From Bacteroidales bacterium (GTDB taxonomy: Bacteria; Bacteroidota; Bacteroidia; Bacteroidales; Marinilabiliaceae): a stretch of DNA of 64,000 nucleotides. The stretch is taken from positions 124,001 through 188,000 of the forward strand of contig JAKSLE010000003.1 in the NCBI GenBank assembly GCA_024401365.1, written 5' to 3'. A program made the position numbers and the translations under genes. The notes under the pieces are model-generated. The model was not told the origin of the DNA. It saw only the letters and a program-made list of their open reading frames with translations, and ran no database searches. Shown piece by piece: positions 1-64,000 of the stretch; position 1 is the first letter of the stretch; each line of letters starts with the position of its first letter.

Positions 1-488
1 TGATGGCATGCACAGTATCGGCACAGGCGCAGAACCTCAAGTTTGCGCACATTGACTCACAGAAGTTGGTACAGCAGCTTGATGAATTCAAGCAGGCGCA
101 GTCGAAGCTTGAGGCAGAAAGCAAGAAGATCAGCGAGCAGATGCAGTCGATGCAGACAGAGCTTCAGACAAAGTACAACGATTACATGTCGAAGGCAGAC
201 TCGCTTCCAGACGTAGTACGTCAGGTACGTGAGCAGGAGCTACAAGAGATGCAGCAGCGTATGCAGGTAATGGGTCAGGCAGCAGAGCAGAGCCTTCAGC
301 AGACACAGGCAAAGTTGTTGCAGCCAATTCTTACAAAGATTCAAGAGGCTATAGATGCTGTAGGTAAGGAGAATGGTTTTATTTATGTATTTGACCTTAC
401 ATCGCAAGTAGTTCTTTATCACTCTGAGCAGAGTGTAGATGCAGAGCCACTTGTATTGGCGAAGTTAGCTTCAATGCCTAAGCAGTAA
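1..488 (+). CDS. Skp/OmpH-family periplasmic chaperone, 5' end missing
   Basis: This is an OmpH/Skp-like protein, a family of periplasmic chaperones that hold unfolded outer-membrane proteins. The visible part starts inside the signal peptide: the residues SAQAQ followed by NLKFAHID look like the cleavage site and the mature N-terminus. The Met codon at base 3 is therefore probably not the true start, and the gene should begin upstream of the window. The middle (about residues 25-115) is a charged, Gln-rich coiled coil, as expected for the Skp tentacles. The C-terminal segment GFIYVFDLTSQVVLYHS is typical of Bacteroidetes OmpH proteins. A paralogue follows 13 bases downstream. Confidence 0.9.
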   Translation, partial: MACTVSAQAQNLKFAHIDSQKLVQQLDEFKQAQSKLEAESKKISEQMQSMQTELQTKYNDYMSKADSLPDVVRQVREQELQEMQQRMQVMGQAAEQSLQQTQAKLLQPILTKIQEAIDAVGKENGFIYVFDLTSQVVLYHSEQSVDAEPLVLAKLASMPKQ

Positions 489-501
489 TATCATTTGATA
501 T

Positions 502-1020
502 ATGCGTAGCACTATACGATATTCGGTACTTATTCTTGTCCTTTTTCTTGCTGTTGTAGGAGTAAAGGCGCAAGATTATAGATTTGCGCACCTTAACTTT
601 CAGGCTATTCTGAATGATTTCCCTGCAAAGATTGAGGCAGAGGCGAAACTTTATGATGAGACGCAGAAGTTGAAAGATCAGCTACTCGTCATGAATGCCG
701 AGCTTGAGCGCAGGTATGTGGACTATGTTCAGAAGCGAGACTCCTTACCAGATTTGGTACGCACGACCATTGAGAAGGACTTGCAAGATACTGAGACACG
801 TATAGAGACATATAGAGAGATGGCGTTGCGCAGTATTTCGGAGAAAGAAGAGAAGCTTCTCAAGCCAATTATTGACAAGATAATGGCTGCGATAGAGAAG
901 GTACGAGAAGAGCGTGACTTCATTTACATTTTTGATACCAGTACGAAAGTCATTTTAACCTACTCCTCGATGAGCTATGATGCAGAACCACTGGTCAGGG
1001 CGAAGTTAGGAATGGATTAG
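502..1020 (+). CDS. Skp/OmpH-family periplasmic chaperone, second copy
   Basis: A 172-residue OmpH/Skp-like protein. It has an N-terminal signal peptide (hydrophobic residues 8-22, probable cleavage after VKAQ), the motif YRFAHLNFQAIL, a coiled-coil arm (about residues 40-125), and the C-terminal segment DFIYIFDTSTKVILTYSS that mirrors the preceding gene. It starts 13 bases after that gene, so the two are most likely co-transcribed tandem duplicates. In Bacteroidetes such pairs commonly follow bamA, which would lie to the left of this window (inference). A rho-independent terminator follows at 1044. Confidence 0.92.
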   Translation: MRSTIRYSVLILVLFLAVVGVKAQDYRFAHLNFQAILNDFPAKIEAEAKLYDETQKLKDQLLVMNAELERRYVDYVQKRDSLPDLVRTTIEKDLQDTETRIETYREMALRSISEKEEKLLKPIIDKIMAAIEKVREERDFIYIFDTSTKVILTYSSMSYDAEPLVRAKLGMD

Positions 1021-1043
1021 AAGAGATTTTTGTAAGATATTTG

Positions 1044-1070
1044 AAGGACTCACAGTAGTGGGTCCTTTTT
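1044..1070 (+). terminator. Intrinsic terminator after the OmpH pair
   Basis: AAGGACTCAC (1044-1053), a 4-base loop AGTA, and GTGGGTCCTT (1058-1067) form a 10-bp stem with one G-T pair. It is followed by a T-rich run. It lies 24 bases after the second OmpH stop codon. Confidence 0.8.
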
Positions 1071-1113
1071 GTTTTTATGTTAAATAAGGGTGGAAAAAGG
1101 CGAAAAATATGTC

Positions 1114-1145
1114 GTTCGTCAAAAAAAAGTGCAGTTCGTCAAAAA
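1114..1145 (+). repeat. Two direct repeats GTTCGTCAAAAA spaced 20 bp
   Basis: The 12-mer GTTCGTCAAAAA occurs at 1114-1125 and again at 1134-1145, exactly 20 bases apart (about two helical turns). It sits just upstream of the proposed promoter at 1151-1180. This is the geometry of an operator for a dimeric regulator or of a paired A-tract upstream element. The function is inferred from position only. Confidence 0.5.
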
Positions 1146-1150
1146 TATGA

Positions 1151-1180
1151 TTGCGGTGAAACGAGAAGGTGTTAATATTG
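1151..1180 (+). promoter_or_regulatory. Bacteroidetes-type promoter for the 1.2-1.5 kb transcript
   Basis: TTG at 1151-1153 is followed by exactly 19 bases and then TAATATTG at 1173-1180. This matches the Bacteroidetes -33 (TTG) and -7 (TANNTTTG) consensus with one mismatch. It predicts a transcript start near 1187 and reading into the ACTACTAA repeat region. Confidence 0.55.
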
Positions 1181-1209
1181 TATCAACAAAAGGAGATAAC
1201 TAAACAATC

Positions 1210-1245
1210 GACTACTAAACTACTAGAAGACTACTAAACTACTAG
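1210..1245 (+). repeat. Tandem 19-bp-period repeat of the ACTACTAA type
   Basis: The 17-mer GACTACTAAACTACTAG occurs at 1210-1226 and again at 1229-1245, a period of 19 bases. Degenerate copies of ACTACTA continue to about 1412, for example near 1256, 1298, 1369, 1391 and 1402. The repeat lies at the 5' end of the predicted RNA. Confidence 0.8.
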
Positions 1246-1419
1246 GAAACTAATAAACTACTATGATGATGATTAACACTTTGAGAGATTACGATTAGAC
1301 TACTATAATAAGTAAAAGATACTTATACGATATATATGACTCAACTAGCTACTATGATTGACAACGGAACTACTAAACGATACTAGAAAGAACTACTAAC
1401 ATACTACTAATAAGCTACG

Positions 1420-1509
1420 ATGAGGCTGCAATGGTTGAATCGAACGATTATGAGGCGTTATGTAAAAAGAGTTAAGTTTATTCCCATAGGGCTAGAACAA
1501 GAGTTCTAG
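1420..1509 (+). CDS. Possible 29-residue basic micropeptide
   Basis: ATG at 1420 opens a 29-codon frame that starts MRLQWLNRTIMRRY and is rich in Arg and Lys (7 of the first 19 residues). It ends with TAG inside the terminator hairpin at 1507-1509. It is the only notable open frame in a region otherwise saturated with stops, and it would be translated from the repeat-rich RNA. There is no clear ribosome binding site and no family is recognised. A chance frame of this length is quite possible, so this is only a candidate. Confidence 0.22.
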   Translation: MRLQWLNRTIMRRYVKRVKFIPIGLEQEF

Positions 1510-1517
1510 CCTTTTTT
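1490..1517 (+). terminator. Perfect intrinsic terminator of the 1.2-1.5 kb transcript
   Basis: GGCTAGAAC (1490-1498), loop AAGA, and GTTCTAGCC (1503-1511) form a perfect 9-bp stem. Six T residues follow at 1512-1517. No protein-coding gene other than the micropeptide candidate lies between it and the previous terminator, which argues that a separate RNA ends here. Confidence 0.88.
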
Positions 1518-1539
1518 ATTTTTTGGAGGGGAGAGTATA

Positions 1540-1570
1540 TTTGAGAATAGGGTAGATATGCATATCTTTG
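1540..1570 (+). promoter_or_regulatory. Bacteroidetes promoter of the 1595-3423 operon
   Basis: TTTG at 1540-1543, then 19 bases, then TATCTTTG at 1563-1570 match the Bacteroidetes -33/-7 consensus exactly. The predicted transcript start near 1577 favours the ATG at 1595 over the in-frame GTG at 1589, which would leave only about 12 bases of leader. Confidence 0.75.
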
Positions 1571-1594
1571 TGCAAATATTAGAATAGAGTGTAT

Positions 1595-1813
1595 ATGGAT
1601 ACCTACGTCACACTGTTTTTGTTTACGTTGGCAATAGTAGCTATTGCTGGCATCCTATTGGGCATTCAGATACTTATTAAGAAGAATGGCAAGTTCAGCT
1701 CTCAGCATATTGGGCAGAGTAAGGCCATGCGAGAAAGAGGGATCCACTGTTTGCAGACGCAGGATAGGATAGCATATAATGACAAGCGTAACGTAACAGA
1801 CATGGAGAAATGA
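1595..1813 (+). CDS. Small conserved membrane protein of Bacteroidetes
   Basis: A 72-residue protein with one N-terminal membrane segment (about residues 5-27, VTLFLFTLAIVAIAGILLGI). A short polar tail carries GKFSSQHIGQSKAMRERGIHC and then QTQDR. I recall this GKF...H...N/K-A-M...GI-C-x-Q-x-Q-D pattern from small uncharacterised Bacteroidetes proteins. The function is unknown. An in-frame GTG six bases upstream is an alternative start. Its stop overlaps the start of the following glycosyltransferase (ATGA), so the two are translationally coupled. Confidence 0.7.
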   Translation: MDTYVTLFLFTLAIVAIAGILLGIQILIKKNGKFSSQHIGQSKAMRERGIHCLQTQDRIAYNDKRNVTDMEK

Positions 1814-3423
1814 AGAGAGATACAAACGATATATACTTTGGGGTTATATTGGCTGTGACATTAGTGTTCGGCCTATTGCTATTCAATTTAAGGATTGACG
1901 AAGGAGGAGATGACAGTACCTATATCTGTCGTGCCATGGATGTAGTGGCCAGTGGTACCTATCCTACGTTTCAGGGTCCGTTGTATCCATGGTTTCTTGC
2001 GATATTTGTTGCTTTTTGTGGACCCAATCTATTGGTTCTGAAGCTTACGTCGTTAGTTTGTGTCTTATGTGGGCATAGTGTGTTCTATAAGGTTGCTCGC
2101 AAAAAAATTAATCCGAAGTTGCTTTTAGCGGTATTAGGGTTGATGAGTATCAACTCGCTATATCTATTTTTTGCTTCGCAGACATATTCTGAGTCGTTGT
2201 ATGCGTTAGTTCAGTATATCTTTATGGGATTCCTATTGAGAATGGAAGACAATGCCCAAGAAAAGATAACTATAAAGAATGTATTATCGGTTGTGTTGCC
2301 AGTAGCACTTTGTATAGTTTGTGGTTATTTGATACGTACGGTAGGTGTGTTCTGGTTGGTAGCTGCGATAGTATACCTCTGTTTGAGGAAGCGATATCGT
2401 TCGGCTATTGTTTTATTCTGCACCACGATAGTTACGTTAGGTCTCTGGATGGGAGTCAAGACAGCGGTATGGGGAGAGAGCAAGGGGCAGAGTCAGATAG
2501 CGCAACTTACGCAAAAGCATCCATACGAAGTAGAGCAAGGGCAAGAGACCATAGGGGGATATTTTGAAAGATTTGGGGTTAACTCGGAGAAATATCTTTC
2601 GAAGCATCTGATGCGCATTGCGGGATTCAAGGAATATAATGACAGAGAGTTGTCGGTTTTCGGCACGATATTGATATACCTTGTATTTTTCTATGGGGCA
2701 TACAAGGCATACGTGCGAAAGAACAAGATAGTGCTATTGTGTGCTGTCATGGCGGCGACGATGATGGGAGTAACATTCTTTGCGTTGCAAGCGCTCTGGG
2801 ATCAGTACAGGTTGATAATACCATATATAATAGTATCGTATGTGGTATTGCTGTACGCTATATATCAGCTTTTTCTGTTATTGGGAGAGAAGGCTGCCAA
2901 GATAGGAGTAGGTGCGGTAATAGTCATCAGTGTGCTACTCTCATTTGGGCAGACCAAGCAGAAGATAGATCTGATGCAGCTCAAGACAAATTTAAGCGGC
3001 AATATGCTTTATGGTTATACACCAGACTGGTATAATTATTTAGGTATGTGTCAAGCCGTTGCGACAGAGTTGCCAGAAGATGCGTTTGTAGCATGTCGTA
3101 AGCCCAACATGGCGCGCATATATGCTGGAGGCAAGAAATTTCACGGCATATACAATTTTCAGTCTGAAGATCCAGATGAGCTATTTAATGCGTTAAAAGA
3201 GAGGGGGGTAACGCATATTATCCTTGCCTCATTAAGGCGAGACCCATTATATCCGGGGCAAGGTGTGATAAATACCATACACAGGTACATGCACTTTATT
3301 GTTCAGAAATATCCTGAAGCATTTTATCAGATAGCGTCGATGGGTGAAGAAAATCAAGAACCTGCGTATCTATTTGTGGTAAACTATGATGCTCCAGCAG
3401 TTGATCAACCAGAAAAAGATTGA
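1810..3423 (+). CDS. GT-C fold membrane glycosyltransferase-like protein (GT39/ArnT type)
   Basis: A 537-residue polytopic protein with about ten hydrophobic segments in the first 380 residues and a soluble C-terminal part. After the first membrane helix comes an acidic loop, RIDEGGDDSTY (Asp30, Asp34, Asp35), followed by GTYPTFQGPLYPWFL. This is the arrangement of lipid-linked-sugar glycosyltransferases of the PMT/ArnT superfamily, where the first periplasmic loop carries the catalytic acid. It probably transfers a sugar from a polyprenyl carrier to an envelope component. Donor and acceptor cannot be read from the sequence. The coding sequence contains the motif TATAAGGTTGCTCGCAA at 2086-2102, shared with intergenic elements elsewhere in the window. 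Confidence 0.7.
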   Translation: MKRDTNDIYFGVILAVTLVFGLLLFNLRIDEGGDDSTYICRAMDVVASGTYPTFQGPLYPWFLAIFVAFCGPNLLVLKLTSLVCVLCGHSVFYKVARKKINPKLLLAVLGLMSINSLYLFFASQTYSESLYALVQYIFMGFLLRMEDNAQEKITIKNVLSVVLPVALCIVCGYLIRTVGVFWLVAAIVYLCLRKRYRSAIVLFCTTIVTLGLWMGVKTAVWGESKGQSQIAQLTQKHPYEVEQGQETIGGYFERFGVNSEKYLSKHLMRIAGFKEYNDRELSVFGTILIYLVFFYGAYKAYVRKNKIVLLCAVMAATMMGVTFFALQALWDQYRLIIPYIIVSYVVLLYAIYQLFLLLGEKAAKIGVGAVIVISVLLSFGQTKQKIDLMQLKTNLSGNMLYGYTPDWYNYLGMCQAVATELPEDAFVACRKPNMARIYAGGKKFHGIYNFQSEDPDELFNALKERGVTHIILASLRRDPLYPGQGVINTIHRYMHFIVQKYPEAFYQIASMGEENQEPAYLFVVNYDAPAVDQPEKD

Positions 3424-3440
3424 GATAATCAGGGAAGGTA

Positions 3441-4163
3441 TCAGAAGCGCGTGTGCCACTTATTGAGCTCCTTGTCGTAGAGTTTAGCTTTCCCTTGGCA
3501 CACCTCCTCCATTTTTGCCCAAAAGCCCGACTGGTGGTCGTGGTATACTGTGTGGCAAAGTTCGTGAAGGAGGACATAATCTATCAGATATTCGGGGAGT
3601 CGCATACAATGGATATTGATGCATATACGACCTCGAGTATCGCAGCTACCCCATCGGCTAGTCATATCGCGCAGGTCGGCCTTATTATATGTAAATCCGT
3701 GGATTCTAGCCAATTGAGCCAATCGAGGCAAGATATATTGTCGGCTCTCCGCCTTCAATGCAGCAGATATAGCGCGATGGATGAATGCCTGCAGTTGCTC
3801 ATCCTCCTCCCTGACATCCTGAGGGTATATTACCTCTATTATACCGGGCGATACTTTGCCGTGGAATTTATTATCCTTAGAAGTAGGAGACAATTTGAGG
3901 GTATGGTTTTTGGTAGAGAACTGCTCTGATGAGGTAAAGATATGCAGTGGTCGTTCGTTAGCCATTTTTGTCCGTGCCTTATTTATAAAATCGACACTAT
4001 TCTTAACGAACTCGTAAATTAATTTAGGTGTTGTATATGGAGGTACGGATACTCGTACGGCTCCTCCGATGCCCACGCGGATAGTCAGTCGTCGGCATTG
4101 TCGGCTCTCATAGACATCTACATTGCCTATAGGAGGAACATTTATTTGGTAAGAAGCGGCCAT
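3441..4163 (-). CDS. YgjP-like zinc metallopeptidase (DUF45/M48-related)
   Basis: A 240-residue protein with the zinc-binding motif HELCH at residues 200-204 and a downstream HDHQSGFW (His208/His210) likely to supply the third ligand. DMTSRWGSCDTRG precedes it; the sequence SRWGSC is diagnostic of the YgjP/DUF45 family. These are probably cytoplasmic or membrane-associated metal-dependent hydrolases with unknown substrates. It is the last gene of the minus-strand cluster that begins at rpoN, 3 bases after the DUF2062 gene, and it converges on the glycosyltransferase gene with a 17-base gap. Confidence 0.88.
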   Translation of the reverse strand: MAASYQINVPPIGNVDVYESRQCRRLTIRVGIGGAVRVSVPPYTTPKLIYEFVKNSVDFINKARTKMANERPLHIFTSSEQFSTKNHTLKLSPTSKDNKFHGKVSPGIIEVIYPQDVREEDEQLQAFIHRAISAALKAESRQYILPRLAQLARIHGFTYNKADLRDMTSRWGSCDTRGRICINIHCMRLPEYLIDYVLLHELCHTVYHDHQSGFWAKMEEVCQGKAKLYDKELNKWHTRF

Positions 4164-4166
4164 TCC

Positions 4167-4631
4167 TCAATTAGAGTGGCGAGTAAATTTCATTATGGTG
4201 TAGGAGACCAAGCCGAATAGCAAGCCCAGCAATATAGAGAAAACTATTGCTCCCAAGACATATTGCAAGAAACTCTGCATAGCCTCCTCGAGAGTAATAT
4301 TATCGATACTCAGCAACGTTGGGCGGTCCAGAATCAAGCCTCCAGTATACAAGCTACCCCACAAGATAAATGGGATAACAGGGGGGAGGCTGATGTTGGA
4401 GAAAGTCACGACGATAGCGCGGTTGAGTTTGCACAACTGAGCTATAGCCAACGCCACCCACATCTGAAAGCCCCAAATAGGCATAGAGCTCATCATGGCG
4501 CCGAAGCCTATAGAAGATGCCATGCGAGCATTGGACATCTCCTTATTAGTCATCTCGCCGATGAACCAGCGCCAAGCCTTAATAGGGTAGTCGTAGAATA
4601 GTGCCTTGAATATTTTGCAGACGGCGTTCAC
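4167..4631 (-). CDS. DUF2062 family membrane protein
   Basis: A 154-residue protein with three hydrophobic segments (about residues 45-65, 75-105 and 125-150). It carries the DUF2062 features SIGFGAMMSSMPIWGFQMW and LNRAIVVTFSNISLPPVIPF. DUF2062 proteins are small inner-membrane proteins, sometimes fused to glycosyltransferases, with no settled function. Its start shares base 4631 with the stop of the preceding hotdog protein, implying coupled translation. In Bacteroidetes the domain is also found in glycolipid acyltransferase contexts, which fits the acyl-binding neighbour (inference). Confidence 0.82.
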   Translation of the reverse strand: MNAVCKIFKALFYDYPIKAWRWFIGEMTNKEMSNARMASSIGFGAMMSSMPIWGFQMWVALAIAQLCKLNRAIVVTFSNISLPPVIPFILWGSLYTGGLILDRPTLLSIDNITLEEAMQSFLQYVLGAIVFSILLGLLFGLVSYTIMKFTRHSN

Positions 4632-4978
4632 TATGCTACCAGTGTACCTTTGAGCTTAACCAGCAAGTTGCCATCCTTGTCGCTTATTTCTGCAGCTACG
4701 GTTGGCTCCTCGCCATCGGCAGCCAAAGTCAAGTTGACAGTAACGGGGCTACTTTCGGGCTTTATAGGGCTAACATACTTTACCTCCTTGATAGTGTGGA
4801 AGTTGGAAAACTCGCGATTGAGCATCATGCCGGCGCAATTACGTACGAGCCATACAGACATTACACCAGGAACGACAGGGTTACCAGGGAAATGGCCTTG
4901 GAAGATATGGCTATCTGGGTTGATTGTAGCCTTATAGAGAGTATCCTCTATTTTTGATATATTGAATAGCGTATTCAC
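4631..4978 (-). CDS. FabZ-like hotdog-fold protein lacking the catalytic Glu
   Basis: A 115-residue single-domain hotdog protein. HIFQGHFPGNPVVPGV (residues 24-39) is the FabZ active-site motif and keeps the catalytic His29. In FabZ a catalytic Glu follows the PGV(L)xxE sequence; here the segment is PGVMSVWLVRN and Trp43 occupies that place. The protein is also about 25-30 residues shorter than typical FabZ. It is therefore probably not a standard 3-hydroxyacyl-ACP dehydratase. A role in binding or handling acyl-ACP, or a thioesterase-like reaction, is possible. It sits between ispD and the DUF2062 gene in one operon. Confidence 0.75.
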   Translation of the reverse strand: MNTLFNISKIEDTLYKATINPDSHIFQGHFPGNPVVPGVMSVWLVRNCAGMMLNREFSNFHTIKEVKYVSPIKPESSPVTVNLTLAADGEEPTVAAEISDKDGNLLVKLKGTLVA

Positions 4979-5003
4979 TTTATATGATATATGTTTATTA
5001 TAA

Positions 5004-5681
5004 TCAATCCTTAATTAAAGGCATAACAGCCTCGGCGTAGAGCATATCGTCTTTAGTTGTAATCTTGACGTTCTCTATATTGCCGTGGGTGAGGTGGACG
5101 TGAGCTCCTGCTGCCTCCACTACGCTTGCGTCGTCGGTGAACAAGTCGTTATACTCCTGTTCGTATGCTGACAAAATCAATGTAGTCTTGAAGACCTGAG
5201 GAGTCTGTACCAAGACTACGCTAGAGCGGTTGATAGCGTGGCTTATGCCGCCATCGTCAATTATTCGTACGCTCTGGGTAGAGTCGGTAACCGGAATAGC
5301 TGAACCGTAGGCCGCTGCCTCTATGAATGTTCGGTTGATTGTTTGGCGAGAGACCAGTGGGCGTACGCCATCGTGGATGGCCACCACGCCATCGTCCTCG
5401 ACTTTTTTCAAGCCATTTTTTACGCTATCGAAGCGAGTTGCGCCTCCGTGGACGACCTGGTGCGGGATGGAGAAAGAGTACTCCTTGCAGAGAGCCTCCC
5501 AGCGTTCGATTTGGTGAGCGGGGAGTACTACTATGATATTTATATCTGCTTTGTACTGAGCAAAGCGTTCGATAGTATGCATTAGTACGGGGCGACCTTG
5601 GAGCAGCAAAAACTGTTTAGGTATTTCGGAGCCCATACGTTTACCTGAGCCTCCTGCTACGATAACTGCGTAATATTTCAT
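5004..5681 (-). CDS. ispD: 2-C-methyl-D-erythritol 4-phosphate cytidylyltransferase
   Basis: IspD, which converts MEP and CTP to CDP-ME in the non-mevalonate isoprenoid pathway. The 225-residue length is normal. The nucleotide-binding loop VAGGSGKRMGSEIPKQFL (residues 8-25) carries the conserved Arg and Lys. The motif AIHDGVRPLVS and the C-terminal VKITTKDDMLYAEA are also family signatures. It lies 10 bases downstream of the PAP2-like gene in the rpoN cluster. IspD supplies precursors of undecaprenyl phosphate, and PAP2-type proteins often act on undecaprenyl pyrophosphate, so the pairing may be meaningful. Confidence 0.96.
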   Translation of the reverse strand: MKYYAVIVAGGSGKRMGSEIPKQFLLLQGRPVLMHTIERFAQYKADINIIVVLPAHQIERWEALCKEYSFSIPHQVVHGGATRFDSVKNGLKKVEDDGVVAIHDGVRPLVSRQTINRTFIEAAAYGSAIPVTDSTQSVRIIDDGGISHAINRSSVVLVQTPQVFKTTLILSAYEQEYNDLFTDDASVVEAAGAHVHLTHGNIENVKITTKDDMLYAEAVMPLIKD

Positions 5682-5691
5682 GGTAGTGTGT

Positions 5692-6339
5692 TTACAATAA
5701 TACTAAAGTTATATGCATGCATAAGCATCCCAACGCGAATCCTACAACGATCTGATGGATGTTGTGAGCGATGAGATACAAGCGAGCCCATCCGACCAAT
5801 CCTGAAAGTAATACAATGAAGTACAAACCCGGTCCGGTGTCGATATTCAGATCCTGGCCAATAGTTATGACGAAGCACAACAAGGCGCCCAGTCCCATGC
5901 TATGCAAGCTGATTTTCCAGAAAGGGGTAACCACTAAAGCAGCTAACAAGACAGCGAAGGTACCATAAGTGATGCCAGTCAGTGAAGTAGGCAATTCCCA
6001 TCTAACCTGAGCGATGATACCAGTCATAAGGGAAGTGATGCACGACAGCAATAGAGGCCAGAAGCGTTCGGCGCGAGAAGGCATTTCTATATCTGATACG
6101 ATACGGAACAGCATACAGATAGCGATCCACAGCAAAGGGATAAGGGTTGTACCCAGGCTAACATAGAACAATACAGAACTCTTGAAGTCCATAGGGAGTC
6201 TACTCCAAGGCGAAGCTGAGAAGTAGAGCATATATAGCAACAAGTATATTGGCACCAAAAGAGGGTGTGCCAATGTAGACAAGCCTCTAGCCGATTCCCA
6301 GAGGAAGAAGTTGCGATTGGACGGTTTTTGTATAGCCAA
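5692..6339 (-). CDS. PAP2-like membrane protein with degenerate phosphatase motifs
   Basis: A 215-residue protein with about six membrane segments. The spacing resembles the PAP2 superfamily: SDIEMPSRAERFWPL sits in the place of KxxxxxxRP, KISLHSMG in the place of PSGH, and ARLYLIAHNIHQIVVGF in the place of SRxxxxxHxxxD. The Ser of PSGH is displaced and the final Asp is Gln, so classical lipid phosphatase activity is doubtful. This may be a distinct Bacteroidetes subfamily with altered chemistry, or an inactive relative. It lies 20 bases downstream of rpoN and just upstream of ispD. Confidence 0.72.
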   Translation of the reverse strand: MAIQKPSNRNFFLWESARGLSTLAHPLLVPIYLLLYMLYFSASPWSRLPMDFKSSVLFYVSLGTTLIPLLWIAICMLFRIVSDIEMPSRAERFWPLLLSCITSLMTGIIAQVRWELPTSLTGITYGTFAVLLAALVVTPFWKISLHSMGLGALLCFVITIGQDLNIDTGPGLYFIVLLSGLVGWARLYLIAHNIHQIVVGFALGCLCMHITLVLL

Positions 6340-6358
6340 GTGAAAGGAGTATTATATG

Positions 6359-7831
6359 TTAGATGACTTTACGTAGTCGGGCTACTGGTATTCCCAGTTG
6401 TTCCCTATATTTTGCTACGGTACGGCGAGCAATTGTATATCCTTTTTCCTGTAAGATCTCAGTCAGTTTATCATCGGGCAGAGGTTTATGCTTATCCTCG
6501 GCATCGATACTCTCCTGAAGGATTTTCTTGACCTCTCTAGATGATATATCTTCGCCATCGTTACTCTGAGCCTTTTCGGTAAAGAAGTATTTCAGGGAAT
6601 ATATTCCAAAAGGAGTCTGTGCGTATTTGCTATTTGTTACGCGAGAAATGGTACTGACATCGAGATTAGTTTTTTCTGCGATATCCTTAAGGATCATAGG
6701 GCGCAATTTCTTCTCGTCGCCATCGATAAAATATTCCCCTTGGAAATCCATTATTGCCTGCATAACTATGCGCAATGTATTGCGGCGTTGTTTGATGGCA
6801 TCTATGAACCACTTAGCGGAATCGAGTTTTTGGCGTACGAACTGAACTGCCTCTTTCTGTTCGCTTGACTGGTTGTCCTTATTGCGGGAGTACTCCTCGA
6901 GCATTTCTGTGTATGTGCGAGAGAGGTGCAATTCGGGTTCTGAGCGTCTATTGAGGCGGAAAGACAACTTGTTATCCTCGTATTCGATTATGAAATCGGG
7001 TACGATAGCTTGGGAAGTCTTGACTATAGCTCCGCTATAAACGCTACCAGGTTTAGGGTTGAGGTGTAGGATTTCCTCTACGGCGTCGCGTAGGTCTTCT
7101 TTATCCTCAATACCCAGTTTTTTCTCTATTTTGTCGTAATGCTTCTTAGTGAACTCCTCGAAGCACTGGTCGAGCACATCGTATGCCAGTTTATTGATAG
7201 GGTCCTGCAAGCTTTTGCCCTTCATTTGGAGCAACAAACATTCTCGGAGATCGCGTGCGCCCACACCCAGGGGGTCGAAACGCTGGACCACCTCCAGTAC
7301 TCGTTCGATAGTATCCACTTCGACATCGTTGTTTGTTGCGAAAGATATATCGTCGGCCATTTGTTCCACCTCTCGGCGCAAGTAGCCATCCTCGTCGATA
7401 TTACCTATAATGTAGTGAGCTATCTGTTCCTCCTCCTCGGTAAACGACTGCAGGCCTATTTGTTCCTCGAGGTGTTCGAGGAAGCTCATGCCCTCTGACA
7501 CAGGTACTTCGTCCTTTTGGTCGTCGGGGGAGAAGTTATTTGACTGGAGTTTGTATGCTGGGGTATCCTGTTCGAGACGCAGATACTCCTCGATAGATGT
7601 TTCGCGAGGGCTTTCGGAAGGGGTATCCTCGATGTTATCCATTGGCCCGTCATCGCTTTCATCGTGATGTTCAACAGGGTCTATTTCGAGCACAGGATTC
7701 TGTTCGAGTTCCTCCTTGATGCGTTGTTCCAACTGCACCGCTGGGATCTCGATCAGTTTCATTATCTGAATTTGTAGCGGCGAAAGACGCTGCTGCAATT
7801 TCTGTTGAAGACTCTGATTGATACCTGCCAC
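6359..7831 (-). CDS. rpoN: RNA polymerase sigma-54 factor
   Basis: Sigma-54, the alternative sigma factor that recognises -24/-12 promoters and needs an ATP-dependent activator. The protein has 490 residues. Region I is the Gln- and Leu-rich N-terminus (SLQQKLQQRLSPLQIQ). An acidic region II follows (about residues 50-110). The core-binding domain covers about 115-310, and the C-terminal DNA-binding domain ends in the RpoN box ARRTVAKYRE (residues 468-477). It heads a six-gene minus-strand cluster. No bacterial enhancer-binding activator is in this window. Confidence 0.97.
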   Translation of the reverse strand: MAGINQSLQQKLQQRLSPLQIQIMKLIEIPAVQLEQRIKEELEQNPVLEIDPVEHHDESDDGPMDNIEDTPSESPRETSIEEYLRLEQDTPAYKLQSNNFSPDDQKDEVPVSEGMSFLEHLEEQIGLQSFTEEEEQIAHYIIGNIDEDGYLRREVEQMADDISFATNNDVEVDTIERVLEVVQRFDPLGVGARDLRECLLLQMKGKSLQDPINKLAYDVLDQCFEEFTKKHYDKIEKKLGIEDKEDLRDAVEEILHLNPKPGSVYSGAIVKTSQAIVPDFIIEYEDNKLSFRLNRRSEPELHLSRTYTEMLEEYSRNKDNQSSEQKEAVQFVRQKLDSAKWFIDAIKQRRNTLRIVMQAIMDFQGEYFIDGDEKKLRPMILKDIAEKTNLDVSTISRVTNSKYAQTPFGIYSLKYFFTEKAQSNDGEDISSREVKKILQESIDAEDKHKPLPDDKLTEILQEKGYTIARRTVAKYREQLGIPVARLRKVI

Positions 7832-7859
7832 TGCTACTTATTTTGAATTATCTAATTCA

Positions 7860-7867
7860 CAAAGATA
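7860..7867 (-). promoter_or_regulatory. -7 promoter box of rpoN
   Basis: On the minus strand TATCTTTG lies 28 bases upstream of the rpoN start, a perfect TANNTTTG box. No clear TTG is found 19-20 bases further upstream, so the promoter may be weak or need an activator. Confidence 0.5.
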
Positions 7868-7876
7868 CATACAAAA

Positions 7877-7912
7877 GCGGAAAAAGAGTCACACTATTAA
7901 ATCTTTTTCCGC
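7877..7912 (-). terminator. Terminator between ung and rpoN
   Basis: GCGGAAAAAGA (7877-7887) and TCTTTTTCCGC (7902-7912) form a perfect 11-bp stem with a 14-base loop. On the minus strand the hairpin is followed by TTTTG. It is placed to end the parE-parC-PH-ung transcript about 100 bases after the ung stop, just before the rpoN promoter box. Confidence 0.65.
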
Positions 7913-7930
7913 CAATATATCGAAGCCCTT

Positions 7931-8003
7931 TTTATTAAGCGGCTAGTATGAGGCTGTATTAAGGGAGGTATAAGCCAGTGTTAAGGTTGCTCGCAATTTT
8001 TTT
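7931..8003. repeat. 11-bp phased array ending in GTTGCTCGCAA plus T-tract (copy 1)
   Basis: Read on the + strand, five contiguous 11-mers occupy 7931-7985: TTTATTAAGCG, GCTAGTATGAG, GCTGTATTAAG, GGAGGTATAAG and CCAGTGTTAAG. They are followed by the cap GTTGCTCGCAA (7986-7996) and seven T residues (7997-8003). It lies between the ung stop (7 bases away) and the ung terminator, about 155 bases upstream of rpoN. The same architecture occurs near 13.8, 25.8, 33.9 and 49.6 kb. Function unknown. Confidence 0.75.
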
Positions 8004-8009
8004 ATATAA

Positions 8010-8672
8010 TTACCAGTCGATCTCCTGTATGTTGTGAGCTTTCAGGTAAGCATTGGCTCTGCTAAAATGTTTGCATCCGAAGAAACCGCGGTAAGCGGAG
8101 AGGGGGGAAGGGTGGACGGCAGTCAGTACGCAATGCTTATTTTGGTCGATGAGGGCTGCTTTTTTTATGGCATAGCTTCCCCACAAGAGGAATACCAAGT
8201 TTTCCTTTTCGGCCTGGAGGCGTGATATGACATTATCGGTGAAAGTTTCCCAGCCCTTACCCTGGTGAGAACCAGCCTGATGGGCGCGTACGGTGAGGGT
8301 AGCATTGAGGAGGAGGACACCTTGGTCGGCCCACCGTTCGAGGTTGCCGCTCAGAGGCATAGGTTTACCCATATCAGCTTCCACCTCCTTGAAGATATTT
8401 ATGAGAGAAGGAGGGAATTTTATACCATCGTTGACAGAGAAGCACAGACCGTGAGCTTGGTTGATATCGTGATAAGGGTCCTGACCGAGTATTACCACCT
8501 TAGTTTTTGCTACGGGGCAGCGGTCGAACGCATTAAAAATCTGTTTAGCAGGAGGGAAGATTTGCGTTTGAGCGTACTCAGACTTTACGAACTGAGTCAG
8601 TTGCTCGAAATATGGGCTATCAAATTCAGGCTGCAATAGATGTTTCCAGCTCTCCTCTATCTTTACTTCCAT
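8010..8672 (-). CDS. ung: Uracil-DNA glycosylase, family 1
   Basis: Removes uracil from DNA to start base-excision repair. The 220-residue length is standard. The catalytic water-activating loop GQDPYHD is at residues 63-69 (Asp65). The uracil-binding segment GLCFSV follows, and the DNA-intercalation loop HPSPLSAYRGFFG starts at His187. Its ATG overlaps the stop of the PH-domain gene (TAATG at 8672), so the two are translationally coupled. It is the last gene of the topoisomerase IV operon. Confidence 0.98.
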   Translation of the reverse strand: MEVKIEESWKHLLQPEFDSPYFEQLTQFVKSEYAQTQIFPPAKQIFNAFDRCPVAKTKVVILGQDPYHDINQAHGLCFSVNDGIKFPPSLINIFKEVEADMGKPMPLSGNLERWADQGVLLLNATLTVRAHQAGSHQGKGWETFTDNVISRLQAEKENLVFLLWGSYAIKKAALIDQNKHCVLTAVHPSPLSAYRGFFGCKHFSRANAYLKAHNIQEIDW

Positions 8673-9076
8673 TATTTCTCCACGTTTATGTTAGGGGCTA
8701 TAGTAATTATAGCCTTCAAGAAAGAATCCCTATCCAAGGGGCATGGGCAGATGATATACTCTTTGCCATAATCTATCCTTATATACTCGTCCCATTTCTT
8801 TTTAGTAGGGAAACTTATTTTAGTAATATCGGACAAATCGGCTCTTTTTTTAGGGAAGATACCACGTCGGTATATCACCTGGGAGTCGGTAATCACCAAT
8901 GTTTTCCAGACAGAATCCAAGATGGTATTCAAGGCCAAGAAGCCCAAGAAGCATCGAGCCACCACCGTCATAGTCTCTTCGGCGTTGGGGATAGATAAGA
9001 AGGCGATAGCAGCTACCGCTATAGCTGCTATCACTGCCATTATATCTAACCAAGTATATTTCAGTCGGAACGTCAT
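8672..9076 (-). CDS. PH-domain membrane protein (bacterial PH / YdbT type)
   Basis: A 134-residue protein. The N-terminus has two membrane helices (about residues 10-30 and 36-55). A small soluble domain follows with the segment ITDSQVIYRRGIFPKKRADLSDITKI, the pattern of bacterial PH-like (DUF304) domains. The function of these proteins is generally unknown; they are assumed to be envelope-associated. It lies between parC (21-base gap) and ung (1-base overlap). The co-transcription is probably historical rather than functional. Confidence 0.72.
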   Translation of the reverse strand: MTFRLKYTWLDIMAVIAAIAVAAIAFLSIPNAEETMTVVARCFLGFLALNTILDSVWKTLVITDSQVIYRRGIFPKKRADLSDITKISFPTKKKWDEYIRIDYGKEYIICPCPLDRDSFLKAIITIAPNINVEK

Positions 9077-9097
9077 AATATTTACAGATGTCAGATA

Positions 9098-11737
9098 TTA
9101 GAACAAAGTCTGTTCCTTCTCCTCCTCGTCATCGCCTGTAGCCACCTCGAAAGTAAGAGGCACCTCATCGCGAACTGTTGGTATAGTAGGCTCCAATTCG
9201 GTGAAGTCCTTTACGGTCCACTGGCCGATACGTTTACCCTTAGCTTTGATACCCTTCTCCTCGATGAATTCGAAAGCCTCGACGATTTCGGCCTCGCGCC
9301 ATTTATCCGGTCCGCCGTATGTTATTTGGATACGAGGGTGATCCTCGTCGGACAACAACAGCAAGTTGGACTTAGGAGCTTCGGAGATGAAGAGCAGAGG
9401 TTTATTAGTAGGGTCGATACGGAAACGCTTGATATAGTTGAGTTTCTTTTCGCCATCGTAGTAGACTGCTGTCCATACCTTGCGGTTGTCGAATTTCTCC
9501 ATTTTGATGATATTATCCTCGAAATGCTGTTCGAATCCGAATCCTGTGGTATAAAGTTCGCCCTTATTATTGATAACCAGCAAGAGATCGTCGCCGCTAA
9601 ACTCTCCGATATACTCGCCACGTGCGTCGGGGTTAAGGCGTAGAGTCTCCTTTTCGAAGTAGACCTTACGGCCGCCGAGGGTAGAAACGCCACGTTTTTT
9701 GAGGGTAATTTTAAGCAGATCGTTCTTTGTGAGGAGATTACCCTTAGAGTCGCGGCCCTTGATAGCCATATCGGCCATATCGTATTCGAAGACCACGTTG
9801 CGCAGTTTAAGTTTCGGTTTCAGGCACACTTTGAGAACCTCGGCCTCGCCATTAGGGTTAGCAGAGAAGTACACCACCTTACTTTTAGGGGTACCCATAG
9901 TAATGTTATACTCCTTATCGCGGGTAATACCAGAAACTGCGAAGCGCTTAACGTAGCTGAATCCCGATTCGCCGTCGACGTAAGCGACGTTGTATATTGT
10001 ACGTTTATCGTTCTTTTTGAATACGGCGATATGCATTACGTTCATACCGATATTGACCTTCTCCTCGACTTTCTTTATGACGTATCGGCCATCGTTGTAG
10101 AAGATGATTACGTCATCGAGGTCGGAGCAATCCTGAACGTAATCGCCCTTAACCTTAGCGGCAGCGTATCCCATGAAGCCATCCTCGCGGTTGATATACA
10201 ATTTTTGGTTTTGTATAGCCACCTTAGCCACCTCGATATTATCGAAAGAGCGGATTTCGGTCAGGCGAGGGTAGTCCTTACCATATTTTTTCTTGATAGA
10301 CTTGAAGTAATCGATAGTATAATCCACAATGCCCTCGATTTTCTGCATAGTATCCTCCATATCAGCCTTTAGCTGGATGAGTCTATCGTTGGCTGCGTCG
10401 GAATTAAAGCGGAGTATACGAGCCATACGGATTTCGAGGAGGTGGAGGAGGTCGTCCTTAGTCACCTCGCGGATACAATCCTTGTAGAAAGGAGATAAGC
10501 GCTTATCGATGTGAGCTACAGCCTCGTCATTGGATTTTGCCTGTTCGAATTCGGCATCCTTATAGACGCGCTGTTCGATAAACAATTTTTCGAGAGATAG
10601 GGTGAGGGCTGCATCGCGCAACTCGTCGTACTTTATTTCCAGCTCCTGCTTAAGGAGGTTGAGGGTACGATCGGTAGAATGGCGAAGGATTTCGCTCACC
10701 GTCATGAAGCGAGGAGTCTTGTTATCGATTACGCAAGCGTTAGGAGAGATTGATATTTCGCAATCTGTGAAAGCGTAGAGGGCGTCGATAGTCTTATCAG
10801 GGGAGACTCCGGCGTGGAGAGTGAGGACGATTTCTGCAGTAGCAGAAGTTATATCGTCGATGCTCTTGATTTTTATTTTACCCTTATCGCTAGCAGAGCG
10901 GATGCTCTCGATGAGGGAGCCCGTAGTGCAAGTATAAGGTATCTCTGTGATAGACAATGTCTTAGAGTCGACCTTATTAATCTTAGCGCGGATACGTACC
11001 GAGCCACCTCGGAGGCCGTCGTTGTATTTAGCCACATCAATCTGGCCGCCAGTAGGGAAATCAGGATATATTTCAAAAGGCTCATCCCTCAAAATAGATA
11101 TAGACGCGTCTATAAGCTCGTTGAAGTTATGAGGCAAGATTTTAGAAGCGAGGCCTACGGCGATACCCTCCACCCCCTGAGCTAGGAGGAGAGGGAACTT
11201 CATAGGGAGAGTTACAGGCTCCTCGTTACGGCCATCGTAAGAAAGTTGCCATACGGTAGTCTTAGGGTTGAAAGCCACATCCTGGGCGAATTTAGTCAGT
11301 CGCCCCTCGATATAACGGGCAGCGGCAGCCTCATCACCTGTGAGAATATTACCCCAGTTACCCTGGGTATCCACGAGGAGATTTTTCTGACCCAGTTGGA
11401 CTAGGGCTGCATATATAGAGGCATCGCCATGAGGGTGATACTTCATGGTTTCGCCCACGATATTAGCCACCTTATTATATCGGCCATCATCCATTTTGTT
11501 CATCACGTGCATTACGCGGCGCTGAACAGGTTTGAGACCATCCTCTATATTAGGTACGGCGCGGTCGAGAATAACGTAAGAAGCATAGTCGAGGAACCAT
11601 GTCTTGTACATACCATGGATCTGGCTATGTTGAGCCATGTTGCCTATGCTAAGCTCCTGTGCGATTTCATCGGCATTAGCCTCGCCCATAATCTCTTCGT
11701 TCTGATCGTCTTCTATATTATTTATATCGTCACTCAT
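9098..11737 (-). CDS. parC: DNA topoisomerase IV subunit A
   Basis: The DNA-cleaving subunit of topoisomerase IV, which decatenates daughter chromosomes. The protein has 879 residues. The active-site Tyr is Tyr142 in AAAARYIEGRL. The GyrA/ParC breakage-reunion signature KPVQRRVMHVMN (residues 69-80) precedes it. The C-terminal part (about 540-850) is the degenerate beta-pinwheel that binds DNA. It lacks a GyrA box, which distinguishes it from gyrase. It is placed 20 bases downstream of parE, the usual Bacteroidetes arrangement. Confidence 0.95.
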   Translation of the reverse strand: MSDDINNIEDDQNEEIMGEANADEIAQELSIGNMAQHSQIHGMYKTWFLDYASYVILDRAVPNIEDGLKPVQRRVMHVMNKMDDGRYNKVANIVGETMKYHPHGDASIYAALVQLGQKNLLVDTQGNWGNILTGDEAAAARYIEGRLTKFAQDVAFNPKTTVWQLSYDGRNEEPVTLPMKFPLLLAQGVEGIAVGLASKILPHNFNELIDASISILRDEPFEIYPDFPTGGQIDVAKYNDGLRGGSVRIRAKINKVDSKTLSITEIPYTCTTGSLIESIRSASDKGKIKIKSIDDITSATAEIVLTLHAGVSPDKTIDALYAFTDCEISISPNACVIDNKTPRFMTVSEILRHSTDRTLNLLKQELEIKYDELRDAALTLSLEKLFIEQRVYKDAEFEQAKSNDEAVAHIDKRLSPFYKDCIREVTKDDLLHLLEIRMARILRFNSDAANDRLIQLKADMEDTMQKIEGIVDYTIDYFKSIKKKYGKDYPRLTEIRSFDNIEVAKVAIQNQKLYINREDGFMGYAAAKVKGDYVQDCSDLDDVIIFYNDGRYVIKKVEEKVNIGMNVMHIAVFKKNDKRTIYNVAYVDGESGFSYVKRFAVSGITRDKEYNITMGTPKSKVVYFSANPNGEAEVLKVCLKPKLKLRNVVFEYDMADMAIKGRDSKGNLLTKNDLLKITLKKRGVSTLGGRKVYFEKETLRLNPDARGEYIGEFSGDDLLLVINNKGELYTTGFGFEQHFEDNIIKMEKFDNRKVWTAVYYDGEKKLNYIKRFRIDPTNKPLLFISEAPKSNLLLLSDEDHPRIQITYGGPDKWREAEIVEAFEFIEEKGIKAKGKRIGQWTVKDFTELEPTIPTVRDEVPLTFEVATGDDEEEKEQTLF

Positions 11738-11757
11738 AATGCTCTTGATAAGGGTGG

Positions 11758-13653
11758 TTAGTAAATCTGGTCTTCTACGAGGTCCTCCTCGACTACCAAG
11801 TTATCGATGATAAACTGTTGGCGTGTAGGGGTATTCTTACCCATATAGAACGTCAGCAGCTCCTTTATATTATCGGCGGTGTGCATAGTCACCTGGTCGA
11901 GGCGCATGCCCTCGCCTATAAACTCCTTGAACTCCTGCCAGTCGATCTCACCGAGACCTTTGAATCGGGTAATTTCCGGTTTAGGCCCCAGAGCCTTGAT
12001 AGCCTTTTCTCGTTCCTCCTCCGAGTAGCAATATTGGGTTTTCTTCTTATTACGTACGCGGAAAAGAGGCGTCTGAAGGATGAAAAGGTGGCCCTCCTTG
12101 ATGACATCAGGGAAGAACTGGAGGAAGAAAGTGATCATAAGGAGGCGGATATGCATACCGTCGACATCCGCATCGGTAGCGATGATAACCTTATTATAGC
12201 GGAGGTTATCCATACCCTCCTCTATATTCAGGGCCGCCTGGAGGAGGAAGAACTCCTCGTTTTTGTAAACTATATCACGTTTAAGGCCGAAAGTATTCAG
12301 AGGTTTACCGCGTAGGCTAAAGACAGCCTGGTAGTTGGCGTTACGAGCCTTAGTTATAGAACCCGACGCAGAATTACCCTCGGTAATAAATATTGAAGTC
12401 TCCTCGCGAGGGTCGGCCTCATTCTCCTTCACCTTCTTGGGGTCGGACAAGTGCCAACGGCAGTCGCGCAATTTCTTATTATTAAGGTTAGCCTTCTTAG
12501 CCTTCTCCTTAGCCTCCTTTTGGATTTTAGAGATAGACTTACGGTCGGCCTCTGAGCTTACTATTTTATCCTGGAGAGCCTTAGCTGTTTCGGGATTACG
12601 GTGGAGGAAGTTATCGAACTGTTCGCCGATGAAATCCATTGTATAGCTACGGATAGAGACGCCATCCTTAGGGCTCATATCCTTAGAACCCAGTTTTGTT
12701 TTAGTCTGCGATTCGAATACAGGCTCCTGGACGCGGATGCTCACTACAGCGGAGATACCCATACGGATATCGTTGACATCGTACTCCTTTTTGTAGAATT
12801 CGCGAACAGTTTTAGCGAGGGCTTCCTTGAAAGCTGCGAGATGGGTACCGCCCTGAGTTGTATGCTGTCCATTTACGAAAGTATAGTAATCCTCGGAATA
12901 AGCTGTTGTATGAGTCATAGCTATTTCGAGGTCCTTTGTCTCCAGGTGGACGATAGGGTAGAGCATCTCCTCGCGGATATTGTCTCTCAGCAGATCCACG
13001 ATACCCTCTTTAGACACGTATGGGGTACCGTTGAGGACCATTTTAAGACCCTTATTGAGGTAGGTATAATTCTTGAGCATTTGTACCACGAAATCCAGGT
13101 GGTACGAATAGTTCTCGAAAATTGTATTATCCACTATATACGACACGCGGGTACCATTCTTCTCGTTAGTATTCTGGAGGTCATACTCCTTGACCAGTTT
13201 ACCGCGAGAAAATTCGGCGCGTTTCATTTTACCATCGCGCACAGACTCCACGACGAAGCTAGTAGAGAGGGCGTTAACCGCCTTACTACCTACGCCATTG
13301 AGGCCAATAGATTTCTGGAAGGCGTCGGAATCGTATTTACCGCCAGTATTCATTTTACTGACTACGTCAACCACTTTACCCAAAGGGATACCGCGGCCGT
13401 AGTCGCGAATAGTCACTTTATCGTCGACGATATTCACCTCGATTTGTTTGCCATTGCCCATCATGAACTCATCGATAGAGTTATCGATGATCTCCTTTAT
13501 GAGGACGTATATACCATCGTCCTGATATTGACCGTCGCCGAGCTTTCCGATATACATACCTGGACGGCGGCGTATATGTTCATGCCATTCGAGTGTCTTG
13601 ATGTTGTCTTCGTTATAGCTAACTCCCTGTAGCGTTTCGTCTATCTCTGCCAT
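11758..13653 (-). CDS. parE: DNA topoisomerase IV subunit B
   Basis: The ATPase subunit of topoisomerase IV, 631 residues. It has a GHKL ATP-binding site (IIDNSIDEF around residues 55-63 and [10 protein letters not shown] at 83-92), a transducer domain, and a TOPRIM domain with [14 protein letters not shown] (Glu425) and [12 protein letters not shown] (Asp494, Asp496, Asp498). The TOPRIM motif is normally EGDSA; here the Asp is Asn427 (codon AAT), a conservative but unusual change beside the catalytic Glu. It is the first gene of the parE-parC-PH-ung operon. Confidence 0.95.
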
Positions 13654-13696
13654 AAAAACAAATTGGGTAATTGCGGTTGTAAAGATATTTTAACGG

Positions 13697-13704
13697 CAAA
13701 TGTA
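13697..13704 (-). promoter_or_regulatory. Possible -7 box of parE
   Basis: TACATTTG on the minus strand, 43 bases upstream of the parE start, matches TANNTTTG. No good TTG is found 19-20 bases upstream, so support is partial. Confidence 0.4.
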
Positions 13705-13804
13705 TTAAATATTTCCAATAGGGGGAAGTGAGGCTGTGTTTTTTTGTTTTTATGGTGAGGTGTATCAGGGAGGTGGGAGGTGGATAGTCATTGGCAAGCA
13801 ATAA

Positions 13805-13868
13805 CGAGAGTACGGTGTAGTTAGTTGCTGTATACGGGGAAGTATAAGGTTGCTCGCAATTTTTTTTT
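13805..13868. repeat. 11-bp phased array ending in GTTGCTCGCAA plus T-tract (copy 2)
   Basis: On the + strand the contiguous 11-mers CGAGAGTACGG, TGTAGTTAGTT, GCTGTATACGG and GGAAGTATAAG (13805-13848) lead into GTTGCTCGCAA (13849-13859) and nine T residues (13860-13868). The last unit and cap share 19 bases with copy 3 (AGTATAAGGTTGCTCGCAA). It lies in the divergent parE / 13953 intergenic region, about 195 bases upstream of parE. The rest of this roughly 300-base gap holds only two promoter boxes. Confidence 0.7.
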
Positions 13869-13897
13869 GTTGGGGGTGGATTTTTGGGTGATTTTTG

Positions 13898-13928
13898 TTG
13901 TGTTTGGCTGAGTTTTTTGTTATATTTG
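13898..13928 (+). promoter_or_regulatory. Bacteroidetes promoter of the 13953 gene
   Basis: TTG at 13898-13900, then 20 bases, then TATATTTG at 13921-13928. This is a strong match to the -33/-7 consensus. It predicts a start near 13935, 18 bases before the ATG at 13953. Confidence 0.65.
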
Positions 13929-13952
13929 CGCGCATATAAACTGTATATACTA

Positions 13953-14759
13953 ATGGCCCGAATAGAGATAACGCACAAATGTGTGACTATAGCGAGGGAG
14001 ATGACGCGTAGAGGCTCAAGGAGTCTGGCGGAAGGGACCTCGATTTTTATTAAGCGATGCTATGGTACGTATCGCATGATACAAGTGGATGTGACTCAGA
14101 GACAGAGAGATAGTCGAGATCTGTTTGCTGAAGCGCAGAAGTTGGCCAAGGCAGATTTGGCAAAAATCGGAAGAAAAGAGTATTGGGAATTGTGGGCTTT
14201 GGAGCATGGAATTAAGGGTGCTCACAGAGCTGCTGTGTCGTGGTATTATAAGAAGTTGAAATCAGAGAAAGAGAAAGCAAGCGACTACTCCAATCTAGCC
14301 TTCATCCAGCCGCGTCCACGCAGACGGATTAAGAATATCAATCCGCGGAAGCAAAGTTCGATACACATGGCAGTCCATACGCCATTGAGGCCCCAAATAG
14401 GAGCCAGGTACCATGCCAGGGTAAGGCGTACGCCCCACATAGAGATGAAGTTCATGAGGCAAGGCTTCAGTGTATCGCCGGCGCCTACGAATACGCCGTA
14501 TGCTACGATACTAGCGGCGAACATAGGTTCGGCCCAAGCCTCGATGCGCAGAGCCATAGTGCCCAGGTCGACGATCTCCTGTACGGGAGAGAGCAAAGAC
14601 ATCATGAATGGGGCGCAGAAGTACATTATGACCCCCATGAAAGACATTATGGCCATACCCAGAGCCACTGTGATGAAGCCGAAGCGGCGAGTAAGCTCCA
14701 GGCGTTTAGCGCCTATGCTCTGTCCGATGAGGGTAGTAGCTGCGTCTGCTATACCGTAG
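13953..14759 (+). CDS. Uncharacterised Bacteroidetes protein with a run-on C-terminus
   Basis: ATG at 13953, just after a good promoter, opens a 268-codon frame. The first about 110 residues look like a real small protein: MARIEITHKCVT, then LFAEAQKLAKADL, RKEYWELWALEHGIKGAHRAAVSWYYKKLK. This layout resembles short Bacteroidetes hypothetical proteins I recall, which end soon after such a segment. Here no stop follows. From about 14285 the frame continues antisense to the MATE gene for about 155 more codons, which are probably not functional sequence. The simplest explanation is loss of the original stop or 3' end beside the convergent gene. Function unknown. Confidence 0.5.
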   Translation: MARIEITHKCVTIAREMTRRGSRSLAEGTSIFIKRCYGTYRMIQVDVTQRQRDSRDLFAEAQKLAKADLAKIGRKEYWELWALEHGIKGAHRAAVSWYYKKLKSEKEKASDYSNLAFIQPRPRRRIKNINPRKQSSIHMAVHTPLRPQIGARYHARVRRTPHIEMKFMRQGFSVSPAPTNTPYATILAANIGSAQASMRRAIVPRSTISCTGESKDIMNGAQKYIMTPMKDIMAIPRATVMKPKRRVSSRRLAPMLCPMRVVAASAIP

Positions 14760-15742
14760 CCAGGCATATAGCACAAGCTCTCGGCGGTAACGGCGAAGCT
14801 ATTAGCTGCGATGCTCATGACGCCAAGGGGGGCTACGATGGCTGTAGACAAGACCTGAGCGCTACACATGACCACATGTTCGAGGCCCATAGGCATACTG
14901 ATTTTTATAGCCTTGCGGAGAGTAGCGCGAGTAGGGAGGTAGGAACGTTTAGCTCCGCGAGTAAGGACATCCTTATTAGCGCGGCGGCCGAATACGCTCA
15001 GCTCCTTGGAGCGAGTAAGCAAGTAGAAGGTAAGGAATACAGCGGTAACCACGTGAGCCAAGGCAGTAGCCAAGGCTGCGCCCATCACGCCCATATTGGC
15101 GCTCCAGATACTAAATTCGAATCCGCACACGTTATAGTGGTGATTAGGGAATATCAAGAGCCAGTTGAACAAGACATCCATGGCGCACATGATGACGCTA
15201 GCCATGCTAGGGATCTGCATATTGCCGCTACAACGCAGCATGCCACCAGACAACTGGTACATTTGGGCGGCGGGCAATGCGGCAGAATAGACGAAGAAAT
15301 AGGCAGTAGCGTCGCTGCATATCTCCTCTGTGCCGCCCAGCCATACGGGGAGGAAGGGGCTGATAGCCATGCTACATACCGACATGACGCCGATGAACAA
15401 GAGGCAAGATACGAAAGCCTGTCGCATGACGAGGCGGGCATCCTCGAAGCGTTTAGCCCCTATTTTCTGAGCCACCTGCACGGTAAAACCAGAAGCAGCT
15501 GCCATACAAAGGCCACCTATGAGCCATGTAGCGCTAGCCATAAGGCCTACTGACGCGCTAGGGTTGGCGCCCAAGCTACCCAGCATAGAAGCGTCGATAT
15601 ACTGCATGAGTATAGACGAAAGTTGTGCGAAGATAGCAGGCAGAGACAACTGGGCAGTCAGTGCGAGTTGCTGTCTAGTTGTCAAGCTTTCGCCCTCGCG
15701 GATACGAGAAAGCAGCTTTTGGGTATTTGGCAGTAATTTCAA
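14285..15742 (-). CDS. MATE family multidrug/sodium efflux transporter
   Basis: A 485-residue inner-membrane protein with 12 predicted membrane helices in two repeated halves. It has the MATE pattern of LSLPAIFAQLSSILMQYIDASMLGSLG near the N-terminus and SMPMGLEHVVMCSAQ opening the second half. MATE proteins export drugs or cationic metabolites in exchange for H+ or Na+. The substrate cannot be inferred. It is divergent from recQ, and its 3' end overlaps the run-on frame of the 13953 gene. Confidence 0.93.
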   Translation of the reverse strand: MKLLPNTQKLLSRIREGESLTTRQQLALTAQLSLPAIFAQLSSILMQYIDASMLGSLGANPSASVGLMASATWLIGGLCMAAASGFTVQVAQKIGAKRFEDARLVMRQAFVSCLLFIGVMSVCSMAISPFLPVWLGGTEEICSDATAYFFVYSAALPAAQMYQLSGGMLRCSGNMQIPSMASVIMCAMDVLFNWLLIFPNHHYNVCGFEFSIWSANMGVMGAALATALAHVVTAVFLTFYLLTRSKELSVFGRRANKDVLTRGAKRSYLPTRATLRKAIKISMPMGLEHVVMCSAQVLSTAIVAPLGVMSIAANSFAVTAESLCYMPGYGIADAATTLIGQSIGAKRLELTRRFGFITVALGMAIMSFMGVIMYFCAPFMMSLLSPVQEIVDLGTMALRIEAWAEPMFAASIVAYGVFVGAGDTLKPCLMNFISMWGVRLTLAWYLAPIWGLNGVWTAMCIELCFRGLIFLIRLRGRGWMKARLE

Positions 15743-15815
15743 ATGCAGGTCACTTTTAGGATGCGAAGTTCTAAAAAAATATCACAAATAAAGCTCATGA
15801 TGACAAAAAATAACC

Positions 15816-15823
15816 TATATTTG
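15816..15823 (+). promoter_or_regulatory. -7 box of the recQ operon
   Basis: TATATTTG is a perfect TANNTTTG box, 65 bases upstream of the recQ start. No TTG lies at the expected upstream distance, so a -33 element is not evident. Confidence 0.45.
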
Positions 15824-15887
15824 TATGTAAGCAGCTAAAATGTGCATGGAATAAAGTGTTAAAAACAAGTTCAAGCTATAGGATAAC

Positions 15888-18059
15888 ATGCTAACCGATG
15901 AACTTCGCAAATATTTCGGCTTTGATTCTTTCAAGGGAAATCAGGAAGAGATAATAAACAATCTGATGAAGGGCAAGGATACGTTTGTACTCATGCCTAC
16001 GGGTGGCGGCAAGTCGCTATGTTATCAGTTGCCAGCCATGATACTTCCTGGTACGGCTATTGTTGTATCTCCGCTTATAGCGCTGATGAAGAATCAGGTA
16101 GATGCGATCAGGGGATATGCTTCGCACCCTGGTGTAGCGCACTTTATGAATTCGTCGTTGAACAAAGCGCAGATAACGCAAGTGAAGGACGATGTATTAG
16201 CTGGGGTGACCAAGTTGCTCTATGTGGCACCTGAGTCGCTCACGAAAGAAGAGAATGTACAGTTTCTGAGGCAGATAAAGATATCGTTTTATGCAATAGA
16301 CGAGGCTCACTGTATATCGGAGTGGGGGCATGATTTTCGTCCGGAGTATAGGCGTATACGTCCGATAGTAGAAGAGATAGGTGTAGCTCCTATCATTGCA
16401 TTGACGGCCACAGCCACGCCTAAGGTACAAGTTGACATACAAAAGAATCTAGGCATGATGAATGCCACGGTATTCAAGTCGTCGTTCAACCGTCCCAATC
16501 TATTTTATGAGATCAGGCCGAAGGGCAATGAGCAGTCGGAGATTGTAAAGATACTCAAGAGCAATCCCGGCAAGAGTGCCATTATATACTGTCTATCCCG
16601 TCGCAGGGTAGAGCAGATGACTGAGTTTTTGGCGGTTAACGGTATTAAGGCGTTGCCTTACCATGCAGGTTTGGATGCTGCTACCAGGGCTGCGAACCAA
16701 GACAAGTTCCAGATGGAAGAGGCGGATGTGGTATGTGCCACTATAGCCTTTGGCATGGGTATAGACAAGCCAGACGTAAGATTTGTGATACACTACGACA
16801 TCCCTAAGAGTCTGGAAGGGTACTATCAGGAGACTGGCAGGGCAGGACGAGACGGTGGTGACGGGCGTTGTATTGCATTTTACTCATATAAAGACATCCA
16901 GAAGCTAGAGAAGTTTTTGCAGAACAAGTCGGCCTCTGAGCAAGAAGTCGGCAAGCAGCTTCTAGCCGAGACCATATCCTATGCGGAAAGTTCGAACTGC
17001 AGGCGTCGTATACTTTTGAACTATTTTGGGGAAGAATATACGGTAGACAACTGTGGTATGTGTGACAACTGCAAGAATCCGAAAGAGAAGTTCAATGCCA
17101 AGGAGAGTGTTGCCACGTTGCTAGAGGTAGTAGAAGAGCTATCGGGCAAGTTGAAAGCCGAGCAGTTGGTAGACTTCCTCACAGGGCGAGCCACTGACGT
17201 GATGAAGAGTTACAAGCACTCGCAGCACGATTTGTTTGGCTGTGGCAAGGATAAAGAAGGCAGGTACTGGATGAGTATTGTAAGGCAATCGGTAGTAGAA
17301 GGCCTTTTGAAGAAAGACATAGAATCGTACGGCACGATAAAATTGACATCAGCAGGCAAGTCGTTCCTTGACAAGCCGGCACCTATATACTATACCCTAG
17401 ACAGGGAGTTCAACAATGCCGAAGAAGAGAATACGGCAGGTGGTGGCAGTATGACGGGCACATCGGCACTAGATGATGTGCTATATCAGCAGCTCAAGTC
17501 GCTCCGCAAGTCGGAAGGCGTAAAGCTAGGTCTTTTGCCACACGTTATATTCTCGGACCCTCAGTTGGACGCCATGGCCACGTTCTATCCTATTACATTA
17601 GGAGAATTGCAGACCATACCTGGAGTCAATGAAGGTAAGGCCAACAAATTTGGTCAGCCATTCATAGAGCTTATAGCCAAGTATGTAGAAGAGAACGAGA
17701 TAGAGCGTCAGATGGAGACTGTGGTAAAGAATGTGCCGCAGAAATCCAAGAATAAGACAGAGATAATAAAGTACCTAGACAGGCGAATCAGCCTAGAAGA
17801 CATTGCGAGCAGTATAGGGCTCTCGATGGAAGAACTTATAAAGGAGATGGAGAGCATTGTCTACAATGGTACAAAGCTGAATATAGATTACTACCTAAAG
17901 CAGATTATGGATGAATCCGATGTCAAGGAGCTCTTCAGTTACTTTGAGGAGTCGGAAGACGATGGAATCCATAAGGCCATGGAAGAATTTGACGGAGCGT
18001 ATGAAGAGAACGAGTTACGACTTGTTCGCATAAAGTATGTTTCGGAGGTAGCTAACTAA
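15888..18059 (+). CDS. recQ: ATP-dependent DNA helicase RecQ
   Basis: A 3'-5' DNA helicase for recombination and replication restart, 723 residues. The helicase core has Walker A MPTGGGKSLCYQLPA (Lys42), the DEAH box IDEAHCISEWGHDFRPEY, and motif VI QETGRAGRDG. The RQC domain carries the four-Cys zinc site (Cys in SSNCRRRILLNYFGE and CGMCDNC). A C-terminal HRDC-like region follows (about residues 540-610). It is the first of four + strand genes running to comF. Confidence 0.97.
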   Translation: MLTDELRKYFGFDSFKGNQEEIINNLMKGKDTFVLMPTGGGKSLCYQLPAMILPGTAIVVSPLIALMKNQVDAIRGYASHPGVAHFMNSSLNKAQITQVKDDVLAGVTKLLYVAPESLTKEENVQFLRQIKISFYAIDEAHCISEWGHDFRPEYRRIRPIVEEIGVAPIIALTATATPKVQVDIQKNLGMMNATVFKSSFNRPNLFYEIRPKGNEQSEIVKILKSNPGKSAIIYCLSRRRVEQMTEFLAVNGIKALPYHAGLDAATRAANQDKFQMEEADVVCATIAFGMGIDKPDVRFVIHYDIPKSLEGYYQETGRAGRDGGDGRCIAFYSYKDIQKLEKFLQNKSASEQEVGKQLLAETISYAESSNCRRRILLNYFGEEYTVDNCGMCDNCKNPKEKFNAKESVATLLEVVEELSGKLKAEQLVDFLTGRATDVMKSYKHSQHDLFGCGKDKEGRYWMSIVRQSVVEGLLKKDIESYGTIKLTSAGKSFLDKPAPIYYTLDREFNNAEEENTAGGGSMTGTSALDDVLYQQLKSLRKSEGVKLGLLPHVIFSDPQLDAMATFYPITLGELQTIPGVNEGKANKFGQPFIELIAKYVEENEIERQMETVVKNVPQKSKNKTEIIKYLDRRISLEDIASSIGLSMEELIKEMESIVYNGTKLNIDYYLKQIMDESDVKELFSYFEESEDDGIHKAMEEFDGAYEENELRLVRIKYVSEVAN

Positions 18060-18083
18060 TAAACCACGAAAGCGACTATAGTT

Positions 18084-19490
18084 GTGTTAGAATATTTCCG
18101 ATCGGCTGCGCCCAAGTGGCGGCAATACAGAAAGAATCGCAGTTACTATTGGGATTCCATCACCAAGTATATAAGTTACTATATCCATCCATCCAGTTCG
18201 GTACTTGAGATAGGGTGTGGTACTGGTGAGTTGTTGGGGCAGTTGGACGCCAAGCGTCGTGTTGGCATAGACTTCTGTGACGAATTGGTACTTCAAGGCA
18301 AGGAAGCCTTTCCTGGGGTAGAATTTCACACCATGTCGGCAGAAGAATTTGACCTTAGGGGAGAGACATTTGACGTTATTATACTATCCAACCTTACGGG
18401 GTTCCTCAAAGATGTACAGAAAGTATTTGAGAGGCTGCACACGGTATGTCACGCAGATACTCGAATAATAATAACCTCGTACAACAGGCTATGGGAGCCG
18501 TTGATAAAGTTTGCGGAATTATTAGGTATAAAGCGCAAGACCCCGCAGCAGAACTGGCTTTCGGTGCATGACATACAAAATATGCTCTATCTGGCAGGGT
18601 TTGACACCTACAGAGTGAACAGTTCGACGTTGGTACCCATATATATACCATTGGTATCGGCGTTTTGCAACAGGGTACTATCGCATTTACCATTCTTCAA
18701 TATATTTTCTCTCAACAGATATTTCTTTGCCAGGTCGGTACCAAAGATTACAGAAGAAGAGGCGAAGAGCAGGTACAGTGTATCGGTACTTGTGCCAGCC
18801 AGGAATGAGAGTGGCAATATAAGGAATGCCATAGAGCGCATACCAGACATGGGCAGTCACACACAGATAATATTCTGTGAAGGCAATTCGACGGACGATA
18901 CATGGGAGACCATACAGAAGCTCAAGGGAGAATATCCAGAGAAAGACATACATATACTTCAGCAGAAAGGCAAAGGCAAAGGAGATGCTGTGCGATGTGG
19001 GTATGCTGAAGCGACCGGTGATGTGCTGATGATATTAGATGCCGATCTGACGGTAAGGCCAGAAGACCTACCAAAATTTTACATGGCCATAGCCACCGGC
19101 AAAGGTGAATTTATCAATGGGGTGAGGTTGGTGTACCCTATGGAAGAGGGGGCGATGCGTACGCTCAACACTATAGGCAATCATTTCTTCTCGCTATTAT
19201 TCTCGTGGATACTTGAGACTCCGGTAAAAGACACCCTATGTGGTACCAAGGTAATGACCAGGGGAAACTGGTTGAAGTTGACAGAAGGCAGGAAGTTCTT
19301 TGGAGACTTTGATCCATTTGGTGATTTTGACATGCTTTTTGGGGCGCATAAGCTCAACCTAAAGATAGTAGATTTACCCATACGCTATCAAGAGAGGGTT
19401 TATGGCGACACCAATATATCAAGGTTTTCTCACGGTTGGCTGTTGCTCAGGATGAGTGCTTTTGCGGCCAGCAAGATAAGATTTAGATAA
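18084..19490 (+). CDS. Fused SAM-dependent methyltransferase and family 2 glycosyltransferase
   Basis: A 468-residue fusion with a GTG start. The N-terminal half (residues 1-210) is a class I methyltransferase with the SAM loop LEIGCGTGELLGQL near residue 42. The C-terminal half (about 233-468) is a GT-A glycosyltransferase of the dolichol-phosphate-mannose-synthase type: VSVLVPARNESGN, then the DxD-like DADL at residues 319-322. It probably modifies a lipid-linked sugar in the envelope. The order of methylation and sugar transfer, and the substrate, are unknown. It starts 24 bases after recQ. Confidence 0.88.
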   Translation: MLEYFRSAAPKWRQYRKNRSYYWDSITKYISYYIHPSSSVLEIGCGTGELLGQLDAKRRVGIDFCDELVLQGKEAFPGVEFHTMSAEEFDLRGETFDVIILSNLTGFLKDVQKVFERLHTVCHADTRIIITSYNRLWEPLIKFAELLGIKRKTPQQNWLSVHDIQNMLYLAGFDTYRVNSSTLVPIYIPLVSAFCNRVLSHLPFFNIFSLNRYFFARSVPKITEEEAKSRYSVSVLVPARNESGNIRNAIERIPDMGSHTQIIFCEGNSTDDTWETIQKLKGEYPEKDIHILQQKGKGKGDAVRCGYAEATGDVLMILDADLTVRPEDLPKFYMAIATGKGEFINGVRLVYPMEEGAMRTLNTIGNHFFSLLFSWILETPVKDTLCGTKVMTRGNWLKLTEGRKFFGDFDPFGDFDMLFGAHKLNLKIVDLPIRYQERVYGDTNISRFSHGWLLLRMSAFAASKIRFR

Positions 19491-19508
19491 CAACACTCAA
19501 TAAAGATC

Positions 19509-19988
19509 ATGAATAAAGCAATTTTTCCAGGTTCATTTGATCCATTTACAGTAGGGCATGAGAATATTGTTCTCAGGGGTCTTAATATATTTGACCACAT
19601 AGTGGTTGCTGTAGGTATAAACAGTGAGAAGCGAGGAATGTTCACTATGGAGCAGCGACTACACTTTATAAAAGAGACGTTTAAGAACGAGCCACGAGTT
19701 ACGGTAGAGACGTACAGTGGGTTGACTGTAGAATTTGCGCAGAAGATAGGCTGTACGCATATTCTAAGAGGGTTGCGCACGTCGGCCGACTTTGAATTTG
19801 AGAGAGCCATAGCGCAAGTCAACAAGCAGATGTCGGGATTAGACACCTCCTTTCTACTCTGTGTTCCGGAGCACACGCCTGTAAACAGTTCCATAGTTAG
19901 GGACATACTGCTTCATCATGGAGATGCCTCGATGTATGTACCAAAAGCCATAAGAGCTGAGATACGCAGGATAGCCAAGCAGCGGTAA
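19509..19988 (+). CDS. coaD: Phosphopantetheine adenylyltransferase
   Basis: Transfers AMP to 4'-phosphopantetheine to form dephospho-CoA, the penultimate step of coenzyme A synthesis. The 159-residue length is standard. The nucleotidyltransferase motif FPGSFDPFTVGH (residues 6-17) contains TxGH (Thr14, His17). The segments HILRGLRTSADFEFE and PVNSSIVRDIL are also conserved. Its stop overlaps the comF start by one base (TAATG at 19988). Confidence 0.97.
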   Translation: MNKAIFPGSFDPFTVGHENIVLRGLNIFDHIVVAVGINSEKRGMFTMEQRLHFIKETFKNEPRVTVETYSGLTVEFAQKIGCTHILRGLRTSADFEFERAIAQVNKQMSGLDTSFLLCVPEHTPVNSSIVRDILLHHGDASMYVPKAIRAEIRRIAKQR

Positions 19989-20662
19989 TGCTACTTTTCA
20001 CGACAGCCAGATGTATCTCTTGTGGAGCTCTGCTCACGAGAGATGAGAATGCGTTATGTCTATGTTGCAAGCAAAAGATGGCGCGTTCGTATATGTTGCC
20101 CTGTACCGACAATATATCGGAGCAGCGTATGGGGGCGTTATTTGCTGTTGAGTGGGCGTACAGTCACTATATTTTTTCGAAAGGGGAGAGTATAGTGAGG
20201 AAGGTAGTTCATGAATTTAAGTATCATCGCAATCCGAAGTTGGCCTATGAGATGGGCGTAGAAGTAGGGGCACATATAAAGGACAATGGTATGATGCACC
20301 TATGTGACTTGCTATTACCGGTACCTATCAGTTGGAGGCGCAAGCTCACCAGGGGGTACAATCAAGCTGCAGAATTTGCCAAGGGGATATCAGACGTCAC
20401 GGGGATAGAGATGCGGACGGACATTTTAAAGAGGCGGTCGTGGGCCTCGTCGCAATCATCGAGGAATGCAGAGCAAAGGAAGAATGCCATGGGGGAGAAT
20501 GCCTTTGAGGCGAAGAAAGGTATAGATATAGAAGGTAGGAAAGTAGTAATAGTAGATGATGTGTTGACCACAGGCTCGACGTTGGCTGCGTGTTGCAAGG
20601 CGTTGAGAGAGCTAGGAGATGGATTTGAGATAGGGGTTGTTACTTTTTCGGTAGACGAGTAG
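19988..20662 (+). CDS. comF: ComF family phosphoribosyltransferase-like protein
   Basis: A 224-residue ComF-type protein. The N-terminal zinc ribbon is CISCGALL...CLCCKQKM, with two CxxC pairs. A PRTase domain follows with the PRPP loop VVIVDDVLTTGSTLAACC. In transformable bacteria ComF helps bring single-stranded DNA into the cell during natural competence; in others the role is unclear. It is translationally coupled to coaD. No other competence gene is in the window. Confidence 0.9.
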   Translation: MLLFTTARCISCGALLTRDENALCLCCKQKMARSYMLPCTDNISEQRMGALFAVEWAYSHYIFSKGESIVRKVVHEFKYHRNPKLAYEMGVEVGAHIKDNGMMHLCDLLLPVPISWRRKLTRGYNQAAEFAKGISDVTGIEMRTDILKRRSWASSQSSRNAEQRKNAMGENAFEAKKGIDIEGRKVVIVDDVLTTGSTLAACCKALRELGDGFEIGVVTFSVDE

Positions 20663-20690
20663 GAAATGTTTTTCTTTGTTTCGCTCGAAA

Positions 20691-20730
20691 TAAAAAAGAC
20701 TAGACGAACTGAAAATAATCCGTCTAGTCT
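20691..20730 (-). terminator. Terminator of the GH10 xylanase gene
   Basis: AGACTAGACG (20697-20706) and CGTCTAGTCT (20721-20730) form a perfect 10-bp stem. On the minus strand it is followed by a T-run (the six A residues at 20692-20697). It lies 31 bases after the xylanase stop. A T-tract after the + strand arm is lacking, so it probably does not serve comF. Confidence 0.8.
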
Positions 20731-20760
20731 TAGGCTGTTCTATTATGAAGTTAAATAGAT

Positions 20761-22557
20761 TTACTTAGAAAGGCCTTCGGCCCAACCGCCGTAAGCAGGC
20801 TTACGATCGTAAGAGTTAAGGTAGAAGAGACCAACTGGTTCGTTGGCACGCCAGCCTGAGTTTGCTGGAGAGTCGGTGATTGTCCACTGGCAGATACCAT
20901 ATTGCTGTTCGACAGGGATTACACGGAAATACTCCTCAATAATCCACTGATAGTAATCGGCCATTTCCTTCTCAAGTTCGAAATTCATCTGAGAAGTAGT
21001 GTATTTCTTGCCGCTGAAAGACTCCTGCTGAGTGTCGGCCACGCCCATATCAAGTTCCGATACACGACAAAGTTTACCCGTTTTAGCCATCAACTCGAAC
21101 ATACGGGTAATAGCCTTCTTCTGGTTCTCCTGATCGTTCTTATTGCGGTAGTAGTTGATATGCATCTGAGTACCGATACCATCGATTTGGGCTCCACCCT
21201 TTTCCCATACGCCAATCCAGTAGATGAGAGACTCCAGTTTCTTGTTGTTGTCCCATGTACTCTCGAGGTTGTAGTCGTTGATGAAGAGTTTAAGATCGTT
21301 AGGGTCGGTGCCTTCAACGGCGGCATAAGCCTCGCGAGCCACTCTTTCGGCGATGACGCCGTAGTTCTCAGCGCCCAGGTAATCCTGCCAGAAGAAGTTA
21401 GAACCGCCGACATCCCATGAGCCGCTATTCTGCTGTTTAGCGTTCTGCAGTTCATAGTAACCGTTTACGTTACCGCCACCCGATACAGCCTCGTTGATGA
21501 GGTCCCAGGCTTTAACCTTACCCTGGGTAGCATTCATCATGCCATTCATCCAGCTCTTCATAGCCCACACAAGGGTATCGACAGTCTCTTGTTTTGTCAA
21601 AGGAATTTTCTCGATACTCTCGGCAGAAAGAGTCATTTGATCGATGTATACGCTACCCACGATATCGCCGAAGTTGACCAAGAAGCGAGTAGCTTTAGGG
21701 CCCGAGATAACCGTTGAGACCTCGAACTCCTGATATTCAGTTGTAAGGCTCAATGCTGGGAAGTTTCCGCAACTTGGGTACCCCTCATCAGGGCTTGGGT
21801 TTTGGAATCCGATGCTAAATGAATAATCCTGGCTAGCCTTAGCCTTGATCTTAAGGGTCATCTTGGTGTCTTGAGGAATCAAGTCGCCATCTATAGCAGC
21901 TTGAGAGCTCCACGAATTACCCTCTGCGGTATTTTTAAGAACCAATGCGCCATCTGCGATGCTACGGCTTGAGTTATCGCCCCAGCCATTGATCATCTGG
22001 CTATCATCGGAGAAATCGTAGTTGTATATAACCTTCATTTCGCCGGAACCTGTAGACTGGACCTTGCCTGATATGAGGGAACCCAGCCAGTTGACAGGCT
22101 GTTGAGAGTGCCACAGCAAGGTATGGCCATATATGCTGATGCCAGCCTCCTCGGTAGACTTGACAAAATCCTGTACTCTGGTGAAATTCATGCCACCGTT
22201 GTCCCATACGCAAGAAGCCATCTTCATGGCGTTACCTGCTACGACCTCGTCGAAATTCTCCTTAGCGAGGTTGTACAGCTGACCTTTGCTGTTGAAATCT
22301 GCCACATCCAGGGCGGCGCTCACCTTGAATGTTGGGTGGGCTGTGCGATCCAAGCACTCCTTGAGAGGCTTATATTCGCTCAGATAAGCATAAGGGTCGG
22401 TATTATTTTCGTTACCGTTGTTGTTATTGTTATTACCGGGGCCATTTTCCGGTACAGAAGGGTCGGGATATGTGATCACGACATCGTCATTTTTTGAACA
22501 AGCCCCTAGCAGAAGGGTTGTACACAATAATAGTGCAACTTGATTTTTGATAATCAT
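20761..22557 (-). CDS. Surface lipoprotein GH10 endo-1,4-beta-xylanase with inserted CBM
   Basis: Cleaves internal beta-1,4 bonds of xylan. The 598-residue protein starts with a lipoprotein signal (LLLGAC, Cys20), followed by an Asn-rich linker (residues 42-52). The GH10 barrel begins near residue 60 (MASCVWDNGG, GHTLLWHSQQP). It is interrupted at about 168-315 by a beta-sandwich that looks like a carbohydrate-binding module of the CBM4/9/22 type. It then resumes with the acid/base Glu356 in WDLINEAV and the nucleophile Glu501 in CRVSELDMG. Inserted CBMs are known in Prevotella and Bacteroides xylanases. Outer-surface location is inferred from the lipobox. Confidence 0.95.
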   Translation of the reverse strand: MIIKNQVALLLCTTLLLGACSKNDDVVITYPDPSVPENGPGNNNNNNGNENNTDPYAYLSEYKPLKECLDRTAHPTFKVSAALDVADFNSKGQLYNLAKENFDEVVAGNAMKMASCVWDNGGMNFTRVQDFVKSTEEAGISIYGHTLLWHSQQPVNWLGSLISGKVQSTGSGEMKVIYNYDFSDDSQMINGWGDNSSRSIADGALVLKNTAEGNSWSSQAAIDGDLIPQDTKMTLKIKAKASQDYSFSIGFQNPSPDEGYPSCGNFPALSLTTEYQEFEVSTVISGPKATRFLVNFGDIVGSVYIDQMTLSAESIEKIPLTKQETVDTLVWAMKSWMNGMMNATQGKVKAWDLINEAVSGGGNVNGYYELQNAKQQNSGSWDVGGSNFFWQDYLGAENYGVIAERVAREAYAAVEGTDPNDLKLFINDYNLESTWDNNKKLESLIYWIGVWEKGGAQIDGIGTQMHINYYRNKNDQENQKKAITRMFELMAKTGKLCRVSELDMGVADTQQESFSGKKYTTSQMNFELEKEMADYYQWIIEEYFRVIPVEQQYGICQWTITDSPANSGWRANEPVGLFYLNSYDRKPAYGGWAEGLSK

Positions 22558-22634
22558 GAGTAATGTTTTATTAATGTTGGTTGTGTATTAATTTTTTATG
22601 TAAACGTAAAGGTAGCGTTTCTTTGGTATAAATA

Positions 22635-22669
22635 CAAATATAATGCGGGTTCTACGCGAACGACAAAAA
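22635..22669 (-). promoter_or_regulatory. Promoter of the GH10 gene
   Basis: On the minus strand TTTTTG (22669-22664), a 21-base spacer and TATATTTG (22642-22635) approximate the Bacteroidetes -33/-7 promoter, with the spacer one or two bases long. It leaves a leader of about 70 bases before the GH10 start. Confidence 0.5.
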
Positions 22670-22706
22670 CAACGGGATAGATTAAAAACCTAAATCTATC
22701 CCGTTG
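22661..22706 (-). terminator. Strong terminator after the small acidic protein
   Basis: CAACGGGATAGATT (22670-22683) and AATCTATCCCGTTG (22693-22706) form a perfect 14-bp stem with a 9-base loop. On the minus strand it is followed by TTTTTG. It lies 19 bases after the stop of the 73-residue gene. The T-run coincides with the possible -33 of the xylanase promoter. Confidence 0.88.
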
Positions 22707-22724
22707 AAGTTCGTTATTGTAGGA

Positions 22725-22946
22725 TTAATACTCATCCTCATTGAAGAAGAAATCTTCGTTACTTGGGTAATCAGGCCAAATATCTTCGATAGTCTCGAAT
22801 ATCTCGCCGTCCTCCTCGATTTCTTGGAGGTTTTCTATTACCTCAAGTGGTGCACCTGATCGTGTTGCGTAATCAATCAACTCATCTTTGGTAGCAGGCC
22901 ATGGAGCATCCTCCAGTTTGGATGCAAGTTCTAGTGTCCAATACAT
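22725..22946 (-). CDS. Small acidic DUF2795-type protein
   Basis: A 73-residue acidic protein. The N-terminus is MYWTLELASKLEDAPWPATK, then ELIDYATRSGAPLEVIENLQE; the tail is DIWPDYPSNEDFFFNEDEY. I recognise this as a highly conserved Bacteroidetes small protein related to DUF2795, of unknown function. The start is placed at the Met that opens MYWTLEL (22946) rather than at an in-frame ATG 15 codons upstream, because the extra segment (MKKNVYSRKNQKETK) looks like untranslated leader. It has its own strong terminator and is probably monocistronic. Confidence 0.8.
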   Translation of the reverse strand: MYWTLELASKLEDAPWPATKDELIDYATRSGAPLEVIENLQEIEEDGEIFETIEDIWPDYPSNEDFFFNEDEY

Positions 22947-23026
22947 CTTAGTTTCTTTTTGATTTTTGCGCGAATATACATTTTTTTTCAATTAGTTAGC
23001 GACTGATGCAATAAAATATATGTTTT

Positions 23027-25693
23027 TCAGTCGTAAATAGTTGTGCTATAACCAGTAGCGCTCCACAGGTCGCCATGGAGAGAAAACTCCACCTGTATGG
23101 TAAACCTATATGTGATAGCGTTTTTAAGCTGTTTTTTAGCCTCTTGCAATTTGTCTTCGTAGATTACGACGGTGCCATTAGACACAGAATTAGAGTTGAC
23201 GGCAGCCAGTTCGACGCCCGTGTTGTTGTTTTCGTTGTCGGTCAATCCGATTCTAGTGTGATGAACTATGGCGTTTTTGGGTAAGACGAAGCTATACTTG
23301 AGAGCGTAAGCGTTGTTGGCCGTCTTATACTCCTTATCGATATTCAAAGAAAGGTGGATATCCTCTGGGATTTCGTCCTCGGGGTTGTGTTCATCCTCCA
23401 ACTTAAAGGAATAGAGTGAATTATCTATATCGTTGTAGATGACGCGGATCATTTGGCTCTCGTTGGCTGTATGCAACACTATTCGTCCCCTGTTATCGAT
23501 TTCGGTAGGGATTCCATAGCGGGTACACCCAGTAAGATTGATAAGATCTTTATTTGCAGACGGCGAAGAAGAGATATTGATTAATATATCACCACCTTCG
23601 CTTTCGAAGTCGGCCATCCAAACGTGGGTCTTAGAGCTATTAGAGCATCTTTTCATCACATTCTTACCATGATTGACCCACAAGAAGAGGTTTTTATAGT
23701 TAGATACCAACTTATCGTCGATTTTTTCGATAGACACCTTCTCTTTTGTAAGGGAAAGAGAGATACGGTATGTGCCCTCGGAATTGACTTTGAAATGGGT
23801 AGAGCTACCTACATTGTGAGCCGTTTCGCCAGGATAGTCCCCTGCGCCGAACTGTTCATCCCAAGAGTAGAAATCCCTAAGCATTTTGAATCCCGCATTA
23901 GTATCGAAGAAGTCGGAGAACTGCAAAGACGTAGAATCGACGATACACATAGGAACCATTCCATTACCGATGTTTTTGCCGTCGCTATTCACCCAAGAGC
24001 CGTCGCCTACTCCGTTACCTATCATATAGTACATACTAATCTTGCCCTTATTGGTAGCGGTAATAAGAGAATCGACAGGTAAACTATAATAATTCATAGC
24101 CTCGTCGAACTTATGGCCCAAGATAGAGCCACCCTTCCACTGCCACAAGTAATCGTTATCGCCGCCGAAGCAATTGAAACGGATGAGGTCGGTACGGCGT
24201 CGTCCCTCGAAGTAGAACTCCCTAGCCCACTCATCCAATATAGCGTAACCCATATTGTCTATAGAAGATATAGGGAGAGCGTTGGCGCGTTGGCGGACGA
24301 TGTTGATATTTTTAAGAGCCTCATTATCATTACCCAATCTCCATTCAGACTCTGCCAAGGTAAGGTAAGTTTCGGCCAGGCGGAAAAGAGGGAAATCTGT
24401 AGATGCTGTTTGAGGCAGATCGGTAATTTGTGCGGATGCGCTATTCAAGTTATTGAACTTTACGGTAGAGAAACCATAATAGAAAGCACGTCTTACGCGG
24501 CAGCTCAGTTGGCGGTTGAGCGATTGGAACAAAGCTCTATCATCGTGAGCCCACTCCACCATGGTAGGGTAGAGAGCCTCGAAAGGGATACTATCAGGCA
24601 AGAACTTTTCGATAAGATTAGCCCTTGCGCGGTTACCGGACCAAGGTTGGGTTACTCCCAGGTTGTTGATATTAGGGAGGAATTTAGTATCGTAATGATA
24701 AGTACTACAAATAAGGTACGTTGTTCCGTTCCAGTCGGAGATAGAGCGAGAATCGTATCTTATAGGGAATACTATTTCGCAACTAGAGCCATTGCTACCA
24801 TTATCGCCAGCGAACAACTGTTGGTATCCGCTCCAAGAAATGTTCATAGAAGAATTGTACAGAGGTATGGTAGACAACTTATAAGGTCCGCCAAGGATTT
24901 CGCGAGCGATATCAGCCGCTTTATCCCATTGAGGCACACCTATATACGTTGTGGCATTCAGGTAGAGGCGGTCGAGCAGCATCAGAGCGGCCGTTTTATT
25001 AGCTCTACCATAAGCCGAGTCGAAATCGGAAGTGCTCTTACCATCGGGCAAGAAAGGCAAAGACTCTATCAGTTCGTGCTCGATGAAACTATATAACTCC
25101 TCTTTAGGAGATATGTCTACGTTATTATCGGTATGGAATTTAAATATTGGTGCTTTACCGAAGAGATCCAAGAGGTAGTAATAGTTTAGAGCTCTCAAGA
25201 ATCTCATTTCGGCCTGTTTAGTTTCGGACTCCGAAGCAAATTTGTGGAGGTACTTATTACAAATCAATATTCCGCAAATCAATCTCATGTACATACCCTC
25301 GGCAGGCTTAAGATTGCCCGACACTCTATCCAGTTGGTTGATGTTGATCTGGTCTATACCCGAGTTATCCCATGCGCACATAGAGATATCGGTACACATA
25401 TCGTTGAGGGTAAAAAGTTGGCGAATGAAAGCAGAAGCCTCGGCGGAGACATACTTTATATTGCAATCGTGCCAAAAGGCAGAGCCCAGAACAGGGTCGT
25501 TGCTGGTAACGGCGAAATTATTATATGCCCGTTCGTAGAGGGTATCGGCGTTTTCGCTAGCCAAGGCAGGAGCGCAAAGGTTTGTTGCGTAGAACATCTG
25601 GCTTCTCTGCTCTGTACTATTATGAGAGCAAGCTACGAGTACAGAACAAAGCAATATAAAAAGTGTTGCTATATGTGCCAGTGTTTTTGTCAT
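23027..25693 (-). CDS. Orphan SusD/RagB-like glycan-binding lipoprotein with extra C-terminal domain
   Basis: An 888-residue outer-membrane lipoprotein (signal peptide with Cys22 in VLVACS). The first about 560 residues are SusD-like: helical TPR-type segments such as AEMRFLRALNYYYLLDLFGKAP, and the C-terminal SusD portion FRLAETYLTLAESEWRLGN, EWAREFYFEGRRRTDLIRF. Usual SusD proteins have 500-600 residues. The remaining about 300 residues look like beta-sandwich domains similar to SusE/SusF surface glycan-binding proteins. SusD normally partners with a SusC TonB transporter encoded next to it; none is adjacent here. The neighbours are xylanase and alpha-xylosidase genes, suggesting a hemicellulose ligand (inference). 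Confidence 0.82.
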   Translation of the reverse strand: MTKTLAHIATLFILLCSVLVACSHNSTEQRSQMFYATNLCAPALASENADTLYERAYNNFAVTSNDPVLGSAFWHDCNIKYVSAEASAFIRQLFTLNDMCTDISMCAWDNSGIDQININQLDRVSGNLKPAEGMYMRLICGILICNKYLHKFASESETKQAEMRFLRALNYYYLLDLFGKAPIFKFHTDNNVDISPKEELYSFIEHELIESLPFLPDGKSTSDFDSAYGRANKTAALMLLDRLYLNATTYIGVPQWDKAADIAREILGGPYKLSTIPLYNSSMNISWSGYQQLFAGDNGSNGSSCEIVFPIRYDSRSISDWNGTTYLICSTYHYDTKFLPNINNLGVTQPWSGNRARANLIEKFLPDSIPFEALYPTMVEWAHDDRALFQSLNRQLSCRVRRAFYYGFSTVKFNNLNSASAQITDLPQTASTDFPLFRLAETYLTLAESEWRLGNDNEALKNINIVRQRANALPISSIDNMGYAILDEWAREFYFEGRRRTDLIRFNCFGGDNDYLWQWKGGSILGHKFDEAMNYYSLPVDSLITATNKGKISMYYMIGNGVGDGSWVNSDGKNIGNGMVPMCIVDSTSLQFSDFFDTNAGFKMLRDFYSWDEQFGAGDYPGETAHNVGSSTHFKVNSEGTYRISLSLTKEKVSIEKIDDKLVSNYKNLFLWVNHGKNVMKRCSNSSKTHVWMADFESEGGDILINISSSPSANKDLINLTGCTRYGIPTEIDNRGRIVLHTANESQMIRVIYNDIDNSLYSFKLEDEHNPEDEIPEDIHLSLNIDKEYKTANNAYALKYSFVLPKNAIVHHTRIGLTDNENNNTGVELAAVNSNSVSNGTVVIYEDKLQEAKKQLKNAITYRFTIQVEFSLHGDLWSATGYSTTIYD

Positions 25694-25817
25694 GTTTGAT
25701 TAACAATAATTTAATAAGTATACGTAGCTGCGTTAAAAAGTGTTGCACTTTTACCTCTAGTTTAATAGTCAAGAAAGGTAAAAAGAAGGTAGAATAAAAG
25801 TATATGTCTGTGTCCTT

Positions 25818-25857
25818 TCTGCATATATAGAAGTATAAGGTTGCTCGCAAATTTTTT
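25818..25857. repeat. 11-bp phased array ending in GTTGCTCGCAA plus T-tract (copy 3)
   Basis: On the + strand TCTGCATATAT and AGAAGTATAAG (25818-25839) lead into GTTGCTCGCAA (25840-25850), then A and six T residues. Weaker 11-base periodicity of TAC or CAC cores continues leftward to about 25785. It sits about 145 bases upstream of the SusD-like gene, in the divergent gap with GH31. Apart from this element and the GH31 -7 box, I see nothing else in this 293-base gap. Confidence 0.68.
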
Positions 25858-25936
25858 ATTTAGAGCAAAGGGTAGGTAGGGAGAATTTCGGTATACATTA
25901 TTGGATTAGTCATGTTAATATATATTCAAAAATGAT

Positions 25937-25944
25937 TATATTTG
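25937..25944 (+). promoter_or_regulatory. -7 box of the GH31 gene
   Basis: TATATTTG is a perfect TANNTTTG box, 42 bases upstream of the GH31 start. The -33 region is not clear. Confidence 0.45.
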
Positions 25945-25986
25945 CTCCCTATAACAACCAAACATCAAGCAAATATTTAGTCGATT

Positions 25987-28860
25987 ATGTCAAATAACCT
26001 TATTACTGTTCGTGCTTGGGTTGTTGGCCTATTTGTGGGTTTAGCAACACTATCATCATGCACTAAGCGTGGTGTGGAGCAGGACAATCGTGGTATAGTT
26101 GCCACACTATCAAAGGAGAAGGTACGCATTGAGGTACTAGCTCCAGACATTGTGCATGTAAGTGCGGTGCCAGTAGGTTCGAAATTTTCAACCGTTCCAA
26201 GTCTTATTGCGGTAGAGCAGAAATACGATGTGCCATTTGATGTTGAAGATGGGGAAAGGCAAGTAGTCATCAAGACATCGGAGTTGGCGGTCACATTGAA
26301 CAAAGAGACAGGGAAAGTATCGTATGCAGACAAATCGGGCAATCAGATAATTTCGGAAAATGAGCGTACATATTCGCCAATAGAGGTAGAAGGTACGAAA
26401 GCATATACTGTTCGTCAGGTTTGGGACACACCAGAAGACGAAGCGCTATATGGACTTGGTCAGCATCAAGCAGACGAGTGGAATTATAAGGGGCGCAATG
26501 AAGATTTGTTTCAGTACAACACCAAGGTATCTGTACCGATCATAGTATCGAGCAAGAACTATGCTATACTCTGGGACAACTATTCGTACAGTAAGTTTGG
26601 TGATCCACGAGAGTACCAGCAGTTGGGCAAGGTATTCAAGCTTTATGACAAAGAAGGTGTTGAAGGCGCGTTGACAGGTACCTATAAGCCAGCGCAAGGA
26701 GAGACGCTTATCCGCAGAGAAGACTCGTTGTATTTTGAGTATCTTGATCGTGCGAAGCACCTTGACAAGGTAGTGAATACGCCAGAAGAGTTCCAATACT
26801 TTGGGTCGAATGTTCTTTTTGAGGGAGAGATAGAGCCATCGGAGTCGGGGCTCTTCCGCTTCAACCTCTACTATGCCGGATATATGAAGATATATATAGA
26901 CAACCAGTTGGTAGTACCAGAGCGTTGGAGGACGGCATGGAATCCTAATTCCTACAAATTTGCTGTAAATCTTGAGGCCAACAAGAGAGTTCCTCTACGT
27001 ATAGAGTGGTTGCCAGATGGTTATGTATCATACTGTGGTTTGCGAGTACTCTCTCCAGTAGAAGAGAAGCAGCAGAACAAGGTATCGTTCTGGAGTGAGA
27101 TGGCAGATGCTGTAGACTACTATTTTATCAAGGGTGAGAATGCTGATGACGTAGTATCGGGATATCGTCAGGTAACAGGCAAGGCCACTATTATGCCAAA
27201 GTGGGCTATGGGCTACTGGCAAAGTCGCGAGAGATACAAGACGCAAGCCGAGCTTCTTGACGTATTGCATGAGTTCCGTCAGCGTCAGATTCCTATTGAC
27301 AATATAGTACAAGACTGGAGTTACTGGGAAGAAGACCAGTGGGGTTCGCACGAGTTTGACAAGCAGAGATTCCCAGATGCCAAGGCTATGGTAGATGAGA
27401 TTCACAATCAGAATGCGCGTATTATGATTTCTGTATGGCCTAAGTTCTATGCCAACACAGAGCACTATAAAGAGTTTGACAAGAATGGCTGGATGTATCA
27501 GCAAGCCATTACGGACTCCATTAAGGACTGGATTGGTCCTGGTTACCTTGGTTCGTTCTATGACGCTTATGCTCCTGGTGCGCGTAAGTTGTTCTGGGAT
27601 CAGGTAAATGAGCATCTCTATTCATTAGGCTTTGATGCTTGGTGGGTAGATGCCTCAGAGCCAAATGTACGAGACTGTACAGATCTTGAGTATCGCAAGG
27701 CTCTTTGTGGGCCTACCTATTATGGTCCATCTGCGAAATACTTCAATGCATACGGTTTGATGCAAGGTCTTGGTTTCTATGAAGGACAGCGTTCGACCAA
27801 TCCAGATGAGCGCGTATATCTATTGACCCGTTCAGGCTTTGCTGGTCAGCAGAGGAATGCTACATCCACATGGTCGGGAGACATTGCTACCCGTTGGGAA
27901 GACATGCGAGCACAAGTTACGGCAGGTTTGAACTTTGCCATTTCCGGTGTTCCATATTGGACGATGGATATTGGCGGATTCTGTGTTGAGTCGCGATATG
28001 AGAAGGCGCAGCATATTTTTGATGCTACAGGCAAAGAGAATGAAGACCTCAAGGAGTGGCGTGAGTTGAATGCCCGTTGGTTCCAGTTTGGTGCATTCTG
28101 TCCTCTTTACCGTGCACATGGACAGTTCCCGCTCAGAGAGCCTTGGAACATTGCTCCAGCGAAGCATCCTGCATATGAGTCGATAGTATACTATACCAAG
28201 CTTAGGTATCAGCTTATGCCATATATTTATACTATGGCTGGAGCTACATATCACAAGGACTACACTATGATGCGTCCTCTTGTGATGGACTTTGGAGCTG
28301 ATAAGAATGCTCTCAATGTACCATATCAGTATATGTTTGGTAATGCGCTTATGGTTTGTCCTGTTACTTCGTACAACACGAGGAGCCTTGACGTTTATTT
28401 CCCAGCAGGAGCTAAATGGTATGACTTCTATACAGGCAAGGCAGTCAGTGATGGTGGCGAGAAGCTCAACGTAGCAGCTCCATACGACAGGATGCCACTA
28501 TTTGCTAGAAGCGGTCAGATTATTCCTATGGGTCCAGTAATGCAGTGGTCGAGCGAGAAGAAGGCAGACAACCTCACACTTATGGTATTTGCGGGTCAGG
28601 ATGCTGATTATGAGCTCTATGAAGACGAGGATACCAACTACAACTATGAGAAGGGAGCCTTTGCGACTATTGCCATGCATTATGACGATGCGAGCAAGAC
28701 CCTTACTATAGCAGACCGCAGTGGTAAGTTTGAGGGTATGCTTGAGAATCGTTCATTCAATGTTGTTTTGGTAGACGGTTCCAACCAGTACAAAGATTTC
28801 AATAGCCTTAAGGGTGTTAGTGTAGAGTACACTGGCGTAAAAGTTGAGGTTAACCTATAA
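25987..28860 (+). CDS. GH31 alpha-xylosidase-type lipoprotein with PA14 domain
   Basis: A glycoside hydrolase family 31 enzyme of 957 residues, most like alpha-xylosidases that remove xylose from xyloglucan oligosaccharides. The signal ends at a lipobox (LSSC, Cys25). A GH31 N-terminal beta-domain is interrupted at about residues 220-370 by a PA14-like insert (segments FEGEIEPSESGLFRFNLYY and YMKIYIDNQLV). The catalytic nucleophile is Asp555 in WWVDASEPN and the acid/base is Asp632 in TWSGDIATRW. A PA14 insert is typical of Bacteroidetes xyloglucan-type alpha-xylosidases. Substrate specificity is inferred. The next gene starts 3 bases after the stop. Confidence 0.93.
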   Translation: MSNNLITVRAWVVGLFVGLATLSSCTKRGVEQDNRGIVATLSKEKVRIEVLAPDIVHVSAVPVGSKFSTVPSLIAVEQKYDVPFDVEDGERQVVIKTSELAVTLNKETGKVSYADKSGNQIISENERTYSPIEVEGTKAYTVRQVWDTPEDEALYGLGQHQADEWNYKGRNEDLFQYNTKVSVPIIVSSKNYAILWDNYSYSKFGDPREYQQLGKVFKLYDKEGVEGALTGTYKPAQGETLIRREDSLYFEYLDRAKHLDKVVNTPEEFQYFGSNVLFEGEIEPSESGLFRFNLYYAGYMKIYIDNQLVVPERWRTAWNPNSYKFAVNLEANKRVPLRIEWLPDGYVSYCGLRVLSPVEEKQQNKVSFWSEMADAVDYYFIKGENADDVVSGYRQVTGKATIMPKWAMGYWQSRERYKTQAELLDVLHEFRQRQIPIDNIVQDWSYWEEDQWGSHEFDKQRFPDAKAMVDEIHNQNARIMISVWPKFYANTEHYKEFDKNGWMYQQAITDSIKDWIGPGYLGSFYDAYAPGARKLFWDQVNEHLYSLGFDAWWVDASEPNVRDCTDLEYRKALCGPTYYGPSAKYFNAYGLMQGLGFYEGQRSTNPDERVYLLTRSGFAGQQRNATSTWSGDIATRWEDMRAQVTAGLNFAISGVPYWTMDIGGFCVESRYEKAQHIFDATGKENEDLKEWRELNARWFQFGAFCPLYRAHGQFPLREPWNIAPAKHPAYESIVYYTKLRYQLMPYIYTMAGATYHKDYTMMRPLVMDFGADKNALNVPYQYMFGNALMVCPVTSYNTRSLDVYFPAGAKWYDFYTGKAVSDGGEKLNVAAPYDRMPLFARSGQIIPMGPVMQWSSEKKADNLTLMVFAGQDADYELYEDEDTNYNYEKGAFATIAMHYDDASKTLTIADRSGKFEGMLENRSFNVVLVDGSNQYKDFNSLKGVSVEYTGVKVEVNL

Positions 28861-28863
28861 AAT

Positions 28864-30672
28864 ATGAGAATCCTTCAACATATAACAATGTTTGTAGCCA
28901 TCGCATCGATGGCTACAACTCTTTTTGCTCAGAAGGTCGCATTTGACAAAGACGAGTTTGATTATGTATTCAGCAAGAATTCCAGAGTAAATAATCTATA
29001 CACACCGCGTGAAGACTACCTCACGCTGTATGTGAACTATAAGTTGAAGGTACAAGAAGCGCGAGCTATAGGGTTAGACACCCTCAGTTCGTATAAGAAA
29101 GAATGTCTTGCCTACAAGAAAGAGCTGATAGCCCCATTTTGGGTAGACTCGGCAGCCATAGAGAGCTATAAGCGCACTATAGGTGAGCGTATAAACAAGC
29201 GTATACATGCCTCGCACGTTTTAGTTCCCGTGGCACCTGATGCCTCGCCTGAAGATACTTTGCTTGCCTATAATAAGATATCTTCGATAAGAGACTCCCT
29301 AGTCAAGATAGGCGGCCCACATAAGGTAAACAGGAGAAATTCGGGAAGCATAGTTGGAGGTGTGATAGAAGAAGACCTTGGGTATTTCACTACATTAAGC
29401 ATGGTAGCTCCATTTGAAGAAGCTGCATATGCTACCCCTGTAGGACAGTACTCCTCGGTACTCCGCACGCAATTTGGCTATCATATCATGTATATCCATG
29501 ATGTAAAACCATCGAAGCAGATATTGGTGGCCCACATAATGAAGATGTATTCAGACTCCATAAGATTTGCGACGACAGAAGCGTTAGCGATTATGGATAC
29601 AGTTATGATGAAGCTCCGCAAGGGTGATGCTTTTGAGGATCTAGCCAAGCAATATTCAGACGACCAGCAGTCGGCTATCAATGGAGGGCAGATGCCATGG
29701 CTATATGAAGATACGAATATACCAGGCTTCATGCAGGCGGCACTACAGTTGAAGAACAAAGGAGATTTATCGGGAGTGGTAACATCGCCATTTGGTCTCC
29801 ACATTATAAAGCTACTTGATGAGAGGAGCACTATTCCAGACGACATGATGAATCGTCTATACCGCGAATTATTGAACAAAGACAAGGTCAGAGCACTTAG
29901 TTGTTCCGCCATAGCATCAAGGATGTCCAAGAAGATGAAGGCCAAGGTTAATGCCAACGCTTTCAACGAGTTGATGGAGATAGTACTATCCACGCAGACG
30001 GACAGCCTCAAGCAGGTCAAGATAGATGCTATAGCGCAACCATTGCTTTATATAGATAAGAAAAATGTGATGGCCAAAGATGTGGATATAGACCCATCTA
30101 TACTCAGCAATCAGACGCCATCGGAGTACAAAGAAGCGTTGATAGAGCATATACTCTGTGACATGTACGAAGAGCAATTGCCAAGTGAGAACAAGCAATA
30201 TAAGTACACATTGGCAGAGTATTACGATGGTCCCCTTGTGTATGAGATGAATATCCAACAAGTTTGGCAAAAGCAGCCATCGGACAGTATTGTGATATCG
30301 CAATTGTACGCCTCTAATCCTGCTCGCTATTCCAAAGGCGGTAAATTTTCGGGACGCATATATGTGTGTGACAACTCCCGTGATGCTGACAAGGTGCGCA
30401 AGGCAGTAGAGAGAGGGAAGGACGTAGACAAGAAGTTGTATGTTGAACTTATTGAAGGCGACCAGCAGCAAGGCGAGCTATATGATGATTATCTGTGGCC
30501 ATTTGTAAAATCGGGCTGTATTGTTATTGATGGGCAATATACAGAAGGGCAGCGCCTTGATATTGAACTTGCCAAGCAGATGTTGCAGGCAGACCTGATA
30601 GCATATAGGGAGAGAGAATTTGCGCAGAAACTACGTAAGAAATACAAGGTTGAGAGCAATCCCAAGTTGTAA
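28864..30672 (+). CDS. Periplasmic parvulin-type peptidyl-prolyl isomerase with two PpiC domains
   Basis: A 602-residue SurA-like foldase. It has a signal peptide (cleavage near LFAQ, residue 22) and two consecutive parvulin domains. The first is at about residues 115-220 (RIHASHVLV ... GYFTTLSMVAPFEEAAY ... GYHIMYIHD). The second is at about 225-325 (ILVAHIMKM ... GGQMPWLYEDTNIPGFMQAAL ... FGLHIIKLLDE). A C-terminal domain of unknown type follows. It probably helps fold outer-membrane proteins. The 3-base gap after GH31 implies one transcript, an unusual pairing of hydrolase and foldase. Confidence 0.9.
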   Translation: MRILQHITMFVAIASMATTLFAQKVAFDKDEFDYVFSKNSRVNNLYTPREDYLTLYVNYKLKVQEARAIGLDTLSSYKKECLAYKKELIAPFWVDSAAIESYKRTIGERINKRIHASHVLVPVAPDASPEDTLLAYNKISSIRDSLVKIGGPHKVNRRNSGSIVGGVIEEDLGYFTTLSMVAPFEEAAYATPVGQYSSVLRTQFGYHIMYIHDVKPSKQILVAHIMKMYSDSIRFATTEALAIMDTVMMKLRKGDAFEDLAKQYSDDQQSAINGGQMPWLYEDTNIPGFMQAALQLKNKGDLSGVVTSPFGLHIIKLLDERSTIPDDMMNRLYRELLNKDKVRALSCSAIASRMSKKMKAKVNANAFNELMEIVLSTQTDSLKQVKIDAIAQPLLYIDKKNVMAKDVDIDPSILSNQTPSEYKEALIEHILCDMYEEQLPSENKQYKYTLAEYYDGPLVYEMNIQQVWQKQPSDSIVISQLYASNPARYSKGGKFSGRIYVCDNSRDADKVRKAVERGKDVDKKLYVELIEGDQQQGELYDDYLWPFVKSGCIVIDGQYTEGQRLDIELAKQMLQADLIAYREREFAQKLRKKYKVESNPKL

Positions 30673-30704
30673 ATAAGGGATACAGAAAAATTGATGGGGA
30701 AGGT

Positions 30705-31994
30705 ATGAGCGTTGTTACGGGTAATATAGAGCCACGAATATGTGTATGCTGTCTAGGGTATGTTGGGTTACCCTTGGCGCGACTTTTTGCCCAGAAGTAC
30801 CAAACTATAGGGTTTGATACCAACGAAAAACGTGTAGAAAAGATAATGCAAGGGGTAGATGACAACAAAGAGTTGTCGTCCGAGCAACTAAGTTCCGTTA
30901 TATCCAACAAATATTTGACCTGTACGTCGGATATTGAGGCTATAAAAGGAGCCAATACCTATATTATAGCAGCCCCCACGCCAGTCAATAAAGACAACAC
31001 CCCTGATTTAGAGCCATTATTAGAAGCTACGAGGACCGTAGGCAAGGTACTCTCGAAGGGAGACGTTGTGATTTACGAGTCGACGGTATATCCAGGAGTT
31101 ACTGAAGAAGAGTGTGTTCCGATATTAGAAGAAGTCAGTACGCTCAAATATAATGAAGACTTTTTTGTAGGATACAGTCCCGAGAGGATCAATCCAGGGG
31201 ACAAAGAGCATACGGTTGAGACCATTTGCAAAGTCACCAGCGGATCTACGCCCGAGACAGCCGACTATGTTGACGCGCTTTACAAGAGTGTAGTAGTGGG
31301 AGGGACGCATAAAGCCCCATCGATAAGGGTAGCAGAAGCCTCGAAGATTATAGAAAATGCGCAGCGAGACGTCAACATAGCCTTTATGAACGAGTTGGCT
31401 AAGATATTCAATGCCATGGATATAGACACTCAAGACGTGATAGAAGCAGCTGCCACCAAATGGAATTTTATCAAGATGACTCCAGGGTTAGTTGGTGGTC
31501 ACTGCATATCCGTTGACCCCTACTATCTCATACAAAAGGCGCAAGTATACGGTGTGATGCCCCATATAATGCAAGCCTCGCGAAGGCTCAATGAGAGTAT
31601 GGGTAACTATGTTGCACAGCGAGTTATTACGTTGATGAACAGGAGAGGTATACTTGTGAGGGGAGCCAAGATATTACTATTAGGAATCACATTCAAAGAA
31701 AACTGTCCTGACATACGAAATACAAAGGTAGTAGATATCTACAGTGCGCTGAAAGAGTATACAGACGACATCTGCATATATGATCCATGGGCCAATGAGG
31801 CCGAAGTGATGAAAGTTTATGGTATAAAGATAGAAAAACGCCTCCCCGAAGGAGAGGCGTTTGATGCCATTGTACATGCGGTGTCGCACAAAGAATTCCA
31901 GTCGCTAGACTATGCTAGCTTAAGGCGACAAAGTTGTATCCTATATGATGTCAAGGGTACATTGCCACGAGGAATTATTGATGGGAGGTTGTAG
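30705..31994 (+). CDS. UDP-sugar 6-dehydrogenase (TviB/WbpA-like)
   Basis: An NAD-dependent nucleotide-sugar dehydrogenase of 429 residues. It oxidises C6 of a UDP-hexose or UDP-HexNAc to the uronic acid. It has an N-terminal Rossmann fold (CLGYVGLPLARLFAQ), then EASKIIENAQRDVNIAFMNELA, the catalytic Cys267 in GGHCISVDPYYL, and the C-terminal domain with GITFKENCPDIRNTK. The ENCPD pattern points to the UDP-GlcNAc/GalNAc dehydrogenase (TviB/WbpA) group rather than UDP-glucose dehydrogenase. No capsule or O-antigen cluster surrounds it. The last 20 bases overlap the end of the convergent ABC gene. Confidence 0.88.
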   Translation: MSVVTGNIEPRICVCCLGYVGLPLARLFAQKYQTIGFDTNEKRVEKIMQGVDDNKELSSEQLSSVISNKYLTCTSDIEAIKGANTYIIAAPTPVNKDNTPDLEPLLEATRTVGKVLSKGDVVIYESTVYPGVTEEECVPILEEVSTLKYNEDFFVGYSPERINPGDKEHTVETICKVTSGSTPETADYVDALYKSVVVGGTHKAPSIRVAEASKIIENAQRDVNIAFMNELAKIFNAMDIDTQDVIEAAATKWNFIKMTPGLVGGHCISVDPYYLIQKAQVYGVMPHIMQASRRLNESMGNYVAQRVITLMNRRGILVRGAKILLLGITFKENCPDIRNTKVVDIYSALKEYTDDICIYDPWANEAEVMKVYGIKIEKRLPEGEAFDAIVHAVSHKEFQSLDYASLRRQSCILYDVKGTLPRGIIDGRL

Positions 31995-33810
31995 ACCCGT
32001 TATCCTCCTCCATTGTTTTAGCAATCTTCTCGATATTCAAGCTTCGAGCTGAGGCATCGAATATTTTACGGTATACGCCATTCATGTCGTAGCACTCCTC
32101 ATGAGTACCATGCTCCATGACACGACCCTTTTCGAGAGAATATATTGTTTCCGAGTCGATAATCTGAGAAAGACTATGAGAGATGATGATTACTGTACGG
32201 TCCTTTTTGATAGCATCGATAGAATTCTTTATCTGTTCGGTTGCTATAGCATCCAAGCTAGCAGTAGGTTCGTCCAAGAAGATAATAGGAGGGTTCTTGA
32301 TGAACATACGGGCTATGGCTACGCGTTGCTGCTGACCACCTGACAATTCGGTAGCCTTGCTTTTGAATCCATTAGGCAGTGCAGACACCTGGTCGTACAA
32401 GTAAGCCTTTTTAGCAGCCTCTATTACCTCCTCATCAGAAGCATCGGGGTTGCCATACCTTATATTATCCTCTATTGTTCCGTCGAATATATGGTTTTTC
32501 TGGAGGACCAGACCTATATGATCGCGCAAATATTTGGTATCCCACTCCCTAAGGTCTACGCCATCGAGCAGAACCTGACCGCAATCGGGGTCGTAGAATT
32601 TATCCAAAAGATTTACTATTGTACTCTTGCCTGCGCCTGAGAGACCAACTAGAGCAGTAATCTTACCACTCTCGATGGTCATATTGATATTATGGAGAGC
32701 CTTTGTTCCATTAGGGTATGTGAAATCGACGCCACGCAATTCCAAGGTACCCTTGATTTTTTCTGGGCGGTAGTTGCCCGAATTCTCGCGCTCGTGGTCC
32801 GAATTCATTATGTCGAAATATCCGCCGGCGTAGATTAGCGCATCATTAAGGTCGTCGTATATACGATGCAACTGACGTATAGGGGCAGATACGTTGCCGA
32901 AGAGCATGATATGGTACATGATGGCGCCGATAGTCATCTCTCCGTTGAGTACCAAGTAAGCGGTAAGGATGATGATAAGAACCACGCCGATTTGCTCCAC
33001 GAAAGTCTTCAGGGAATCGAAAGCGAAAGCCGTTTTACGAGTACGCATCTGGTTGTCGGTAATTTTCTTCAAGAGAGAGAGTTGCTTTTCGCCCTCGATC
33101 TGTTCACGGTTGAACGACTTTATGACATTGATGCTCTCGATGATATTCATTATACCGTGGCTTTTGGTCTCGTAGTATGTCTTGTACATCTCACGCCACC
33201 CCTTAAGTTTGCAAGCCTGTCGGTAAGTTATCCAGAAATATATAGGCACGATGAACAACGCGGTAAGGCCCACGTAGAGGTTCTGCTTAAACATCAGCAC
33301 GATAGCCAAAATAGCAGAGACGAACAGAGGCAAAATATCGATGAAGAAATTCTGGACCATACGGGTGAGGCTATCCACGCCCCTATTGATACGAGTCTGC
33401 AATTTACCTGCCTCGTTGCCATCGCGAGAGAAGAAAGCCAGTTTGTATGTCAGCATTTTTACGATGACAGCCTCAGAGAGGTCCTGGGAGATACTGATGC
33501 GCATTTTTTCGCCGAAGAATCTCTGTCCGAAGGTGACGCCAACGCTCAAGAGCTCCTTAGACAAAAGGATTACGCAAATATAGAACATTATGTCCAGGCC
33601 CTCGGCCAGGCCCTTACCTGCCTCGACCAAGGCGTTGATGGCATCCACTGTATAGTTAAGCACGATAGCGTTGACCTGAGCCACGCAAGAACCGATGAGA
33701 GTCAGGGTCAGCGTAGCGCCTACGAGCCACTTATAAGGCTTAACGTAGGGGATGATATTTTTCAGCGTTTGAAGTGTTGTCATACCTATATTAATAAAAT
33801 AGGGACGCAC
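31975..33810 (-). CDS. ABC exporter, fused membrane and ATPase domains (MsbA-like)
   Basis: A 611-residue half-transporter. The six-helix type IV exporter membrane domain covers about residues 15-330. The nucleotide-binding domain (about 350-585) has Walker A GLSGAGKSTIVNLL, signature LSGGQQQRVAIARM, Walker B PIIFLDEPTASLD and the switch His in IISHSLSQI. It probably works as a homodimer exporting lipid or another hydrophobic substrate. The substrate is not readable. The gene overlaps the convergent dehydrogenase by 20 bases. Confidence 0.92.
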   Translation of the reverse strand: MRPYFINIGMTTLQTLKNIIPYVKPYKWLVGATLTLTLIGSCVAQVNAIVLNYTVDAINALVEAGKGLAEGLDIMFYICVILLSKELLSVGVTFGQRFFGEKMRISISQDLSEAVIVKMLTYKLAFFSRDGNEAGKLQTRINRGVDSLTRMVQNFFIDILPLFVSAILAIVLMFKQNLYVGLTALFIVPIYFWITYRQACKLKGWREMYKTYYETKSHGIMNIIESINVIKSFNREQIEGEKQLSLLKKITDNQMRTRKTAFAFDSLKTFVEQIGVVLIIILTAYLVLNGEMTIGAIMYHIMLFGNVSAPIRQLHRIYDDLNDALIYAGGYFDIMNSDHERENSGNYRPEKIKGTLELRGVDFTYPNGTKALHNINMTIESGKITALVGLSGAGKSTIVNLLDKFYDPDCGQVLLDGVDLREWDTKYLRDHIGLVLQKNHIFDGTIEDNIRYGNPDASDEEVIEAAKKAYLYDQVSALPNGFKSKATELSGGQQQRVAIARMFIKNPPIIFLDEPTASLDAIATEQIKNSIDAIKKDRTVIIISHSLSQIIDSETIYSLEKGRVMEHGTHEECYDMNGVYRKIFDASARSLNIEKIAKTMEEDNGSTTSHQ

Positions 33811-33857
33811 TTTTTGAGTGTGCCCCTGTATGGTTTCGAAATTATTTCTGGATACTC

Positions 33858-33908
33858 TGCAGGTAGGCGCTAGTTATAGAGAGCTACCTTGTTCATCGCA
33901 ATTTTTTT
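33858..33908. repeat. Variant 11-bp phased element with T-tract (copy 4)
   Basis: On the + strand GTTCATCGCAA (33891-33901), a two-base variant of GTTGCTCGCAA, is followed by seven T residues (33902-33908). It is preceded by 11-mers with TA cores (TGCAGGTAGGC, GCTAGTTATAG, AGAGCTACCTT). It lies 32 bases after the purF-like stop and about 80 bases upstream of the ABC exporter start. It is less certain than copies 1 to 3. Confidence 0.45.
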
Positions 33909-33939
33909 ATTTTGAAAGATGAAAAGCGATGGATAGAGA

Positions 33940-35349
33940 TTACTCGTGACCGTATGAGCTACCATCGAAACAGTGAGTACATACGCACTCCTTTGGTAAG
34001 CCGATAGCCTCGATAACATTCTCGAGAGTGTTGAACTTAAGGCTAGTCATACCCAAGCGTTGGCATATTGTATCCACCATTTTCTTGTAGCGCTCTGTGC
34101 CAGGAGTCATGTATTCATCGATATGAGCATCCATATCGCCCTCTATTTCCTGAACTATTCGGCGGGTAATCAACTCGAGCACAGATTTAGATGCAGAGAA
34201 GTTGATGAAAGGGCAGCCGAAATAGAGAGGAGGGCAGCTGATACGCATATGGATCTCCTTAGCGCCGTAGTCGAACAATATTTTCACGTTGTCGCGGAGT
34301 TGAGTACCGCGAACGATAGAGTCGTCGCAGAACATAGCGCGTTTATCCTTGAGAAGAGCCTTGTTAGCCACGAGTTTCATGCTAGCCACCAATTCGCGCA
34401 TAGACTGGTTGGTAGGAGTGAAGCTACGAGGCCATGTAGGAGTATACTTTACGATAGCGCGGCGATAAGGGACGCCGAGGCCCTCGGAGTAACCGATAGC
34501 GTGACCGATACCCGAATCTGGGATAGCGCCGACATAATCGGGTTTAACGTCATCATCCTTAGACATGAGTATACCGCTCTTAACGCGGAACTCGTCGACG
34601 TTGACATTTTCGTATGTTGAAGGTGGGTAACCGTAGTAGATCCACATAAACGAGCAAACCTGCATTTTCTTTTCAGGCTTACGGAGCTGTTCGTAGCCAT
34701 CGGCTGTAAGTTTAACTATTTCGCCTGGTCCGACATTGTATACAGGCTCGTAGCCGAGGTTAGGGAAAGCCACTGTTTCGCCAGACACAGCCATTGCGTT
34801 CTCCTTTTTACCGATTACGAGAGGGAGACGGCCGTATTTATCGCGAGCTACGATGATACCATCCTCGGTAAGGAGGACCATGGTACAAGAACCCTTTACC
34901 ATATTATATACACGCTCTATACCGTCGACGAAATCCTTGCCCTCGGTAATGAGCATAGCTATAAGTTCAGTTTGGTTGGTATCGCCACCGCTAAATTCGG
35001 CGAAGTGGTGCATACGGCGGAGGAGGCCGGCCTCGATCTCCTTCATGTTAGCTACCTTAGCAACAGTTACGAGAGCGAAGCGACCCAAGTGGCTGTTGAC
35101 GATGATAGGTTGAGAATCCGTATCGCTAATTACGCCGATACCCGAATTTCCGACGAACTTCTCGAGGTCGGATTCGAATTTGGTTCGGAAGTAGGTGCTT
35201 TCCAGGTTATGGATAGAACGGACGAAGCCCTTTTCTGAATAAGTTGCTAGACCACCACGTTTTGTGCCTAGGTGTGAGTTGTAGTCGGTTCCGTAGAACA
35301 AATCTTTGATACAACTACTTTTGCCTATAGTGCCAAAAATGCCACCCAT
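33940..35349 (-). CDS. PurF-like amidophosphoribosyltransferase paralogue without the N-terminal Cys
   Basis: A 469-residue protein homologous to glutamine PRPP amidotransferase. It has an Ntn-type glutaminase-like domain (residues 1-240) and a phosphoribosyltransferase domain with the PRPP loop FCDDSIVRGTQLRDN. True PurF needs Cys as the first mature residue (MCGIFG or a propeptide); this protein begins MGGIFG, so the nucleophile is Gly. Glutamine hydrolysis should be lost. Bacteroides species carry a similar paralogue. It may use free ammonia or have a regulatory role. No other purine genes are adjacent. Confidence 0.85.
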   Translation of the reverse strand: MGGIFGTIGKSSCIKDLFYGTDYNSHLGTKRGGLATYSEKGFVRSIHNLESTYFRTKFESDLEKFVGNSGIGVISDTDSQPIIVNSHLGRFALVTVAKVANMKEIEAGLLRRMHHFAEFSGGDTNQTELIAMLITEGKDFVDGIERVYNMVKGSCTMVLLTEDGIIVARDKYGRLPLVIGKKENAMAVSGETVAFPNLGYEPVYNVGPGEIVKLTADGYEQLRKPEKKMQVCSFMWIYYGYPPSTYENVNVDEFRVKSGILMSKDDDVKPDYVGAIPDSGIGHAIGYSEGLGVPYRRAIVKYTPTWPRSFTPTNQSMRELVASMKLVANKALLKDKRAMFCDDSIVRGTQLRDNVKILFDYGAKEIHMRISCPPLYFGCPFINFSASKSVLELITRRIVQEIEGDMDAHIDEYMTPGTERYKKMVDTICQRLGMTSLKFNTLENVIEAIGLPKECVCTHCFDGSSYGHE

Positions 35350-35448
35350 TGTATTGTGTTAAGGAAGTTTGAATTGATTTGGTATGAATTTAAGTCGGCT
35401 AAGACTCTGCGTTCAGGTGGTAAAGATACGTATTTTTTACTTTTTGGA

Positions 35449-35478
35449 TTGTCATTACAGCTATTTTATCTAAATTTG
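35449..35478 (+). promoter_or_regulatory. Bacteroidetes promoter of cdsA
   Basis: TTG at 35449-35451, 19 bases, then TAAATTTG at 35471-35478 fits the consensus exactly. The bases after it (TTTGTCCCG) are shared with the TonB-receptor promoter region at 59437-59445. Confidence 0.72.
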
Positions 35479-35512
35479 TCCCGTTAAAAAAATTGAATTG
35501 GCGAAATAGAAG

Positions 35513-36331
35513 ATGCTTAACTTTCTTACTAGAGCTATTACTGGTATTCTGTTCGTCGTAGCGATTGGTGTTGCGCTAATGTTTAGCCCGATGTCATACG
35601 CTATGATGATGACGTGTATTATCACGTTGTCTACCAATGAGTTTTGTAGGATGTCCAGGTCGAGTGGACAAGCGCCACATTTCTATATAGCGTTGGGCAT
35701 CAATCTAGTAGCCTTTATGTTGGGCTTCCTGATCAATACGGCGGGTACGGATACCAGGATATTGCTTGTATTGATAGGTATGATATGGCTGATATTCCTT
35801 GTAGAGTTGTTCAGTCACAATGAGCATCCGTTCCTTAATATAGCGATGACGTTGTTGTGCATTGTATATGTAGGCTTGCCATACGCGTTGTTTAATCTTT
35901 TGGCATTTAAGGGCGACCAATATGACTATTGGCCTATATTATATCTCTTCATTCTCTGTTGGGTAAATGACACGGGAGCGTATCTGACGGGTGTTACTAT
36001 GGGTAGGCACAAGTTGATGGAGCGAGTTTCTCCGAAGAAGACCATTGAAGGTTTTGTAGGGGGTATAATATTGACCTTAGCGGCAGCCATAGCGGTACAT
36101 CATTTCTGCAGTGAGTGGATAGATTTACCATTGTGGTTCTGTATAGCTACTGCATTAGTAGCGTCGATAATCGGTACATGTGGAGATTTGATAGAAAGTA
36201 TGTTCAAGCGTTCTGTCAATATTAAAGATTCGGGCCATATGTTGCCAGGACATGGAGGCATTCTTGACAGGTTTGATGCGGTCATGTTTGTCAGTCCGAT
36301 TGTTGCGCTATTGTATTATTTCTTTGTTTAA
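35513..36331 (+). CDS. cdsA: Phosphatidate cytidylyltransferase
   Basis: Makes CDP-diacylglycerol from phosphatidic acid and CTP, the branch point of phospholipid synthesis. A 272-residue inner-membrane protein with about eight hydrophobic segments. The C-terminal signature FKRSVNIKDSGHMLPGHGGILDRFD (key residues Lys, Asp, His and Asp) is diagnostic. It is followed 20 bases later by psd, making a short phosphatidylethanolamine pathway cluster; the phosphatidylserine synthase gene is not in the window. Confidence 0.97.
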   Translation: MLNFLTRAITGILFVVAIGVALMFSPMSYAMMMTCIITLSTNEFCRMSRSSGQAPHFYIALGINLVAFMLGFLINTAGTDTRILLVLIGMIWLIFLVELFSHNEHPFLNIAMTLLCIVYVGLPYALFNLLAFKGDQYDYWPILYLFILCWVNDTGAYLTGVTMGRHKLMERVSPKKTIEGFVGGIILTLAAAIAVHHFCSEWIDLPLWFCIATALVASIIGTCGDLIESMFKRSVNIKDSGHMLPGHGGILDRFDAVMFVSPIVALLYYFFV

Positions 36332-36351
36332 TCTGTTAATACTATTATATA

Positions 36352-37008
36352 GTGAAGCTACATAAAGAGGGATATCTCACCATATTTATTGTCATTGCGG
36401 CGTATATAGCGATATGTGCTGCCAGTATATACTTTTTAGGTTTGTCTACGACTACCAATTTTATAATGGGTATATTTGGCATATTGGCAATTCTTATAGT
36501 TAGTTTCTTCCGTGTTCCTACCCGTCGTGTTATGGAGATGGAAGGTGCTATTGTTGCGCCTGCGGACGGTACGGTAGTTGCTATAGAAGAGGTAGAAGAG
36601 CCTGAGGTACTTAAGTGCAAGTGTCTACAGGTATCGGTCTTTATGTCGGTCTTTAATGTGCATATTAACTGGTATCCGATTTCGGGTACTGTCAGATACT
36701 GTCGCCACCACAATGGAAATTTCAAGGCGGCGTGGCTACCAAAGTCGAGTACACAGAATGAGCGTTCGTCGGTTGTCATAGAGCGTGCGAATGGTACAAA
36801 GATTCTTGTCAGACAAGTAGCGGGTGCATTAGCTAGGCGTATTGTTACGTATGCTAGTGAGGAGAAGGAGGTGAAGCAATCTACGCAGATGGGCTTTATA
36901 AAATTTGGTTCACGAGTAGATTTATATTTACCGCTTGGCACACAGATAGATGTAAAGCTCAAGGACAAAGTTACAGGCAGTCAGACTATCCTTGGCTGGT
37001 TGAAATAG
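36352..37008 (+). CDS. psd: Phosphatidylserine decarboxylase proenzyme
   Basis: Decarboxylates phosphatidylserine to phosphatidylethanolamine. It is 218 residues long, the short form found in Bacteroidetes and archaea, with a GTG start. Two membrane helices (about residues 8-45) are followed by the catalytic domain: IVAPADGTVVAIEE, SVFMSVFNVHINW, and the self-cleavage site in FIKFGSRVDLYLP (Gly186-Ser187), where Ser becomes the pyruvoyl group. It is placed 20 bases after cdsA. Confidence 0.93.
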   Translation: MKLHKEGYLTIFIVIAAYIAICAASIYFLGLSTTTNFIMGIFGILAILIVSFFRVPTRRVMEMEGAIVAPADGTVVAIEEVEEPEVLKCKCLQVSVFMSVFNVHINWYPISGTVRYCRHHNGNFKAAWLPKSSTQNERSSVVIERANGTKILVRQVAGALARRIVTYASEEKEVKQSTQMGFIKFGSRVDLYLPLGTQIDVKLKDKVTGSQTILGWLK

Positions 37009-37082
37009 ATCCAACTTAACAGCCATAGGCTATATCACATACAATCATTTAATTTTCTGGTTATTCTATTACAATCTTTTAA

Positions 37083-37090
37083 TACGTTTG
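37083..37090 (+). promoter_or_regulatory. -7 box immediately before the decarboxylase start
   Basis: TACGTTTG matches TANNTTTG and ends only 4 bases before the TTG start codon at 37095. If used, transcription would begin at or within a few bases of the start codon, giving a leaderless message. Confidence 0.35.
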
Positions 37091-37094
37091 TAAA

Positions 37095-38510
37095 TTGAAA
37101 ACTCGTGGTAGCTATTTTGATCTCATAGATCAGACTTATTATTTTCCGCAAGACGGATTTGATCTTGAGAATGGCAATCTGTTTTTCCATAACATTTCTT
37201 TGCGTTATATCATTGAAAAATATGGTACGCCGTTGAAGATTACATATCTTCCAAAGATTGGGGACCAGATAAAGCGTGTAAGAAACCTTTTTTCGAAGGC
37301 TATTAAGCAGCAGGGGTATCGTGGATCGTACAAATATTGCTACTGTACTAAGAGTTCGCACTTCTCATTCATTGTAAAAGAGGCGCTTAGGTATCAAGTA
37401 CAGTTAGAGACCTCCTCGGCGTATGACCTTGACATTGTGAGAGAGTTGTATGAAGAAGGGTCTATCAGCAAGGACATTATAATTATCAACAACGGTTTCA
37501 AGACAGATCTTTATCTTCAGAAGATCAAGATGATTATGGACTTAGGGTTCAAGAACTGCATTACGGTACTTGATTCCAAGGGAGAGCTTGACCGTTTATT
37601 GTCCGTAGTAAAGAGTGATACTGTAAATATAGGTATCCGTATGGCTATAGACGAAGAGCCACAGGCGGCATATTATACATCGCGACTTGGCATTCGACCT
37701 ACGGAGATAATCAAGTTTTACAACGAGAAGATAAAAGACAACCCACGAGTAAATCTTGAGTTGTTCCATTTCTTTGTAGACTCAGGCATTAAGGACAATA
37801 TTTATTATTGGGGAGTATTCCAGAAGGCTTTGGGTGTATATGCTGAGTTGAAGAAGCAATGTGAGTCGCTGCATATCATCGACTTAGGAGGAGGATTGCC
37901 AATCCGCAACAACTTAGGATTTGAGTATGACTACAAGTACATAGTCAATGAGCTAGTGCGCAACATATCAGAGATGTGTGTCAATGAAGAGATAGACAAT
38001 CCTGATATTATCACAGAATTTGGCAAGTACACGGTAGGTGAGTCGGGCGCAGTCATTTTCAAGGTTGTAGAGGCCAAGCAGCAGAATGACACTGAGCTAT
38101 GGTATCTCATAGACAACAGTTTGATGACCACTATTCCAGACTCGTGGTCGATCAACGAGAAATTTATTCTTTTGCCATGTAACAAGTGGGACAAGGCCTA
38201 TCAGAGGGTAAATATTGGAGGCATTACGTGTGACCATTCAGATTACTACAATACTGAGGACCTCAACCAGCAGGTATATATGCCTATAGTGAAGAATGAC
38301 GATGAAGAGCCATTGTACATAGGATTCTTCCACACGGGTGCATATCAAGATTCGATCAGTGGTTATGGAGGCATTAAGCACTGCCTTATACCATCGCCAA
38401 AGCATATTGTGATTGACCGAGATGAGAATGGTCAGGTAGTGGATTATCTCTTCAATGACGAGCAGAATCCAGAAGATATGCTTCGTATTTTAGGTTATAA
38501 CCGTCGTTAA
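37095..38510 (+). CDS. Fold-type III PLP decarboxylase, probably arginine decarboxylase
   Basis: A 471-residue member of the alanine-racemase-fold decarboxylases, close in my reading to the short arginine decarboxylase of Bacteroidetes, which starts polyamine synthesis. The start is TTG, because the N-terminus (YFDLIDQTYYFPQDGF) aligns with what I recall of homologues and no later Met fits. The probable PLP Lys is Lys86 in CYCTKSSHF. Other family blocks are HFFVDSG, IDLGGGLPI and ITEFGKYTVGESG. Specificity for arginine rather than another diamino acid is inferred. Confidence 0.72.
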   Translation: MKTRGSYFDLIDQTYYFPQDGFDLENGNLFFHNISLRYIIEKYGTPLKITYLPKIGDQIKRVRNLFSKAIKQQGYRGSYKYCYCTKSSHFSFIVKEALRYQVQLETSSAYDLDIVRELYEEGSISKDIIIINNGFKTDLYLQKIKMIMDLGFKNCITVLDSKGELDRLLSVVKSDTVNIGIRMAIDEEPQAAYYTSRLGIRPTEIIKFYNEKIKDNPRVNLELFHFFVDSGIKDNIYYWGVFQKALGVYAELKKQCESLHIIDLGGGLPIRNNLGFEYDYKYIVNELVRNISEMCVNEEIDNPDIITEFGKYTVGESGAVIFKVVEAKQQNDTELWYLIDNSLMTTIPDSWSINEKFILLPCNKWDKAYQRVNIGGITCDHSDYYNTEDLNQQVYMPIVKNDDEEPLYIGFFHTGAYQDSISGYGGIKHCLIPSPKHIVIDRDENGQVVDYLFNDEQNPEDMLRILGYNRR

Positions 38511-38522
38511 ATAAAATGACAA

Positions 38523-39443
38523 TTGACGCTTGATGATTATGAAATAACTGGTTCACTAGGCTCTAAGGGGAAATTCGGAGGAGTCCAGGTAGGTTATGTC
38601 AAGGCTAGACCAGAAATTTCGGTAACAATCAAGCGAATAGAAAAATATGGTGAGAGGCTTCTTCCCCTTTTACAGAAGGTCAAGGAGATCTCTCATCCTT
38701 CTATTGCCCCTATCCTTGATGTGGAGTCTGTGCCTAGTGTGGGCCTATTGGTTGCTCGCAAAAAAATAGAAGGAACAGACCTAAAAACCATCTTTACAAC
38801 CAAGTCGCTCTATAGGCGAGTAGACGAGAAAAAATTTATCCAGGCGGGGTGTGCGATACTCAGGGGGTTAGAGAAATTGCATGCTGCCGGGGTAATACAT
38901 AGGGACATTAAGCCATCGAACATTATTATTCCACATGCGGAAGGAGAAGATGTGACGAAGGCAGACTTTTCGAAGGCAGTCATAATAGATTTTGAGCAAA
39001 GTTCTCCCTATCCAGACAATAGTGGAGTGCGGTCCTCCTTTGCGTTGGTATATTCGCCGCCAGAGATGCTCTTGAAATACAACAGTTTAGTAGGCCCTTG
39101 GTCGGACTTTTTTGCCTTAAGCGTCATGCTCTTCCAGTTGATTATGGGGAAGGCTCCGTATTCTGACTGCAATCCAGAGATACTAGTCAATCTGCAATTG
39201 ACCTACCCCATGAAGCAGCCGGTGCGAATGGCAGACGACCTATATGCCTGTCTGCGCAAGGCAGCCTATAAAGAGCCATTCAGGATACCGCCCCGTCGTA
39301 TGTCGCAGCAAGAGATTGAGCAGACGCTCAGGAAAGGCGTTCAAGGCAGGTATCGGAGTGCTGAAGAGATGCTCAGAGATTTGGAGCAAGTAGGAGAACC
39401 TTTCAAAAAGGTGTCGTGGATACAGAAAGTGCTCGGAGAATAA
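38523..39443 (+). CDS. Hanks-type serine/threonine protein kinase
   Basis: A 306-residue cytoplasmic kinase with a TTG start and no membrane or sensor domain. The Gly-rich loop is [11 protein letters not shown], the ATP Lys is Lys37 in VTIKRI, and the catalytic loop is HRDIKPSN (Asp128). The metal motif is DFE (Asp156-Phe-Glu158) instead of DFG, an unusual change. SPPEM replaces APE. It starts 13 bases after the decarboxylase, and a PP2C-type phosphatase receptor is encoded about 900 bases downstream. The codons around 38750 contain GGTTGCTCGCAAAAAAAT, shared with the glycosyltransferase gene at 2091. Confidence 0.9.
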
Positions 39444-39446
39444 TGC

Positions 39447-39454
39447 TATATTTG
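39447..39454 (+). promoter_or_regulatory. -7 box of thyA
   Basis: TATATTTG predicts a transcript start near 39461. This lies downstream of the in-frame ATG at 39457 and so supports the ATG at 39481 as the thyA start. Confidence 0.5.
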
Positions 39455-39480
39455 CATTGCATACATTTAAAATTCAGACA

Positions 39481-40275
39481 ATGAAACAATATCTAGACCT
39501 ACTACATCGCATTCTTGACGAAGGAGTGGTACGTGAGGACAGAACGGGAACAGGCACGATAGGTGTTTTTGGGCATCAGATGCGTTTTAATCTTCAAGAA
39601 GGATTTCCTTTGCTCACCACCAAGAAGTTGCACCTCAAGAGTATTATTCACGAGCTCCTATGGTTTATCAAGGGGTCGACGAATGTTGCCTACCTGCAAG
39701 AAAACGGTGTAAGAATCTGGAATGAGTGGGCGAAAGAAGACGGAGAGTTAGGTCCTATTTATGGATATCAATGGCGATCGTGGCCAGACTATAACGGAGG
39801 GCATATTGACCAGTTGGGCAATGTGATTCGAGACATTAAGTCGAATCCCTATTCGCGCAGGCATATAGTAAGTGCGTGGAATGTTGGCCAGATAGGTGAG
39901 ATGCAGTTGCCCCCATGCCATATATTGTTTCAGTTTTATGTAGCAGACGGCAAGTTGTCGTGTATGCTCTATCAGAGAAGTGCCGATACATTTTTGGGAG
40001 TGCCATTCAATATAGCGTCGTATGCGTTATTGACCATGATGGTGGCGCAAGTATGTGGTCTTCAGCCGGGAGATTTTGTTCATACGTTAGGAGACACCCA
40101 TATATATCTGAATCACATAGAGCAAGTGAAAGAACAATTGACCCGTACTCCATATGCGTTGCCAAAGATGAAGATCAATCCAGACGTTAAATCTATAGAA
40201 GACTTCAAGTATGAAGACTTTGAGTTGGTAGATTACGAAGCTCATCCGCATATTAAGGGTGTAGTAAGCGTTTGA
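39481..40275 (+). CDS. thyA: Thymidylate synthase
   Basis: Converts dUMP to dTMP with methylene-tetrahydrofolate. Starting at 39481 the protein has 264 residues, and the catalytic Cys in [12 protein letters not shown] falls at position 146, both equal to E. coli ThyA. An upstream in-frame ATG at 39457 would add eight residues but precedes the expected transcript start. Other signatures: [21 protein letters not shown], and [11 protein letters not shown]. It lies between the kinase and the phosphatase-receptor gene. Confidence 0.98.
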
Positions 40276-40334
40276 TTATTGTAACGAAATGTAAGAAACC
40301 ACGTAAAATTGTGGGTAATTATAGTTTGTAGTTT

Positions 40335-43300
40335 ATGGGTAATATAATCAGATACATTGGAATTATCATATTGTCATGTCTTGTTTTCCATGTGGGAGCG
40401 AGCGGACAGAATTATAATTTGACAAAGTATTCAACCACTACAAGTAATTTGCCTAGCAATTATGCCTATGCCATTAAGCAAGATGGTAATGGGTTCTTGT
40501 GGATCGGTACGAGTGAAGGTCTCTCGAGATTTGATGGTGTTTCGTTTGTAAATTTCTCGGAGAAAGACTCTCTTGCGGATCTATATGTATCCTCTTTGTT
40601 GATAGATGGGGAGGGGAAAGTATGGAGTGGCCATGGTAATGGTCAGGTATCGGTATGGGATGGTGAGTCGTTTACCAAGATACACATAGAAGATGTTTCT
40701 GCGCCTATTAAGTCGATGTGTCTTGATGACAGGAGTAATGTATGGGCTGTAGAGCAGAATAAGGGTTTGATTTGTATTTCTCCATCGTATGAAGTGCAGA
40801 CCTATCATGACAGGAAAGCATTTGGCAGGCAATCATTCAATGCTGTTCAGGCTATCAACGCATATAATGTTCTTCTAGGAACCAGTAATGGACTTCTTCT
40901 TGTAAGGTTGGATGTCAATGGAACTTTAAGTAACATTGAGACAATTCCTGACATAGAGTATGTTTCGGTTGAAGTTATAGAGCCAAGTCGCGACGGCAAT
41001 AATTATTGGATTGGTACAGAAGACGGAAGAGTTTTCAAGTACAATTTGCAAGACGGGCTCAAGGAGATAGCCAAGTGTGTTGAGGTTGCTCCTGATGGAG
41101 ACGTTATCACCGCGCCTATTCATGTGATATATGAGGAAGATGATGGCAGGTTGCTTTTAGGCACATGGGGAAGGGGTGTTACACAATGGGAGTATGCTGA
41201 GAGCAAGAAGCAATATGTGGAGACTTTGGCCCTAAATACTGATAATGGTCTAGAGAACAACTATATCTCGGGCATGATTGTTGACCGAGAAGGTATTTAT
41301 TGGTTTGCTACGTATGGTGCGGGTGCTGTATCGTGGGCGAATAACTATTTTGCGCAGTACAAGCTATCGTCTATTGGTTATCAGAAGATGAAGGTAACCG
41401 ACATTGCTGTAAATGGTAATGATCTTTGGTTAGGTTTGAATGCCGGTCTGATCAGGATGGACAGGCAATGTGTGTCGTGCTTTGAGTATTTTGACTCGAC
41501 TACTGGTCTACCTAGTCACCAAGTAACAGATATTATTATAGGTGCGGACAAGACCATATATGTAGGTACAGAAGATGTTGGTGCCTACATTAAAAAAGCG
41601 GATAGTAATAAATTTCAGAAGATAGAATATGAATCTCCTACGAACACGACAGATATGGTCAATGCTATGGCCATTAATGGAGATATTATATATATAGCTA
41701 CGCAAGGAGGCTTGATAGCCCATTCGCTGACAGAAGGCAGGAGCATTGTTTATACAACCAATGAGGGGTTGCCACACAACTGTATCAATTTTGTGTTTAT
41801 TGACAATGAGTCGCAGATATGGTTAGGTCCAAAGGACAGTGGTATTGCCATGTTGGAGTCGGAGATGAACACAGCCAAAGAGTTGCCAGAAGATGCTACC
41901 TGGGATATACACCGATTATCGGAGGAGCCTATAAATGTACCTGCGATGACGCAAGATTCGAACAGTCGCAAGTGGTTGGTATCGCTCAACAATGGTGTTT
42001 TGTGTGCTACGAACGACTCAGTGATTTCCATTACTATGGCAGATGGTTTGGAGAAGAACTTCAGTTATGACATAGCATCGGACAGTCAAGAGAGAATTTG
42101 GGTATGTCACCAGCCAGGTCTATCATGTATTGACTTGCAGACAGGCAATATAAGGACTTTCAACTCCTCGATGGGCTTTGACCAGGAGTATACACATGCG
42201 TATACCGATGAGGATGGCGATATATGGTTTGTTTCGCAAGGCGGAGTACTCTTTTATTCTGCGAAACGAGACAAGAGAAACAATGTTCCACCTATAATTA
42301 ACAGGACGAAGACCATTATTGCCGGTAAGAGTTACTCCCCATCGGAGAATATAGACCTTTCGTATCCATATTTCAGGGACTTGGACAAGTTTGAGTTCTC
42401 GTTTGTAGGCATTTGCATGAGAGACCCTGTGAATGTGAGATATGAGTATTGGCTCCAGATGGGAGAAGAAGAAGAGGCTAAGTGGGCATCGTTGGGTAAC
42501 CAAGCCAACAAAGGATTTGACTTCATTCCTGATGGCGACTATACATTGAAAGTCAGGGCGTACAACTCAGACGGCGTACAGTCGCAGAATATGCTCTCTA
42601 TACCAATCCACATAGACAAGCCATTCTGGAAGTCGTTCCTATTCCCTATTATAGTAGTAGTAATTCTAGTCTATTTGAACAGGGCTATTATTAAGAGTAG
42701 AGAGCGTCGTATCAAGCGTAGAGAAGAAGAACTTGAGAGAGAGGTACAGAGGCAGACCCATCAGTTGCAGAGGCAGAAAGACATTATTGAGCGTAAGAAT
42801 CAGGATATTACGGACAGTATCAACTATGCCAACAGAATACAGACAGCCATTCTTCCATCCCGTATGGGTTTGAAGGAGTATGATTTAGCTGATTCGTTCC
42901 TGATGTTCAGGCCTAAGGATATAGTCAGTGGTGACTGTTACTGGCATGGACAATTTGGCGACCATCTTCTTATCTGCTGTGGTGACTGTACGGGTCATGG
43001 TGTTCCTGGAGCCTTCATGAGTATGATTGTCACGACGATACTCAATGATGCGACAAGAGAAGAAGAGATTCGCAGGCATCCTGCCAAGTTGCTCGAGATT
43101 ATAGACCGAGACATCAAGCAGACGTTGAATAAGAACCAAGTTGTTGAGGCCCAAGATGGTATGGACTGTGCTATATTGGACATCAATCTTGTGACCAGAG
43201 AGATGATATCAGCGGGAGCTCGTCGTCCAGTCATTGTATTCAGCAAAGGAAAGTTTGTTGAGATCAAGGGTACGCGTCGCAGTGTTGGAGAGCGCAGAAA

Positions 43301-43556
43301 TGGCAATGAATTCCTTGAGGAGGCAACTCAGCTATATGAGGGAGACATTATCTATGCATTCTCGGATGGTTATACAGACCAGTTTAACCCTAAGGATGAA
43401 AAGTATACTACAGGCAAACTCAAGAGATTATTGCAAGAGATATATACATTGCCAATGGATGAGCAGCAAGACATTCTTGAAAAAGGTTTCGTGGAGTGGA
43501 TGGGCTCGCATGAGCAGATGGATGATGTCATTGTGATGGGTCTCAAACTTAAGTAA
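40335..43556 (+). CDS. Sensor protein: periplasmic two-component-type propeller, TM, SpoIIE-type PP2C phosphatase
   Basis: A 1073-residue membrane receptor. A signal peptide (residues 1-24) is followed by about 600 residues of repeated Reg_prop blades (for example GNGFLWIGTSEGLSRFDG, ENYISGMIVDREGIYWF-type repeats) and a Y_Y_Y domain near residues 665-760. One membrane helix (about 768-788), a charged coiled coil (790-830) and a C-terminal SpoIIE/PP2C phosphatase follow: FRPKDIVSGDCYWHG, GDCTGHGVPGAFMSM, FSDGYTDQF. The propeller is the input module of Bacteroidetes hybrid two-component systems; here it drives a Ser/Thr phosphatase instead of a histidine kinase. The ligand is unknown. Confidence 0.92.
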   Translation: MGNIIRYIGIIILSCLVFHVGASGQNYNLTKYSTTTSNLPSNYAYAIKQDGNGFLWIGTSEGLSRFDGVSFVNFSEKDSLADLYVSSLLIDGEGKVWSGHGNGQVSVWDGESFTKIHIEDVSAPIKSMCLDDRSNVWAVEQNKGLICISPSYEVQTYHDRKAFGRQSFNAVQAINAYNVLLGTSNGLLLVRLDVNGTLSNIETIPDIEYVSVEVIEPSRDGNNYWIGTEDGRVFKYNLQDGLKEIAKCVEVAPDGDVITAPIHVIYEEDDGRLLLGTWGRGVTQWEYAESKKQYVETLALNTDNGLENNYISGMIVDREGIYWFATYGAGAVSWANNYFAQYKLSSIGYQKMKVTDIAVNGNDLWLGLNAGLIRMDRQCVSCFEYFDSTTGLPSHQVTDIIIGADKTIYVGTEDVGAYIKKADSNKFQKIEYESPTNTTDMVNAMAINGDIIYIATQGGLIAHSLTEGRSIVYTTNEGLPHNCINFVFIDNESQIWLGPKDSGIAMLESEMNTAKELPEDATWDIHRLSEEPINVPAMTQDSNSRKWLVSLNNGVLCATNDSVISITMADGLEKNFSYDIASDSQERIWVCHQPGLSCIDLQTGNIRTFNSSMGFDQEYTHAYTDEDGDIWFVSQGGVLFYSAKRDKRNNVPPIINRTKTIIAGKSYSPSENIDLSYPYFRDLDKFEFSFVGICMRDPVNVRYEYWLQMGEEEEAKWASLGNQANKGFDFIPDGDYTLKVRAYNSDGVQSQNMLSIPIHIDKPFWKSFLFPIIVVVILVYLNRAIIKSRERRIKRREEELEREVQRQTHQLQRQKDIIERKNQDITDSINYANRIQTAILPSRMGLKEYDLADSFLMFRPKDIVSGDCYWHGQFGDHLLICCGDCTGHGVPGAFMSMIVTTILNDATREEEIRRHPAKLLEIIDRDIKQTLNKNQVVEAQDGMDCAILDINLVTREMISAGARRPVIVFSKGKFVEIKGTRRSVGERRNGNEFLEEATQLYEGDIIYAFSDGYTDQFNPKDEKYTTGKLKRLLQEIYTLPMDEQQDILEKGFVEWMGSHEQMDDVIVMGLKLK

Positions 43557-43605
43557 TGAATATTATATAATTACACAATCATATTAATAATAAACAAAAC
43601 TCGCG

Positions 43606-44511
43606 ATGCTTATAGAAGCAAATGGAATTGTAAAAGCATATTCGGGCCATGTTGCTTTGGATGGTTTGAATATGAATGTTAAGGAAGGTTCGGTACATGG
43701 GTTACTAGGACCTAACGGAGCAGGAAAGACGACATTCATCCGTATCCTTAACCAGATGACACGTCAAGATGCAGGAACACTTTTGTTCGATGGACGAGAG
43801 ATGTCTTTGGATGACATTTCTCAGGTTGGTTATCTTCCTGAAGAGAGAGGACTCTACAAGAAGATGAAAGTTGGCGAAGAGGCCATATACCTTGCGCAGT
43901 TGCGTGGGTTATCCAAGCACGATGCCAAAGTAAGGTTGAAGTATTGGTTTGACAAATTTGAGATTGGAGAGTGGTGGAACAAGAAAGTAGAGCAACTCTC
44001 GAAGGGTATGCAGCAGAAGGTACAATTTATAGTAACTGTGCTACATGAGCCACGTCTATTGATTTTTGATGAGCCATTTTCGGGATTTGACCCTGTGAAT
44101 GCTAACCTTTTGAAAGAAGAGATATTGAATCTTCGAGACAAGGGAGCCACTGTTTTGTTCTCGACGCACAATATGGGTAGTGTTGAGGCGGTATGTGACA
44201 GTATATCCCTTATAAATAAGAGTCATGTTGTTCTTGATGGCAATGTAAAGGAGATAAAGAGGCAATACAAAGAAGGCAAATATTCGCTTACCTTCCAAGG
44301 AGAGGTAGGCGATTTAGGCAAGGTTGCTGACATTGACATTATTTCATCCAAAACGACTGACGGTATTACTGAGGCTGTAGTAAAATCCGCTACAAAAGCA
44401 GGTGCCAACGAGATGCTACGAAATTTGATAGCAGCTGTTGAGCTGTCCGAATTCAAGGAGATACTTCCCTCGATGGAAGAGATTTTCATACAGCAAGTAA
44501 ATAGTAAATAA
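43606..44511 (+). CDS. ABC exporter ATPase (ABC-2, NatA-like)
   Basis: A 301-residue nucleotide-binding protein with Walker A GLLGPNGAGKTTFI, signature LSKGMQQKVQF, Walker B LLIFDEPFSGFDP, and a C-terminal extension (about 220-301) of the DUF4162 type seen in ABC-2 exporters. It powers the permease encoded 26 bases downstream. The substrate is unknown; NatAB in Bacillus exports sodium, but homologous pairs have diverse roles. Confidence 0.92.
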   Translation: MLIEANGIVKAYSGHVALDGLNMNVKEGSVHGLLGPNGAGKTTFIRILNQMTRQDAGTLLFDGREMSLDDISQVGYLPEERGLYKKMKVGEEAIYLAQLRGLSKHDAKVRLKYWFDKFEIGEWWNKKVEQLSKGMQQKVQFIVTVLHEPRLLIFDEPFSGFDPVNANLLKEEILNLRDKGATVLFSTHNMGSVEAVCDSISLINKSHVVLDGNVKEIKRQYKEGKYSLTFQGEVGDLGKVADIDIISSKTTDGITEAVVKSATKAGANEMLRNLIAAVELSEFKEILPSMEEIFIQQVNSK

Positions 44512-44537
44512 GTATAACCACTTAGATTGTAAAAAAG

Positions 44538-45851
44538 ATGTCGAAAATAGGACTTATTATAGAGCGCGAGTATATGACTCGAGTTCGCAAAAAGAGCTTT
44601 ATTATCATTTCGTTACTTATGCCTATTATCATGTTGGCAGTAACGATACTTCCTACTCTCATTATGGCATATTCATCTGTGACTACGCAGAAGATAGCCG
44701 TTTTAGATGAGACCAAGAACTACCAAAGCGTATTAGCAAACACCGAAGAGATAGAATTCTCGCTTATTTCGGATGAAGTAGAAGAGTCGTTACGTGCCAC
44801 CTACCAGTCGCGCGGCTTCGATGCCATGCTACATATCAGTGGTGTGCCAACAGACAAATCCAATATACAACTATATAGTGAGAAGACCCTTCCAATAGAT
44901 GTGACCAGGTCGATAGAGTACACATTGCGAGACAAGGTACGTCATGACATGATTGAAGAATTTTCTGCTAGTTCTGATGGGGTAGATTCGCTTTTCAATG
45001 CTGTGAATAATGTCCGTGTGGATATAGCTACCATGAAACAGACGACAGATGGTGAGGCTAAAGAAGACAATGCTGCGATAGGAATAGTAGTAGGCCTAGT
45101 AGCAGCTATGCTTATCTATTTTATCATACTCATTTCAGGTTCGCAGGTTTTTACGGGCATTATGGAAGAGAAGCAAAACCGTATTATGGAAGTTTTAGCT
45201 TCGTCTGTCAAGCCATTAGATCTGATGATGGGCAAGATTATAGGTATAGCATTGGTAACGCTTACGCAGCTAGCCATGTGGGGAGTCATCATGGGTATAG
45301 GTTCGGTTGTATTATCAACCAACTTTATGCCAGACGTTTCGAGCATAGAATCGGGAGCAGAGCAAGTAGCAGCAGCGACGGGAGAAAGTAATCCGGTAGC
45401 AAATGTTATGGGAATGTTAGGTACTCTAAATATTCCTCTGTTAATATCAATGTTTGTTATATATTGTATAGGAGGATACCTACTCTATGCATCTTTGTAT
45501 GCAGCCATTGCGGCAGGATGTGATCAGCCATCAGATGCGCAACAACTACAGATGCCTATCATTATACCTATAATTATAGCTATAGTCATAGTGAGTTCAT
45601 TTGGAATGAAAGATCCGAATGGGGCGGCGATGTTCTGGGGGTCGATGGTACCATTGACATCACCTATAGTAATGCTTGCCCGTATTCCGAGTGGGGTAGA
45701 GGCGTGGGAGCTCATACTTTCGCTAGTACTATTAGTGGCATCATTTTTGTTGACCACTTGGATAGCAGCCAAGATTTATCGTGTGGGCATACTTATGTAC
45801 GGAAAGAAACCCACCTTTAAGGATCTTGTTAAGTGGGCTCGCATGAAATAA
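44538..45851 (+). CDS. ABC-2 type permease (NatB-like)
   Basis: A 437-residue permease. The N-terminal helix (residues 22-45) is followed by a large extracytoplasmic domain (about 50-180) and five further helices from about 185. The motif GIMEEKQNRIMEVLASSVKPLDLMMGK is typical of ABC-2 (NatB/YhaP) permeases. It forms the membrane partner of the preceding ATPase. Confidence 0.9.
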   Translation: MSKIGLIIEREYMTRVRKKSFIIISLLMPIIMLAVTILPTLIMAYSSVTTQKIAVLDETKNYQSVLANTEEIEFSLISDEVEESLRATYQSRGFDAMLHISGVPTDKSNIQLYSEKTLPIDVTRSIEYTLRDKVRHDMIEEFSASSDGVDSLFNAVNNVRVDIATMKQTTDGEAKEDNAAIGIVVGLVAAMLIYFIILISGSQVFTGIMEEKQNRIMEVLASSVKPLDLMMGKIIGIALVTLTQLAMWGVIMGIGSVVLSTNFMPDVSSIESGAEQVAAATGESNPVANVMGMLGTLNIPLLISMFVIYCIGGYLLYASLYAAIAAGCDQPSDAQQLQMPIIIPIIIAIVIVSSFGMKDPNGAAMFWGSMVPLTSPIVMLARIPSGVEAWELILSLVLLVASFLLTTWIAAKIYRVGILMYGKKPTFKDLVKWARMK

Positions 45852-45862
45852 TAGATATTTAT

Positions 45863-47356
45863 TTGAGACGCATATTATCGATAATATTATTACTTATTGT
45901 CCTGTTACCTGTAGCCACAGCTCAGGTAACGGGCAATAATGTTCGTTTACATGGGCGAGCGCTTCAGTATGCCAGTCATCATATTGAGGTGTTTGTCTAT
46001 ATGGATTATATTACCCGAGACAAGGTTGCCATAGGCGTTATAGATATAGACGACAATGGTAAATTTGACTGTGTAGTAGATTTGCAGAGAGAAGGAGTAC
46101 GGTATGCGTTTTTGGAATTAGGGGCTTACAAGGCCTACATATATTTAGAGTCAGGAAAGACATATCAGATAGTACTTCCGCCATTTAAGCAACGTCCAGA
46201 TGCTGACAGGTTCAATCCATTTTATCAGCAAGAGTTGATAGAGATAGGCATAGTAAATGAGGCTTCGAAGCTAAATATCTCTATTAGAGGATTTGAGAGT
46301 TGGTGGCACAATATGTATGCTGAGAATATCAGCAGATTAGCGAGGTACAATGACAGGAAATTGGCGGACAAGCTCATTTTGCAATGTGACAGTATAGAAA
46401 AAGTTATAAACTGTTCGTCGCAATTTTTCCATGATTTTGTACATTATCGCAAGGCACAGGTTTATGCTACGCCGAGAATGGGAGATGTAAGACGCGTATT
46501 ATCAAGCTATTACGCCTCGAACAAGCCATCTAATATTGATGTTCCCTCATATTGGCAGACATTAAATATGGTATGTCCGAATTTTTTGTCATCCATCACC
46601 ATATATACAGAAGCCAAGGAAAAATGTCGCAAAGAGCTGAGGAGTAACGATGGAACATTTTATTCACTTTCGAAGGCACTCTCGACCGACACTGTGTATG
46701 CCAATAAGATTGTGCGAGAGCACCTTATGCTGATGGGCATATATGATGGGTACTATGCGCAAGACATTTCGGAGTCGTATGTAGACAATATGCTAAGTGG
46801 GGCATTGAAGCAAGGAGCGACAGAAGAGGTTAAGTTATTGGCGCAGAATATAGTAGACAAGAAATCGTATCTACATTCAGGCACTGAGGCACCTGACTTC
46901 ACCCTTATGGATATGAACGGTAAGGACGTAACGCTGTCGAAGCTCAAGGGGCGTTGGGTTTATCTAGGCTTTTTGCATTCAGAGAATTTTGCGGCAGTAA
47001 AAGATATGGCTGCATTAGATGCGCTACAAGCCAAGTACCAGAAAGATATGCTTGTCATAGGAGTTTTTACGGATGAGAAGAGTGACAGGCTAGCCAAGAA
47101 ATTGAAAGCAGCCAAGCATCAGTGGATGCCGCTAACCTATATTTCGCAGCAATCGGTATTATCAGATTACAATGTTGTGGCTCTACCTACATACTATTTG
47201 ATAGATCCAGAAGGGCGAATAAAGCTATCTCCTGCGCCAAGTCCGACGGAGAAAATAGAGCAAGCCATTGCTACACAGATGGTTAGCTACAAGAGTGAAA
47301 TTTCGAAGCGAGGCAAGAACAATCAGGTAAAGAATATCTACGATATAGCACACTAA
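45863..47356 (+). CDS. Periplasmic thioredoxin-fold protein without CXXC
   Basis: A 497-residue exported protein. The start is set at TTG 45863, which gives a clean signal peptide ([20 protein letters not shown]); an in-frame GTG at 45833 would overlap the permease gene and add a polar leader. The N-terminal 340 residues resemble the poorly characterised part of Bacteroidetes TlpA-like proteins. The C-terminal domain (about 340-485) is AhpC/TlpA-like ([24 protein letters not shown]). At the active-site position it reads [10 protein letters not shown], so both Cys residues are absent. Redox activity is therefore unlikely. Its stop overlaps the next start (TAATG). Confidence 0.8.
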
Positions 47357-48009
47357 TGGTAATAGCAGAGAACATACACAAGAGTTTTGGTGAATTGGAT
47401 GTACTTAAGGGCATTGATATTCATGTAAAAGAGCGCGAAGTAGTGGCGATAATTGGTCAGAGTGGAGCCGGCAAGACTACGCTTTTGCAGATTTTGGGCA
47501 CGCTAGACAAGCCTACATCCGGTAAAGTTACCATTGCAGGGGAAGATATATCGTTGTTATCTGAGAATGCCCTATCAGACTTTAGGAATAAGCATATAGG
47601 CTTTGTGTTTCAGTTTCATCAGCTATTGCCAGAATTCACTGCATTAGAAAATGTTATGCTTCCATGTCAGATAGGGGGTAAGACAGACAAATATGCAGAA
47701 GAGAGGGCGCGAGAGCTACTTAACTTTCTCAAGTTAGGGCACAGATTAGACCATAAGCCATCAGAGTTGTCTGGAGGAGAGAAGCAGAGGGTAGCCATAG
47801 CCAGGGCGCTAGCTTGCAATCCCAGTGTTGTTTTTGCAGATGAGCCATCGGGCAATCTAGATTCGCACAATGCCAAGGAGTTGCAAGAGTTGTTTTTCTC
47901 GTTGAGAGAAGAATACGGTCAGACCTTTGTTATAGTGACCCACGATATGCAGATGGCATCGTGCTGTGACCGAATGATAAAGATAAAAGACGGCCTTATA
48001 GAACAATAG
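47356..48009 (+). CDS. LolD/MacB-type ABC ATPase
   Basis: A 217-residue ATPase with Walker [15 protein letters not shown], signature [15 protein letters not shown] and Walker [13 protein letters not shown]. The LDKPTSG and [16 protein letters not shown] segments place it in the LolD/MacB/FtsE group that drives lipoprotein release or mechanotransmission rather than classical transport. No LolC/E-type permease is beside it, so the partner is encoded elsewhere. It is translationally coupled to the thioredoxin-fold gene. Confidence 0.88.
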
Positions 48010-48013
48010 AGCT

Positions 48014-48760
48014 ATGACACCCAGTCGCCTCAAAGAGATACTCGATGCCAAGGTAGAGCAATACGAGCGACCTAGCTTTATAGATAATGATCCTATAAGG
48101 ATACCTCATGGTTGGTCGCAGAAAAATGATATAGAGATAAGCGGATTTCTTGCCTCCACATTGGCGTGGGGCAATCGTAAGGCCATACTCAAGTCGACAG
48201 AAGAGCTTATGAGGCGATTGGACAATTCGCCATACGATTTTGTGCTCAATGCGACGGAGAAAGAGATTTCGGGATTAAATACATTTGTATACCGCACCTT
48301 CCAGAGAGAAGACCTGCCCTGTTTTGTGAGAGCTTTGCAACACATTTACAAGGATTTAGGAGGGTTGGAACAAGTGATGACCACTGGAGGTGATTTGCAA
48401 TCATCCATTATATCGCTTAGGGAAGCCATGCTCCCATATTTAGATGGACATGCTAGCAAGCACGTAGCCAACCCCGCCAACAAGTCGGCCGCCAAGCGAA
48501 TATGTATGTTTTTGCGTTGGATGGTACGTTCGAGTGATAAGGGGGTAGATTTTGGCATTTGGAAAGGGATAAAACCATCCGATTTGGTATTACCATTAGA
48601 TGTTCATGTAGGGAATATAGCGCTAGAGCTCAAATTGATAGAGCGCAATGGTAAAGACTGGAAGACGGCGGTGGCTATTACAGACCAGCTACGTCAGTTC
48701 AGGCCCGAAGATCCTGTGGCATACGATTTTGCACTCTTTAGTATGGATATGGAGGAGTAG
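48014..48760 (+). CDS. TIGR02757/DUF2400 family protein
   Basis: A 248-residue protein that I recognise as the TIGR02757 (DUF2400) family by FIDNDPIRIPHGWSQKNDIEISGF, LAWGNRKAI and the C-terminal LDVHVGNIALELKLI plus RQFRPEDPVAYDFALF. The pattern near the C-terminus recalls helix-hairpin-helix DNA glycosylase folds, but the biochemical function is not established. It lies 4 bases after the LolD-like gene and 2 bases before the methyltransferase gene. Confidence 0.88.
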   Translation: MTPSRLKEILDAKVEQYERPSFIDNDPIRIPHGWSQKNDIEISGFLASTLAWGNRKAILKSTEELMRRLDNSPYDFVLNATEKEISGLNTFVYRTFQREDLPCFVRALQHIYKDLGGLEQVMTTGGDLQSSIISLREAMLPYLDGHASKHVANPANKSAAKRICMFLRWMVRSSDKGVDFGIWKGIKPSDLVLPLDVHVGNIALELKLIERNGKDWKTAVAITDQLRQFRPEDPVAYDFALFSMDMEE

Positions 48761-48762
48761 GT

Positions 48763-49491
48763 ATGGCCAACGACTATTTCGCGTTCAAGCAATTTACCGT
48801 CTACCATGATAAATGTGCCATGAAAGTTGGCACTGACGGAGTATTGTTAGGGTTATTAGCCAATATTTCTGGCATAGAACAGCGAGATGATGTAAAAGTT
48901 TTAGATATAGGTACCGGTACAGGGTTAGTAGCATTGATAGCTGCGCAAAGGTTAGCCCATGCCGAAGTAACAGCGATAGAGATAGAGCCCAACAGTGCGA
49001 TGCAAGCCCGAGAAAATTTTGTGGCATCGCCCTTTGCGTCACGACTGAAGGTAGTACAAGGCAGGGTACAAGACTACAGTACAGATATCAAGTTTGACCT
49101 TATATTATGTAATCCTCCCTTTTATAATGGGACACTGACCTCGCCTGATGACAAGAGGACGTTGGCGAGGCATGCGTTAAGTCTGACATTTGACGAGCTA
49201 GCCCATTCGGCATCCAGCTTGTTGGCTGAAGAAGGGCGGTTTGTGGTTGTTATACCCTCGTATGCGGAGGGGCAACTGACAGATTGTTGTACAAAATACG
49301 GGTTGCACCTCAATGAAGAGACCAAGGTATATCCAAATATCAACAAAGAATTTAAGCGAGTAGTAGTACAATATTCGCGTATCAAGACGGAGCTAACAGA
49401 AAGCAAGTTACTGATAGACGATCCTCCCGGGTATAAATCGGCACAATATAAGGAGTTGGTAAAAGAGTATTATATAGGGCCGCTGAAATAG
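48763..49491 (+). CDS. tRNA1(Val) A37 N6-methyltransferase (TrmN6/YfiC-like)
   Basis: A 242-residue methyltransferase. FAFKQFTVYHDKCAMKVGTDGVLLG is the N-terminal TrmN6 signature. The SAM loop is LDIGTGTGLVALIAAQR and the adenine N6-methylase motif NPPFY is present (in LILCNPPFYNG). E. coli TrmN6 methylates A37 of tRNA-Val; the same target is likely here. It is the last gene of the + strand run and converges with the EEP gene. Confidence 0.87.
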   Translation: MANDYFAFKQFTVYHDKCAMKVGTDGVLLGLLANISGIEQRDDVKVLDIGTGTGLVALIAAQRLAHAEVTAIEIEPNSAMQARENFVASPFASRLKVVQGRVQDYSTDIKFDLILCNPPFYNGTLTSPDDKRTLARHALSLTFDELAHSASSLLAEEGRFVVVIPSYAEGQLTDCCTKYGLHLNEETKVYPNINKEFKRVVVQYSRIKTELTESKLLIDDPPGYKSAQYKELVKEYYIGPLK

Positions 49492-49551
49492 CAGGAGATG
49501 GTTGGACTAGGCTTTAGAATATCGCTATGAAAAGTTAGATTTTATTTTTCG

Positions 49552-49617
49552 TGTGCCTTAAGGGTGTATTAAGGGAGCATTAAGAGAGCATTAAGAGAGA
49601 GTCAAGCCAGCGTTTTT
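49552..49617. repeat. 11-bp tandem repeat array without cap (copy 5)
   Basis: On the + strand five contiguous 11-mers fill 49552-49606: TGTGCCTTAAG, GGTGTATTAAG, GGAGCATTAAG, AGAGCATTAAG and AGAGAGTCAAG. CCAGCGTTTTT follows. Four of the five end in TTAAG. It shares GTATTAAGGGAG and AAGCCAGYGTT with copy 1 but lacks GTTGCTCGCAA. It lies between the convergent 3' ends of the trmN6-like and EEP genes. Confidence 0.8.
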
Positions 49618-49646
49618 ATCATTTTATTTTGTATAAGAACCCTTTG

Positions 49647-50714
49647 TCAAGGGACAAGCTCCAAGGTAGCGGTTACGGGGTAGTGGTCGGATATTTTCAC
49701 CCTATGCTCTGTATAGTTTATAGCCTTCATATCCTCGGTATGCCAAACATAGTCGATGCGGATAGGGGGGAGGTCGCCATTATAGGTATCCCCCAACCCA
49801 TGGCCAGCCTCGCAGAAAGAGTCGTGCAAATTCAGTTTTCGTATTGACTGGTAGGTATAAGAGATAGGGGTGTCGTTGAAATCGCCACAGATAATCAGAG
49901 GTGTAGATATATTTTTGATAGCCTCCCTCATAAAATCCACCTGCAGTTGGCGTTGATGGAAAGCGTTCAGCATTTTTTGGGAAGTATTCAAGAGTTGGGT
50001 TTTGACATTCGACTTGTTGTCAGTTGTGATAGACTGAGGTTTGAAGACCTCGATCTGTTCAGACTGAAGACCAATAGACGCCAGGTGGCAATTCAAGAGA
50101 GTTATGGTCTTATTCTCGGTTATGGATAATTCGGTGCACTGGATTACGCGTCCGATTTCGTCGGTAGCTTCTATATCCTTTGGTTTTATAGGAAATTTAG
50201 AGAAGACCACCTGTTGTGCTGCCCTTTCGGATATTTTACCATCAGCATAATATTGGTAAGAAGAGTAGGGGAAGTCGCCCGTCCACTCCTTCAATTTATT
50301 GACAATACTAGGAGAAGCCTCCTGCAGGCATACGATATCGGCGTTTTGATCCTTAATAAATTCGCCGAAATCCTCAGGTTGCGCTAGGGACATGCCGTGG
50401 ATATTGTACGTTAATATCTTGATAGTCTGACTTTTAGACTCAGAAGAGCTATGGATATTGAAAACCGATTGGGCTCCGCTGAAAGTGATGATAGCTGCGA
50501 AAACAGGGATAGCTGCTCTCCAGCGGAAACCAAACAGTACGTTGAAAATCAGCATGATAAGGTTGGCCACCCACAAATAAGGGAAAGCGAACTGGACAAG
50601 GATATATTTGCCAAGGCGGTCAGGCTCGATAAAAGACGAAAAATAGGTAACACATGTGGCCATAGCGATAGCCAATGTGACCAAAAATAATATCGACCTG
50701 AACAAAAATCTCAT
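49647..50714 (-). CDS. Membrane-anchored endonuclease/exonuclease/phosphatase family protein
   Basis: A 355-residue protein with three N-terminal membrane segments (about residues 3-25, 37-60 and 66-85). A C-terminal EEP domain follows: ILTYNIHGMS, VCLQEASP (metal-binding Glu), ICGDFNDTP, and ISDHYPVTATLEL (catalytic Asp-His). The domain probably faces the periplasm, where EEP relatives cleave phosphodiesters in lipids or nucleic acids. It overlaps the upstream rhomboid gene by 4 bases and ends the mutL cluster. Confidence 0.88.
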   Translation of the reverse strand: MRFLFRSILFLVTLAIAMATCVTYFSSFIEPDRLGKYILVQFAFPYLWVANLIMLIFNVLFGFRWRAAIPVFAAIITFSGAQSVFNIHSSSESKSQTIKILTYNIHGMSLAQPEDFGEFIKDQNADIVCLQEASPSIVNKLKEWTGDFPYSSYQYYADGKISERAAQQVVFSKFPIKPKDIEATDEIGRVIQCTELSITENKTITLLNCHLASIGLQSEQIEVFKPQSITTDNKSNVKTQLLNTSQKMLNAFHQRQLQVDFMREAIKNISTPLIICGDFNDTPISYTYQSIRKLNLHDSFCEAGHGLGDTYNGDLPPIRIDYVWHTEDMKAINYTEHRVKISDHYPVTATLELVP

Positions 50715-51553
50715 TTTCCTGATTCATTAATCAACGTCTGGCGTTCCTCGTCGGTGAGGCTATTGTAGCCAGAAGTTTTTATCTTGTCGAGAATTCTATC
50801 TATTTCTGTCATTTTAGCATTCCTCTCTCGGTTCCAAGCCCTATCGGGGTCGGCATCAGCCAATCCGCCACGGACAGCCTTGAGGTGAGAATTAGAATTT
50901 GGTCTTTTTTCTGGTGGTATTCCCTTAGCCTCCCACACCTTTGCCAAGATGAAGCCAGCCAGAGCGCCACCCAGGTGAGCCACATGTCCCCCCACATTAG
51001 AGAAGCCCGGGATGCTTAGTATATCGATCAGCAAGTAAGCTGCTGCCACCCAGCAAAGTTTGACTTCGCCTATAAACGCCAAATTGACGCGCACATTAGG
51101 GTGTAAAGTGGCGACACACAGCATAATAGCCATTACGGAAGCAGAAGCGCCGATCATGGAACTATAAGCAGGCACCAAAGCTGCAGGAGCGAAGAAAAAT
51201 GCGATAGCACCTGCGCCACCTCCAACGAGGTATGTAGGTACTATGAGATGTTTGCCCACCAGAGATGACATCAATTTTCCGAACCAGAAAAGAGCTATCA
51301 TATTGAAAATGATATGGATGAAGTCGTAGTGAGTAAACATATATGTACCTACAGACCAAGGTCTATTGCACATTGTGTAGAAGAAATCGGCCGAAGGTAG
51401 GGCCAGAAATCCCAATAGCCATTGGTATGTGCCGATACCCATCATGCTGAAAAAGTCCATGATACGCACGAGGCAAAAGACAGCGATGTTGATATATACC
51501 AACATTACCACCTTGTCTTTAGACGCATTTTGCAAAAACTCCTGTACTTTCAT
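50711..51553 (-). CDS. Rhomboid family intramembrane serine protease (second of a pair)
   Basis: A 280-residue, six-helix rhomboid. The catalytic Ser lies in SSMIGASASVMAIM (GxSx-type) and the catalytic His in GGHVAHLGGALAGF. A polar C-terminal tail of about 75 residues is charged and probably cytoplasmic. Rhomboids cut single-pass membrane proteins within the bilayer. The gene overlaps the other rhomboid gene by 4 bases, so the two are coupled; the products might work together or have different substrates. Confidence 0.92.
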   Translation of the reverse strand: MKVQEFLQNASKDKVVMLVYINIAVFCLVRIMDFFSMMGIGTYQWLLGFLALPSADFFYTMCNRPWSVGTYMFTHYDFIHIIFNMIALFWFGKLMSSLVGKHLIVPTYLVGGGAGAIAFFFAPAALVPAYSSMIGASASVMAIMLCVATLHPNVRVNLAFIGEVKLCWVAAAYLLIDILSIPGFSNVGGHVAHLGGALAGFILAKVWEAKGIPPEKRPNSNSHLKAVRGGLADADPDRAWNRERNAKMTEIDRILDKIKTSGYNSLTDEERQTLINESGK

Positions 51554-52335
51554 CCTCTACGCCATTTAAGTAATAGTAAAAAGCCGAAAAGCATACCGCC
51601 CAAGTGGGCCCAGTGAGCCACGTTGTCCATCTGGAACTGGACTCCCAATCCCTGGAACAACTCCAGTGCTCCGTATATTATCACCAAGTACTTAGCTTTC
51701 AGTGGGATAATGAAGAAGACTAGTATTCGGGTATTAGGGTACAACATACCGAAAGCCAGCAAGATACCGAATACTGCACCTGAGGCTCCGACGGTAACCT
51801 GGCTTGCGATATAAGCAGACTGGTAATCGCTCAGGAACTGTTGTGCTATAGGCATTGCGTCGGTCATCGTCATACCTTCGGCGTGAGAGTAGAAATTGTG
51901 AACCAGCAACATTGCCTCCTGGCTAGGTGGCCTATAAGTCTGTATGAATGCTGCCAAGGCATCGGGGGTCATATTTGACATACAATTATCAACCGCCTCG
52001 ATGAAAGGAGCTATTTCGAAGTAGAGAGCTATCTCCTGTACTATGCCAGAGCCGATACCTGTAACCAGGTAATATGTCAGGAATCTCTTTGCACCGAAAG
52101 CGTACTCAACAGGAGAGCCGAACATATAGACGGCGAACATATTGAAGAAGAGGTGCGAGATGCTTCCATGCATGAAGACAAAAGTAACCAGCTGCCATAT
52201 ATGGAAGCTAGAAGAGGTCCAGTAGTGCAGTCCCAATATATTATTTACATCAATGTTGGTCAGCAACATTGACGCCATCAATGCCAGTACGTTGATGATG
52301 ATAATATTTTTTGATACAGTGGTAATTGGAGGCAT
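51550..52335 (-). CDS. Rhomboid family intramembrane serine protease (first of a pair)
   Basis: A 261-residue rhomboid with catalytic Ser in VGASGAVFGILLAFG and His in DNVAHWAHLGGMLFGF. The HGSISHLFFNMFAVYMFG segment carries the His/Asn oxyanion residues of rhomboid helix 2. An unusually long insert (about residues 95-150, rich in polar residues) lies between helices 3 and 4. It lies 13 bases downstream of mutL. Confidence 0.93.
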   Translation of the reverse strand: MPPITTVSKNIIIINVLALMASMLLTNIDVNNILGLHYWTSSSFHIWQLVTFVFMHGSISHLFFNMFAVYMFGSPVEYAFGAKRFLTYYLVTGIGSGIVQEIALYFEIAPFIEAVDNCMSNMTPDALAAFIQTYRPPSQEAMLLVHNFYSHAEGMTMTDAMPIAQQFLSDYQSAYIASQVTVGASGAVFGILLAFGMLYPNTRILVFFIIPLKAKYLVIIYGALELFQGLGVQFQMDNVAHWAHLGGMLFGFLLLLKWRRG

Positions 52336-52348
52336 ACCTTGTAAGATT

Positions 52349-54310
52349 TTAAGCGAACATACTATTTAGTGTATTATCTTCCATGACGGCGTAGATTCGT
52401 TTTCCTCTAGGGCTGATAGCCGGAGAAGAAGAGGCGAACAAGCGCTCATAGATAGACTGCATCTCCTCGTTGGTGAGCAATTTGCCGTAAGGCATAGCCG
52501 ACTGAGAAGACACTTCAGTGCAGACATACTCCTGGATATCGGCTTGGATATCAACCTCTCCGTTTCGGAAGTCAAAAATCAGTTGCTCTATGAACGAGCG
52601 AGCCTGGGTAACATCGAATACAGCCGGTATAGCAGATATCTGTATAGTGCCAGCCTCGGCATCGTATGTCACATCGAGTCCCACCTGAGACAATTCGGCC
52701 GACAGTTCCTCGATAATGCAAGCCTCCTCGGCACCCACAGCTATAGACTCTGGGAACATAAGTTGCTGTGACGAAGAATGGCCGCTCTGAATCATGGAAC
52801 TTACAGTATCGTACTGTATTCGCTCATGAGCTCGGTGCTGGTCGATGAACATCAGGCCATCCTTGACTTGAGCCACTATATATTTAGCCCTATACTGGTA
52901 AAATCTCTCAACGCTAGGTTCTGTGCTAGCCTCGGGATTATTATTGAGGCTAGATACAATAAAATCGAACTTCTGCTGAGTAGGTCCAGGTTCTCTCTGC
53001 CTCTCGTATATTCCCTCGTACAAGCTCTCCCACCCCTTGGTACTAGGTTTAGGTACGCTAGTTCGGGTGCCCAGTTTACTTTCGTAAGTCTGAACGGGGC
53101 TATCGCACCCCGCATTTCTGTCGTATGTGAAAGGTACCGACCTGTATTTATTGTCGGATTCGTTTTCAAAAGGGTTGTATATATCCAGACGGTTGCTAGG
53201 GTCGAGAGACAAAACTTTGGATATTTCATCCATGTCGAAGCCCTGAACAGTTGGCATAGCGTTGATATTGACATCAGCGTTGACGTCAAAATCGATAGAA
53301 GGCATAATATTATTCTTCCCCAGGCAATCCCTTACGGTAGCATTGAGGATACGCCATATGGCGGTATCGTTCTCAAACTTTATCTCAGTTTTCTGAGGAT
53401 GGACATTGACATCGATACTCTGAGGGTCTACCTCGAGGTAGATATAGTAAGCCGGAGTCTGGTCGGCAGGAATAATATTTCTATAAGCATCAACCACCGC
53501 CTTGTGGAAATAAGAACTTTTCATAAAGCGGTTGTTCACTATAAAATACTGATTACTATTGCTTTTGCGAGCTGTATCTGTAGTGCCTATGAAGCCAGAA
53601 ATCTTGATGATATCGTTATCGGTATCCACCTTCAGGAGCTCTTTGGCGAGAGCCTTACCCGCGATAGCCGAAACGCGAGACATCAAGTTGCCCCCCTTCA
53701 GATCGTACAACGTCTGTGAATTATGTATCATCACCAGCGATATATCTGGGTGCGCTAAGGCGATACGGATAAATTCTGTCTCAAGGTATTTAAGCTCTGT
53801 AGCATCCTTTTTGAGGAAGTTGCGTCTTGCAGGAGTATTGAAAAACAGATCCTTTACACAAAACTGGCTACCTTTTGGGGCTACTACAGGTTCGTCGTGC
53901 AGAATTTTAGAGCCTGCTATTTCGACTTTTGTGCCCAGCTCATCCTCTTCCCTACGAGTAATAAGGTCGACATGAGCCACAGCTGCGATAGAAGCCAAGG
54001 CCTCACCTCTGAAGCCCATGGTATGCAACCTCATGAGGTCGGCAGCCTCCTGAATTTTGGAAGTAGCATGACGTTCGAAAGCCAGTCGTGCGTCTATGTC
54101 GTTCATTCCGCAGCCATTATCGATCACCTGAATAAGTGTTCTTCCGGCATCCTTGAGGACGACACGCACCTCGGTGGCTCCGGCATCTATAGAGTTTTCG
54201 GCCAACTCTTTCAGTACCGAAGCTGGATTTTGTACCACCTCGCCGGCAGCAATAATATTTGCTACTGAGTCGGGCAGCTGATGTATAACGCTTCCACTTT
54301 TTTCGCTCAT
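52349..54310 (-). CDS. mutL: DNA mismatch repair protein MutL
   Basis: MutL couples MutS mismatch recognition to strand removal. The protein has 653 residues. The GHKL ATPase N-terminus is clear: IAAGEVVQNPASVLKELAENS, DNGCGM and GFRGEALASI. The C-terminal dimerisation domain (about 455-653) includes FIDQHRAHERIQYD. I see no DQHA(X)2E(X)4E motif: the QHRAHERIQYD segment lacks the second Glu spacing, so the endonuclease status should be checked by alignment. It heads a run to two rhomboids and the EEP protein. Confidence 0.96.
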   Translation of the reverse strand: MSEKSGSVIHQLPDSVANIIAAGEVVQNPASVLKELAENSIDAGATEVRVVLKDAGRTLIQVIDNGCGMNDIDARLAFERHATSKIQEAADLMRLHTMGFRGEALASIAAVAHVDLITRREEDELGTKVEIAGSKILHDEPVVAPKGSQFCVKDLFFNTPARRNFLKKDATELKYLETEFIRIALAHPDISLVMIHNSQTLYDLKGGNLMSRVSAIAGKALAKELLKVDTDNDIIKISGFIGTTDTARKSNSNQYFIVNNRFMKSSYFHKAVVDAYRNIIPADQTPAYYIYLEVDPQSIDVNVHPQKTEIKFENDTAIWRILNATVRDCLGKNNIMPSIDFDVNADVNINAMPTVQGFDMDEISKVLSLDPSNRLDIYNPFENESDNKYRSVPFTYDRNAGCDSPVQTYESKLGTRTSVPKPSTKGWESLYEGIYERQREPGPTQQKFDFIVSSLNNNPEASTEPSVERFYQYRAKYIVAQVKDGLMFIDQHRAHERIQYDTVSSMIQSGHSSSQQLMFPESIAVGAEEACIIEELSAELSQVGLDVTYDAEAGTIQISAIPAVFDVTQARSFIEQLIFDFRNGEVDIQADIQEYVCTEVSSQSAMPYGKLLTNEEMQSIYERLFASSSPAISPRGKRIYAVMEDNTLNSMFA

Positions 54311-54326
54311 GCCAGGCTCCTCGTGG

Positions 54327-54650
54327 TTATCCTACGTGTGTTATGATATAGTATGCCATCAAAGAGAGAATTACCACGAACGATAAAATGAGCATTCGTG
54401 TGCGCTTCTTCTGTTTCTGCATTTTCTGTTGGAACTGCTCATGGCGGGCACGCATAGCGCCGCTTCTAATCAGTTGGCCCACTTTATTAGCCTCAGGTAT
54501 GGCATTAGGGTCTTTCTCTTTGTAGTTCTCTATAGAGTCTGCCCCCATAGCGCGCTTTCTCTCCTCCCAACGCTCTTTGTCGGGGTCGTAGAAGCGAGGC
54601 TGATACTCGTATACCTTGTATTTTGGTAATTTAAAGAAGGATAATCCCAT
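54327..54650 (-). CDS. Small conserved Bacteroidetes membrane protein
   Basis: A 107-residue protein. The N-terminal half is polar and aromatic (FKLPKYKVYEYQPRFYDPDKERW), the middle is charged, and a single membrane helix (about residues 85-103, MLILSFVVILSLMAYYII) ends the protein, following a basic stretch QKKRTR. The N-terminus is therefore likely to be cytoplasmic with a tail anchor. I recall similar uncharacterised proteins beside mutL in Bacteroidetes. Function unknown. It starts 16 bases upstream of mutL. Confidence 0.72.
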   Translation of the reverse strand: MGLSFFKLPKYKVYEYQPRFYDPDKERWEERKRAMGADSIENYKEKDPNAIPEANKVGQLIRSGAMRARHEQFQQKMQKQKKRTRMLILSFVVILSLMAYYIITHVG

Positions 54651-54680
54651 ACCTGTCAGTTTATTTGTGGGTCAAAAAAA

Positions 54681-54980
54681 TTAAAACTCAAAGTCGTTAC
54701 ATGCTCTCTCGGCCAAGATAGCACGAATATCCTTCGATACCTCAACATGCTTAGGGTGAACAGCATAAGCCTTGAGTCCCTCCATGTCATCATGAGTTGA
54801 GATAAGCGAGAGGTGGAATTTCTCGTTAGGGTTGCAGTTGATGCCAACCTCGATGCTCTTCAAGGTAGGTACCTCATTCTTGAGGTTCAATAATGCTTCA
54901 CGGATAGATACCAATTTGCTCTGAAGTTCAGCAGCCTCGATATCCTCTCTCATCTTAAATAGTACAATATGTTTGATCAT
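54681..54980 (-). CDS. Dabb family (stress-responsive A/B barrel) protein
   Basis: A 99-residue single-domain protein of the dimeric alpha-beta-barrel type: MIKHIVLFKMRE at the N-terminus, then a central VGINCNPNEKFHLSLISTHDDMEGLKAYAVHPKHVEV. Biochemical roles of Dabb proteins in bacteria are mostly undefined. The start is set at 54980; an in-frame ATG at 55010 lies upstream of the transcript start predicted by the promoter box at 55013-55020. Confidence 0.85.
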   Translation of the reverse strand: MIKHIVLFKMREDIEAAELQSKLVSIREALLNLKNEVPTLKSIEVGINCNPNEKFHLSLISTHDDMEGLKAYAVHPKHVEVSKDIRAILAERACNDFEF

Positions 54981-55012
54981 CTGTATGACTTTTTTGCGTA
55001 AGTTTGTCATTG

Positions 55013-55020
55013 CAAATATA
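55013..55020 (-). promoter_or_regulatory. -7 box of the Dabb gene
   Basis: TATATTTG on the minus strand predicts transcription from about 55006. This excludes the longer ATG start at 55010 and leaves a leader of about 25 bases before 54980. Confidence 0.5.
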
Positions 55021-55034
55021 GTAAATATATTCTC

Positions 55035-55646
55035 ATGTTGATTATTGGAATAGCAGGTGGTACGGGTTCTGGTAAGTCTACGGTTGTGCGCCAGATAGTA
55101 GCGCGTTTAGGCGAAGGCAGGGTGAGCGTAGTCTCACAGGATGCCTATTATTATGACAGTAGTCACCTCCCATTGGAGGAGCGCCGAAAGAAGAATTTCG
55201 ACCATCCGTCATCTATAGAGTTCCCCTTGTTGGCTCAGCATATTAGAGACCTTCGAGCAGGTAAGACTATCCAGCAACCTACATACAGTTACATTACCTG
55301 TTCTCGTTTGGCAGAGACCATTGAGATTCAACCAACCGAGGTGGTAATTGTTGAGGGTATACTTATTCTTGGCAACGATGAGCTCCGTAAAGAGATAGAT
55401 ATCAAGGTATATGTGGATGCAGATGATGACGACCGTTTGGCGCGTGTCATCCAGCGAGATATGGCCGAACGCGGTCGCGACGCCCAGATGACGCTCGACC
55501 GATATGCTAAAACGGTTAAACCCAGTCACTTGCAATTTGTAGAGCCTACAAAGCGATTTGCAGATATCATTATTCCACAGGGGGGAATGAATCAGGTAGC
55601 AATAGATATTTTGGCTAAATATATTAATTCACACCTAAAAGATTGA
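55035..55646 (+). CDS. udk: Uridine kinase
   Basis: Phosphorylates uridine and cytidine in pyrimidine salvage. The 203-residue length is normal. The P-loop is GIAGGTGSGKSTVVRQ (residues 5-20). SVVSQDAYYYD, FDHPSSIEFPLL and VVIVEGILIL are family blocks. It starts a tight four-gene + strand cluster that ends at murI. Confidence 0.97.
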   Translation: MLIIGIAGGTGSGKSTVVRQIVARLGEGRVSVVSQDAYYYDSSHLPLEERRKKNFDHPSSIEFPLLAQHIRDLRAGKTIQQPTYSYITCSRLAETIEIQPTEVVIVEGILILGNDELRKEIDIKVYVDADDDDRLARVIQRDMAERGRDAQMTLDRYAKTVKPSHLQFVEPTKRFADIIIPQGGMNQVAIDILAKYINSHLKD

Positions 55647-55652
55647 TTAGTT

Positions 55653-56381
55653 ATGAGTGCAATTTATGATGCAGATCCTAGTAAGATAATATACATAGAT
55701 ATAGAAACTACACCTGCAACGAAGAATTTTTCTGAGCTTCCGGAGCTTCTGCAGGGTCTATGGGATAAAAAGACGGCAAGCGACCGTACGGAAGAGGTCT
55801 CTCTATCCGATTTTTACGATGAACGTTCTGCCTTGTATCCAGAGTTCGGCAGAATAGTCTGTATTTCGGTAGGCATATTGCAACCCTCGCCTACAGGGTG
55901 GAAGATGTTCACCAAGTCGTACTGCTCCGAGGATGAGTGCGCCCTTCTTATGGAATTCAATATGTTCCTAAATAAGTATTGGCTCTCAGCCCCAGCATTC
56001 TGCGGCCATAATATCAAGGAGTTTGATATGCCATATATTGCAAAGCGAATGATGATCAACCATCTTCGCCCGCATTCATCTCTGGATGTGAGTGGCAAGA
56101 AACCTTGGGAGATAAGTTTCATCGATACCCTGGAACTTTGGAAATGTGGTTCATATAGGGGTGGCGCTTCTTTGGAATTACTTACAGCAGTTTTCGGTAT
56201 TCCTACACCAAAAGATGATATCCATGGCTACGAGGTGCGCGGTGTATTCTATGACGAGGGTGATCTCGACCGAATATCCACCTATTGTCAGAAAGATGTA
56301 GTGGCTACAGCACAAGTTTTACTAGCCATGCGCGGCGAGCAGATAATCCCAGAATCGAATATTGTTTTCAAAGGCAGATAA
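55653..56381 (+). CDS. Predicted DEDDy 3'-5' exonuclease (PolB exonuclease-like)
   Basis: A 242-residue protein with the DEDDy exonuclease motifs: ExoI IIYIDIETTP (Asp, Glu), ExoII FCGHNIKEFDMPYI (Asp), and ExoIII TYCQKDVVATAQ (Tyr-x3-Asp). This resembles the stand-alone relatives of the DNA polymerase B proofreading domain found in Bacteroidetes. Its substrate is unknown, probably single-stranded DNA or RNA ends. It lies 6 bases after udk. Confidence 0.87.
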   Translation: MSAIYDADPSKIIYIDIETTPATKNFSELPELLQGLWDKKTASDRTEEVSLSDFYDERSALYPEFGRIVCISVGILQPSPTGWKMFTKSYCSEDECALLMEFNMFLNKYWLSAPAFCGHNIKEFDMPYIAKRMMINHLRPHSSLDVSGKKPWEISFIDTLELWKCGSYRGGASLELLTAVFGIPTPKDDIHGYEVRGVFYDEGDLDRISTYCQKDVVATAQVLLAMRGEQIIPESNIVFKGR

Positions 56382-56385
56382 AGAT

Positions 56386-56898
56386 ATGGCAATAATCAAA
56401 CCTCTTCGTGGCTTTACCCCTAAGGTGCACGACAATACATTCCTCGCCGAGACGGCAGTTCTCATAGGCGATGTTGAAATAGCCGAAGGTGCCAGTATAT
56501 GGTATGGCGCAGTTCTCCGTGGTGATGTAGGAGCCATACGCATTGGTCGCAATTCCAATGTTCAAGACAATGCCGTCATCCATGCCACATACAATAAGTC
56601 GCAAGCCATCCTAGGCGATGAGGTTACTGTAGGGCATAATGCCACAATCCACGGAGCCATCATTCACGACAAGGTACTTGTAGGTATGGGTGCAACAATC
56701 CTTGACAATGCCGAGGTAGAGAGCAATACCATAATTGCAGCAGGAGCTTTGGTCTTGGCCAATACCCACCTTGAGCCAAACGCTATATATGCTGGAGTGC
56801 CAGCCAAAAAAGTAAAAGATCTGCCTACCGATGTTCATCCGTCGTCGATAGAGCAGTACGCTTCAAATTATCAATTCTATACTACCTGGTACAAATGA
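56386..56898 (+). CDS. Gamma-class carbonic anhydrase family protein
   Basis: A 170-residue left-handed beta-helix (hexapeptide-repeat) protein. The zinc ligands of the gamma class are likely the His in NAVIHATY and the two in VGHNATIHG. RGDVGAIRIGRNSNVQDN carries the conserved Arg, Asp and Gln. Whether it hydrates CO2 is unproven for many members. The start at 56386 is chosen because the alternative 24 bases upstream lies inside the preceding gene and adds only a polar leader. Its stop overlaps the murI start (ATGA). Confidence 0.9.
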   Translation: MAIIKPLRGFTPKVHDNTFLAETAVLIGDVEIAEGASIWYGAVLRGDVGAIRIGRNSNVQDNAVIHATYNKSQAILGDEVTVGHNATIHGAIIHDKVLVGMGATILDNAEVESNTIIAAGALVLANTHLEPNAIYAGVPAKKVKDLPTDVHPSSIEQYASNYQFYTTWYK

Positions 56899-57719
56899 GT
56901 TTAGTGTGCGGACCATTGGCATTTTTTGATTCGGGCTATGGCGGACTGACCATTATGGAGAGTGTACGTAGCCTGCTTCCTCAGTACGACTATGTCTACC
57001 TAGGGGATAATGCTCGTAATCCATATGGTACACGCTCCTTTGATGTGGTCTATCAGTACACGTTGGAGTGTGTAAATAAACTTTTCGACCTCTCATCGCC
57101 ATTGGCTATCATAGCTTGCAATACTGCTTCGGCTAAGGCTCTCCGCACAATCCAGCAGAACGACCTCCCACGTATAGATGCCACACGTCGAGTCTTAGGG
57201 GTCATCCGTCCAAGTGTGGAGGCAATAGGCGAGTATACCCGTACCGGTCATGTAGGTGTATTTGCCACTCAGGGAACTGTCGATAGCTTGAGCTACCCAA
57301 TGGAGCTTCAGAAACTTCGTCCCGATATTACTGTCCATCAGCAGTCGTGTCCTATGTGGGTGCCTTTAGTGGAGAATAGCGAGTACAACGACGAGGGGGC
57401 AGATTATTTTGTCCGCAAATATTGTGATGCCTTGATGTCGCAGTCCGACAAGATAGATGTAGTGATTTTGGCATGTACGCACTACCCATTGCTTCTACCT
57501 AAAATCCGAAAATATATTCCTTCCGACGTCAAAGTAATATGTCAAGGCGATATTGTAGCTCATAGTCTAAAGGATTATCTCGAGCGCCATCCAGAAATGG
57601 AGTCACGCCTTACCCGTGGAGGGACAGTAAGATTTCTGACTACCGAGAACCCGCATAAATTCAAATTTACCGCTAAGGTCTTTTTCTCGGGCGACCTTGA
57701 TGTGCAGCAATTGACCTAA
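56895..57719 (+). CDS. murI: Glutamate racemase
   Basis: Makes D-glutamate for peptidoglycan. The protein has 274 residues. It has FFDSGYGGLTIMES (Asp12, Ser13), YLGDNARNPYG, and the two catalytic Cys residues: Cys75 in IIACNTASA and Cys194 in LACTHYPLL. It is translationally coupled to the carbonic anhydrase gene and followed by a terminator. Confidence 0.97.
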   Translation: MSLVCGPLAFFDSGYGGLTIMESVRSLLPQYDYVYLGDNARNPYGTRSFDVVYQYTLECVNKLFDLSSPLAIIACNTASAKALRTIQQNDLPRIDATRRVLGVIRPSVEAIGEYTRTGHVGVFATQGTVDSLSYPMELQKLRPDITVHQQSCPMWVPLVENSEYNDEGADYFVRKYCDALMSQSDKIDVVILACTHYPLLLPKIRKYIPSDVKVICQGDIVAHSLKDYLERHPEMESRLTRGGTVRFLTTENPHKFKFTAKVFFSGDLDVQQLT

Positions 57720-57742
57720 TATATATAGGTACAAAACAAATA

Positions 57743-57772
57743 AAACACCGATGATCATTTTCACCGGTGTTT
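57743..57772. terminator. Terminator between murI and the 57797 gene
   Basis: AAACACCG (57743-57750) and CGGTGTTT (57765-57772) form a perfect 8-bp stem. A/T-rich flanks on both sides (AAATTTTA and ATTTGTTTTG on the other strand) make it a plausible bidirectional terminator for the two converging genes. Confidence 0.7.
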
Positions 57773-57796
57773 AAATTTTATCTATTATATCAAGTA

Positions 57797-59275
57797 TTAC
57801 TTGCCAATGTAATCCTTCTTGTACGAAGCTGGATCATAGAAATCTATAGTCATCCAATGGCTATGTGTGCTTGGCAATGGCTTAGAGTCGATAAACTCCA
57901 ATACTGCGGAGAGCATATCTATACCATGGTTGAACTCAATCTGGCTGATAAGGTCCATAGCCTCCTGACTGTATTTCTTGTTGCACTGAAGTCTGATCTT
58001 CTCATATACGATTCTCTTTCTGTGAGAAAGTACATCGTATGGCAACACGTCGTGACATTTGTCGCAGAACTCCATCAACGACTCATATCGTCTGTTGCCT
58101 ATAGTATTTTTTACATACTCATATTGCAAGTGCTTCATTCTGCCTATCTTCTCACGTGCAATATTCTCCTGGCCAGCAGCGAAATCGCCACGGCTGTTGT
58201 AGCAAGCACCGATAGCGTTGTCGCAATCCTCAAGACTCTTGGAATACAAAGCATCAAAGCCCTCTTGCCACTTAGTCATGAACTCATCGGAGTCGAAATT
58301 CCACTGACCACGAACTATCGATGTCTTTTGCCAATCCATCAAAGCAGTAACATCAAGCTTAGCATCCATTACTGCCGACTCGTCATCGGTGAGAGTGAAC
58401 TCTGGACCCTTAGGGGCCTCAACTTCCTCAACACCACCAGCTACAGGGGTATAGCCCAACTCTTTCAAGAGCGCCTCGCGCTCAGCCTGTGTAAGCGCAT
58501 TCATCTTTTGCTCTACATTGCGCTGACCCTCTTCTGTCGTGATATCCTCGCCAAAGTGCTCGCCAAGCTTAACTGCCCTGTTCATCGCATCTTCGATGTT
58601 GGCCAACTGAGCGGTAGCATTATTGAGCTGTGCCTGAGCTGTACCCAAAGCGTAACCTCTGGCATCGTTAAACTTATTAAGGCCGTCTTGCTTAAGTACA
58701 CCCAACCCAGCTGAGATATTATTTACGGCATCAGAAGCAATCATGACAGCAATCTCAGGATACTCATCTGTAGCCTTGGCAAGTATCTCGTCATTATGCT
58801 TGTCGTAATCAGCCTTGATACTCAGCAACTTATCGCGGAACTCGCGAACGCACTTAGCACCTGGCAGATAAAGACCAGTAGTGTCGGCCCAGAAAGCAGC
58901 AATTGAGTCCTTCGATGGAGCCTCGTTCATTACTGCAAGAATCTGTCGGTAGTAAGTCGCACCGTCAGGTAAAGTCTCACCAGGGGTAAACTTGGGCATC
59001 TCACGTTTTGTCGCAAGCACATCTGGTTTGTTGGTCATGTTCGACTTCAATTGGTCGGTCTTCTCTCGGGCAATTTCTGATGCATTGTCCAATACAGTTC
59101 CAAGACCCAAACCAGTCTTGTCCAAATCGTTTTTCTTCGATTCTGTCTTTTGTTCGATTTTTGATTTTGCTTTCTCAGCCGCATTGCCGAGTTTCTTAAG
59201 CCACGCTTGTGCCGATGCGTCAGTGCTAAAAGTCAATACTAGCACTACCATACACAGTTGTAGAAAGTTTTTCAT
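57797..59275 (-). CDS. Secreted Bacteroidetes protein of unknown function
   Basis: A 492-residue protein with a signal peptide (residues 1-22, cleavage after DASAQ) followed by AWLKKLGNAAEKAKSKIEQKTESKK, a Lys/Ala-rich helical segment. The rest is predominantly helical and charged, with ADTTGLYLPGAKCVREFRDK near residue 130 and Cys-containing CDNAIGACYNSRGDF later. I recognise no domain. It has a perfect promoter, is monocistronic, and is flanked by terminators. A periplasmic location is inferred. Confidence 0.7.
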   Translation of the reverse strand: MKNFLQLCMVVLVLTFSTDASAQAWLKKLGNAAEKAKSKIEQKTESKKNDLDKTGLGLGTVLDNASEIAREKTDQLKSNMTNKPDVLATKREMPKFTPGETLPDGATYYRQILAVMNEAPSKDSIAAFWADTTGLYLPGAKCVREFRDKLLSIKADYDKHNDEILAKATDEYPEIAVMIASDAVNNISAGLGVLKQDGLNKFNDARGYALGTAQAQLNNATAQLANIEDAMNRAVKLGEHFGEDITTEEGQRNVEQKMNALTQAEREALLKELGYTPVAGGVEEVEAPKGPEFTLTDDESAVMDAKLDVTALMDWQKTSIVRGQWNFDSDEFMTKWQEGFDALYSKSLEDCDNAIGACYNSRGDFAAGQENIAREKIGRMKHLQYEYVKNTIGNRRYESLMEFCDKCHDVLPYDVLSHRKRIVYEKIRLQCNKKYSQEAMDLISQIEFNHGIDMLSAVLEFIDSKPLPSTHSHWMTIDFYDPASYKKDYIGK

Positions 59276-59315
59276 AGTGTTATCCTACTTTAATTATCCT
59301 TTGTTGTTAATGGCA

Positions 59316-59346
59316 CAAAATTAATTATTTCTTCACTAATGACAAA
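59316..59346 (-). promoter_or_regulatory. Bacteroidetes promoter of the 57797-59275 gene
   Basis: On the minus strand TTTG (59346-59343), exactly 19 bases, then TAATTTTG (59323-59316). This is a full match to the -33/-7 consensus, with a leader of about 35 bases before the start. Confidence 0.75.
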
Positions 59347-59432
59347 GGAGGAATATTTTTTTAACATGCACGATAAATTTAGCATTAACAACATTTAACG
59401 CGTGTATTAGTCGCCTACTCTTTAATATTACC

Positions 59433-59440
59433 TAAGTTTG
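59433..59440 (+). promoter_or_regulatory. -7 box of the TonB receptor operon
   Basis: TAAGTTTG matches TANNTTTG. The predicted transcript start near 59447 favours the ATG at 59459 over an upstream in-frame TTG at 59438, which lies within the box itself. Confidence 0.55.
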
Positions 59441-59458
59441 TCCCGACAATTTACACGG

Positions 59459-61786
59459 ATGAAAAAAATATATATTCTACTATTCGCCATTCTCTCTTGT
59501 GTGTGCAATGCTACTGCCCAAAGATTACATGGCAACGTGACCGATGTTCAGACTGGTGAGCCGCTAATTGGAGCTACTGTATATATACCGTCTCTCTCAA
59601 AGGGAACCGTAACAGACCTCGATGGCCGATATACTCTATCATTGTCCAATGGGAATTACTCCGTTTCATACTCTTTCATGGGTTACGAGACCGCAGTCAT
59701 AACTGCCAATATCAATGGTAATACCTCCTTGAATGTTAAACTTAAATCTTCTTCTCAAAAAATCGATGAGGTAGTCATAACCTCCCAAAACAAGCAGGAG
59801 CAGTTGGCAAGACCCGAAATGGGAGTCGAGAAACTTCAGTCCAAAACCATAAAAAGTGTACCAGTCTTGCTCGGCGAAACAGATGTCATCAAGGTTATGC
59901 AACTTATGCCAGGTGTTCAGGCAGCTAGCGAAGGTAGTACAGGTTTCAGTGTCCGAGGTGGTAATCCCGATCAGAATCTCGTCCTCTTGGATGGCTCTAC
60001 TATATACAATGCAGGACATTTCATGGGCTTTTTCTCGGTTTTCAATAACGATGCTGTCAATGATGTCAAACTCTACAAGGGTGATATCCCCGCAAGTTAC
60101 GGTGGCCGTCTCTCTTCTTTGCTGGAGGTAAATATGAAAGATGGCGACAAGCAGAGGTATCATCTCAACGGCGGTGTCGGCCTCATTTCGTCACGTCTGA
60201 CAGTCGACGGACCTATTATAAATCAGCGCACCTCATTCTTGGCTAGTGCCCGTAGAACATATTTCGATCTTTTCTTGCCTTTCGCCACAAATGAGTCGGC
60301 TAAAGAGAGTACAATCTATTTCTACGATCTCAACGCACGTATATCTCATACGGTCAACGACAACAACCATATCTTCGCTAGTGCTTACCTAGGACGGGAT
60401 CTCTTCGAATACCCAATAGCAGGCATGGCTTTCGGCAATAAATCTGTCTCTCTGCGATGGAGCCACATCTTCAACCAGAGAAATTATCTCAATCTTACAG
60501 CGCATGCTGTAAATAGCGACTACGATTTGTCGATGGATTTCGATGCAGCGTCTAAAGCTTCACTGAGTTCCGTAATCAAAGACCTCTCAATCCGCGCCGA
60601 TTTTTCTTCAAAAGTAGGCTTGACCCATACCCTGACGTATGGCTTTCAGCTGACAAGGCACGATTTCCAACCAGGAACAGCTCGCGGAGAAGGGGCCCAG
60701 GCTATAATGGGTAAAATAGAAATGCCTAAGAATAAGGCTATCGAGACCTCAGTTTTTATAGGCAATACCGAGACCGTATCCCCTTCCCTGACTCTTCGCT
60801 ATGGAGTGCGCCTCTCTACTTTCCACAATTATGGCCCTACTATATTGTATAAGTACGATGACGAATACAACCTTTCCGAGACTGTTGAGAAGGGTAGTGG
60901 AGTATATAATAGCAATTTCGGACTCGAACCTCGCTTCGCTTTGTCTTATATGGTCGACGAGCACTCTTCTGTCAAGGCCTCATATACTCGTACCTACCAG
61001 TATATGCAGCAGGCTAGTGTCTCTACTTCTGGTACCCCTATGGATGTATGGTATATGTCTTCGCCTAATGTAAAACCGCAACTTTCAGATCAGGTCTCTT
61101 TGGGATATTTCCACAATATCCTGGACGACCGTATAGAACTCTCTTTCGAAACGTTCTATAAGGCAATGGAGAATACTATCGATTTCAAGGATCACCCTCA
61201 CGTGATGCTAAATAAATATCTCGAAGGCGAACTTCGTTTCGGTAACTCTCGCTCTTATGGCGCAGAATTTATGGCAAAGGCCGATTTCGGAAGGTGGAAT
61301 GGTTGGGTAAGCTATACTCTTTCTCGCGCCGACCGCAAAATTGTGGGGGTCAACGATGGGAAACGCTATCTTTCTCCATATAACCATACCCACGATGCCA
61401 GTGTCGTGGCTTCGTATCGCTTCACAGACCGCATAAGTGTCTCGGGCAACTGGGTATTTATCAGCGGAGCTCCTACCACATTCCCTGTGGCACGATACGA
61501 GGTGGGCGGAGAGATAGTCCCATACTACTCTTCTCGTAATCGAGATAGGATGCCCAACTATCACCGTCTCGACCTCTCTTTGACTATCCAGTGCAAGAGG
61601 AACCCCGAACGTAGATGGCAGGGTGAGTGGGTGTTCTCTTTCTACAATGCCTACAACCACCACAATACATGGGGTATCCACTTCGAGCGCGAAAACAAGG
61701 ATAACGAGCAAACCTACGTCATAAAGTCCAAGAGTGTATACCTCTTCCCTATAATACCTTCTGTGTCATACAATTTCAAATTCTAA
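59459..61786 (+). CDS. TonB-dependent outer-membrane receptor with N-terminal CNA-like domain
   Basis: A 775-residue receptor. The signal peptide is residues 1-21 (cleavage near NATAQ). A carboxypeptidase-regulatory-like domain (about 22-110) has LHGNVTDVQTGEPLIGATVY. The plug domain (about 115-215) contains VMQLMPGVQAASEGSTGFSVRGG, and a 22-stranded beta-barrel follows, ending in VSYNFKF with a terminal aromatic. Unlike SusC it lacks the long SusC size (about 1000 residues), and it is paired with a DUF4249 lipoprotein instead of SusD. The ligand is unknown. Confidence 0.95.
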   Translation: MKKIYILLFAILSCVCNATAQRLHGNVTDVQTGEPLIGATVYIPSLSKGTVTDLDGRYTLSLSNGNYSVSYSFMGYETAVITANINGNTSLNVKLKSSSQKIDEVVITSQNKQEQLARPEMGVEKLQSKTIKSVPVLLGETDVIKVMQLMPGVQAASEGSTGFSVRGGNPDQNLVLLDGSTIYNAGHFMGFFSVFNNDAVNDVKLYKGDIPASYGGRLSSLLEVNMKDGDKQRYHLNGGVGLISSRLTVDGPIINQRTSFLASARRTYFDLFLPFATNESAKESTIYFYDLNARISHTVNDNNHIFASAYLGRDLFEYPIAGMAFGNKSVSLRWSHIFNQRNYLNLTAHAVNSDYDLSMDFDAASKASLSSVIKDLSIRADFSSKVGLTHTLTYGFQLTRHDFQPGTARGEGAQAIMGKIEMPKNKAIETSVFIGNTETVSPSLTLRYGVRLSTFHNYGPTILYKYDDEYNLSETVEKGSGVYNSNFGLEPRFALSYMVDEHSSVKASYTRTYQYMQQASVSTSGTPMDVWYMSSPNVKPQLSDQVSLGYFHNILDDRIELSFETFYKAMENTIDFKDHPHVMLNKYLEGELRFGNSRSYGAEFMAKADFGRWNGWVSYTLSRADRKIVGVNDGKRYLSPYNHTHDASVVASYRFTDRISVSGNWVFISGAPTTFPVARYEVGGEIVPYYSSRNRDRMPNYHRLDLSLTIQCKRNPERRWQGEWVFSFYNAYNHHNTWGIHFERENKDNEQTYVIKSKSVYLFPIIPSVSYNFKF

Positions 61787-61793
61787 AATCCCC

Positions 61794-62636
61794 ATGAGAT
61801 ATATCGCTATACTTATATCATCACTTTTTATTTTTTCTTCTTGTACAGAGGATATCGATCTCTCGCTTAGCTCCACTAGCCCGTTTTTCGTGGTAGATGG
61901 CCATATTTGCGATGAGGTGTCGCCATACAACTTCGTACGTCTTACAATGTCGTCCGATTATTTTCTTAATACCGAGTCCCCAGCCGTATCGGGTGCCTCA
62001 GTGGTGATAAATGATGGCGAAAAGGATATAATTTTCGAGGAGGAGGAACCTGGCTATTATATGGCTCCCGCATTTTTCGCAGGTGAGCATGGTAAGACGT
62101 ATAGCCTCACAATATCTAATGTCGATGCTGATGGCGATGGCATAAGCGAAATATATACTTCAAAGAGCATAATGCCGCCAACATACGAAATAGATTCGGT
62201 AAAATGTGTCTATGACGATTTTCTGGGAATATACAAGATTGGCCTCTTCGCCCGCGAAGATACCTCGTTCGATAACTACTATATGTTCGGCTATTCTTAC
62301 AACGATTCGCTTGTCTGCGATTCTTACCTGGATTATGCTATTACCGACGACTCGTATTTTGGTAGCGACTATTGCTGGGGCGCAACCATCAGTACCCTCA
62401 CCGAGGATTTTCTGAGAAGTGGCGTGATAAACGAAGGCGACACCGTCACAGTCCACTCTATCTCTATCAACGAGGATCTGTATAAGTATATCGCCGCCAT
62501 AGACGATATTCATAGTGGCTCAAATCCTATGTTCAGCAGCACGCCAGCCAATGCAGTCGGAAATATTAGCAATGGCGCTCTGGGATTCTTCACCGCTATG
62601 GCTGTCGTCCACACTAAGTGCTTGGTCGAAAAATAA
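61794..62636 (+). CDS. DUF4249 family lipoprotein
   Basis: A 280-residue lipoprotein (lipobox FSSC, Cys17) with an N-terminal beta domain, FVVDGHICDEVSPYNFVRLTMS, typical of DUF4249. These proteins are regularly encoded right after TonB receptors of the preceding type and are assumed to be their surface or periplasmic accessory. The gene starts 7 bases after the receptor stop. Confidence 0.88.
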   Translation: MRYIAILISSLFIFSSCTEDIDLSLSSTSPFFVVDGHICDEVSPYNFVRLTMSSDYFLNTESPAVSGASVVINDGEKDIIFEEEEPGYYMAPAFFAGEHGKTYSLTISNVDADGDGISEIYTSKSIMPPTYEIDSVKCVYDDFLGIYKIGLFAREDTSFDNYYMFGYSYNDSLVCDSYLDYAITDDSYFGSDYCWGATISTLTEDFLRSGVINEGDTVTVHSISINEDLYKYIAAIDDIHSGSNPMFSSTPANAVGNISNGALGFFTAMAVVHTKCLVEK

Positions 62637-62650
62637 ATTTTTTCCTAAAT

Positions 62651-62691
62651 AAAAAACCACCCCGTTATAGCCAGTGACTATAGCGGGGTGG
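62651..62691 (-). terminator. Terminator of carA, possibly bidirectional
   Basis: CCACCCCGTTATAG (62657-62670) pairs with CTATAGCGGGGTGG (62678-62691) through 14 bp with one G-T pair and a 7-base loop. On the minus strand it is followed by TTTTTT (the A residues at 62651-62656), 21 bases after the carA stop. Confidence 0.88.
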
Positions 62692-62712
62692 CATATTTAT
62701 ACCCATATAAAT

Positions 62713-63798
62713 TTATTTCTTGCTCTTCTCGATATTCTCAATGAACTCGTCGAAGAACTTCTCTGTGTCTGTAGGACCAGAACTCGCCTCTGGGTGGAAC
62801 TGACTCGAGAAGTATGGCAGTGTCTTATGACGGATACCCTCATTCGAACCATCGTTGATATTTACAAATGATGGCTCCCAACCTTCAGGTATACTGTTGT
62901 TGTCAATCGCAAAACCATGGTTCTGGCTGGTGATGTAACATTGTGTCGAACCACAACGAATCACAGGGTGGTTGTGCGCACGGTGTCCGTAAGGCAACTT
63001 ATAGGTAGTAGCACCCGAAGCTAAGCCGAGCAATTGGTTGCCAAGACAGATGCCAAAGATAGGCTTGCCAATCTTAATGGCTTTCTTTATGTTCTCTATA
63101 GTAGCCTTGCACATCTGTGGGTCACCAGGACCGTTAGATAGCATCAAGCCATCATAGTCTATCTGTGTAAAGTCATAATCCCAAGGTACTCGTACCACAG
63201 TAGTGTCACGCTTCAAGAGACAACGGAGGATATTGTACTTAGCACCTGTATCTACCATCACTATCTTGTGCTTGCCGTTACCGTAAGTCTTAGGCTCCTT
63301 GATGCTGACCTGCGCCACAAGGTTGTCCTTGTTAGGGTCGTGGAACTCTACATCCTCATCGTCCACTATTATCTTGCCAAGTATAGCACCTGTCTCACGG
63401 ATATGCTTTGTGAGCGCACGTGTATCTACACCATAGATGCCTGGTACCTTGTACTCCTTGAGCCAATCACTGAGGCTCTGCTTTGCATTCCAGTGACTGT
63501 ACTCCCACGAGTAATCAGAAATCACAAGCGCTGTGATGTGTATTCTGTCACTCTCATAGAACTTTGGAAGACCATTCTCATCCTTGTCGTCCTTTGGTAC
63601 ACCATAGTTACCAATAAGAGGATATGTCGATACTAGTATCTGTCCAGCATACGATGGGTCTGTCAACGATTCAGGATATCCTGTCATAGCAGTGTTGAAA
63701 ACTACCTCACCGGCTACCGACTTCTCGTATCCGAACGACTTGCCCTCGAAGACCATACCGTCTGCGAGTACTAGTTTTATGCTCTTGCAATCAGCCAT
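62713..63798 (-). CDS. carA: Carbamoyl-phosphate synthase small (glutaminase) subunit
   Basis: Hydrolyses glutamine and passes ammonia to CarB for carbamoyl phosphate, the precursor of arginine and pyrimidines. The protein has 361 residues. The N-terminal CarA domain contains GEVVFNTAMTGYPE. The class I amidotransferase domain has the triad Cys251 (FGICLGNQLLG), His335 and Glu337 (QFHPEAS). It lies 33 bases downstream of the carB end on the same strand, so the order is carB-carA, opposite to the common carA-carB. Confidence 0.97.
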   Translation of the reverse strand: MADCKSIKLVLADGMVFEGKSFGYEKSVAGEVVFNTAMTGYPESLTDPSYAGQILVSTYPLIGNYGVPKDDKDENGLPKFYESDRIHITALVISDYSWEYSHWNAKQSLSDWLKEYKVPGIYGVDTRALTKHIRETGAILGKIIVDDEDVEFHDPNKDNLVAQVSIKEPKTYGNGKHKIVMVDTGAKYNILRCLLKRDTTVVRVPWDYDFTQIDYDGLMLSNGPGDPQMCKATIENIKKAIKIGKPIFGICLGNQLLGLASGATTYKLPYGHRAHNHPVIRCGSTQCYITSQNHGFAIDNNSIPEGWEPSFVNINDGSNEGIRHKTLPYFSSQFHPEASSGPTDTEKFFDEFIENIEKSKK

Positions 63799-63831
63799 TT
63801 TCTATATGTTGATTTTTGAAGTTCGTAATTA

Positions 63832-64000
63832 TTAATACTCATCCCATGACTTGATAGGCAACTCATCTACGTCGATAGCGCAGAATGCTTTGATGTAAGC
63901 CGCAGCCAATCGTGCATTTGTGATAAGTGGAACATTGAAGTCAATAGCATCACGACGGATTCGGTATCCGTTCTTGAGCTCGTTGTGAGTGAGGTTCTTT
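63832..64000 (-). CDS. carB: Carbamoyl-phosphate synthase large subunit, C-terminal end only
   Basis: Only the last 55 or so residues are in the window. Reading the minus strand, the visible end is LTHNELKNGYRIRRDAIDFN, then VPLITNARLAAAYIKAF and the final SWDEY before TAA (63832-63834). This is the end of the MGS-like allosteric domain of CarB. The gene continues beyond 64000. Confidence 0.9.
   Translation of the reverse strand, partial: KNLTHNELKNGYRIRRDAIDFNVPLITNARLAAAYIKAFCAIDVDELPIKSWDEY

What the first reader, a model, noticed from the sequence alone, without database searches (positions are those of the whole stretch)
7931..49617. A dispersed element: 11-bp phased units ending in GTTGCTCGCAA and a T-tract
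Five intergenic sites (7931-8003, 13805-13868, 25818-25857, variant 33858-33908, cap-less 49552-49617) share one architecture. Contiguous degenerate 11-mers (+ strand consensus NNNGTATTAAG) run without a gap into GTTGCTCGCAA, which is itself 11 bases, and then T6 to T9. Copies 2 and 3 share a 19-base block. The 11-base step equals about one helical turn, so a protein contacting each unit would sit on one face. All copies point the same way. On the minus strand the same sites read A-tract, TTGCGAGCAAC and TTATAC-like units, placing them upstream of rpoN, parE, the SusD-like gene and the ABC gene, or just after ung, purF-like and EEP. I know of no named family with this structure. Regulator array, nucleoid-protein site, 3'-UTR element, uptake sequence and polar chromosome motif all remain open.
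Basis: partly seen in the sequence, partly recalled or inferred. Interest (0 to 1): 0.8.

Follow-up and report, generated by a model that had tools for sequence, protein, structure and literature searches.

The report
Evenly spaced replication-oriented phased DNA sites
A small group of uncultured gut Bacteroidales carries up to about a hundred copies per genome of a roughly 77-base DNA site that appears to point along the direction of replication and recurs about every 10,000 bases, which suggests an undescribed system that reads or organises the chromosome.

Summary
The core occurs 29 times in the genome against 0 reversed. A relaxed core gives 104, 121, 67 and 16 hits in four sister species and 0 in the other 11 genus members. 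Upstream DNA keeps an exact 11-base period that fades over about five units. Three further properties emerged. (1) Orientation follows third-codon GC skew, not neighbouring genes: 54 of 62 loci, rotation p 0.0016 in the window genome; weaker in a sister, 49 of 67, p 0.057. (2) Sites are evenly spaced: 73% of gaps are 6-16 kb against 36-37% expected (band chosen after seeing the gaps). (3) In three genes the site lies in gap-free codon alignment with a site-free orthologue, so it arose in place. I read it as a replication-polar chromosome site: a cap nucleating a protein that spreads in 11-bp steps. No protein is known. Rivals: an uptake-sequence-like driven motif, or a mobile repeat with target immunity; some copying between loci occurs.

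The parts
7931..7985 (+). site 1: five phased 11-base units
   Evidence: read directly; profile score of the site 50.5 bits
7986..7996 (+). site 1: cap GTTGCTCGCAA
7997..8003 (+). site 1: T tract, start of the 11-base T unit
13805..13848 (+). site 2: four phased units
   Evidence: profile score 57.6
13849..13859 (+). site 2: cap GTTGCTCGCAA
13860..13868 (+). site 2: T tract
25796..25839 (+). site 3: phased units (the last two, 25818-25839, are clear; earlier ones weak)
   Evidence: profile score 50.3
25840..25850 (+). site 3: cap GTTGCTCGCAA
25851..25857 (+). site 3: A then T tract
33858..33890 (+). site 4: three phased units
   Evidence: profile score 50.4
33891..33901 (+). site 4: variant cap GTTCATCGCAA
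33902..33908 (+). site 4: T tract
49552..49617 (+). site 5: cap-less array between two convergent genes (methyltransferase and Exo_endo_phos); in three sister species a gene ending in the same way almost touches the Exo_endo_phos gene here

Best explanation
It is a DNA-level chromosomal site, not a gene-control or RNA element. An 11-base cap plus T tract marks one end. Upstream DNA is read in steps of exactly 11 bases for about five steps, most strictly next to the cap. The site mostly lies in the leading-strand sense and recurs about every 10 kb, in intergenic gaps or where a gene tolerates it. Most likely mechanism (inferred): a DNA-binding protein nucleates at the cap and oligomerises upstream with one subunit contact per 11 bp, giving a directional complex that a replication, segregation or DNA-processing machine meets in a fixed order. 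Loci gain sites by substitution in place and by occasional copying from other sites. Shown: architecture, clade restriction, polarity relative to GC skew (strong in one genome, marginal in the other), a deficit of close neighbours, in-place origin in three genes, copying in at least one case. Inferred: that GC skew marks replication direction, the protein, the nucleation and spreading, and the process served.
For: Exact 11-base phasing locked to the cap. Between-element identity at the same unit falls from 5.1-5.4 of 11 (units -1, -2) to about 3.0 (unit -7) in G000, and adjacent units of one element are hardly more alike than position predicts (z up to 2.5), so there the array is positional rather than a tandem duplication. 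Motif content about 58 bits in G000: 24.5 array, 19.5 cap, 13.8 T unit. Polarity: skew-concordant at 98 of 111 sites judged from the sequence up to 2 kb each side (12 of 123 dropped for too few third positions; tandem caps counted singly, so not all independent); 47 against 4 where |skew| > 0.1 in G000 and 34 against 7 in G013; rotation p 0.0016 and 0.057, with no link to gene strand; neighbouring sites agree 51 against 17 on the 16 G000 contigs with two or more listed sites. Spacing. In place: LolE/FtsX-like permease, SurA-like isomerase and a 785-aa gene; array scores of 8 of 9 in-gene cap sites exceed the 99.9% background, the ninth being taken as chance. In the permease the G000 array scores 16.3 against a background 99% of -5.7, while residues D..Q..L...LG shared by the four bearing species are kept.
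Against: Copying occurs: two G013 elements about 19 kb apart share about 100 bases and differ by one 11-base unit, with unrelated flanks. Site 5 and the SGNH-hydrolase copy (+18 nt) are gains of length. G013 and G008 arrays show unit amplification (z up to 6.9 and 5.1). Sites rarely keep their place: of 162 conserved gene pairs, one has a cap in both species and eight in one only. G013 polarity is only marginal under rotation. The coefficient of variation of the spacings is not clearly low (G000 p 0.03-0.19, G013 p 0.07-0.33), because long gaps remain; the regularity rests on the deficit of short gaps and on a 6-16 kb band that I chose. On six G000 contigs outside the profile set no gap is under 6 kb (p 0.0074), but the 6-16 kb excess is not significant (p 0.12, n = 15). 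In the permease the arrays of G013 (-6.5) and G010 (-18.4) do not exceed the background 99% although both have the cap. G010 hardly follows the unit rule and has few sites. No binding protein was found, and position relative to origin and terminus is unknown. Collection of sites started from the cap, so strict cap conservation is partly ascertainment.
Confidence: 0.45

Rival explanations
1. A non-autonomous dispersed repeat (MITE or minisatellite, like BrickBuilt) mobilised in trans, with replication-coupled insertion giving polarity and target immunity giving the spacing.
For: Recent copy in G013 with unrelated flanks; rare two-ended copies with an inverted cap; absent from 11 of 15 genus members; 102 of 111 cap sites lie outside predicted genes; longer intergenic gap at site 5 than in three sisters; unit-number changes of 33 nt in two genes; patchy positions; 12 of 2080 G013 pairs with array identity above 0.70.
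Against: Three in-gene members are gap-free against a site-free orthologue. Most copies lack a recognisable second end. None of 1891 G000 or 2080 G013 pairs has position-wise array identity above 0.85, and only 2 G000 pairs exceed 0.70. Among listed G000 sites the closest outward-facing pair of caps is about 5.9 kb apart; G013 has pairs 2.6 and 3.4 kb apart, whose contents I did not examine apart from the isomerase gene that holds one of the caps. The Y1 transposase family has no match at E 0.001 in G013, G008 or G010; other transposase families were not searched.
Confidence: 0.25
2. An uptake-sequence-like motif that accumulates by molecular drive: DNA bearing it is preferentially taken up or recombined, so copies spread, space out evenly and avoid newly acquired DNA.
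For: Deficit of close neighbours. Absence from a polysaccharide-biosynthesis locus (C1 9-57 kb) and from a giant gene. Species dialects of cap and units. In-place origin with locally raised divergence in the isomerase gene. The Neisseria DUS paper reports that many recent DUS look acquired by recombination rather than point mutation and that spacing matches conversion-tract size (PMC2397512, abstract and passages); even USS distribution as an outcome of drive (PMC7811141, passages).
Against: Replication polarity is not predicted. Only about 100 copies, against an average spacing of about 1 kb for USS. The motif is far longer than 10-12 base uptake signals. No competence genes were examined.
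Confidence: 0.2
3. A transcription terminator or post-transcriptional RNA element ending in U7.
For: T tract after a short palindromic core; a few copies have an inverted cap able to form a hairpin (L009 and L050 by eye, L041).
Against: Orientation is independent of genes. Folding of 176 sites is only slightly better than shuffled sequence, about equally on both strands (mean -1.7 and -1.6 kcal/mol for -66..+18, 12 shuffles each). No Rfam match in the window.
Confidence: 0.05
4. Retro-copied small RNA (constant 3' end, variable 5' end, lagging-strand priming).
For: 3'-anchored conservation and leading-strand sense.
Against: Reverse transcriptases (PF00078) are not shared: none found in G010, DGR-like frames in G000 and G013 (by motif, recalled), another kind in G008, and no cap within the fetched flanks of those genes. 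In-place copies.
Confidence: 0.05

Closest known systems
FtsK orienting polar sequences (KOPS) and architecture-imparting sequences (AIMS)
   Same: DNA sites biased to the leading strand, related among close taxa.
   Different: KOPS and AIMS are 8-base motifs (PMC4786541 and PMC5993296, passages); this is about 77 bases with an 11-base ladder. The FtsK gamma domain is present with ordinary scores in the four bearing genomes and in ten of the other 11, so KOPS alone does not explain a motif found in only four. Enrichment toward the terminus could not be tested.
DNA uptake sequences (USS of Pasteurellaceae, DUS of Neisseria)
   Same: Genome-wide, evenly spread, underrepresented in acquired DNA, can arise by replacement in place (passages); dialects (recalled).
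   Different: 10-12 bases, far denser, and no replication polarity that I know of (recalled).
BrickBuilt MITE of Porphyromonas gingivalis (PMC4596501)
   Same: Bacteroidales, clade-limited, intergenic, tandem units bounded by special ends.
   Different: 23-base units, 19 copies, leader and tail with IS-like inverted repeats (abstract and passages). Here units are 11 bases and degenerate, usually with one recognisable end, and some members sit in gap-free coding alignments.
ParR/parC centromere with 11-bp direct repeats (recalled)
   Same: Phased direct repeats of about one helical turn bound by an oligomerising protein.
   Different: One plasmid locus with regular repeats; here about 100 dispersed, capped and degenerate arrays. 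Only a search listing was seen.
TAACTGA heptamer direct repeats of Beggiatoaceae, Cyanobacteria and some Bacteroidetes (PMC4679880)
   Same: Many intergenic direct-repeat sets per genome with scattered distribution.
   Different: Fixed heptamer, in the best-studied genome mostly just before start codons (abstract and passages); no cap or T tract is described in what I saw.

Membership tests
KOPS / leading-strand polar motifs | Leading-strand bias | tested here: met
   Judged by GC skew: G000 54 of 62 loci, rotation p 0.0016; G013 49 of 67, p 0.057, i.e. marginal; 98 of 111 sites in the locus-based test
KOPS / leading-strand polar motifs | Recognised by FtsK gamma | tested here: inconclusive
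   Gamma domain over the family cut-off in 14 of 15 genomes; recognition helix largely shared. The residue after QR is V or L in the four bearing genomes and R or Q in the nine others aligned, a single clade difference
KOPS / leading-strand polar motifs | Bias increases toward the terminus | not testable with these tools
   fragmented genomes; GC skew changes sign several times along C23
DNA uptake sequences | Even spacing | tested here: met
   Gaps under 6 kb 14% against 38-40% in G000 and 32% against 42-44% in G013; 6-16 kb 73% and 55% against 36-38%. The coefficient of variation alone is not clearly low
DNA uptake sequences | Preferential uptake of DNA carrying the motif | not testable with these tools
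   needs a cultured strain
DNA uptake sequences | No orientation preference relative to replication (recalled) | tested here: not met
   clear in G000 only
MITE | Terminal inverted repeats | tested here: not met
   In-phase inverted caps at 54, 76 and 87 bases in four rows from three loci, plus one at 25, among 179 contexts; overall matches are at control level (17 found, 18 with the reversed control)
MITE | Discrete insertion against an empty site | tested here: inconclusive
   Site 5 longer than in three sisters, SGNH copy +18 nt; three in-gene members gap-free
MITE | Target-site duplication | tested here: inconclusive
   Looked for by eye only at the two near-identical G013 copies, none clear
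REP/RAYT or IS200 elements | Y1 transposase in the genome | tested here: not met
   PF01797 in G000 but no match in G013, G008 or G010 (drafts 86-97% complete)
Intrinsic terminator | GC-rich hairpin before the T tract and position after genes | tested here: not met
Known Rfam RNA | Match above gathering score | tested here: not met
   0 matches in the window

The most novel reading that the evidence does not exclude
A genome-wide ladder of directional nucleoprotein sites: about 77-bp capped arrays, bound by an unknown protein that nucleates at the cap and spreads in exact 11-bp steps, set every ~10 kb in the direction of replication and restored after loss by mutation and inter-site copying. 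It would be a chromosome ruler, or a fork- or segregation-reading system, that arose within one young clade of gut Bacteroidales.
Probability: 0.3. Interest if true: 0.92.

Novelty: new variant of a known kind. Interest (0 to 1): 0.75.

Why it matters
Bacteria carry polar motifs (KOPS, Chi) and evenly spaced motifs (uptake sequences), but a long, phased, capped site that is both polar and evenly spaced would be a new way to mark a chromosome. Because it is absent from close relatives, gains, losses and dialects can be compared species by species. That makes the question of how genome-wide motifs originate and are maintained directly testable.

Tried and rejected
Gene-regulator or 3'-UTR reading: orientation to flanking genes is mixed and gene-strand concordance is at the null.

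RNA structure: weak on both strands. Rfam 0 matches and no tRNA, window only.

Simple mobile element: first favoured after the two near-identical G013 copies and the in-gene 33-nt differences; demoted by the gap-free in-gene copies and the lack of near-identical copies in G000.

IS200/RAYT: no Y1 transposase in three of the four bearing genomes. Retro-copying: no shared RT.

Viruses, plasmids, phages: six viral contigs match the core but show no array by eye; no BLAST match of one element (L018) in plasmids or phages.

Conservation upstream of rpoN: no cap by eye in 420 bases printed for 12 other genomes, where gene order mostly differs.

A lead only.

Primase-length idea (11-base units with xCTR on the lagging template): untested; the last unit is xGAR, which does not fit.

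Discarded value: the G008 permease score was computed on a string one base out of register and is not used.

Failed scripts: syntax; name error; pattern too strict, found 1 of 13; redone.

Literature: nine searches. No listed paper describes this element by its title or the start of its abstract; several listings were partial (for example 10 of 166, 12 of 46). Papers opened for abstract or passages only: PMC4596501, PMC7811141, PMC2397512, PMC4786541, PMC4679880, PMC5993296.
Full report
What was checked. The window lies at C23:124001-188000 of an unnamed 3.05-Mb draft genome, G000.

Abundance and range. GTTGCTCGCAANTTTT occurs 29 times in G000 and 0 times reversed. In 41 genomes of the order it occurs in four, all of the same genus, and in none of the 26 outside the genus. 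A relaxed core gives 104 (G000), 121 (G013), 67 (G008), 16 (G010) and 0 in the other 11 genus members; the reversed control gives 1 hit in all 15. By rpoN identity the other three bearers are the nearest to G000 (91, 90, 87%; next 80%). An unbiased scan for 11-base self-similarity flags 16 of 246 intergenic regions in G000 and 25 of 253 in G013, against 0-2 and 0-8 at lags 9, 10, 12 and 13; in G009, G011 and G003 it flags 1 of 61, 2 of 35 (both purine-rich runs) and 0 of 30.

Anatomy. Reading 5'-3' in the cap sense: upstream units, then [GT]CT[AG]-type unit, then [AG]GA[AG]-type unit, then cap GTT(GC/CA/GG)TCGCA(A/G), then TTTTTTTATTT; G010 follows the two unit rules in only 18% and 35% of sites. 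Lags 11, 22 and 33 stand out. Information is about 24.5 bits in the array, 19.5 in the cap and 13.8 in the T unit (G000). The signal fades to background by about unit -6. In G000 adjacent units of one element are only slightly more alike than position predicts, while in G013 and G008 they are clearly more alike (z up to 6.9 and 5.1), which indicates unit amplification there. Vocabulary differs by species: units ending ATAAG or TAGTT in G000, CCCTT or ATAAG in G013, CTCGG in G008. A few caps are followed by an A run instead of a T run (1 of 62 and 3 of 65 by the strict count).

Orientation. The third-codon GC skew, read in the element's direction within 2 kb each side, is positive at 98 of 111 sites from four species (54 of 57 in G000), whether surrounding genes run mostly with the element (49 of 52) or against it (49 of 59) (12 of 123 sites dropped for too few positions; tandem caps are counted singly). 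With longer stretches and a profile-based site list, 54 of 62 (G000) and 49 of 67 (G013) are concordant. Rotating the sites along their contigs gives p = 0.0016 and 0.057, and gene strand shows no link (35 of 62 and 39 of 67, both at the null). GC skew changes sign several times along C23, presumably from inversions. So the polarity is a statement about local strand history, strong in one genome and suggestive in the other.

Spacing. A profile of -44..+18 finds 62 loci in 771.6 kb of G000 and 67 in 740.5 kb of G013, with no hit above 5 bits on reversed sequence; 8 and 9 of them lie in predicted genes. Gaps under 6 kb are 14% against 38-40% in G000 (no simulation as low in 3000 or 2000 trials) and 32% against 42-44% in G013 (p 0.006-0.018). 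Gaps of 6-16 kb make up 73% of 56 spacings in G000 (expected 36-38%, no simulation as high) and 55% of 60 in G013 (p 0.0005-0.003). The thresholds of 3 and 6 kb were set, after I had looked at positions; the 6-16 kb band was added. The coefficient of variation alone is not clearly low (G000 0.81, p 0.03-0.19; G013 0.90, p 0.07-0.33). Six further G000 contigs outside that set have no gap under 6 kb (p 0.0074), but the 6-16 kb excess there is not significant (p 0.12; n = 15). Of the five G000 gaps over 30 kb, one is a polysaccharide-biosynthesis locus (7 of its 32 predicted proteins scanned), one an 11.4-kilo-residue open frame, one contains a 20-kb stretch without an intergenic gap over 80 bases, one a run of large genes, and one holds the cap-less site 5.

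In-gene copies. Nine cap sites fall inside predicted genes. Eight have arrays scoring above the 99.9% background; the ninth, at window 46413, is taken as chance. Orthologues were examined for six of the eight; the other two G013 copies had no close orthologue in held sequence. Three are gap-free, within about 100 bases each side, against an orthologue without the site: a LolE/FtsX-like permease (cap in G000, G013 and G010; not in G008, G009 and G005), a SurA-like isomerase (site in G013; the site-free orthologue is in this window, 28864-30669) and a 785-aa gene (site in G000, not in G013; the more distant G009 has one extra codon exactly at the cap). In the permease only G000 has a clear array (16.3; G013 -6.5, G010 -18.4; background 99% -5.7), and it coexists with residues shared by the four species. 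Three others differ in length: an MMPL-type exporter (+33 nt in G013 and G008 relative to G000, from the match lengths; a run of N at this spot in G010), a ketoacyl synthase (+33 nt in G013, +54 in G008) and an SGNH hydrolase (+18 nt in G000). Thirty-three bases are three units and keep the frame.

Turnover and copying. Of 162 gene pairs adjacent in both G000 and G013, one has a cap in both and eight in one only. At site 5 G000 has 155 bases between two convergent genes where the sisters have a few. In G013 two elements about 19 kb apart share about 100 bases, differ by one 11-base unit, and have unrelated flanks. No pair among 1891 in G000 exceeds 0.71 array identity.

Interpretation. Orientation unrelated to genes, orientation related to replication, avoidance of close neighbours and origin in place inside coding sequence point to selection or drive on a DNA-level site. 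The graded, cap-locked 11-base ladder is what a nucleating and spreading protein would impose (inference). Unit amplification and occasional inter-site copying supply raw material. The chief rivals are an uptake-like drive, which explains spacing and in-place origin but not polarity, and a mobile repeat with immunity and replication-coupled insertion, which explains copying, polarity and spacing but not the gap-free genes. FtsK is present with ordinary gamma domains in bearing and non-bearing genomes alike, so KOPS is an analogy rather than an identification.

Limits. All genomes are draft; no origin or terminus could be placed; sites were first collected by their cap; spacing and rotation tests rest on two genomes; about a quarter of G000 was held for the detailed work; no protein partner is known.

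Noticed in passing
G000 C1:123177-157427 (-), loci L187-L188: A single open frame of about 11,400 codons (34 kb), unusually long for a bacterium; it contains no profile hit.
   Followed up: no
L031, L046 (G008); ketoacyl-synthase gene of G010 (L264): A palindrome of the form GACGGAGC-GCTCCGTC recurs beside arrays in G008 and G010 and might be a second dispersed repeat.
   Followed up: no
G000 C33:7038-7745 (L304), G013 C27 (L309); also G013 C10 (L303): Reverse transcriptases that look like those of diversity-generating retroelements (recalled motif). The G000 and G013 C27 proteins read the same over about the first 310 residues although orthologues of the two genomes average 77% identity, suggesting recent transfer or a binning error.
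   Followed up: partly
FtsK gamma domain, L345, L348, L349, L350 against nine relatives: In the recognition helix the residue after QR is V or L in the four element-bearing genomes and R or Q in the nine others aligned.
   Followed up: partly
G000 C23:192902, C23:203231, C1:98422; G013 C1:214778, C1:271526, C3:83216: Caps with good arrays followed by an A run instead of the T run.
   Followed up: no
G000 C23:23910 and G013 C3:53194: A variant-cap site with nearly the same sequence in both species, 0.8-0.9 kb from another site in each.
   Followed up: no
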